Shown here: one piece after another, positions 1-35,115 of the stretch
Numbering within the stretch: the first letter of the stretch is position 1
How the letters are laid out: the number at the start of each line of letters is the position of its first letter
Assembly: GCA_958295745.1 (NCBI GenBank)
Contig: CATQHD010000007.1
Location: 1 to 35,115, forward strand
Source: an uncultured Acidimicrobiia bacterium
Lineage (GTDB): Bacteria > Actinomycetota > Acidimicrobiia > Spongiisociales > Spongiisociaceae
Direction: 5' to 3'
Length of the DNA stretch: 35,115 bases
Notes under the pieces: generated by a model
What the model was told of the DNA's origin: nothing
The model's input: only the letters and a program-made list of their open reading frames with translations
The model's database searches: none
Program-made: the position numbers and the translations under genes

Positions 1-3000
1 AACCCCACCGTAAAGTTGATCGTCGCGGCGTTGGTCGGGCCCGGCGGTTCGGAGGTGACGGTGGTGCTCTGCAGGGTGCTGTCGTATACCACGGAGTACC
101 GGGGGGCGGCCGTACTGGGGTTGCCCGCCCGGTCGCGGGCCGCGCCCGCCGGGATGTCGACCAGGACGGTACCGTTGGCCGCGGCGGGCCTGACGTCGAA
201 CGTATAGTTGATCCCGGCCTGTGCGAATCCGGTCACGGGGCCGGGTAGGGCCGTGCCGGACAGCGTGATGCCGCCGGCGCCGAACCCGGGGACCGGCTCG
301 CCGAACCCCACCTCGAATGAGATGACCGGGGAGCCGGTCCGCGTGCCGTATACGGAGGTGATGACCGGTTCGGGGGCCGTCCCGTCGTATACCACCGAGT
401 ACCTGACCGCCGCGGTGTTGCCGTCGCCCAGGTCGTTCTGCATGGAGTCCTCCGCGATATCGACATGGATGATGCCGTCGGTGTCCGGGGTTACCTCGAA
501 CGTAAAGTCCTTGCGGCCGTCCGCCCCCTCAAAGTTTTTCACGCCCCCGTCCAGCGTGGCGTTGCCGGACAGTACGATGTCAGCCGGCGAGAACCCGCGG
601 ACCGGCTCGTCGAGTGTGACGTTGAAGTTGATGGTGGTGGCGTTGGTCGGGCTGGCCTGTACCGAGGTGATGACCGGCGCGAGGTGGGTGCCGTTGTATA
701 CGATCATGAACTGCACGGCCTCCGTACTGGGGTGGCCCGCCGCATCCACGGCGGCGCCGGCGGCGATATCCACCAGGACGGTGCCGTCCGCCAGCGGCAC
801 CACGTCGAATGCGTGGGTGTCGTCCCCGTCGCCGCCCCTGAAGGCGGCCACGCTACCGCCGTTGCCGCCGTCGTCCAGCAGCTGGGCCGTCCCCGACAGG
901 GCGATGTCGCCTGCCCCGAACCCGGTGACGGGCTCCGGGCGTCCGGTGGCGGGATCGCGCCACTCCACCGTAAAGTTGATGGCGGCGGCCTTGGTCGGGC
1001 TGGCCTGCCTGGACGTGATGACCGGTTCGGGGGCGGACCGGTCTACACGGATCTCCGCGGTACCGGATGCCACGTTCGTGCTTCCGGTCCATGACCGCAC
1101 GGTACCTGCCGGCATGTGCACCTCCAGCAGATCCCCGTCGGCCGCCCCGGCCACGTCGAATGCGTACGACACGTTGAACGCCCGGACGCGGTGGACGTCC
1201 CCAGATTCGGTCGCGTATGCGGTCCCCGTGGAGCCGTCCACGGTGATGCCGGACGGTGCGCCGGGCGGGTCCCGGACGTAGGCGGAGGTAAGGTTCCCGG
1301 TGCCGTTGTATATCAGGATCCGGCCGGTGCCGGTGTCGGCCACGTATACGGCGCCCATGCCGTCGGTGGCCACGCCTGCGGGGGCGGCAAGGCCCGTGAT
1401 ATCGTACAGGGGCACAAACGCCGGATCGAACGCCCGGATCCGGCCGTTGCCGGTGTCGGCCACGTATACGTTGCCCGTTACGGCCGAGTCCACCGCGATG
1501 CCGGCGGGACCTGCAAGCGGGGAGGCGGTGCTCGTGATGTTCGTGATGTGGCTCCGTGCCCGGTCGAATACCTGTATCAGGTCGTTGCCGGTATCGGCCA
1601 CGAATATGCGGCCGGTGCCCGCATCGACTGCGACGCCGCCGGGCCGGTCGAAGCCGTTGCGGATCTCGGCGACATGATCCAGCGTGCCGTTGAACACCGA
1701 TATGCGGCCGCCGCCGTCGCGCTCTGCCACGAACAGGTGGCCGGTCCCGTTTACCGCCACGTCCTGCGGCGAGGAGAGGCCGTCCAGGGTGTCGGTGTGG
1801 TGCCGCGTGCCGTCGTACACCGCGACGCGGCCGTTGGAGCTGTCCGCCACGTATATCCGGCCCGTGTCCGTGTCGACGGCGACGCCGCGCGGCCCGTCGA
1901 ACATGCCGTCGCCCGCACCGGGGCCGGGGCCGCCGATGTCCCCGTCGGGGTGCAGCACGGGGCGCATGTTGACCGCCGCGCCCGAGGGTGAGACGGCGAT
2001 GTCCGATATCTGCAGCGTGGTGGCGTTGACCGGCTTGCTGAAGTTGAGATGGAACGGGACCGTCTGCAGGGCGGTGGGGCCCGTGACGGCGGCGGCGATC
2101 TCCGGGATCATGGGGACGCCGTTGTACGATACCGAGAACGGGGCGGCGGGGGCGCTGGGCGCCCCGATCATGTTGTGCGCCACACCCCCGGGTATGTACA
2201 CCGATATGGTGCCGTCTGCCGTCGGGTACACGGTAAAGTTGTAGGCGTCGCCGGCGCCGGCAAAGCCCGTTACGCCACCGTGGGCCGTACCGTTGGAGAG
2301 CGTGATGTCCTGTACCGTAAACCCGGCGACCGGCATGCTCCAGTCCACCAGGAATGTGACGGCGGAGGCGTTGGTCGGGCTCTCCTGTACGGAGCTGACG
2401 GCCGGGACGGGCTGCGTGCCGTCGTATGTTATCGTAAAGGGATCGGCCTGCGCGGTCGCCGTGTTGTTGTTGCGCGCGGCGTCGCGGGCCGCACCCTGGG
2501 CGATACCCACGGATATCGTGCCGTCGGCCGTCGGGGTGACGCTGAACGTATAGTTGGCCGATGCCGTCGCAGTGGCGCCGACCGTAGTTGTCGTCCCTGG
2601 TACCGCGGCAAGGTCGGTTACCCACCCGCCGGCGCCGCCGCCGCGGGGGAGGAGTGCCGTGCCGGACAGCAGGATGCCCGTCTCGTCGAAGCCGGTGACC
2701 GGTTCCGTAAAGTTCACGCGGAATACGACGGGCGAGACGCCGGTCGTGGAGGGCAGCGGGGAGGTGACGTTGACGGAGGGCGGGGTCCTGTCGATCACCA
2801 CGTGTACGGCACCGGATGCCGTGCTGGGGTTGCCCGCCGTATCCCGCACGGCGCCGGCCAGCAGGTTCACGGCCAGCGTTTCACCGTCGGCGGGGCCCGT
2901 CACGTTGAATGCGTGTACGGTGTCGTATATCCTGACGGCGTGGTTGCCCGTCTCGGCCACGTATGCGGTTCCGGTGCGGGGGTCCACGGCCACGGCGTAG

Positions 3001-6000
3001 GGCAGGTTGAGCCCGGTGAGGGTGGTCTTGTTGTGTCCGGTGCGGTCTAATATGCGGACCCTGCCGTCGTACAGATCCGCCACGTACAGGTCGCCCGTGG
3101 ATGACACGGACACGCCGGACGGGCCGCAGTTTTCGCAGGTGAGATCGGCCGTATGCCGTCCGGTGGAGGCGTCGAATACGGCGACGCGGTCGTGCAGCGT
3201 GTCGGCGACATACAGGGTGTCTGATACCGGCGAGACGGCCACGCCGGACGGGTTGCTGAACGGACCGGTGATGTTGGCCGTGCTGTGTCCGGTGGTACGG
3301 TTGAACACGTGGACCATGTCGGTGTCGATATCTGACACGTAGAGGTAGCCGTGGGTGTCGTCGACGGCCACCCCGCGCGGGGCGATCAACTGGCCCTCGC
3401 CGATGTCGGTGATGTGCCTCCTGGTGCCAGTATCGAATACGGCGATGTGGCCGCCGGCGGAGTCGGCCACGTACAGCAGGCCTGCACCCGGATCGACTGC
3501 GATGCCGTTCGGCGTCGCGAACCCGCCGGCGATGGCGTGCAGGTACCGCAGATCGCTGTCGTACACCTGGACCTGGTCAAAGGAGCCGTCGGCCACGTAG
3601 AGGCGGCCGGTGCCCGGATCGACTGCCACTCCTAACGGCAGCTTGAAGTTTTCCCTGACGCGAGGGGATTCGGGATCGCCCATCGTCGCCACCTGCCGAA
3701 TCTCGGAGAGCGGGTCGCCCACGGTTCCCGATGAAACGTTGACGTGCCGGGCCGTCAGGCCGGTGGAGGTGGAGGAGGTGCCAAGCGTCACATTCACGGG
3801 CTCGCTGAATGTCACGGTGAACGGGACGGTATCCCAGTTGACCGGCCTGTCCGGGGGGGCGGGCGTGCCAAGAACGGGGACCGGCCGGGCGCCGTCGTAT
3901 ACCATCGAGAAGCGGGCCGCCGCCGTCGGGTTGCCGGCCGGATCAATGGCGGCACCTGCCGCTATACCGACGAGGACGGTACCGTTGGTGGCAGGCTCCG
4001 CGCTGAAGGTGTATGTCTGGCCCGTACCGGCAAAGCCCGCCGGGCCCGAGGGTGCAGCCGTCCCGGAGACTGTGATGTCCCGTACGGTGAACCCGCGGAC
4101 GGGCGTCCCCCAGTCCACCGTGAAGTCCAGGGATGTGGCGTTGGTCGGACTCGGCTGCGCCGTGGATATCAGGGGGGCAGGTCCGGACCTGTCCACCGTG
4201 ATACGCGCCGTGTTCGATGCCGCGTTCGGGCTGCCGTCCGTACCGTTCACGCGGCCGGCCGGCAGGTTCACGGCAAGCACACCCTCTTCGGGATCCGTCA
4301 CGTTGAACGTGTATACGGGACCGAAGACCCGGATCAGGCCGGCGTCAAAGTCGGCCACGTATACGGTTCCCGACGCCGGGTCGACGGCCACGTCGTAGGG
4401 GGACTTGAGCATGCCCGGTGCGGTGGTGTGCAGGTGGTCCCGGGTGGAGTTGAACACGTGGATGTCGCCGCCGTGGGTGTCGGCCACGTACACGTTGCCC
4501 GTCGCGTTGTCTACGGCCACCCCCTGCGGGTACTCGAATGTGGCGGGCAGGATGCCCAGGGAGCTGCCGGAGCCGCCGTCAAGGACCCTGACGGTACCGC
4601 CGCCCCTGTCGGCCACGTATACCGTACCGGACGGGCCGTGCACCCCCACGTCGTACGGGTCTCCCAGCGAGCCGCCTGTAAGGGTGCTGACCTCCACCAG
4701 GGCGCGGTCGAACACGGTGACGCGGCCGGCGTCCGGCTCGGCCGCGTACAGGCGGCCCGCGGCACCGTCAAAGCCGACGCCGTGCGCGCCGACAAGGTCG
4801 CGCGAGGTGCCGTTCAGGCCGCCCGTCGAGTTGAACGCGAGGATGTGGTTGCGGCCCCCGTTCACCACGTATGCCGTTCCGGTGCCCGGATCGACCGCCA
4901 CGCCCTCCGGGGCGTCGAGCCCTCCCCCCGTGAGGGTGCCGGTGTGGCGCCCCGCCGGGTTGAAGATCTTGACATGGTCGAGGCTCCACTCGGTGACGTA
5001 CAGGCTGCCGGTGGAGCCGTCGATGGCCACGCCGTACGGCACGTCGACGTCGATGTCGCGTTCGTGCCGCAGCGTGAAGCGCAGGTCCTCCACGGTACCC
5101 GAGGTGACGTTGATGTCCCGGACGGACAGGGTGGAGGCGTTCACCGGCTTGTTGAATGTCATGTTGAAGGGGACCGTCTGCAGGCGCGTGGGGTCCGGTT
5201 GCGCCGTGGTGATCGTAGCGGTAAGCGGCACCAGCTCCCGCGGGGTATACTCGTACCGTACGGAGAACTGGGCGGCCGCGACACCGGGGTTGCCCGCCAG
5301 GTCGTGTGCGGCACCGGCGGCGATGTCCACGGATATCGTCCCGTTGTCCACTGGGGACACCGCGAACGTATAGTTGGCGCCGCCGTCGCCGTCCGTATCC
5401 GCGAAAAACACCACCCCGCCGTGTGCCGTCTCGTCCGAGACGGAGATGTCGCCTTCCGTGAACCCGGACACGGTCTCGCCCCACCCCACCGTAAAGACCA
5501 CCGGGGATTCGCCGGTGGTGGAGGTGGAGGTGGAGTAGGAGGAGGTGAGGTTGATGACAGGCACCGGCGCGATCCGGTCCACGGTTATCCGCACCGTGTT
5601 GGAGTCCGTGTTGGGGTTTCCGTCCGTGTCCTGCACACGGCCCTCCGGCATGTTCGCGGCAAGCGTCTCCCCGTGCTCCAGGCCGTCCACGCCGAATGCG
5701 TATGCCATATCGAACACCAGGATGCGGCCGTGGTCCCAGTCGGTCACGTATACGGTTCCGGTGGCATCGGACACGGCCACTCCGCGCGGGCCGTCGGGCA
5801 GCCCCTCCAGGGTGTGGACGCGGTCCCCCGTACCGTTGAACACGATGATGCTGTGGGTGTTCTCGTCTGCCACGTACACGTGGCCGGTGGCCCCGCTGAC
5901 GGCCACGTCCAGCGGGAGGTCGAACGGGCCGGGGAGGTCCCCGACGTAGCCCCCGGTACCGTTGAACACCTGCACGCGGTCGTTGCCGCTGCTGGCCACG

Positions 6001-9000
6001 TATATCCGGTCACGGGCAGAGTCCGCCGCCACGCCCCGCGGCGCGCTGATGCCGCCGCCCGTGATGGTGAGGAGGCGGTTCTCCAGTGTGTGGTCGAAGA
6101 CGGCGATGCGGTTGTGCTGGGACTCTGTAACGTACACGTTTCCCGTGGGACCGTCGACGGCCACGCCGCGCGGGTCGCCGAGGGCGGGGGTGGTGCCCAG
6201 CTGGGCCCCCGCGGAGTCAAAGGCGGCCACGCGGAAGTTGTTCCCGGTGACGACGTATGCCGTCCCCCCGGTACCGTTGACGGCCACGTCGCGGGGTACC
6301 GAGACCCCGGTGATGTTGTCGATGCGCAGTCCGGTGCCGCCGGTGCCGCCGTCGAACACGGCCACGCGCTTGTCGGCCCACTCCGTGACGTATACCCGGC
6401 CCGTGGTACCGTCGACGGCCACGCCCGAGGGGGCGCTGACCGTGAAGAGGGCCCCGTCGCGCACCAGCCGGTAGTCCGGATCCTGTAGGACGGTGCCGGC
6501 GGTGACGTTCAGATCGGCGGCCCCGAGCGTGGAGGCGTCCACGGGCTCGTCGAACTCTGCCAGCACCACCACGGTAGTGGCGTTGGTCGGGTCCGGCTGT
6601 ACGGTGGAGAGGACCGGGAGGGGGCCGTCCCGGTCTATGAAGATCCCTGCTGGGGCGGACCCCGCGCTGGGGTTTCCGGCCCTGTCCAGTACGGCGCCGG
6701 CCGGCACGTGCGCGGTCAGGTTCTGTCCCGCTACGGGGCCGTCCACCTCGAAGGTGTACGCCGCCTCGAAGACCCGGATGTTGTCGGCGCCCCAGTCGGC
6801 CGCGTACAGGGCGCCCGTGGAGGGATCGACGGCGATACCCTGCACGGTGTCAAAGGAGCCGGTGATGTTGGCGATGTGGTTCAGCGCGGGATCGTACACC
6901 GCGATGCGGTCGTTTTCCGTATCCGCCACGTATACGTTTCCCGAGGAGCCGTCGACGGCGACGCCGACCGGGTTGTCGAAGGTGCGGGGCAGGGCGGCGG
7001 CGGGGTCCCCCGCGGGACCGAACACCCGGAGCGAATTGTCGTACGTGTCAGTCACGTATATGCCGCCCGACGGGGATACGGCCACGCCGTACGGGGATCC
7101 GAGCCCCCCGATGCCGGTGACGTTGCGTCCGGCCGTATCGAACACCCGGATCAGGCCGGCGCCCGTGTCCGCCACGAACACGTGGCCGGAACCGTTGACG
7201 GCCACGCTGGTCGGAAATTCGAGCGAGTCATCGATGTCGGCGGTGTGGTGTAGCGTGTGGTTGAATACGGCGATGCGGTCGCCGCCCGAATCGGCCACGT
7301 ATACGGTACCGGTGGCGCCGTGTACGGCCACGTCGGTCGGAAGGTCAAAGCCGTCTTCGATGTCGGTGAGGTGGCGCAGCGCGGGATCGAACACCCGTAC
7401 GCGGTTGTTGCCCTCGTCCGCCACGAACACGTGGCCGGTCCCGTTCACCGCCATGCCGTACGGCTGGTCGAACTGGCCCGGGCCGCCGCCGTCAAAGGTG
7501 CCGCTGTACCGCGGGATCAGGCGCAGGTTCTGTACCGTCCCCGACGAGACCGCGATGTCCGACGTATCCAGGGTGGAACCGTTCACCGCCTCGCCAAAGA
7601 TCATGCGGAACGGGACGGTCTGCAGGTTGGTGGGGCCCGGTAACCCGGGGGCGATGACGGGGACGGGGGGCGTCGCGTCATACATCACGAACAGCGGGGA
7701 CGAGGCGTTGTTGTTGTTGTTGCCGGCGATGTCGGTGGCGGCGCCGGGGCCGATCAGGACACGGACGGGCCCGTCGCGGTGGGGCCGGACCTCAAAGGTG
7801 TGGGCGGCCGTGCCGGTACCGGGTACGGCCGTGAGGTTGGCCACCCCGCCGTGCCCGGTGTCGTTGGACAGGCGGATGCCGTCGGGTGCAAACCCGGTGA
7901 CGTTCTCGGCCCAGTCCACCCGGAAGCCTATCACAGGCGAGCTGGTCGGGTCCAGCAGCAGGGCGGCGTCCTCCGGGGTGATGGAGGGCGGTGCCGGCCC
8001 CGTCCTGTCTATGTCGACGTATACCGTGTTGGAGTCCGTGTTGTTGGCGCCGTCCCCGTCAAGTACCGTGCCGGCCGGCAGGCTCACCGCAAGGGCCTCC
8101 CCGTCGGCGGCCCCGGACACGGCGAACTCGTATGATATGTCAAAGACGGTGACCGTGTGGCCGATCCGGTCCGTCACGTATACGGTGCCCAGCGGGGGGT
8201 CTGTGGCCACGCCGTACGGGGCCGGGAGATGTCCGGTGGTGTGGACGAGATCCCCGGTGCCGTTGAACACCGAGACGCGGTCGTCCTGACTGCCGGCCAC
8301 GTGTACCGTACCCGACAGCGGGTCGGCGGCCACCCCTATCGGCAGGTCGAAGGCGCCGGAGATGGCGCCGGTATAGCGTCCCTGGCGGTCGAACATGGCG
8401 ACCTGGTCGGTGCTCTCGCTCACGTACACGGTTCCGGTGGCGGGGTCGACGGCCACGCCGAGCGGGAAACTGAGGGTGCGCGGGAGGCTCCCGGCGCGGG
8501 TCCCGTCGGAATTGAATACGAGGACGGTGCCGGTCCGCACCTCGGCCACGTATATGCGGCCCGCCTCCGGATCGACTGCCACCCCAGTGGGGCCGTTGAA
8601 GGGCCCGGGGAGATCGTCGAGGCGGTCCCCCGTACGGCTGTCGAATACGGTGACGCGCGGATCGCCAAAGTCCGTGACGTATATCCGGCCGGTGGACGGA
8701 TCCAGCGCCACGTACTCCGGCGTGGTGAAATTGGCCAAGAGGTCGGCGATGTGGCTCCTGTCAAAGTCCAGGACGGCTACGCGCTTGTTGCCAAAGTCGG
8801 CCACGTACGTTATGCCCGAGGAGGCGTTGACGGCCAGGCCGCGCGGGGAGTCGAACCGGTCCGTGCCGTTGCCGGGGCCGCCGAACGTCTCGCGGTACCG
8901 CAGCACCGGTTTCAGGTCGTGGACGGTACCGGACGTGACGCCGATGTCCGACGCGTTCATGGTGGAGGCGTTCACGCCCTTGTTGAAGCCCATGCCGAAC

Positions 9001-12000
9001 CGTACCGTGTGCAGGTTGACGGGGCCCGGGGCGTCAGGAGAGGAGAGGGCGGCCGTCAGCGGGACCGTCCCGTATATCGCGGAGAAGGGGGCGGCCTCCA
9101 CACCGGGGTTGCCCGCAGCATCCCGGGCCGCCCCCGCCGGTATCTCCACCAGGACCGTCCCGTCCGCGGAGGGCAGGATCTCGAATGTGTATGTGTCGCC
9201 GGCACCCGAAAACGCGGCGGGTCCGCCTCCGCCGACGGTGGGGGGCCCCGACAGGATGATGCTGCTGGTGTTGAACCCGGTGACAGGCTCGTTCCAGTCC
9301 ACCCGGAAGACCATCTTTGGCACATCGGATCGGGAGGGTACGGCCTGGATCGTGGGTATCGGGCCGGTCCTGTCCACGGTGATGGACGTGTCGGCCCCCG
9401 TGTTGGCGTTCCCGTCGGGGTCGAACACGCGGCCGGTCGGCAGTTCCACCTGCAGGACCCGCCCGTTCACAGGATCCGCCACATCAAAGCCGTATGCCGG
9501 ATCCAGCACCAGGACGCGGTGGCCGCCCCGCTCGGCCACGTATACGGTGCCCGACAGGGAATCGACGGCCACGCCGGCCGGGTTTGCAAAGCCGCCGGTG
9601 GTGATGTTGTGCGTGTGGCGGCCCGTGGTATCGTATACGGCGATGCGGCCGGTGCCGGCGGCGCCGGCTACGGCGGCCGTATCTGCCACGTACACCGCAC
9701 CGGAGCGGTCGTCGACGGCCACGCCGACGGGACGCTTGAATGTACCGGGCAGGTCCTGGAGCGGCTCCAGGGCCGAGTCGTATACGGCGACCCTGTCGTT
9801 GAAGGTGTCGGCCACGTATACGGTACCGGACGGGTCGTGGACGGCCACCCCCGAGGGGCCACTCAACCCTTCGGTGATGTTGGCCGTGTTGCGGCCGGTG
9901 GCGCCGTCGAACACGGCGATCCGGTCGTTGAACGGGTCGGCCACGTATACGGTGTCCGACCGGATGTGGACTGCCACCCCGGCGGGCCGGTCCAGCCAGC
10001 CGGTGATCTCGCCGATGCCTGCCGGGCGGCCGGTGGTACCGTCCAGCACGGCGACGCGGTCGCGGCCGGTGTCGGCCACGTAGAGGCGGCCGGCGCCGTC
10101 GACGGCCACCCCGGCGGGGTTGTCGAACCCGGCCGTGATGTTGGCGGTATGGTGCCGGGCCGTGTTGAACACGGTGACGCGGTCGTTGCCCGTATCGGCC
10201 ACGTATACGGTTCCGGAGGCGGTGTCGACGGCCACCCCCGAGGGCCGGTCCAGCCGGCCCGTGCCGGCGCCGGCGGTACCGTTACCCAGATCCGTGTGCA
10301 GTACGGCGGGCTCCAGGTTCCGGACGGTCCCCGAGGATACCGTGATATCCGATGTATCGAACGTGGACGCATCCACGTGCTCGCTGAACGTGACGGTGAA
10401 CGGTACGGTCTGCAGGCGGGTGGGGTCGCCCACGGTAGCCGCGATCCTGGGGATCGGGGACGAGCCGGTGTACACCATGACAAGCCGGTCGCCCGGCACG
10501 CTGGGGTTGCCCGCCGGATCCGGTACGGCGCCGGGGCGGATGTCCACCAGCAGGCTTCCGTCCCCCGTGGGCGAGATGTCGAACGTATAGCTGGCGCCGG
10601 CACCTGCAAAGTTGGTGACACCGCCGTGCGGGGCCGTCCCCGACACGATGATGTCGTCCGTGTCAAACCCCTCGACGGGCTCCCTCCAGTCCACCCTGAT
10701 GTTGACCGTGTCCGCGTATGTGGGGCTGGACTGCACGGCCGTGACCTCGGGGACCGGCCCCATGGAATCGTACACGATCTCCAGCGGGACGCCCGCGGCA
10801 CCGGGGTTGTCGGCCAGGTCGTGTGCGGAACCGGCCGGTATCTCTATGCGTATCTTCCCGTCGTCGGCCGGCAGGACCTCGAAGGTATAGTTGGCGTACC
10901 CGTCGAGTCCGCCGAGGTTGACCGCCCCGCCGCCGTATACCGTGGCCCCCGACACCCGGACGTCGCCGGCCCCGAACCCGGTGACGTTCTCGCCCCATTC
11001 CACCCGCAGGTTGATGACCGTCGAGTTGGTGGGGCTCTGCTGCACCGCCGTGATCACCGGTACCGGGGGCCCGGTGTCGTATACGATCTCGAACGGGACG
11101 GCCCCCGCCCCGGCGTTGCCGGCCAGGTCGTGTGCGGAACCGGCCGGTATCTCTATGCGCACCGTCCCGTCGGCGGCCGGCCGGACCTCGAATGTATAGT
11201 TGGCGCCCGCCCCCGTAAAGTTGGCGATGTCGCTCGCGGAGAGGCGCGCCCCCGACACCCGGACGTCCTCCGGCCCGAACCCGGTGACGTTCTCGCCCCA
11301 GGCGACCGTAAAGTCCAGAACGGTCGAGTTGGTGGGGTCGGGCTGCGTGGAGTTGATGACGGGTACCGGGGGCATCCTGTCTATGACGACGGCCGCCATG
11401 TCGGACCCCTCGTTGGGGTTGCCGGCCGCATCGCGCACGGCGCCTGCCGGCATGCCCACCGTAAACCGGTCCCCGTGATCCAGCCCGCCCACGTCAAACG
11501 CGTACGACACGTCGAACCGGTGCACCTCGTGGTCGAACGTGTCGGCCACGTACAGCGCGCCCGTGACCGGGTCCACCCCCACGCCGGCCGGGGTGCTGAA
11601 CGAGTGGTCGAATCTTGGAACCACCTCCCCGTAGGCCTGGGTGTTGAATGCGCGGACGATGTTGGCCGTGTTGTGTCCGGTACCGTTGAACACGGCTATC
11701 CGTTCGTTGACAAAGTCGGCCACGTATACGGTCCCGGTGGCGGGATCGATGGCCACGCCGGTGGCCGTGTCGATCCTGCCGTCGGTGACGTTGGTGATAA
11801 AGTCCCCCGTTCTGTTAAACACCGCGACGCGGTCGTTGCCCGTGTCGGCCACGTATATGCGGCCGGCCGCACCGTCCACCTCCACGCCGGCCGGAAAGTC
11901 GAACCCGTCCGCAATCTCCGACGTGTAGCGGCCCGCACCGTCGAAGACCGCGACGCGGTCGTTGCCCGTGTCGGCCACGTATACGGTTCCGGTGGCGCCG

Positions 12001-15000
12001 TCGACGGCCACGCCGTACGGGGTGTCGAGCCGGTCCGCCCCGATGTCGGCGATGCGGGGCCAGGCCGAGCCCGGATCGGCAGGGGGTGGAGTTGGGGGGG
12101 AGCCGCCGCCGACACCGGTGGCCGAGCTCCACGAGACCCGCATCCCCGTATAGTTGAACACCCGGACCCGGTCGTTCTCCGTGTCGGCCACGTATACGGT
12201 TCCGGTGGCGGGATCGACTGCCACGCCGTACGGGGTGTCGAGTCCGTCCGTGATGTTGGCCACATGGCGTCCCGTGGCAACCTCCAAGACCGCGATGCGG
12301 TCGTTCTCCGTGTCGGCCACGTACGCGTAACCCGCGGTACCGTCGAGCGCCACGTCGTACGGATGGTTCAGCTGGCCGCCGGCGGCGCCGGGGGCGCCGG
12401 GGCCCGAGCCGAATGTAGAGTTGTACCGCAGCGGCCACCGGGGGTCGGACACCGTGCCCAGCGTGGCGTTGACGTCCGATATCTCGACGGTCGAGGCGTT
12501 GACCGCCCCGCCGCGGTACACTATACCCATCGGGACGGACTCCAGGTTGGTATACCACACGCCCCCGTGGGACCGCACCTCCCGGGTCAGCGGCGTGACG
12601 AAATAGCGGTTATTGACGGCGGCGGGCGCCTCCTCGTCGACGGTGTGGGCCGCCACGGGGTGCGGCGGCGTGCCGTCGTATACCACGGAGAACCTGGCGG
12701 ATGCGGCACTGGGGTTGCCTGCCAGATCCCGCGCGGCGCCCGCCGGGACGCCCACCAGGACCGTCCCGTCCGCCACAGGCGAGACCTCGAACGTATAGTT
12801 GGCGGCGGCGCCGTTGCCGTTGCCGTTGCCGTTGTCGGCGCCTACCCGCGCAAAGTTCTTCACCCCCCCGTCAAGTGCGGCGGTGCCGCCCAGTATGATG
12901 TCGTCCGCCCCGAACCCGCGCACCCCCATGTCAAAGTGTACCGTGAACCCGATGGCGGTGGCGTTGGTCGGATCAGGATGTGCCGAGCCGACGACCGGGA
13001 CGGGGGGCGTGCGGTCGATGTTGATGCGCACCGTCCCGGATGCGGCGTTCTCGTTGCCGGCCGGATCCAGGACGGCGCCCTGCGGTATGTTCACAGCCAG
13101 CACCTCATCGGCCTCCACGCCGGCCACCTCGAAGGCGTACCCGGGATCATACACGCGGACGGGGCGGTCGACATCGTTGACCACGTATACGGTTCCGGCC
13201 GAGGGATCGACTGTTATGCGGATGGGCCGTCCCGGCGGGTCGATCTGCGCGACGCGGTCCCAGGTGCCGTTGAACACCGCGATGACGCCGTTGTCGGTCT
13301 CGGCGGCATACAGGGTGCCCGACGAGGGGTCCACGGCCACGCCTGACTGGAGGGCGAACATGCCGGCGATGTCGTGTATGTGATCCAGGGTCGAGTTGAA
13401 GACCCTGATCATGTTGGCCTGCGCATCCACCACGTAGACGGTTCCCGACAGCGGATCGGCGGCCACGCCTATCGGGAAGACAAACGTGCCCGGCAGGTCG
13501 GCGATCTCCTGCCGTGTCGCGGTATCGAATACTCGAACGCGGAGGTTGGCCGTATCGGCCACGTATACCCGGCCGGCCGCCCCGTCGACGGCCAGCCCCT
13601 CCGGGCCGTTGAACCTGCCTGCGAGCTCGCCGAGCGGGTGCCCGGTACCGTTGAAGATCCGGACCAGGCCGCTGCCGGTGTCGGCCACGTAGACGTCCCC
13701 GGTGACGCCGTGTATGGACACGTCCCTGGGATACCGGAGGCCGGTGATCTGGCCCGTGTAGGCGCCGTCGGGGCCAAACACGGCGATGCGGTGGTTGCTG
13801 CGGTCCGCCACGTACACGTGGCCGGTGCCGTTGACGGCCACGCCGTACGGATAGTCGGCCAGCTGCGCCGCGCCAAGGCTTCCGTTGGCCGAAAAGACGC
13901 GCTCCAGGTTCCGCACCGTACCCGAGGTGGCGTTGATGTCGGAGGCGTCCAGTGTGGTGGCGTTTATGGACCTGCCGAACCCCATGGTGAAGGGGATGGT
14001 ATCAAGGGCGGTGTGCAGGGGCGTCTCCGTGGCCAGCAGCACCCCCATCTGGCCGCCGCCCGAGAGCGCCTGCGGGAATGCGGGTTCCGCACCCACGGCG
14101 TTGCCGGCCGCATCCTCCAGCAGGGTCAGGTTCAGCAGGACTGTGCCGCCGGCCGCCCGCGGTGCCGGCGCACCCGTGAACTCGACAAGGTGGACGGCGG
14201 TGCCATTACCGGCAAGCGGATCCGGGGACGCATAGCTGCGCGGGAGGCCGTCCACGGACAGCTCGCCGTATGCGGAGGCGCCGTAGGCGTACACGGGCTC
14301 GGTATACCGTACGGTGAACCGGTTGGGCGCGGTGATCACGGCAGAGTCGACGGCCGGCGCCTGCCCGTCGGACAGCGGTATCCGGAGGGACGTCGAGGTG
14401 CCCATGGTGATGTCGTACACGTCCGTGACGGCCGTCGAGTCCACCGGCAGGGTGCCGGTGGCGTCCGTCGTCCCGACCGCGGAGCCGCCGTCAAGCGCCA
14501 GCGTGTGTACGGCGGTGCCGTTGCCCCCCAGCGGATCGGCCGCATACGCGCGGGCCGTACCGTCGATCACGGGCACGCCGTATGCGGTCCCGGTGGCGTT
14601 CACCGGTACCGTATACGATAACGTTATCTGGCGCGGGCCGGTGACGGCCGCCGCCGTGACGACCGGCGCCTGGCCCGGCACCAGCTCCTGCTGCACGGCC
14701 GTCCGCGTACCCGCTGCATTGCCGGCCGTATCGGCGATGGCCGTCAGGTCCATCGTGAGGGTGCCGCCGGCGGTCCGCGGCGCCGGTTCCCCCGTGAACG
14801 TGATGACATGCACGGCGGTACCGTTGCCCGCAGGCGGCCGGCCCGCATCCAGGGTCCTGAGGATGCCGTCCACGACCAGCCGGCCGTATGCGGCCGACGT
14901 GGCGTTCACGGGCTCCGTATACCATACCGTCACGTTGAGGGGGCCGGTGACGGCCGCCGAGGAGACGGCGGGAGGGAACCGGTCTACGGTGATGCCCGTC

Positions 15001-18000
15001 CGGCCGGAGACCTCGCTGGGGTTGCCCGCCGTATCCCGCACGCCGCCGGCCGGCAGCCCCACCCCCAGGACGGCGCCGGCCGTGGCGTTTGCCACCTCGA
15101 AGGCGTATGCCGTATGGTCAAGGACGTGGCCGCGCGTACCGGAGCGGTCCACCACGTATATCCGGCCGGTGACCGGGTCGGCGGCCACCCCCCGCGGGCC
15201 GTCAAAGGTCCCGGGGAGGTCCGGCAGCGGGTGTCCCGTACCGTTGAACACGGCGATGCGGTCGTTGTTCTGGTCGGCCACGTACAGGTTGCCCTGGGAG
15301 TCGACGGCCACGCCGGTGGGGGTGTCAAACCCGCCGATGGTGGTGCCGGCGGCCCGCCCGGCGGGGTCCAGCACCCTGACGTGGTCCGATATCGAATCGG
15401 AGACGTACGTCCTGCCGGTGGCGGGATCAAAGGCCACGCCGCTCGCATACGTGAATCCCGACCGGAGGTCCCCCGTGTACGCCAGATCGCGGTCGTACAC
15501 GGCGACGCGGGCGCCGTCGGCCACGAGCACGTGGCCGGTGCCGTTGACGGCCACGTCCGCCGGGAAGCCGAATGTCGTGCCGGCCAGGTCGCCGGTGTGC
15601 ACCCCGGCAGGGTCGTACACGGCGATCCGGCGGCCGAGGGTGTCCACCACGTACAGCGTGCCGGTGGCGCCGTCGACGGCCACGCCGACGGGTTCGCGGA
15701 AGGGGCCCGGGATGGCGGTGACGTTGTGTCCGGTACGGTTGAACACCAGGACGTGGTCTCCGCCGGTGTCGGCCACGTACACGCGGCCGGTGGCGCCGTC
15801 GACGGCCACGCCCTCCGGACTGGCAAGGACGCCGCCGCCGCCGCCGAAGGCGCCGCCCGGGTACAGCGCCGCGCGCAGGTTCTGCACCGTGCCGGAGGTC
15901 ACCTCGATATCCCGTGTGTCCAGTGTGGTGGCGTTGATGCGCTCGCCGAATGTCAGGTTGAATGGTACCGTGTGCAGGCGCGTGGGGCCGGGCGGCAGGT
16001 CGGCGGTGAACTCCGGTACCGGCGGGGTGCCGTCATACACCACGGAGAACGGGCGGGCGGATGCCGCGCCGGGGTTGCCGGCCCTGTCCGCCGCCGCGCC
16101 GGCGGCGATCCCGACGGTGAGTATGCCGTCCCCGGAGGGGGTGAGCTCGAACGCGTATGTGCGGTTGCCGTCGCCGCCCGCAAAGTTCCTTACCGCCCCG
16201 TCCAGCGTGGCGTTGCCGCCGAGCACGATTCCGGCCGCGCCGAACCCGTGGACCGGCTCGCCCCAGTCCACCCCGAAGTTGACGGTGGTGGCGTTGGTCG
16301 GGCTTCCCTGTACGGCAGAGACGGCCGGGACGGGCGGCGTGGAGTCGTACACTATGGAGAACCGGGCGGCGGCCGCGCTGGTGCGGCCCTCCATGTCACG
16401 GGCCGCCCCCTCGGCTATATCGACGTGCAGCTCCCCGTCGGCCGCCGGCGCGACGTCGAACGCGTATGCGGAGCCGGCGCCCGCAAAGTTGATCACGGCC
16501 GCCGGCGCGGCCGCGCCGGACAGTACGATGTCATCCCCGCCGAATCCTGAGACGGGGGAGCGCCAGGCGACGGCAAAGCTTATGGTCGAGGCGTTGGTAA
16601 AGCCGGACCGCTCGGATGTGATTGTCGGGGCCAAAGCGGTCCTGTCGATCTCGATGCGGGCCGTGTTGGATCCGGCGTTGGGGTTGCCGGCAGCATCCCG
16701 CACGCCGCCGGCGGGCAGGGTCACGTTGAGGATCCTCCCGTCGTCGGCCCCCGTCACGTTAAAGGCGTATGCCGCATCAAAGACGTGGATGGAGTGGGTG
16801 CCGGCGTCGGCCACGTATACCCGTCCGGAGCCGTCCGTATCCACGCCGTACGGGGTGGTGAACCCGCCGGTGATGTTGGCGATGAGGTTCCCGGCGGGAT
16901 CGAACACGGCGATGCGGCCGTTGTGGCGGTCGGCCACGTATACGGTTCCAAAGTCGTCTACGGCCACGTCGGTCGGGTTGTCGAGCCGGTCGTCGATGTC
17001 GTCCAGCGGCGTCCGGTCGGGGCCGAACACGGCGATGCGGTCGTTGCCGTCGGCCACGTATACGCGGCCGGTGTAGGCGTCGACGGCGATACCGGAGGGA
17101 GTATTGAACGAGCCGGACAGGTAGGCTATCCGGCGCAGATCCGCATCGAACACGGCGACGCGGTTCTTGAAGGTGTCGGCCACGTACACGGTGCCGGTGG
17201 TGGAGTCGACTGCCACGCCGAACGGGTTGCTGAACGGGTCGTCGGTGTCGCCGCCGATGTCGCCGGTGTGATTCCCGGAGGAGTCGAACACCCGTATGAT
17301 GTTGGCGAACCAGGATGCCACGTATGTCGTGCCGGTGGAGGCGTCTATGGCCACGGTGGACGGGCGGTTGAACGGGTTCGCAAGGCCGCCCGTGATCTCG
17401 CCGGTGTACGTCCCGTCGGGATCAAAGATTTTTACGCGGCTGTTGGCCGAGTCGGCCACGTATATCGCGCCGGTGACGGGGTGTACCGTCACGCCGTACG
17501 GGCTGTCGAACTGGTCGTCCGCCGTACCCAGGCCGCCGAATGTGTGGTTGTGGTGCCACACGGGTACCAGATCCCGGACGGTTCCCGATGTGGCGTCGAT
17601 GTCCGAGATATCGAGGGCCGTGGCGTTGACGGCCTCGCTGAATGTCAGGTTGAAGGGGACGGCCGGCAGGTTCGTGGGGCCAGCCCGCGCTGGGACGACC
17701 TCCGGGACGGGGGGCGTGCCGTCGTAGACTATCGAGAAGGGGACAGAGGCGTTGCCGGCGTTGCCGACCCTGTCCCGGGTGACGTTTGCGGGTATGCCCA
17801 CCCGTATGATCCCGTCCGATGCCGGTACGATCTCAAAGGCGTACACGGCGGAGCCGTCGCCGCCCGCAAAGGCGGCTATGCCCCCGTGCGCGGCGGTCCC
17901 CGATACCGTGACGTTGTCCGCGGTAAATCCGCGGACCGGCTCGCCCCAGTCCACGCGGAGGTTGACGGTGGTGGCGTTGGTCGGGTTCGGCTGTACGGAC

Positions 18001-21000
18001 GTGATGACCGGTACCGGGCGGGTGCCGTCGTATGTCCGCGAGAACCGGGCCGCCTCCCCGCTGGGGTTGCCCGCCACATCCACGGCCGCGCCGGCGGCGA
18101 TGTCCACGTGTATGGTGCCGTCCGATACCGGCGAGATCTCGAAGGTATAGACGGCGCCGCTGCCCGCGAACTCGGCCACCCCCCCGTGGGTGGCATTTCC
18201 CGATACGGTGATGTTCCCCGCCCCGAACCCCGTGACTGGCCTGCCGAAATCGACCCGGAAGCCGATGGTGGCAGAGTTGGTCGGATCCGGCTGTGCGGAG
18301 GACACGCGCGGTATCACGGAGGACCGGTCTATGTCGATGCGCACCGTGTTGGATTCCGCATTCGTGTTTGCGGCCTGATCCCGCACGCGGCCCTCCGGCA
18401 GGTATACCGCAAGCGTCCGCCCGTCGGCCGCATCCGCCACGTCAAAGGTATATCCAATATCAAAGGCATGGACGCGGTTGTTGTTCTCTTCGATCACGTA
18501 CAGGGTGCCCGAAAAACCGTCTAATGCCACGCCGTACGGGCCGGCGAACCGTTCGGAGGTGACGGCGATTTGGCCCCCTGCGGAGTCGAACACCCGGACG
18601 CGGCCGTTCTGCCGGTCCGACACGTATATGTTGCCGGTGGAGTCGTCGACTGCCACGCCGTACCCCTGCCGGACCCGGCTGGTGATCTCAAAGAGCGGGG
18701 TCCTCTCGGAGTCGTATACCCGGATGAGGTGGGCGTTCGTGTCGGCCACGTATATGTCGCCGGTGGTCTCGTCGACCGTCACGTCGAGCGGGTGGACAAG
18801 CCCGTCGATCGTGTCGATGTGGTGTCCCGTGGAGTTGAATACGTAGACGTGGTGGTTGCCAAAGTCGGCAACGTATACGGTTCCGGTGGCGCCGTCGACC
18901 GCCACGCCCCTGGGCGAGTTGAACGGGCCGGTGATGTTGGTTACGAATTGCAGGCCGGAGTCGAATACGGCGACGCGTCTGTTGCCCGAGTCGGCCACGT
19001 ATATGTCGCCGGTGGTGCCGTCGACCGTCACGTCGTGCGGGGAGTTGAACCGGCCGGTGATGTCGTAGGCGTACTGCCTCGTGGCAGGGTCGAACACCTG
19101 GATGCGGTTGTTGCCCGTGTCGGCCACGTATATGTTGCCCGCAGTGTCCGTTGACACGCCGGACGGATTTTTAAACTGGCCGTCGTTTGTGCCTTCGTCG
19201 CCGAAGGTTCCGTTATGCAACAGGGCCGGGCGCAGGTTTTGTACCATCCCCGAGGTGGCGTTGATGTCCGACGTGTCAAGGGATGTCGCATTTATGGTCC
19301 CGTCGAACGTCATGTTGAAGGACAGGGCGGGCAGGCGGGTATACCCGGACTGTACGGTGGAGATTGTCGGGGCCGGCCGCGTGCCGTCATGGACGATCAG
19401 GAACTGTGGCGCGGCGTTGCCGGTGTTGCCCGCCCCGTCCCGGGCCGCGCCGGCCGCGATGTCCACCCGTATGATCCCGTCAGATACGGGGGACACGTCG
19501 AATGTGTAAGCGGCGGCGTCGCCCGCAAAGTTGGTCACGCCGCCGTGGGAGGCCGTCCCGGACACCGTGATGTCGTCCCTTTCAAACTCGAGGACCGGCT
19601 CGCCCCAGCTTACCTTGAAGTTGATGGTGGTGGCGTTGGTCCGGGCCGGCTGTACGGATGTGATGGTGGGCGTGGGGGGCGTGCCGTCGTATGTGATCGA
19701 GAACTGTGGCGCGGCGTTGCCGGTGTTGCCCGCCCCGTCCCGGGCCGCGCCGGCCGCGATGTCCACCCGTATGATCCCGTTAGATACTGGGGACACGTCG
19801 AATGTGTGGTTGGCGCCGCCGTCGATGCTTGCAAGGTTGGCTATGCCGCCGTGGGAGGCGTTGCCCGATATCACGATGTCGTCCTTTTCAAACCCGAGGA
19901 CCGGCTCGCCCCAGCTTACCTTGAAGTTGATGGTGGTGGCGTTGGTCCGGGCCGGCTGTACGGATGTGATGGCGGGCGTGGGGGGCGTGCCGTCGTACAG
20001 GATTGAAAAGCGGTCCGCCATCTCGTTGCGGTTGCCGGCCGTATCCTGCACCACCCCCGCTGCGATGTCGACCAGTATGGTCCCGTTCGACGTGGGTGAC
20101 ACGTCAAAGGTGTAGGCCGAGCCGTTGCCCGCAAAGCCGGTTACGCCGCCGTGGGAGGCGTTGCCCGATATCACGATGTCGTCCTTTTCAAACCCGGTGA
20201 CGTTGCCGCCAAAGTTCACCCGGAGGTTGATGGTGGCGGAGTTGGTCGGACTGGACTGTACCGCGGTGATGACGGTGGCAAGATGCATGGTGTCATAGAC
20301 GATCGAGAAGCGGTCGGCCTTGGTGTTAAAGTTGCCCGCCCCGTCCCGTGCCGCACCGGCCGCGATGTCGGCCCATATGATCCCCTCCGATACCGGGGAT
20401 ATGTCAAAGGTGTAGGCGGCGGCGGCGCCATCAAGGTGGGTTATGCCGCCGTGGGAGGCGTTGCCCGATATCACGATGTCATCCTTTTCAAACCCGGTGA
20501 CCGGATCGTCCCAGTCCACCCGGAGGTTGATGGTGTCAGAGTTGGTCGGGTCGGCCTGCAAGGAGGTGATTGTCGGGACGGGGGATCCGTCGTAGGCCAT
20601 CGAGAACCGGGGCGCCGCCGCACTGGGGTTGCCGGCCGGATCATGCGCCATCCCCGCCGCGATGTCGACAAGGACGGTCCCGTCCGATACAGGGGACACG
20701 TCGAAGGTGTAGGCGGAGCCGTTGCCCGCAAAGCCGGTTACGCCGCCGTGGGAGGCCGTCCCGGATACGGTGATGTCGGCCGCCCCGAACCCGGTGACCG
20801 GCTCGTCCCAGTCCACCCGGAGGTTGACGGTGGCAGGGTATGTCGGGCCCGCCTGTACGGAGGTGATGGCAGGCACGGGGGCCCTGCGGTCTATGACGAC
20901 GTCGATCCTGTTGGAGTCCTCGTTTGCGTTTCCCGCCGTGTCGTTCACGCCGTCGGCCGGTACCGTTACGGCGAGCGTGCGGCCGTCGGCCGGATCCTCC

Positions 21001-23498
21001 ACGACAAACGACGACACGGTGTTGAATACCAGGACGCGATCGTTGCCGGTGTCGGCCACGTACAGGTGTCCGGAGGAGATGTCCACATCCACGCCCCGGG
21101 GGGCGCTGAATCCGGTGATGTTGGTGATGCTGTGCAGCGTGGAGTTGAATACGGCGATGCGGTCGTTGCCGGTGTCGGCCACGTATATGCGGCCGGTGGT
21201 TTCGTCGACGGCCACGCCGTGCGGGGCGTTAAGCTGGGGGATGTAGCCGGCAAGGGTCCTGTCGGTCCTGTAAACTGCGACGCTGTTGTTGCCGGTTTGG
21301 GCCACGTATACCATACCCAGGACGGGGTCGACGGCCACGTCACGCGGGGCGCCGTGCACAGTAATGCCGCCGGCGAAGTTCAATCCACTACCCTGGTGAT
21401 AGATCCATACACGGCTCCTGGTGGGGTCTGCCGTGTACAGATGTCCGCCTTGTCCGGTTTGGGGTGAAGGAACAAAGTCCATCCCGGTGTAGGCGGTTGT
21501 AGGATTACTAGCTTGCCAGTGCCAACCGAGGTTGGTGACGAATCTTGCCAGCGAGGGTGAAGATATATAGTATGCGCTTTTGGATCGGGAGGAGTCGATC
21601 GCCACGCCGACCGGATATCCGGGAAGGATGTCGTTGAGTTTATTCCCGGCAAAATCGAATATCGAGACGCTGCGGCCGTTGGGCGCGTATATGCGGTCTT
21701 CGGAGGGATCCGCCTCCACATCGGTCGGGTGGTCTATGGCGATGCTCCTGTGGAGTTCGAACGCGGTGGTCAGGTTCCGGACCGTGCCGGAGGTGACGGC
21801 GATGTCCGACATGTCGAGGGTGGTGTGGTTTATGTGCTTGCTGAAGGTCAGGTTGAACGGTACGGTCTGCAGGTTGGTGGGACCTGGCGGTACCGAGGTG
21901 ACCGTCGGGGCCAGGACCGTGCCGTTGTAGGCTATCGAGAACCGGGACGCCGCGTTACCGGGGTTGCCGGCCAGATCCCGCGCCGCTCCGGCGGCGATGT
22001 CGACATGCAGGGTCCCGTTCGATACCGGGGACGCCTCGAACGTATAGTTGGCGGGGCCGCCTACGGGACTGGTTGCGCCGCCGTGGGTGGCCGTACCCGA
22101 TACCGTGATGTTGGTCGTACCCGATACCGTGATGTCCTCCGCAGTAAACCCGGTGACGGGCTCGCCCCAGTCCACAAGGAAACGGATCGTCGGGGCGCTG
22201 GTCGGGTCGGGCCGCGTGGTGGTGATGACGGGGACCGGGGCGGTCCTGTCTATGTCGATGCGTGCCGGATATGAGGCATCGTTTGCGTTTCCGGCCAGGT
22301 CCTGCACGCGGCCGTCCGGCAGGCTTACCGCAAGCGTCCGCCCGTTGGCCGGATCCGCCACGTCAAAGGCGTATGCCGCGGCCGCCGGATCAAAGATCGA
22401 TACATGGTTGTTGTCACGGCTGACCGCGTACACGGTGCCCGCGGTACCGTCGACGGCCACGCCGGTCGGAAGTTTGATCGAGTCCGTGATGTTGGCGATG
22501 CTGTGGTGTGTGGAGTTGAACACGGCGATGCGGTGGTTGTAGGGATCGGCCACGTATATGTCGCCGGCGGCACCGTCGACGGCCACGGCAAACGGATAGG
22601 CAAACGAGTCCGTGATGTTGGCGATCCAGTTCCGCGTGCCGTCGAAGACGGCGATGCGGTTGTTGCCCGAGTCGGCCACGTATATGCGGTTACCGGAGGG
22701 GTCCACCGTCACGCTGGACGGGTTGCTGAACCCGTCGGTGATGTCGGCGGTGTGGCGTCCCGTACCGTCGAATATCGCGATTCGGTTGTTGCCGGTGTCG
22801 GCCACGTATACGGTTCCGGAGGAGGAGTTGATTGCGACGCCCGTGGGATGGTTGAACGGGGTGTTGGGGTCGGTGATGTCGGCGGTGTGGCGTCCCGTAT
22901 AATCGAATACCGCGACGCGGTGGTTGCCGGTGTCGGCCACGTATACGGTTCCGGTGACGGTGTTTACCGCCACGCCCTGCGGAAGGTTGAGGGGGTCGGC
23001 CGTATCGGCGAGGTCGGTGATGTGCCTCCCCGTACCGTCGAATACGGCGACGCGGTGGTTGCCGGTGTCGGCCACGTAGATGCGGCCCGCCGTACCGTCG
23101 ACGGTCACGCCGTGCGGACGTTCCAGTAGGGCGGCGTCCGCCGAGCCCGGGCCGCCAAAGTCTCCGTTGTGGTACGGCGCCGCGCGCAGGTTCTGCACGG
23201 TGCCCGAGCTGACGGCGATGTCCGATGCGTCAAGGGTCGGGGGGCTTATGGCCCTGTTGAAGGTGATGTTGAATGGTACGGCCTGCAGTCCGGTGGGTGA
23301 TGTCGTATTGGTCCGGATCTCCGCCGTCAGCGGATGGCCGTCCGCATATGCGGGGGCCGGGGCGGGGAGAAGGGCGGCGCAACAGCAACCCGCAAAAAGC
23401 AGGACCGCAAGCGGGATCAGAAGGGCCGCAAGCGGCGGCGGCCGGCGGCGGCGGCCGGCGGCGGCGGCCGGCGATTTTGGAATCTTTGTCGGCGGCAG
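1..23498 (-). CDS. Giant secreted NHL-propeller / Ig-like repeat protein (3' end outside window)
   Basis: One frame (codons starting at positions that are 2 modulo 3) stays open from about 23,500 to the left edge, about 7,832 codons, with the C-terminus missing. I checked the frame at positions 5, 3590, 6923, 8420, 10328, 11972, 14813, 16931, 19121 and 22934. The N-terminus is a signal peptide. The rest repeats a fixed plan 14 times: an entry Ig-like module (T-x-LDxSDIxxTSGTVxNL), six NHL repeats (PxGVAVDxxTGxVYVADTGN), an exit Ig-like module (DGRTLAVxLPAGxVRD), then zero to five Ig-like modules of the EPVTGF/DGTVxVDIAAGAA type. NGT, NST and NAT sequons are frequent, which fits an N-glycosylated archaeal surface protein. 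NHL repeats are known to form six-bladed propellers that bind proteins or ligands. A role in adhesion, matrix or host contact is inference. The start is uncertain; CTG at 23498 is used because it follows an SD-like AAGGAGG and precedes the signal peptide. Both strands look open across the region because of high GC, but only this frame encodes recognisable domains. Confidence 0.93.
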   Translation of the reverse strand, partial: MPPTKIPKSPAAAAGRRRRPPPLAALLIPLAVLLFAGCCCAALLPAPAPAYADGHPLTAEIRTNTTSPTGLQAVPFNITFNRAISPPTLDASDIAVSSGTVQNLRAAPYHNGDFGGPGSADAALLERPHGVTVDGTAGRIYVADTGNHRVAVFDGTGRHITDLADTADPLNLPQGVAVNTVTGTVYVADTGNHRVAVFDYTGRHTADITDPNTPFNHPTGVAINSSSGTVYVADTGNNRIAIFDGTGRHTADITDGFSNPSSVTVDPSGNRIYVADSGNNRIAVFDGTRNWIANITDSFAYPFAVAVDGAAGDIYVADPYNHRIAVFNSTHHSIANITDSIKLPTGVAVDGTAGTVYAVSRDNNHVSIFDPAAAAYAFDVADPANGRTLAVSLPDGRVQDLAGNANDASYPARIDIDRTAPVPVITTTRPDPTSAPTIRFLVDWGEPVTGFTAEDITVSGTTNITVSGTATHGGATSPVGGPANYTFEASPVSNGTLHVDIAAGAARDLAGNPGNAASRFSIAYNGTVLAPTVTSVPPGPTNLQTVPFNLTFSKHINHTTLDMSDIAVTSGTVRNLTTAFELHRSIAIDHPTDVEADPSEDRIYAPNGRSVSIFDFAGNKLNDILPGYPVGVAIDSSRSKSAYYISSPSLARFVTNLGWHWQASNPTTAYTGMDFVPSPQTGQGGHLYTADPTRSRVWIYHQGSGLNFAGGITVHGAPRDVAVDPVLGMVYVAQTGNNSVAVYRTDRTLAGYIPQLNAPHGVAVDETTGRIYVADTGNDRIAVFNSTLHSITNITGFSAPRGVDVDISSGHLYVADTGNDRVLVFNTVSSFVVEDPADGRTLAVTVPADGVNDTAGNANEDSNRIDVVIDRRAPVPAITSVQAGPTYPATVNLRVDWDEPVTGFGAADITVSGTASHGGVTGFAGNGSAYTFDVSPVSDGTVLVDIAAGMAHDPAGNPSAAAPRFSMAYDGSPVPTITSLQADPTNSDTINLRVDWDDPVTGFEKDDIVISGNASHGGITHLDGAAAAYTFDISPVSEGIIWADIAAGAARDGAGNFNTKADRFSIVYDTMHLATVITAVQSSPTNSATINLRVNFGGNVTGFEKDDIVISGNASHGGVTGFAGNGSAYTFDVSPTSNGTILVDIAAGVVQDTAGNRNEMADRFSILYDGTPPTPAITSVQPARTNATTINFKVSWGEPVLGFEKDDIVISGNASHGGIANLASIDGGANHTFDVSPVSNGIIRVDIAAGAARDGAGNTGNAAPQFSITYDGTPPTPTITSVQPARTNATTINFKVSWGEPVLEFERDDITVSGTASHGGVTNFAGDAAAYTFDVSPVSDGIIRVDIAAGAARDGAGNTGNAAPQFLIVHDGTRPAPTISTVQSGYTRLPALSFNMTFDGTINATSLDTSDINATSGMVQNLRPALLHNGTFGDEGTNDGQFKNPSGVSTDTAGNIYVADTGNNRIQVFDPATRQYAYDITGRFNSPHDVTVDGTTGDIYVADSGNRRVAVFDSGLQFVTNITGPFNSPRGVAVDGATGTVYVADFGNHHVYVFNSTGHHIDTIDGLVHPLDVTVDETTGDIYVADTNAHLIRVYDSERTPLFEITSRVRQGYGVAVDDSTGNIYVSDRQNGRVRVFDSAGGQIAVTSERFAGPYGVALDGFSGTLYVIEENNNRVHAFDIGYTFDVADAADGRTLAVYLPEGRVRDQAANTNAESNTVRIDIDRSSVIPRVSSAQPDPTNSATIGFRVDFGRPVTGFGAGNITVSGNATHGGVAEFAGSGAVYTFEISPVSDGTIHVDIAAGAAVDVAGNPSGEAARFSRTYDGTRPVPVITSVQPNPTNATTVNLRVDWGEPVRGFTADNVTVSGTAAHGGIAAFAGGDGSAVYAFEIVPASDGIIRVGIPANVTRDRVGNAGNASVPFSIVYDGTPPVPEVVPARAGPTNLPAVPFNLTFSEAVNATALDISDIDATSGTVRDLVPVWHHNHTFGGLGTADDQFDSPYGVTVHPVTGAIYVADSANSRVKIFDPDGTYTGEITGGLANPFNRPSTVAIDASTGTTYVASWFANIIRVFDSSGNHTGDIGGDTDDPFSNPFGVAVDSTTGTVYVADTFKNRVAVFDADLRRIAYLSGSFNTPSGIAVDAYTGRVYVADGNDRIAVFGPDRTPLDDIDDRLDNPTDVAVDDFGTVYVADRHNGRIAVFDPAGNLIANITGGFTTPYGVDTDGSGRVYVADAGTHSIHVFDAAYAFNVTGADDGRILNVTLPAGGVRDAAGNPNAGSNTARIEIDRTALAPTITSERSGFTNASTISFAVAWRSPVSGFGGDDIVLSGAAAPAAVINFAGAGSAYAFDVAPAADGELHVDIAEGAARDMEGRTSAAAARFSIVYDSTPPVPAVSAVQGSPTNATTVNFGVDWGEPVHGFGAAGIVLGGNATLDGAVRNFAGGDGNRTYAFELTPSGDGILTVGIAAGAAADRAGNPGAASARPFSVVYDGTPPVPEFTADLPPGPTRLHTVPFNLTFGERINATTLDTRDIEVTSGTVQNLRAALYPGGAFGGGGGVLASPEGVAVDGATGRVYVADTGGDHVLVFNRTGHNVTAIPGPFREPVGVAVDGATGTLYVVDTLGRRIAVYDPAGVHTGDLAGTTFGFPADVAVNGTGHVLVADGARVAVYDRDLAYTGDLRSGFTYASGVAFDPATGRTYVSDSISDHVRVLDPAGRAAGTTIGGFDTPTGVAVDSQGNLYVADQNNDRIAVFNGTGHPLPDLPGTFDGPRGVAADPVTGRIYVVDRSGTRGHVLDHTAYAFEVANATAGAVLGVGLPAGGVRDTAGNPSEVSGRTGITVDRFPPAVSSAAVTGPLNVTVWYTEPVNATSAAYGRLVVDGILRTLDAGRPPAGNGTAVHVITFTGEPAPRTAGGTLTMDLTAIADTAGNAAGTRTAVQQELVPGQAPVVTAAAVTGPRQITLSYTVPVNATGTAYGVPVIDGTARAYAADPLGGNGTAVHTLALDGGSAVGTTDATGTLPVDSTAVTDVYDITMGTSTSLRIPLSDGQAPAVDSAVITAPNRFTVRYTEPVYAYGASAYGELSVDGLPRSYASPDPLAGNGTAVHLVEFTGAPAPRAAGGTVLLNLTLLEDAAGNAVGAEPAFPQALSGGGQMGVLLATETPLHTALDTIPFTMGFGRSINATTLDASDINATSGTVRNLERVFSANGSLGAAQLADYPYGVAVNGTGHVYVADRSNHRIAVFGPDGAYTGQITGLRYPRDVSIHGVTGDVYVADTGSGLVRIFNGTGHPLGELAGRFNGPEGLAVDGAAGRVYVADTANLRVRVFDTATRQEIADLPGTFVFPIGVAADPLSGTVYVVDAQANMIRVFNSTLDHIHDIAGMFALQSGVAVDPSSGTLYAAETDNGVIAVFNGTWDRVAQIDPPGRPIRITVDPSAGTVYVVNDVDRPVRVYDPGYAFEVAGVEADEVLAVNIPQGAVLDPAGNENAASGTVRINIDRTPPVPVVGSAHPDPTNATAIGFTVHFDMGVRGFGADDIILGGTAALDGGVKNFARVGADNGNGNGNGAAANYTFEVSPVADGTVLVGVPAGAARDLAGNPSAASARFSVVYDGTPPHPVAAHTVDEEAPAAVNNRYFVTPLTREVRSHGGVWYTNLESVPMGIVYRGGAVNASTVEISDVNATLGTVSDPRWPLRYNSTFGSGPGAPGAAGGQLNHPYDVALDGTAGYAYVADTENDRIAVLEVATGRHVANITDGLDTPYGVAVDPATGTVYVADTENDRVRVFNYTGMRVSWSSATGVGGGSPPTPPPADPGSAWPRIADIGADRLDTPYGVAVDGATGTVYVADTGNDRVAVFDGAGRYTSEIADGFDFPAGVEVDGAAGRIYVADTGNDRVAVFNRTGDFITNVTDGRIDTATGVAIDPATGTVYVADFVNERIAVFNGTGHNTANIVRAFNTQAYGEVVPRFDHSFSTPAGVGVDPVTGALYVADTFDHEVHRFDVSYAFDVGGLDHGDRFTVGMPAGAVRDAAGNPNEGSDMAAVVIDRMPPVPVINSTQPDPTNSTVLDFTVAWGENVTGFGPEDVRVSGARLSASDIANFTGAGANYTFEVRPAADGTVRIEIPAGSAHDLAGNAGAGAVPFEIVYDTGPPVPVITAVQQSPTNSTVINLRVEWGENVTGFGAGDVRVSGATVYGGGAVNLGGLDGYANYTFEVLPADDGKIRIEIPAGSAHDLADNPGAAGVPLEIVYDSMGPVPEVTAVQSSPTYADTVNIRVDWREPVEGFDTDDIIVSGTAPHGGVTNFAGAGASYTFDISPTGDGSLLVDIRPGAVPDPAGNPSVPGDRLVMVYTGSSPIPRIAATVGDPTRLQTVPFTVTFSEHVDASTFDTSDITVSSGTVRNLEPAVLHTDLGNGTAGAGTGRLDRPSGVAVDTASGTVYVADTGNDRVTVFNTARHHTANITAGFDNPAGVAVDGAGRLYVADTGRDRVAVLDGTTGRPAGIGEITGWLDRPAGVAVHIRSDTVYVADPFNDRIAVFDGATGRNTANITEGLSGPSGVAVHDPSGTVYVADTFNDRVAVYDSALEPLQDLPGTFKRPVGVAVDDRSGAVYVADTAAVAGAAGTGRIAVYDTTGRHTHNITTGGFANPAGVAVDSLSGTVYVAERGGHRVLVLDPAYGFDVADPVNGRVLQVELPTGRVFDPDGNANTGADTSITVDRTGPIPTIQAVPSRSDVPKMVFRVDWNEPVTGFNTSSIILSGPPTVGGGGPAAFSGAGDTYTFEILPSADGTVLVEIPAGAARDAAGNPGVEAAPFSAIYGTVPLTAALSSPDAPGPVNLHTVRFGMGFNKGVNASTMNASDIGVTSGTVHDLKPVLRYRETFGGPGNGTDRFDSPRGLAVNASSGITYVADFGNKRVAVLDFDRSHIADLLANFTTPEYVALDPSTGRIYVTDFGDPRVTVFDSRTGDRLDDLPGPFNGPTGVAVDPEAGRIYVAEVRTGTVLVFNSDGTRAGSLPRTLSFPLGVAVDPATGTVYVSESTDQVAMFDRQGRYTGAISGAFDLPIGVAADPLSGTVHVAGSQDDRVSVFNGTGDLVHTTGHLPAPYGVATDPPLGTVYVTDRIGHTVTVFDISYEFAVSGAADGEALAVSLPAGTVLDGDGANNTDSNTVYVDIDRTGPAPPSITPEDAALLLDPTSSPVIGFRVDWAENVTGFAPDGIRLSNDTGHGGVANLTAVPGTGTAAHTFEVRPHRDGPVRVLIGPGAATDIAGNNNNNASSPLFVMYDATPPVPVIAPGLPGPTNLQTVPFRMIFGEAVNGSTLDTSDIAVSSGTVQNLRLIPRYSGTFDGGGPGQFDQPYGMAVNGTGHVFVADEGNNRVRVFDPALRHLTDIEDGFDLPTDVAVHGATGTVYVADSGGDRIAVFNHTLHHTADIDDSLEFPTSVAVNGSGHVFVADTGAGLIRVFDTAGRNVTGIGGLGSPYGVAVSPSGGIYVTDTYDNSLRVFGPAGDPAAALPRTFDNPVGVAVDGSSGNVYVADTENDRIAVYDPALNHIANITGSFDTVQGIAVDPSTGALYAADWGADNIRVFEAAYTFEVDGPVAGQNLTAHVPAGAVLDRAGNPSAGSAPAGIFIDRDGPLPVLSTVQPDPTNATTVVVLAEFDEPVDASTLGAADLNVTAGTVLQDPDYRLVRDGALFTVSAPSGVAVDGTTGRVYVTEWADKRVAVFDGGTGGTGLRIDNITGVSVPRDVAVNGTGGTAYVVTGNNFRVAAFDSAGAQLGTTPALGDPRGVAVDGPTGNVYVTESQHNRIAVFDHTLENRLLTITGGGISAPRGVAADSARDRIYVASSGNDRVQVFNGTGGYVGDLPGPFDLPLDVAVSGATGHVYVADENTHSIIVFNGTGDRVHTLEGLPDGPRGVAVSDATGTVYVTDWDHGRILVFDMAYAFGVDGLEHGETLAANMPEGRVQDTDGNPNTDSNTVRITVDRIAPVPVINLTSSYSTSTSTTGESPVVFTVGWGETVSGFTEGDISVSDETAHGGVVFFADTDGDGGANYTFAVSPVDNGTISVDIAAGAAHDLAGNPGVAAAQFSVRYEYTPRELVPLTATITTAQPDPTRLQTVPFNMTFNKPVNASTLSVRDINVTSGTVEDLRFTLRHERDIDVDVPYGVAIDGSTGSLYVTEWSLDHVKIFNPAGRHTGTLTGGGLDAPEGVAVDPGTGTAYVVNGGRNHILAFNSTGGLNGTSRDLVGAHGVGFDGAAGRLYAAEPDAGRVTVFDRALVEVSTLTGGSLGDPYDVGVHGPSGTVYVADRGGGTVRVLDGGSGSSLGILPATFEYPQGVAVDNATGNVYVADTHGGDIHVFNSTRDHLHTTAPGMLKSPYDVAVDPASGTVYVADFDAGLIRVFGPVYTFNVTDPEEGVLAVNLPAGRVNGTDGSPNAASNTARITVDRSGPAPLISTAQPSPTNATSLDFTVDWGTPVRGFTVRDITVSGTAAPSGPAGFAGTGQTYTFSAEPATNGTVLVGIAAGAAIDPAGNPTAAARFSMVYDGARPVPVLGTPAPPDRPVNWDTVPFTVTFSEPVNVTLGTSSTSTGLTARHVNVSSGTVGDPLSEIRQVATMGDPESPRVRENFKLPLGVAVDPGTGRLYVADGSFDQVQVYDSDLRYLHAIAGGFATPNGIAVDPGAGLLYVADSAGGHIAVFDTGTRRHITDIGEGQLIAPRGVAVDDTHGYLYVSDIDTDMVHVFNRTTGHSTANITGPFSNPSGVAVSPVSDTLYVADTLHDRVAVFDASTGRHTADLTCENCGPSGVSVSSTGDLYVADLYDGRVRILDRTGHNKTTLTGLNLPYAVAVDPRTGTAYVAETGNHAVRIYDTVHAFNVTGPADGETLAVNLLAGAVRDTAGNPSTASGAVHVVIDRTPPSVNVTSPLPSTTGVSPVVFRVNFTEPVTGFDETGILLSGTALLPRGGGAGGWVTDLAAVPGTTTTVGATATASANYTFSVTPTADGTISVGIAQGAARDAARNNNTATAQADPFTITYDGTQPVPAVSSVQESPTNASAVTFLVDWSMPVAGFTVQDITLSNGTAHGGVTGFAGAGDAYNFTVYPTADGTISVYIPGGVAHNMIGAPSAPAAPFSVSYNGVPMIPEIAAAVTGPTALQTVPFHLNFSKPVNATTLQISDIAVSPSGAAVNMRPVLHPDGDIGGPGPGAGDGMFDGPRGVAVDTDTGRIYVADSSNGRVAVYDGTRHHTDTLDGLSSPQDVAVNGTGHLFVAERDGGGRISVFNGTLDHVAEIRNGFDRPGGVAVDAGTGRIFVADTGNDLIQVFDRARSHITNITSTASPLAGPAGIAVDSAVTGNVYVADTGNGRIRAFDPAFVPLYDITGLAAPAGVATDGMGAVYVADTGTGRILIYNGTGNLTSAYVRDPPGAPSGITVDGSTGTAYATESGDVHRVRAFNVSYAFDVAGAADGDLLEVHMPAGTVRSWTGSTNVASGTAEIRVDRSAPEPVITSRQASPTKAAAINFTVEWRDPATGRPEPVTGFGAGDIALSGTAQLLDDGGNGGSVAAFRGGDGDDTHAFDVVPLADGTVLVDIAAGAAVDAAGHPSTEAVQFMIVYNGTHLAPVITSVQASPTNATTINFNVTLDEPVRGFSPADIVLSGNATLDGGVKNFEGADGRKDFTFEVTPDTDGIIHVDIAEDSMQNDLGDGNTAAVRYSVVYDGTAPEPVITSVYGTRTGSPVISFEVGFGEPVPGFGAGGITLSGTALPGPVTGFAQAGINYTFDVRPAAANGTVLVDIPAGAARDRAGNPSTAAPRYSVVYDSTLQSTTVTSEPPGPTNAATINFTVG
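13990..14960 (-). repeat. Three Ig-like modules of a distinct type within the giant protein
   Basis: Between propellers 5 and 6 the Big_12-like modules are replaced by three tandem modules of about 95 residues. They share the plan VTGP..VTVxYTEPVNAT..YG.L.VDG, then GNGTAVH, then GGTLxxDLTxIxDTAGN. This resembles the SwmB-type and related bacterial adhesin repeats rather than the surrounding EPVTGF modules. It is the only place in the window where this type occurs. Confidence 0.6.
19390..20880 (-). repeat. Tandem cluster of five Big_12-like Ig modules with a recent duplication
   Basis: Five Ig-like modules of about 300 bp stand in a row between propellers 2 and 3. The two at the low-coordinate end are nearly identical over long stretches at an offset of about 300 bp: the segment starting at 19401 (GAACTGTGGCGCGGCGTTGC) recurs at 19701, and shared sequence continues for most of a module. 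The five modules share 'GFEKDDIVISGNASHGG'-type loops, which points to local expansion by unequal recombination. Confidence 0.8.
23345..23498 (-). other. Signal peptide region of the giant protein
   Basis: Counted from CTG at 23498, residues 1-23 form a basic N-region with two Lys and a run of four Arg. It is followed by a hydrophobic core reading LAALLIPLAVLLFAG and three consecutive Cys at residues 38-40. A likely signal peptidase I site is AYA before DG near residue 52. The first Cys after LLFAG also resembles a lipobox, so lipid anchoring cannot be excluded. The basic region is encoded by a 12-bp repeat of GCC/GGC triplets. Confidence 0.75.
23428..23471. repeat. GCC/GGC microsatellite in the signal-peptide N-region
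   Basis: About three and a half copies of a 12-bp unit built from GGC triplets encode the Ala/Gly/Arg/Pro-rich start of the giant protein. Loss or gain of whole units would keep the frame, while a single-base slip here could join the signal peptide to the ATG at 23559, which lies in another frame. Confidence 0.7.
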
Positions 23499-23509
23499 GG
23501 ACTACACAC

Positions 23510-23516
23510 CCTCCTT
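23510..23516 (-). promoter_or_regulatory. SD-like sequence before the giant gene
   Basis: On the minus strand AAGGAGG at 23516-23510 lies about 11 nt before CTG at 23498 and directly before an out-of-frame GTG at 23509. It is the best ribosome-binding sequence near the signal peptide and the main reason for preferring the CTG start. The same stretch contains the in-frame TAG (23504-23502). Confidence 0.45.
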
Positions 23517-23624
23517 GGATGTCAAAGGGGCGCCTGCTGGCAGGCCGCCGGGCATGCATGAGAATCCGGCCTCCGTCCCGTCAGACATGCGCAGCTTCAA
23601 CCTCTGCCTTTCCTCCAACCACCA

Positions 23625-23636
23625 CCCCCCCCCCCC
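23625..23636. repeat. C12/G12 homopolymer upstream of the giant gene
   Basis: Twelve C on the plus strand (twelve G on the coding strand of the giant gene) lie about 130 bp before its proposed start, between the TATA-like box and the SD-like site. On the minus strand an ATG at 23724 opens a frame that reaches this tract; a one- or two-base change would join it to the frame of the giant gene, which then meets TAG at 23502-23504. Confidence 0.85.
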
Positions 23637-23751
23637 ATCCGGCCACGCCTCCCCGGTCCGGCAAAGGGCATGATGTAGATGATGGCACACTCCCCGCACA
23701 CATACCACCGCTCATCGCGATCATTGTTATTGTGGCGGTGTACGCCGGAGG

Positions 23752-23761
23752 GTATAAAAAT
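23752..23761 (-). promoter_or_regulatory. TATA-like box, divergent; possible promoter of the giant gene
   Basis: The minus strand reads TTTTTATACC here. It is the only good TATA-like element within about 300 bp upstream of the giant gene. A transcript would start near 23730 and leave a leader of about 230 nt before the CTG start. The same bases read TATAAAAA on the plus strand, so the element could act in both directions. Confidence 0.4.
23753..23760 (+). promoter_or_regulatory. TATA box, plus direction
   Basis: GGGTATAAAAATTACG is a strong archaeal TATA match, with expected transcription start near 23780-23785. That start coincides with the first arm of the inverted repeat at 23778, so the transcript would begin within a potential stem. 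Confidence 0.5.
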
Positions 23762-23777
23762 TACGCCTGTGGTGGCG

Positions 23778-23868
23778 GTACGAGTTCACCTACCACATCA
23801 ATACAGGCACAAAAACACCTTGACTGATTCGAATTCACGCCTGATAGAGGAGGTAGGTGAACTCGTAC
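23778..23868 (+). repeat. 17-bp perfect inverted repeat, possible structured RNA or operator
   Basis: GTACGAGTTCACCTACC (23778-23794) is the exact reverse complement of 23852-23868, with 57 bp between the arms. It lies at the expected start of a transcript from the TATA box at 23753. It could be the stem of a small RNA, a regulator site, or the ends of a decayed element; nothing here decides among these. Confidence 0.6.
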
Positions 23869-23933
23869 TCGGCGGCGGGCCGCAAGCGATCAGGCACCTG
23901 TCCGCATTCGGCGGGATCAGGTGCGAACCATGA
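23820..23933 (+). CDS. Possible small protein, 37 aa (weak)
   Basis: A TTG at 23820, about 65 nt after the plus-strand TATA box, opens a short frame ending in TGA at 23931. It contains an amphipathic stretch (RLIEEVGELVLGG) that looks more protein-like than its surroundings. The second arm of the inverted repeat lies inside the frame. No family is recognised and chance is a serious alternative. Confidence 0.2.
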   Translation: MTDSNSRLIEEVGELVLGGGPQAIRHLSAFGGIRCEP

Positions 23934-26115
23934 CACGGGTGTCCGGACATCCGGGGCGGGCCCGCCGATCGCCTGCGGGGGGTTTTGTCCCGCGGATGTC
24001 TGGATCCGGGGCGAGCGGTGTCCTGCGTCCGTGGGCACCGCCGGCCGCATGTCGGATGTCGGGGATGCGCCGGCGGGCAGGATGCCGGCCATGCCCGGAG
24101 ATCCGGCCCCGGCGGACGGGCGCATCCTCAAGTTCGGACGCCGCGCCACCGCGTCCGGGGAGGACACCGCCCCGGCGGAACAGAGATTGCGATCCGGTAC
24201 CGCCGCGTCCCGGCCCGATGCCGCATCCTGCAGATCCCAGATCTCTGTTTCCCCCGGACGTTCCCGCCGACCGGCCGGACTGCGGGCAGGGCCCGTATCC
24301 GGCTGCCGCGCCGTGCGGCAACGCACAGCCCCCGACTTCCCGGGACCGGTTTTTTGGCGCCGGTCGCGCCCCGCACATGCACCCGTCGGGATCCGGCGCG
24401 CCGGCCATCCGGATCCTCCGGCACCTGCCTTGCAGAGGCATCAGAAGGCCTGCAATCGACGTCGTGTAAAGAAGTTTTTCCATGTCCGGTCGGAGCCGTG
24501 AAGGTTCGAAGGGTCCATCATGTGCAAACCCCGGGCGTCCGCAGGGTGTACGCATGATGCATGAAAGGTCATAGTCCGAACGCGTCCGGACACGATTCGA
24601 TTGCGTTGAGATCCGGCCACCCGATGCGAGGTGTGCAGACCCTCCCCGCGCGCGCCCCGCCCCGTCCATGATCACCGCCGCCTCGCCGCACCGGCCGTTT
24701 GAAAAACGCCGGCGTCCTCTTCCCCCCCCTCCCCAGCCCGGCACTTCATCCCCCCGCCCGGAACCCGGGCGCCCCCACGAACATCCGCAGGTGATCCGAC
24801 GCGGTTACGCCAGGGATCAGCCGCGTACCGGCGGTTCCCGCCGCCGCCGCCGCCGCCGCATACGGCACGGATCCTTTCGCCGATCCGTGGCCGCTGTCCG
24901 CGCGCGTTCCGGCGCCGGTGCATCGCGACGGTCGCATCCGTCACCTCCAGCACGAATCCGTCCCGGTCCACCGCCGGAATCGGCCGCTTCAAGGGACGCC
25001 ACCGGCATGCCGCCGTTTCGGCACAGGCCCCGCTGACGCGTGCGACATGCGGACCCCGGGAAGAGGATTGCGGTGCGCATCATGCCGTGTTCCGTCGGCA
25101 CGCGGCATCCCGCACCGGTGCCCTGCCGCATGTTCCGTCGGCACGCGGCATCCCGCACCGGTGCCCTGCCGCATGTTCCGTGCGGCATCCGCAGGGAATG
25201 CAGGATCCCCGCCGCCTGGGAAAAATTCGGCGATGCTTCCGTCCGGGATCCGGCGGGCGGCCGGAACGCCGGAGATCATCCGGTTCTCCTGTCCCGTGTT
25301 TCCGGAGGCGTTTGTGCCGCAACCTGATCGTCTCGCATGCCCCGGACGGCATTCCCGCGATGTCGGCACACCGTTCCCCGCAGGTGACGGTCAGGCACAT
25401 TGCGGGCGGTCCCTCTTTTTTGCGCGGATGTTTTTCCGTCCTGTGCGATTCCAAAAGGTGTCGGTGCGTCGCCATCCCGGATTGGCCGGCGGCGCCCCCG
25501 GCCGTAAAGGCCCTGGACGGATTTCAGATCCCGCAAGGGCCTTTCGATGCGGCCACATGGTCTGCCCCACCGCCCCGCCTACAAAAAGGAATTCGCAGAT
25601 AACCCGTCCGGGGGAGTCCCACACATCCCGACGGCTCCCGGCCTTGATACATTCAAAGACATCTGACAGACCCGCAAAACCGCACCTGAAATACGGTACT
25701 TGTTCCGGACATGATTCGAAAAGGCCCCAATTCGGCACCTTCCGGATGTGGATCTCGAGCGCGCGGTACGGTTCTGAAATTTTACTTGCGGGCTGACCGT
25801 TGTCCATCAGAACGGCCGGATTGGGCGGGTGCGCAGACCGGTACAGTGAATGAACCTGGCTGTCAAACCGCAGACCGGCACTGGATTGCCCGGTTGACCC
25901 ACGGGCAAGATCCCGACGGCCAGGATTCCTGACCGCGGGCGAATCAGAATGCCGGATTGTGACTGATCTGGAGCAAGGATGCGCATCGGGGCGGTGTCAG
26001 AACATGAAAATGCGTGTGCGGGCAGGCACAGGACATGCCTGGAAACCCGTCCCCGGGAGCGCCGGCCAAGCACATCTTCAGGTTCTGATGCGGGGCAACC
26101 CGTGGCAAAATCATA
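23934..26115. other. 2.2-kb stretch without a supportable gene
   Basis: Several frames of 100-290 codons are open on both strands, for example minus 23917-24744 and plus 24918-25796. They are rich in Arg, Gly, Pro and Ala, overlap each other and show no family motif, as expected of high-GC non-coding DNA. The least bad candidate is minus 25391-25807 (138 codons from ATG at 25807), whose first 90 residues have a balanced composition, but it has no recognisable domain or clear promoter. The stretch also holds a CCG run (about 24838-24860), a C8 tract at 24722 and a 43-bp direct repeat. It may be decayed genes or a spacer between the surface gene and the IS-rich island. Confidence 0.5.
25088..25190. 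repeat. 43-bp direct repeat, 2.3 copies
   Basis: A 43-bp unit beginning TGTTCCGTCGGCACGCGGCA occupies 25088-25130 and recurs without change at 25131-25173. A diverged partial copy follows. The copies are adjacent with no spacer, so this is a simple tandem duplication and not a CRISPR array. Confidence 0.85.
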
Positions 26116-26268
26116 GGTTGTGCGGTAACCCTGCCTAAAAACCACCCAGATCGGCCTCTGGACGTGACGCGGGTGGCTGGCCGGCGGCTGTTCCCGCCTG
26201 GGATCCCGTAGGCACGCGTTTTTCGCGACTGCAAACCAACCACAAGACAAATTATTTTCACATAGGAT

Positions 26269-26276
26269 CTTAAATA
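26269..26276 (+). promoter_or_regulatory. TATA box of the IS transposase
   Basis: CTTAAATA is centred about 24 nt before the TTG start at 26296. This predicts a transcript that begins at or next to the start codon. Confidence 0.5.
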
Positions 26277-26295
26277 GACAGGCCGAGATCCGCCG

Positions 26296-27789
26296 TTGCC
26301 TTTGAAAAACGACGGAACCGCCTGTCAACAGACAGTAACAAAATCCGGATTTAAGCATGACGGTGACGGACCGCACGGCACCGGCCCTAAAAACTGCGAC
26401 GAAAAATACATCGAACGCGGCGCGGCGCTGATCCTGGACGCCGAGGAGGGCAAAGAGGCGGAGCTGAAAAAGGCCAACCGCCACAAAAACGGCCACCCGT
26501 TGGTATACACGGAGTCGTTGATCATGTCTGTTGCACTGGTCAGGAGCATGCTCGGGATGCCGTACCGGCAGCTTGCGGGCTTTGTGGGGGCCATGCTGGG
26601 GCCCGAAAACGTCCCGTCCTACGGCCACCTGCGCGAGCGGATCAACAGGCTGGACGTCAAGATCGTGGACAACTTCGTACTGGCATCATCCAAACCCGGA
26701 ATGATCAGGCTCGTAGTGGACTCGTCCGGGCTCAGGCAGCACAACTGCGGCTCGTGGATAGCGAAAAAGTGGAAGACCAAGCGCGGGTTCGTCAAGATCC
26801 ATTTCCTGATAGACGCGGACACCAAAAAGGTGCTGGGCCTGAAGGTGACCGACGAGTCCGTGGGCGACCCGACCGTATTCCAGGAGATGTTTGACGACGT
26901 CCTAAGGATGCTGGGTCCGGTTCCAAAGGGGTTTACGGACATGGAGATCGAGGAGAAGGCGAGGATCGGGGCGATCAGGGCAGCCGCCCAGGATGATGTG
27001 GACGAGGTGGTGACCGCGGCGATAAGGGAGGCGGCCGGCGACATCAAGGTGGAGGTTGCGGGGGCTGTGGCGTCCGCGGGTGTGGAGGTTGCAAAGGGGG
27101 CGGCGTCCGCGGGTGTGGAGGTTGCAAAGGGGGCGGCGTCCGCGGGTGTGGAGGTTGCAAAGGGGGCGGCGTCCGCGGGTGTGGAGGTTGCAAAGGGGGC
27201 GGCGTCCGCGGGTGTGGAGGTTGCAAAGGGGGCGGCGTCCGCGGGTGTGGAGATAGCGGGGGCTACGACGGTCGAAACCGCAAATATGAAACCCCGACAA
27301 AACCGCATGCCGTCAAATCCCGCCGCCGTCCGCCGAACCATAAACAAGATAGCAAAGGAGGCGGTATCGGACATTTCACACACCCCGTTTGTGATAGTAC
27401 TCGGCGACAGGGCCTACGCGACGCGCACCATCATAGGGGCGGTCAAAAAGGCCGGATTTGTACCGGGGATCCTGTTCAAGAAGAACGCCAAAGATGCCGG
27501 AGAGAACCCCGACGACCCGTGGGACGAGCAGGCGTGCGACCAGCTTGGGGCGGGGGAACAAAACGTCGCCAGCCTCCCGACAGAGGACAAGGTGGCCAAC
27601 CGCGAGGAGTGGAAAAAGCTGAACGGGTACGGCAAGAGGTGGATAGTGGAGATTGTATTTGCCTCATTCAAGAGGATGTTCGGCGAGTCCGTCAGTTCGC
27701 TGACCAAGGAAGCCATAATCCAAGAGGTAAGGATCAAGGTGGCAATCTACAACGGGTTGATAGACAAGGAGATGGCCAGGGCATGCTAG
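26296..27789 (+). CDS. IS5-like DDE transposase with internal 11-residue tandem repeats (497 aa)
   Basis: The enzyme cuts and rejoins the IS ends. The N-terminal region (PYRQLAGFV near residue 90) matches the IS5-type 'LPYRQLEG' region. The catalytic acids can be placed at D142 (VVDSSGLRQ), D371 (VLGDRAYATR) and E452 (RWIVEIVFASFKRMFGE). KIHFLIDADTKKVLGLKVTD between the first two is the usual RNase H-like strand. Between D142 and D371 lies an unusual insert: residues about 218-330 are Ala-, Val- and Glu-rich, and residues about 258-320 are five full copies plus a partial copy of an 11-residue repeat (ASAGVEVAKGA). The family is usually about 300-400 residues with a shorter spacing there. The start is TTG at 26296, chosen because the TATA box predicts a leaderless transcript and no in-frame ATG precedes the conserved region. 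Both DDE halves are in one frame, so the repeats have not broken the gene. Confidence 0.88.
   Translation: MPLKNDGTACQQTVTKSGFKHDGDGPHGTGPKNCDEKYIERGAALILDAEEGKEAELKKANRHKNGHPLVYTESLIMSVALVRSMLGMPYRQLAGFVGAMLGPENVPSYGHLRERINRLDVKIVDNFVLASSKPGMIRLVVDSSGLRQHNCGSWIAKKWKTKRGFVKIHFLIDADTKKVLGLKVTDESVGDPTVFQEMFDDVLRMLGPVPKGFTDMEIEEKARIGAIRAAAQDDVDEVVTAAIREAAGDIKVEVAGAVASAGVEVAKGAASAGVEVAKGAASAGVEVAKGAASAGVEVAKGAASAGVEVAKGAASAGVEIAGATTVETANMKPRQNRMPSNPAAVRRTINKIAKEAVSDISHTPFVIVLGDRAYATRTIIGAVKKAGFVPGILFKKNAKDAGENPDDPWDEQACDQLGAGEQNVASLPTEDKVANREEWKKLNGYGKRWIVEIVFASFKRMFGESVSSLTKEAIIQEVRIKVAIYNGLIDKEMARAC
27070..27252 (+). repeat. 33-bp in-frame tandem repeat inside the transposase
   Basis: Five full copies, starting at 27070, 27103, 27136, 27169 and 27202, and a partial sixth at 27235 are identical by eye. 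The unit begins GCGTCCGCGGGTGTGGAGGT and encodes 11 residues. Identity between copies indicates recent expansion, and the multiple-of-three length keeps the transposase frame. Predicted structure is helical (Ala/Val/Glu/Lys). Confidence 0.92.
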
Positions 27790-28034
27790 GGAACAGCACG
27801 GTGGGACGCGGCAGGGCCCGCTTGATCGGCGCATGCGTTGCAGCGGAGCCTGGTTAGGGGGCCGATGTGGTGGAGACTTGGTCATGCTGTAGGGTTACCG
27901 CACAAACTACAAAATCAAGTGACTGGCGGCATGGCACCTTGAGATACTGCGGAAATTACCAACGCGTTTTGGGCCGCCCGCCGTACGTCACCACCGGCCG
28001 GAAACCCCCGTTTTCGAGGTTTGTGGAGGGGGAA

Positions 28035-28052
28035 GGGCGGATAGTTCCGCCC
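28035..28052. other. Short hairpin upstream of the deaminase gene
   Basis: GGGCGGA and TCCGCCC are perfect complements separated by TAGT. The hairpin lies in the 216-bp gap between the IS end and the deaminase start, about 40 bp before the TATA-like box of that gene. No other gene is visible in the gap. Confidence 0.5.
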
Positions 28053-28093
28053 GTCCATGTCCCAGATCGACAGAACCGCGATCAGAAACACGG

Positions 28094-28099
28094 TTATAG
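28094..28099 (+). promoter_or_regulatory. TATA-like box of the deaminase gene
   Basis: GGTTATAGTC is centred 27 nt before the ATG at 28124, the spacing expected for a leaderless archaeal transcript. No SD-like sequence lies before that ATG, which supports this start. Confidence 0.5.
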
Positions 28100-28123
28100 T
28101 CGTCCCGTCCCATTGTCTACACC

Positions 28124-29596
28124 ATGACCGGAAAATCCAGGCCGGAGCTTGTCTTTGGGCTGATCGGACCTCTGGGAACGGATCTGGACGGTGTCTGCGA
28201 CATGCTCGCCGAATCGTTGGACAGGGTAAGGTACGGCTCCGAAAGGATCGTGCTCAGCGATGGGCTCTTGGAGGTCCGGGGCCTAGAGACGCCCACAGGG
28301 GGGGGGGACTCGGAGTACGATCGGATCGCCTCCTGTATGGATCGCGGCAACGAGCTTGGGCGCAGGGTGGGAGCCGGCGCCGCGGCGGTTTTGGCGGTGA
28401 TCCATATACAAGAGTCACGCGAGAACATTACGGGATCCGTGGAGATGCCGGCCACGGGCCACGCGTACCTGCTAAAATCGCTCAAGCGTATCGGCGAGGT
28501 CAGGGCGCTACGTGACATATACGGCAGGCGGTTGTGGCTGATCTCCGTGTACGCATCAAAGGCCACAAGGATCACAGATCTGGAGAAGAGACTGGGGGAT
28601 CGCGCCGGGGATCTGATCGACAGGGACTACCACGAGGAGGGCGGTACAGGACATTCGGTGCGGGAGGCGTTCCCAGGGGGCGATGTCTTTGTAGATGCCT
28701 CGGATCCGGCCGCCACACGGGTCCAGATCGACCGGTTCGTGGATCTGATCTTTGGCAACACATTCCACACCCCCACCGCGGAGGAGCTGGGCATGTCCCA
28801 TGCACGCACCGTCTCCTTCACGTCCTCGTCCCTGTCCCGGCAGGTGGGGGCGGTCATACAGACCGTGGACGGGGATCTGGTCTCCACCGGCGTCAACGAG
28901 GTGCCCAAGGCCGGCGGCGGGGTTTACGGTACCGGGGACGGGCACGACTCGCGCGAGTTTGTGCTCGGATACGACTCGAACCAGCGCGAGCGCAACCGGA
29001 TGCTCGCAGACGCGCTCTCAAGACTCAAGAGGGCGGGCTGGCTTGCGGCAGAGTATGCGGATCGGAGCGATGCGGACATTGCGGAGGAGGCGTCTCGATC
29101 GGCCGATCTGTCGGGGATGGGATTCATGGACGTGACGGAGTACGGCAGGGAGGTGCACGCCGAGATGGACGCCCTGGTGGGCGCCGCCAGGCGCGGCATC
29201 CCCGTCGCGGGCTGCACCATGTACAGTACGACATTCCCCTGCCACATCTGCGCCAAGCACGTCGTGGCCTCCGGCATACGCCGGCTGGTCTTCATCGAGC
29301 CGTACCCGAAGAGCCACGCCGAGGCGCTGTTCGCCGACTCGATCAGCGTGGGCGACAGCAGGGAGGGCAGGATCCACTTCAAGCCATACTTTGGCATCTC
29401 GCCCGGGCGATATGCCGACCTGTTCGCCATGGGTACGCGCAAGGACGCCTCCGGCGGACGGGCCGACTGGAACGCCGCCGCGGCCGTGCCGAGGCTGCTC
29501 GACTACGGGGAGTACCTGAAGGAGGAGGACTCGGCCGTGGACCTTTTGATTCAAAGCATGGCCGAAAACGGCCTCTCCATGAAAGACACCCGGTGA
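28124..29596 (+). CDS. avcD: Anti-phage dCTP/dCMP deaminase, AvcD-like (490 aa)
   Basis: Proteins of this family deaminate cytosine deoxynucleotides during phage infection, lowering dCTP and blocking phage DNA synthesis. The two-part layout is visible. The N-terminal half (about residues 8-200) is a P-loop-kinase-like domain starting LVFGLIGPLGTDLD, where the loop is degenerate because the Gly-Lys-Ser/Thr of an active P-loop is absent. The C-terminal half (about residues 225-460) is a zinc-dependent cytidine/deoxycytidylate deaminase with H345-A346-E347 and P372-C373-x-x-C376, that is, the zinc ligands His, Cys and Cys and the catalytic Glu. Length agrees with the family. The gene is preceded by a TATA-like box at leaderless spacing and lies between an IS and tandem repeats. 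In bacteria the inhibitor AvcI is a small RNA just upstream; none can be identified here. A G10 tract (28298-28307) lies inside the gene at codons 59-62, and the frame is intact on both sides. Confidence 0.88.
   Translation: MTGKSRPELVFGLIGPLGTDLDGVCDMLAESLDRVRYGSERIVLSDGLLEVRGLETPTGGGDSEYDRIASCMDRGNELGRRVGAGAAAVLAVIHIQESRENITGSVEMPATGHAYLLKSLKRIGEVRALRDIYGRRLWLISVYASKATRITDLEKRLGDRAGDLIDRDYHEEGGTGHSVREAFPGGDVFVDASDPAATRVQIDRFVDLIFGNTFHTPTAEELGMSHARTVSFTSSSLSRQVGAVIQTVDGDLVSTGVNEVPKAGGGVYGTGDGHDSREFVLGYDSNQRERNRMLADALSRLKRAGWLAAEYADRSDADIAEEASRSADLSGMGFMDVTEYGREVHAEMDALVGAARRGIPVAGCTMYSTTFPCHICAKHVVASGIRRLVFIEPYPKSHAEALFADSISVGDSREGRIHFKPYFGISPGRYADLFAMGTRKDASGGRADWNAAAAVPRLLDYGEYLKEEDSAVDLLIQSMAENGLSMKDTR
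28298..28307. repeat. G10 homopolymer inside the deaminase gene
   Basis: Ten G encode part of TGGGD at about residue 60. The frame shown keeps both conserved halves together; loss or gain of one base would truncate the protein before the deaminase domain. Confidence 0.85.
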
Positions 29597-29601
29597 AAGG
29601 G

Positions 29602-29609
29602 TTTATATG
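29602..29609 (+). promoter_or_regulatory. TATA box of the small gene
   Basis: GGGTTTATATGA begins a few bases after the deaminase stop and is centred about 26 nt before the ATG at 29631. This is ideal for a leaderless archaeal transcript and argues that the small gene has its own promoter. Confidence 0.6.
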
Positions 29610-29630
29610 AAAATCCGGCCAATATAGGTC

Positions 29631-29741
29631 ATGGTAAAACATGAGCAAGGCTGGATGAAGAAGTATGCTGAAGAAGCGGTAGAACGCTACAAAAAGCTCC
29701 CCCAGTGGCGAAAGGATATGTGCCCCCGGGATTTGTATTGA
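29631..29741 (+). CDS. Small basic protein, 36 aa
   Basis: ATG at 29631 opens 36 codons ending in TGA at 29739-29741. The product begins MVKHEQGWMKKYAEEA and continues with VERYKKLPQWRK, giving a charged amphipathic helix with two Trp, then CPRDLY. Base composition is lower in GC than the deaminase. The TATA box at exactly the expected distance is the main evidence that it is real. No family is recognised with certainty. Being directly downstream of the deaminase, it might be a small partner or regulator, or the remaining N-terminus of a longer gene cut by the tandem repeats; neither is shown. Confidence 0.55.
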   Translation: MVKHEQGWMKKYAEEAVERYKKLPQWRKDMCPRDLY

Positions 29742-29896
29742 TCTATCCGTTGGTTCTTTCCTGAATTCGAGTGTTTTCGATCCAAGCGGCATACATCTCT
29801 CTTGTGATGATGTCGGCGGCAGGAATCTGGCCCACTAGCTTTTCTTTCCCGCTATCTGCACACCTGATTGAATGGGGTGGCGTGTTTGCCGGTGCG

Positions 29897-30376
29897 GCTG
29901 CGTGGGCATCTGCTCGTGCGGCTGCGTGGGCATCTGCTCGTGCGGCTGCGTGGGCATCTGCTCGTGCGGCTGCGTGGGCATCTGCTCGTGCGGCTGCGTG
30001 GGCATCTGCTCGTGCGGCTGCGTGGGCATCTGCTCGTGCGGCTGCGTGGGCATCTGCTCGTGCGGCTGCGTGGGCATCTGCTCGTGCGGCTGCGTGGGCA
30101 TCTGCTCGTGCGGCTGCGTGGGCATCTGCTCGTGCGGCTGCGTGGGCATCTGCTCGTGCGGCTGCGTGGGCATCTGCTCGTGCGGCTGCGTGGGCATCTG
30201 CTCGTGCGGCTGCGTGGGCATCTGCTCGTGCGGCTGCGTGGGCATCTGCTCGTGCGGCTGCGTGGGCATCTGCTCGTGCGGCTGCGTGGGCATCTGCTCG
30301 TGCGGCTGCGTGGGCATCTGCTCGTGCGGCTGCGTGGGCATCTGCTCGTGCGGCTGCGTGGGCATCTGCTCGTGCG
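29897..30376. repeat. 24-bp tandem repeat, 20 perfect copies
   Basis: A 24-bp unit beginning GCTGCGTGGGCATCTGCTCG fills 480 bp, exactly 20 copies with no difference seen by eye. Because the unit is a multiple of three and has no stop in any frame, all six frames are open across it, giving 8-residue repeats such as HEQMPTQP (minus strand) or AAAWASAR (plus strand). A minus-strand frame 29743-30471 runs through the array and ends in a protein-like tail (EKLVGQIPAADIITREMYAA), so part of a real gene may be present, but no frame is clearly coding. The array abuts the 3' end of a decayed transposase. There are no spacers, so it is not CRISPR. Confidence 0.95.
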
Positions 30377-30950
30377 GGACACCTGTAAGAAGCCGGTCCG
30401 CTTATCGGCGCATGATGTCCCGGCCGGCCCGTATGCAGGACAGCCGGGCGTTCTGGATGAGGACGGCCCACCTGTTGCGGTCCGGCATCGATATGCCGGC
30501 GCCTCGCAGAGCGTCATGTTGCCACCCAGGCCCATGTGCGGGAGTACGTGGTTGTGGCATACGCGTAGCAGAGCCGTGCAGGTGTCGCCCTCCCTGCTAC
30601 GCACGGTCTTGATCCCGGGCGCGCAGCTCGTCGTTGAACCTCTCCATCCTGTTGTTGTCCTGGTCGCCGTTCGCGTGTATGTGGCCGTTGTGGATCGTGT
30701 CCTTTTACAGGGGGGGGTTCTTTGGCCTGCATTCCCTGTTCCATACGTCGTGGTACGTCCCGTCCTTGTCGGATACCGGCACGGCGGGGGCCTAGCCTAT
30801 GCGCATCTTTGCGCTCCTGAACATGGGCTAGACATAGTCCGTATCATTGTGCGCCATCAGGGCCCCCGCCATCCGGTACCTTGTCACGTCGTCAATGATT
30901 GCGTGCAGATACCTCCGGTGGCCCGATGATCCGATCTGCATGTAGTCGGT

Positions 30951-30962
30951 CCCCCCCCCCCC
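30951..30962. repeat. C12 homopolymer at a transposase frameshift
   Basis: Twelve C on the plus strand sit exactly where the reading frame of the rve transposase changes, between ...NMSKKW and TDYMQIG. A length change in this tract is the simplest explanation of that frameshift. Confidence 0.85.
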
Positions 30963-31130
30963 TCCATTTTTTGGACATGTTGTGGTGCAACGAGTCCTCA
31001 AACGCGCCTGAACCGCGCGCAAACCGGGTTATGATTCTGTGTACGGCCCGGTATGATACGGTGTGGTCAGGGTTTTTTAGATCTTTGATGTTCTGCCCAA
31101 TGTTCCAGGCGATCCTGTGCAACGACATGC

Positions 31131-31236
31131 CGGCGGCATACGTGTCCGGCACCTCCGCCACCAGTGCATGCAGATTGACCTGTACGTAATACTCGGCCCC
31201 CTCGGCGGCATACGTGTCCGGCACCTCCGCCACCAG
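31131..31236. repeat. 34-bp direct repeat, 72 bp apart
   Basis: The 34 bases at 31131-31164 (starting CGGCGGCATACGTGTCCGGC) recur exactly at 31203-31236. In the transposase frame this doubles ALVAEVPDTYAA. The second copy lies just before the joint with the deaminase fragment at 31254, so it may mark a rearrangement end. Confidence 0.85.
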
Positions 31237-31253
31237 GGCGGCGGCATCCTCCA

Positions 31254-31798
31254 CCACACGGGTCCAGATCGACCGGTTCGTGGATCTGATCTTTGGCAAC
31301 ACATTCCACACCCCCACCGCGGAGGAGTCGGGCATGTCCCATGCGCGCACCGTCTCCTTCACGTCCTCGTCCCTGTCCCGTCAGGTGGGGGCGGTCATAC
31401 AGACCGCGGACGGGGATCTGGTCTCCACCGGCGTCAACGAGGTGCCCAAGGCCGGCGGCGGGGTTTACGGTACCGGGGACGGGCACGACTCGCGCGAGTT
31501 TGTGCTCGGATACGACTCGAACCAGAGAGAGCGCAACCGGATGCTTGCAGACGCGCTCTCAAGACTCAGGAGGGCGGGCTGGCTTGCGGCGGAGTATGCG
31601 GATCGGAGTGATGCGGACATTGCAGAGGCGGCGTCTCGATCGGCCGATCTGTCGGGGATGGGATTCATGGACGTGACGGAGTACGACGGGGAGGTGCATG
31701 CGGAGATGGACGCGCCTGTGGGGGCTGCAAGGCGCAACGAGTCGATCAAAGGATGCACCATGTACTGTACGACCTTTCCGTGCCACATCAGAACTTGA
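31254..31798 (+). pseudogene. Truncated second copy of the AvcD-like deaminase
   Basis: Positions 31254-31789 align without gaps to 28713-29248 of the intact gene (constant offset 2541). I count about 40 differences by eye, most of them in the last 120 bp. The copy starts at residue 198 of the full protein (TRVQIDRF) and ends in PCHIRT followed by a stop. It keeps HAE but loses the second zinc Cys and everything after it, as well as the whole N-terminal domain. Its frame stays open and is joined to a short upstream open stretch (from GTG at 31214), so an aberrant peptide of about 194 residues could be made, but it cannot be an active deaminase. Confidence 0.9.
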
Positions 31799-32078
31799 AG
31801 ATATGCCTGACTAGCGCCCTCGGAAACGGATTTCTATGCTGCCGTTCATAATTAATTTCGCCTTAAACCGCTCCGTGAGGTGTTTTGCTGTTGATCAGAT
31901 GGTGAGTGGTCACGTGTTTCTGCCGAATTCGAATTTCTAGTCACGAAATTGGCAGGTTGGCGGTTTTTGCGTCATAATTCTAGGCACGACGTGACCAATT
32001 ACGATCGGGGGACACCTAGATCCGAGACAGAACCCCTCGAAGGTCACGGTTTTTATCCGTCAGATCCCGGCAAACACC
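31799..32078. other. Lower-GC intergenic stretch before the DUF3800 gene
   Basis: No frame with coding character is seen. The GC content drops relative to the deaminase copy, which marks the joint between that fragment and the DUF3800 gene. The promoter of the next gene lies at its right end. Confidence 0.5.
32049..32056 (+). promoter_or_regulatory. TATA-like box of the DUF3800 gene
   Basis: GGTTTTTATCC is centred about 26 nt before the ATG at 32079, again at leaderless spacing. Confidence 0.55.
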
Positions 32079-32816
32079 ATGTATTTCCTTTACGTTGACG
32101 GTTCGGGCCAGACAAAAATAAAACGCGACAGGCAAAACAACGGATGGTACATCCTGAGCGGGGTCATAGTCCACGAGGGGGACTGGAGGGATATTGAGAA
32201 AAACCTCGCCGAGGTGAAAAAGGAGGCGTTTCCTGAGCAAGATCCCGAGGATGTAGAGTTGCACGCGTACAGCATTTGGAACAATCAGGTTTTCTGTAAA
32301 AACAAGAAACTTAACATGACTCTGGCAAAAAAACGCGAGGTTTTTTCAAGGGTTTTAGATCTTGTCTGCAAATCAAAAATCACTCTGATCGACACCGTCA
32401 TTTCCAAAGACGAGATGAAGGCCAGATACGAAGTGCCGAGATTCATTGAATATTCCTGGATGTTCATCCTGGAACGCTTTGAGGGGTTTCTAAAACTCCA
32501 GTCCGAACGAACCAACAACGGATTGATTTTTGTGGATTCCAGCCAAAAGGTTCCAGAATCCGAAATCAAAAATATCATTCGAAGGATGGTAAGAGGCGGC
32601 AGCCCGCAACAGCGGGTTGATCACGTTATCGAAGATCCGATCTTTGTAGAATCACACCGGAGAAACCTGATCCAGTTGGCAGACATGATCGCATATGTGG
32701 TCTACAAACATCACATGGGCGATCCTCAGTTCAGGGAATGGTTTGAGATGCTAAAACCAAAGATGCGCATGCGCGACGGGAAACTGGAAGGTGTTGGATT
32801 CAAAAAATTCCCCTAG
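32079..32816 (+). CDS. DUF3800 domain protein, putative RNase H-like nuclease (245 aa)
   Basis: The pattern is that of DUF3800: YVDGSG at the N-terminus (D7), then WYILSGVIVHE, VELHAYSIW (E60), GLIFVDSS (D153) and LIQLADMIAYVVY (D202). These four acids sit where an RNase H-like fold would place its metal ligands, so nuclease activity is plausible but inferred. Members are often found in prophages, mobile elements and defence islands. Length is normal for the family and no domain is missing. The gene has a lower GC content than the region to the left, which suggests transfer. It appears to be a single-gene unit with its own promoter; a second IS begins 120 bp downstream. Confidence 0.85.
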   Translation: MYFLYVDGSGQTKIKRDRQNNGWYILSGVIVHEGDWRDIEKNLAEVKKEAFPEQDPEDVELHAYSIWNNQVFCKNKKLNMTLAKKREVFSRVLDLVCKSKITLIDTVISKDEMKARYEVPRFIEYSWMFILERFEGFLKLQSERTNNGLIFVDSSQKVPESEIKNIIRRMVRGGSPQQRVDHVIEDPIFVESHRRNLIQLADMIAYVVYKHHMGDPQFREWFEMLKPKMRMRDGKLEGVGFKKFP

Positions 32817-32936
32817 TCGTAAAGATATCGAGAAGCAGCTCCGCACATGCAGAGTGATACTCCCCTGGGAACCACACCACAATCTGTGATTCTTATATTG
32901 TTATACGGTGATGTGGTATATATCTGCTACTATACC

Positions 32937-34083
32937 GGGGAGGTTGTCGCATAAATCCACCTACGGCGGCGATCCGCCCACAAATCCATGATTTCAGCCC
33001 CCTTTTCCGCTCAGGCCACGGTCAGCGGATGGCCCAGATCCACGGCACACCGGATCCTGTTCAGGGTCTCCGCGTTCATGCAGGTGGCCAGTGTGGGCCC
33101 GAACCGGGCCTGCGTCTCTGTAGTCCGGTACCTGCAGTACAGCCGGCGGTCTGCGGCCTCGGCGGCCGCGCCGAATATGGCATCTGCCATCCTGCGTCTC
33201 TTGTACATACCGGGATCAAACTCTTGGGCCGCCCTGCGCCGGTACGGATTGCCGCGGTTCTTCGCGTTGGCCTTTTGCTTTATGTTCGGATGCATGCCGA
33301 GATCAAAGGCCGCCTTGTCGCGGGAGTCCGAGTCGTACCCCATGTCCGCAAGGACGGACCACCCCCCCCCAAGGCGCCGCCTCATGCGTCCTGTACCGTC
33401 GAGCAGATCGGTGAACACCGTGGTGTCCGCAACGTTGCCGGAAGTCATCCTGCACGACAGGATGACCTGCAGTCCCACCGCCGCTAGAATGCCATTTCAG
33501 GTACGTTTTCACGCGTACGGGCTTGAAATCCCCACCCCTTTTTCGACGGTCTTTCCTGTACGCCGTACCTGTCCGTCCCCGCGCCGGTGCCGTCGGCCGC
33601 AAGCCTGCCGCACCCGATCTCCGATGCCTTGTCGGCCTCGTTGATGCACATGTCGGCGGTGAGGGAGACCGTCCGGTCCGGCCACCCGTGATCCGGCGAC
33701 GCAAAGGCCCTGGCGATCGTGGTGTGATCCGGGACCCCGCCGTTCCATGACAGCTCCCCCCCCATCCACCGCGTTTTCCGCGTCCCGGAATGTCAGCCCT
33801 TCCCTGCATCAGGATGCAGATGGTGGCCGGCGGCCGGTCGGGGCAGACCGGGACCTCTCGCGCACGTTCTTTTTCTCCGGGGGCGGGTTTTCCCCTACGA
33901 GCATCTTGATAACCGCCACAACGAAGGCATTTTTTGCAGTATGGGCAAGATGGTAGCCGGCCAGTAGTTTTCTCGTCTTTGATGGCTCATTGACGAACTG
34001 ACGGCGGCCTGATCTTTAACTTGAGTCGGTCAATTTTTTATGACATTGTGCCCAAAAAAGCCGATTTATGCGACAACCTCCCC
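32937..34083 (-). mobile_element. Second insertion sequence with 21-bp perfect inverted repeats, about 1.15 kb
   Basis: The 21 bases 32937-32957 (starting GGGGAGGTTGTCGCAT) are the exact reverse complement of 34063-34083. They enclose one transposase on the minus strand that has lost its frame. No clear target duplication is seen next to the ends. The perfect ends imply recent insertion, or a non-autonomous copy maintained by an active relative. The element lies between the DUF3800 gene, after a 120-bp AT-rich gap, and the three-gene cassette. Confidence 0.88.
33011..33990 (-). pseudogene. Frameshifted IS4/IS5-type DDE transposase
   Basis: Three frames must be joined to read it. The first gives GVPDHTTIARAFASPD (about 33720) and LAADGTGAGTDRYG, holding the first catalytic Asp. 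The second gives KRGGDFKPVRVKTYLKWH (about 33510). The third (33478 down to TGA at 33011) gives VGLQVILSCRMTSGNVADTT, LADMGYDSDSRDKA with the second Asp, and MADAIFGAAAEAADRR near the expected third acid. N-terminal sequence continues towards about 33990, but its frame is unclear. C9 (33362-33370) and C8 (33756-33763) tracts lie within it. As read, it makes no complete enzyme. Confidence 0.75.
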
Positions 34084-34125
34084 GCAAGACCAAGGTTTAG
34101 GTGTTAATGTTGCGCCTTGTCCGAC

Positions 34126-34524
34126 ATGGATGACGTAATGAAGGAGATGACAATCCAAATATTAAAATCACTGAAAATGTCCTTGGAAAGAGGCAACCTG
34201 TACCACTCCCCTAAATTCGGCACCATGCTCACCGAGATTTCCGTCACACGTGATTCCAAGACGGGTGTCTTAATTGGCGAAACCGTAGAGTCTTCCTTTC
34301 TGCAATTGTACAATGAAACAACCCAATTTGATATCGGCGGCGAGGAACTCTCCAGAGAAACGCAGGATCTGATTCCGCTGGTAGACGGTTTGACGGATGC
34401 AATCCAGGCGGGTGGGGACGATCGTGTTTATTCCACCCTGCGCGAACTCCGGTTTCACGCTACAAAAAGACAGTATAGCATGCCTAAAGAACACAAATAC
34501 CAAGCATACCGCACGGAGGTTTAG
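34126..34524 (+). CDS. Hypothetical protein, 132 aa, first gene of a three-gene cassette
   Basis: The product begins MDDVMKEMTIQILKSLKMSL and contains a predicted helix, a middle part that looks like mixed beta strands (GTMLTEISVTRDSKTGVLIG) and a basic C-terminus (RELRFHATKRQYSMPKEHKY). No family is recognised and no membrane segment is seen. ATG at 34126 is preferred over an in-frame TTG at 34117 because a weak TATA-like stretch (GTTTAGGTG, 34095-34103) is centred about 27 nt before it. The stop is 7 nt before the next ATG, so the two genes are probably co-transcribed. Codon use and GC are lower than in the giant gene. The right end of the IS lies only about 40 bp upstream. Confidence 0.7.
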   Translation: MDDVMKEMTIQILKSLKMSLERGNLYHSPKFGTMLTEISVTRDSKTGVLIGETVESSFLQLYNETTQFDIGGEELSRETQDLIPLVDGLTDAIQAGGDDRVYSTLRELRFHATKRQYSMPKEHKYQAYRTEV

Positions 34525-34531
34525 GCAAGGA

Positions 34532-34981
34532 ATGACCGTTTTTAAGAATTGGGACAAAAAAGAGCGCGAAATTGAACGTGGATCACACAAAGAACATGTC
34601 ATATCAGAACATGATCGGGAAAATCCGCTGGACGAGATCGGCCTCGGCAACAGATTTGACGCAAAATATGAGAATATGCATTTCTCCACACTGGAAAAAC
34701 AATATGTGCACAAGATAGATTATCTTGTCGACAGGATACGAACCATGTCAGAGCTTCAAGCAAGACAGGAGGAGGAAATCAGAGAGTTGCAGGAAGGATA
34801 CAAACGGGCACATCTTGAAGATCTCTTTGAACAAAGCAGTGTCAACAGGAAGGGCTTGGAATCCATCTGTGGTACCGATCTGAATGACATGGGCGAGGTG
34901 TCTCTTGATGGTTTGCTGAAGGAATATGTGGATCCGGAACAAAATTCACAGGAGTTGGTACGGTTTATCAGGGACAACTAA
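34532..34981 (+). CDS. Coiled-coil hypothetical protein, 149 aa, second gene of the cassette
   Basis: The product starts MTVFKNWDKKEREIERGSHK and is strongly charged. Residues about 55-95 (THREE heptad-like turns around KIDYLVDRIRTMSELQARQE) are likely coiled coil, followed by an acidic C-terminal half (VSLDGLLKEYVDPEQ). There is no recognised family. AAGGA lies a few bases before the ATG, and the gene follows its neighbour by 7 nt. Its stop TAA overlaps an ATG (TAATG) at 34981, the usual sign of translational coupling. Next to a PIN-domain gene it could be the partner or antitoxin of that protein; this is inference from position only. Confidence 0.7.
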   Translation: MTVFKNWDKKEREIERGSHKEHVISEHDRENPLDEIGLGNRFDAKYENMHFSTLEKQYVHKIDYLVDRIRTMSELQARQEEEIRELQEGYKRAHLEDLFEQSSVNRKGLESICGTDLNDMGEVSLDGLLKEYVDPEQNSQELVRFIRDN

Positions 34982-35115
34982 TGACAGGCTGGTCTATCAT
35001 GATACGAACGTCTGGGTATCATACATGCTGGGTGACAGAGACGACTATTATGCATACTGCAAGCCTTTGATCGACGACATTGAAAATGGGGAAAAAGTTG
35101 CTGTCGTATCATATT
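34926..35115 (+). CDS. PIN-domain protein, N-terminal part (cut by window edge)
   Basis: The frame from 34992 reads VYHDTNVWVSYMLGDRDDYY, then CKPLIDDIENGEKVAVVS. This is the classic PIN start, with the first metal-binding Asp in DTNV and a conserved 'LI..IE' helix. PIN proteins are metal-dependent RNases, often toxins of type II systems. The start is a puzzle: the coupled ATG at 34981 is one base out of frame with the PIN sequence (eight instead of nine bases separate it from LVYHDT). The only in-frame ATG is at 34926, inside the preceding gene. Either that long overlap is used, or one base is missing here by mutation or sequencing error. Confidence 0.75.
   Translation, partial: MWIRNKIHRSWYGLSGTTNDRLVYHDTNVWVSYMLGDRDDYYAYCKPLIDDIENGEKVAVVSY

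Follow-up and report, generated by a model that had tools for sequence, protein, structure and literature searches.

NHL propellers nested in Ig-like domains of giant predicted surface proteins from a probable thaumarchaeon

Background

NHL propellers are represented by structures of Thin, Brat, TRIM2/3/71 and the sensor domain of PknD, and the rings described here share with them the fold and the blade motif (Z 39.4 to 6xg7). Judging by their entry titles, those proteins have a single NHL domain, whereas the protein encoded in the window (the whole stretch of 35,115 nucleotides that was analysed, which is the entire contig C8 of assembly G000) has at least 14 rings per chain, each predicted to lie inside an Ig domain. 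In Lin41 a filamin domain stands ahead of the NHL ring, in tandem. The Lin41 structures (6fpt, 6fq3) thus resemble the window protein in joining an Ig-like domain to an NHL ring, but in the window protein the ring appears to interrupt the Ig domain. Propeller and Ig-like folds are also combined in 1L0Q, by its title an archaeal surface protein; its families are YVTN and PKD, in contrast to NHL and Big_12 in the window protein, which is nested and far longer.

The accessible text of a report on archaeal huge proteins gives their SGL and Lactonase domains as exclusive to Thaumarchaeota (PMC11573180). Those thaumarchaeal proteins are similar to the present ones in being huge, archaeal and composed of propeller families (SGL, Lactonase), but nesting or NHL rings receive no mention in that text, and neither 'NHL' nor 'propeller' occurs in its main text. 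Giant1-5 of Apilactobacillus, as far as the accessible text describes them (PMC12863079), are likewise extracellular proteins of 3,000-8,000 aa from a symbiont, which is bacterial. A 7,622-aa frame that we found in genome G056 shares with the window protein its giant size, many propeller units and a hydrophobic leader, and is matched by Pfam Lactonase, SGL and WD40-like profiles, in agreement with the exclusivity stated in PMC11573180; unlike the window protein, it gives only two blade-HMM matches above 5 bits, and the matches listed for the 5,000 aa that were scanned include neither Big_12 nor NHL. Databases therefore already contain giant multi-propeller proteins from Thaumarchaeota. No description of giants with NHL rings nested in Ig domains was found in the literature searched (most subscription papers lie outside it), and as far as searched the nested design is new.

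Results and discussion

The giant open reading frame

We identified on the minus strand a giant open frame (3-23498) of at least 7,832 codons, cut on its left side at the contig end (window base 1). An earlier note on this DNA, made from the sequence alone, had described an unbroken minus-strand frame of at least 7,800 residues, and this description holds: there are 0 stops in this frame across window 1-23501 (-), including the interval 1-23,400 in which the note had proposed looking for a stop or frameshift. The remaining five frames contain 26 to 328 stops over the same stretch, where about 160 are predicted from base composition, and the GC content of the giant frame is 0.864 at codon position 3 versus 0.526 at position two. 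The frame begins with a candidate leader:

23343..23498, minus strand: N-terminal leader, residues 1-52, comprising an arginine-rich stretch, a hydrophobic stretch and AYA (AYADG), judged by eye

A TAG (23502-23504) directly precedes the frame, and the leader begins at CTG 23498. No in-frame ATG, GTG or TTG is present upstream of the hydrophobic leader, the first standard start in the frame being GTG 23198, within the protein; the gene therefore starts either at CTG or at a codon altered by a sequence or consensus error. In a sister frame of 17,166 aa (see below), a methionine stands ahead of a similar leader. The signal peptide proposed previously is thus retained in part, as a secretion-like leader recognized by eye, while a standard start codon is missing upstream of it. 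Since the gene runs off the left contig end, the C-terminus of the window protein is missing. Contig C7 might be the continuation, which would give 12,655 aa; among the matches listed in the self-comparison of the assembly there was none between C7 and C8, and we do not claim that length.

NHL rings

The two halves of the protein match Pfam NHL (PF01436) with E-values of 1.2e-186 and 1e-196 (596.6 and 628.5 bits, cut-off 20) and Pfam Big_12 (PF19078) with 2e-51 and 2.2e-46 (172.9 and 156.7 bits, cut-off 27), so that both families named earlier are confirmed far above their cut-offs. The Pfam families listed for the two halves at E 0.01, 10 for one and 16 for the other, include no PKD family. 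Blades were counted, at more than 10 bits, with an HMM built and iterated on these giant proteins, which delineates 14 blocks in the window protein (rings 2 and 3 are also covered by structure models):

22338..23120, minus strand: NHL ring 1, residues 127-387, six blades
20979..21731, minus strand: NHL ring 2, residues 590-840, degenerate, 4 of 6 blades above 10 bits
18417..19169, minus strand: NHL ring 3, residues 1444-1694
16734..17504, minus strand: NHL ring 4, residues 1999-2255
15072..15821, minus strand: NHL ring 5, residues 2560-2809
13104..13853, minus strand: NHL ring 6, residues 3216-3465
11469..12365, minus strand: NHL ring 7, residues 3712-4010, with a loop insertion
9459..10247, minus strand: NHL ring 8, residues 4418-4680
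8100..8849, minus strand: NHL ring 9, residues 4884-5133
6723..7466, minus strand: NHL ring 10, residues 5345-5592
5670..6434, minus strand: NHL ring 11, residues 5689-5943
4281..5042, minus strand: NHL ring 12, residues 6153-6406
2880..3641, minus strand: NHL ring 13, residues 6620-6873
1131..1895, minus strand: NHL ring 14, residues 7202-7456

Exactly six blades are found in 13 of these blocks. The earlier count of 14 blocks of exactly six therefore stands as to the number of blocks and has to be relaxed for block 2 (590-840), which is degenerate. Across five frames of the assembly, 61 of 62 blocks have exactly six blades, a count made without the partial ring of C7, which is truncated at the end of its contig. 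The rings of the window protein are well diverged, with a mean identity of 0.40 (range 0.29 to 0.51, 91 ring pairs).

Structure prediction with AlphaFold2 covered two of the 14 rings, ring 3 and the degenerate ring 2, and both are modelled as closed six-bladed rings, as the earlier note had expected of the blocks. The model of module 3 (18003-19391: ring 3, its host Ig and the next Ig) has a pLDDT of 92.4 and a pTM of 0.82 and contains 24 ring strands, one of them contributed from the N-terminal side. Its ring superimposes on NHL crystal structures with Z 39.4 and an rmsd of 1.5 A over 255 residues (6xg7), and on the designed Pizza6 proteins with Z about 35. The model of ring 2 has a pLDDT of 83.5 overall, falling below 50 at model residues 133-136 and 138-161, and matches NHL structures with Z 32.3 and an rmsd of 1.7 A over 240. 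Even the most degenerate ring is thus modelled as an NHL-type ring, at lower confidence locally.

Rings inserted in Ig domains

According to the earlier note, the rings were set between Ig-like modules. We find them instead inside Ig domains. The sequence upstream of the rings consists of variants of 'LDxSDIxxTSGTVxNLR' and the sequence downstream of variants of 'YxFDV...LAVxLPAGxVxDxAGN...IDR', and these flanks resemble the first and second halves of plain Ig domains nearby. On an Ig model built from 23 seeds chosen by the analyst's own pattern, the flanks before and after 62 rings (ring 2 of C8 included) occupy, by their medians, positions 1-30 and 46-84. When joined, they cover the Ig model in one match for 57 of the 62 rings and score higher than the better half for 59; with the flank order swapped, 0 of the 62 cover it. 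A shifted join, in which the downstream flank was moved by 25 residues, gave a median of 37.7 bits versus 30.1 for the true join, and was not used as a control because it probably reaches into the next plain Ig.

The model of module 3 agrees with this arrangement. Its plain Ig has strands 402-411 and 414-421, separated by a short turn, and the equivalent strands of the host Ig, 49-63 and 306-319, enclose the entire ring, a correspondence drawn from the order of strands in one model. Most solved NHL domains among the matches listed align to about 57-313 and some reach further, so that each of these two host strands seems to belong in part to the closing blade and in part to the region beyond the ring. 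Because the flanks jointly fit the Ig model and the strands of module 3 follow this order, we conclude from sequence and model that the rings are insertions within Big_12-type Ig domains, at one beta-turn. With this nesting, the picture of rings on stalks in series gives way to that of a stalk with side-mounted rings, where the side mounting in three dimensions is a likely consequence.

Between the rings, plain Ig domains may form runs, of which one is given here:

19389..20846, minus strand: five plain Big_12-like Ig domains in a run, residues 885-1370, between rings 2 and 3 (Ig model)

The window part of the protein contains 23 full plain Ig matches to the Ig model, which together with the 14 ring hosts give roughly 37 Ig domains. 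At 3-4 nm per domain, this part of the stalk might extend over about 100-150 nm.

Sister genes and source organism

The earlier note had called a fibre of this kind unusual in size and regularity. The protein is not unique: the same assembly holds two bigger frames, both on contig C2, and genome G055 (see below) has at least 25 long NHL frames. These frames, at 12363-63860 (17,166 aa, 25 rings of six blades) and 95244-128555 (11,104 aa, 14 rings of six blades), are closed at both ends, their lengths being those of stop-to-stop frames and not of measured proteins. Both have a leader, and both end with CFI_box_CTERM (NF041770; 67.4 bits in the 17,166-aa frame and 46.9 in the 11,104-aa frame, cut-off 40), after which come a hydrophobic stretch and then basic residues. 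Contig ends truncate two further frames, one on C7 with 7 full rings and one on C4 with 2, and C3, C5, C6 and C9 are near-identical versions of portions of these giant genes. The giant frame of C4 (3-11816, -) encodes a subtilase domain (Peptidase_S8, E 1.6e-31) near its N-terminus, along with its 2 NHL rings and many Big_12 domains.

The taxonomy of the assembly should not be applied to the window. Contig C1 (3.0 Mb) has genes that look bacterial by eye, and its own sucC is only 39% identical to that of C2. Relatives of the C2 sucC are archaeal in 80 of the 80 loci kept (from 308), at 66-74% identity; 78 of them are titled as Thaumarchaeota groups and the other 2 as archaeon only. The assembly is a chimera in which a bacterial-looking chromosome, C1, has been binned with thaumarchaeal contigs that do not belong to it. 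The flank of C8 shares 1.66 kb with C2 at 91% identity, and the same giant gene family is present on both contigs. Based on the relatives of the C2 sucC, the link between C8 and C2 and the gene family, we assigned C2-C9 to a Nitrosopumilaceae/Cenarchaeum-type archaeon as their probable source, C4 and C7 being placed by the gene family alone. The archaeal origin presumed in the earlier note thus gains support from the thaumarchaeal sucC and the 1.66 kb link. To judge from its relatives, the archaeon is probably akin to sponge symbionts and may have a sponge host. A search for archaeal AmoA gave no match and was uninformative, as the controls were likewise without a match.

Other genes of the window

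The remainder of the contig encodes an IS5-type transposase frame (26296-27789, +), inside which 5.6 perfect copies of a 33-bp unit (27069-27252) specify an 11-residue repeat. It is followed by an anti-phage dCTP deaminase-like gene (28124-29596, +; NF041025 at 389 bits, just below the cut-off of 400; dCTPase by PADLOC) and by a second, partial deaminase copy (31214-31798, +; 551 bp at 92%), with 20 perfect copies of a 24-bp unit (29892-30377) between both copies. A related dCTP deaminase-like copy is found on C2 near 131006-132659. A DUF3800 protein is encoded at 32079-32816 (+). Rfam models had no match at gathering scores in 23000-35115.

Selection and duplication

The giant genes are under purifying selection. 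Four allelic contig comparisons gave dN/dS values of 0.31, 0.29, 0.30 and 0.31, three of them for the same C2 gene and hence not independent, with 21-25 nonsynonymous and 25-30 synonymous changes per comparison once the codons that differ at several positions (12, 8, 4 and 4) had been excluded. The selection on the rings that the earlier note had deduced from their strict blade number is in line with these values of about 0.3 and with the six blades of 61 of 62 blocks.

The same data bear on whether the frame or its repeats arose through misassembly or belong to a decayed gene. The chimeric bin, the redundant small contigs, the non-standard start and the one degenerate ring would all fit such an artefact. 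However, separate contigs that are 99.4-99.6% identical keep the frames open (between C8 and C9 there is one gap opening, with a length difference of 3 bases), dN/dS is about 0.3, and a second genome, G055, has the same module design. As an explanation of the frame, the artefact is largely refuted, and we give it very little credence overall.

Nearest relatives of individual blades indicate how the rings multiplied. In 61 rings (excluding the degenerate ring 2 of C8 and the incomplete one of C7), 171 of 366 blades find their closest counterpart in another ring at the same index, where chance would give 61; blade 6 stands out most, with the same index in 52 of 61. Since nearest blades share their index far more often than by chance, the rings were evidently duplicated as whole units. 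In a tree of 153 rings, from which blocks of G055 that are not six-bladed (in genes cut by the fetched stretches, or degenerate) were left out, the source genome and G055 separate with 8 changes, compared to a mean of 47.9 and a minimum of 40 in shuffles. Most copying therefore took place after the split of the two lineages, or the rings were homogenised later. Within the source organism, gene labels change 24 times on the tree versus 32 in shuffles (minimum 26), so rings of one gene cluster weakly. The plain Ig domains vary in number as well: a plain-Ig unit of 621 bp (207 aa) is repeated 9 times in C2 versus 15 times in C3, and a 615-bp unit 5 versus 4 times.

Distribution in related genomes

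A profile of the module matched, at E 0.001, 209 of the 250 genomes in the family of genome G040, with up to six candidates scored per genome; among the matches listed, it is mostly the ring alone that is matched, in frames of mostly a few hundred to 2,000 aa. The full module is found, among the matches listed, only in G055 (3.2 Mb; best 1.2e-170), and G176 has one module of host Ig plus ring. We counted in G055 at least 25 distinct NHL frames with lengths between 1,302 and 7,648 aa, including seven longer than 5,000 (stop-to-stop frames, from 150 of 708 candidates scored), and the blocks in the frames fetched are mostly six-bladed. On its contig 1 (3.17 Mb), many of the fetched NHL frames share the C-terminus PFSYTEMAVGL...FVANC, for which the one frame tested had no NCBIfam match. 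A scan of IMG/VR returned 4 loci at 26-29% identity, and a scan of named genomes with the N-terminal fragment returned no relative.

This distribution is relevant to a role in evasion, in which long glycosylated fibres with eukaryote-like domains would act as a shield or by mimicry and prevent digestion by host amoebocytes. The accessible text of PMC7848895 counts NHL and Ig among the eukaryotic-like domains that some Thaumarchaeota of sponges possess, and suggests a part for such domains in recognition by the host. It also describes several free-living Thaumarchaeota as having NHL repeats, and in the family examined here 209 of the 250 genomes match the profile, mostly over the ring only among the matches listed, so that NHL proteins are common. 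On this evidence we consider a shield unlikely.

Predicted function

Several features point to the cell surface: the leader, the C-terminal anchor of the sister proteins, the acidic composition, the few cysteines and the excess of sequons. The many NxT sequons reported earlier are indeed in excess, with 161 NxS/T in the window protein versus 59 +/- 7 in shuffles, an excess that derives partly from repeated motifs. Surface display of the window protein is thus likely, glycosylation is plausible, and the rings may serve in binding. We regard it as probable, on balance, that the giant protein is a multivalent, surface-anchored, glycosylated fibre for adhesion or recognition.

On this reading, the window protein would be one member of a giant secreted surface family of a Cenarchaeum-like thaumarchaeon. 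A complete protein would consist of the N-terminal leader, ring-bearing and plain Ig domains, the CFI-box-CTERM and the hydrophobic and basic tail, the last two of which would keep it on the cell. Its stalk would be a chain of Big_12-type Ig domains, in which at intervals one Ig bears a six-bladed NHL propeller in a beta-turn; two long strands are predicted to pass from that Ig into the closing blade and could hold the ring rigidly beside the stalk. Each ring would offer one binding face, many rings would provide avidity, and the plain-Ig repeats would set the reach.

Conservation within the rings constrains what they may do. Among polar residues, those with at least 80% conservation at a given blade index are D, N, R and Y, which belong to the NHL motif. 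Apart from the DR pair of the Ig, the columns that are invariant throughout the module hold G, P, Y, V and F. Comparison of the sequences of 61 rings revealed no blade-specific set of acidic residues or histidines common to them other than the motif D, and this argues against a catalytic site shared by the rings. An array of enzymes, with the rings as lactonase, gluconolactonase or lyase-like catalytic propellers in tandem, had been suggested by cross-matches to the Pfam SGL, Arylesterase and Lactonase profiles and by the presence of gluconolactonase, lactonase and PAL among the structural matches of ring 2. The NHL match is far stronger than these, no acidic or histidine set at a given blade is shared by the 61 rings, and the invariant columns are those just listed, so that catalytic rings appear highly improbable.

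The same 61 rings show no single hypervariable face: by loop entropy, with the analyst's column grouping, variability is about the same in the da loops as in the cd loops. That no dedicated binding face emerges is a point against adhesion or recognition and fits a structural coat or matrix, S-layer-like or extracellular, in which the rings would be rigid spacers or lateral contacts and not ligand binders. Ig-like stalks and a high sequon density also suit a coat, and 1L0Q, a solved archaeal surface-layer fragment with a YVTN propeller plus PKD, is among the Foldseek matches. On the other hand, the rings are diverged within the protein (mean identity 0.40), the long NHL frames of G055, at least 25 in number, are very unequal in length, and an ordered lattice would presumably prefer uniform subunits. 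We rank a coat second, as a possible reading that is less likely than the adhesion or recognition fibre.

The adhesion or recognition fibre could moreover be modular, with whole rings serving as exchangeable heads for binding that are copied and moved from gene to gene, and with plain-Ig arrays whose length differs between strains and tunes the reach. We put this forward tentatively, as something that may well prove wrong; if true, the rings in one gene would recognize different host or matrix partners.

The very large archaeal proteins described here reveal a design rule, the predicted insertion of a propeller into a beta-turn of an Ig domain, which recurs dozens of times. Natural six-bladed rings on apparently rigid side mounts may be useful for protein design, and the modules are well enough defined to be expressed and tested for binding. 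If the rings bind components of the sponge or the matrix, this would shed light on the way in which archaeal symbionts cling to their host or are recognized by it.
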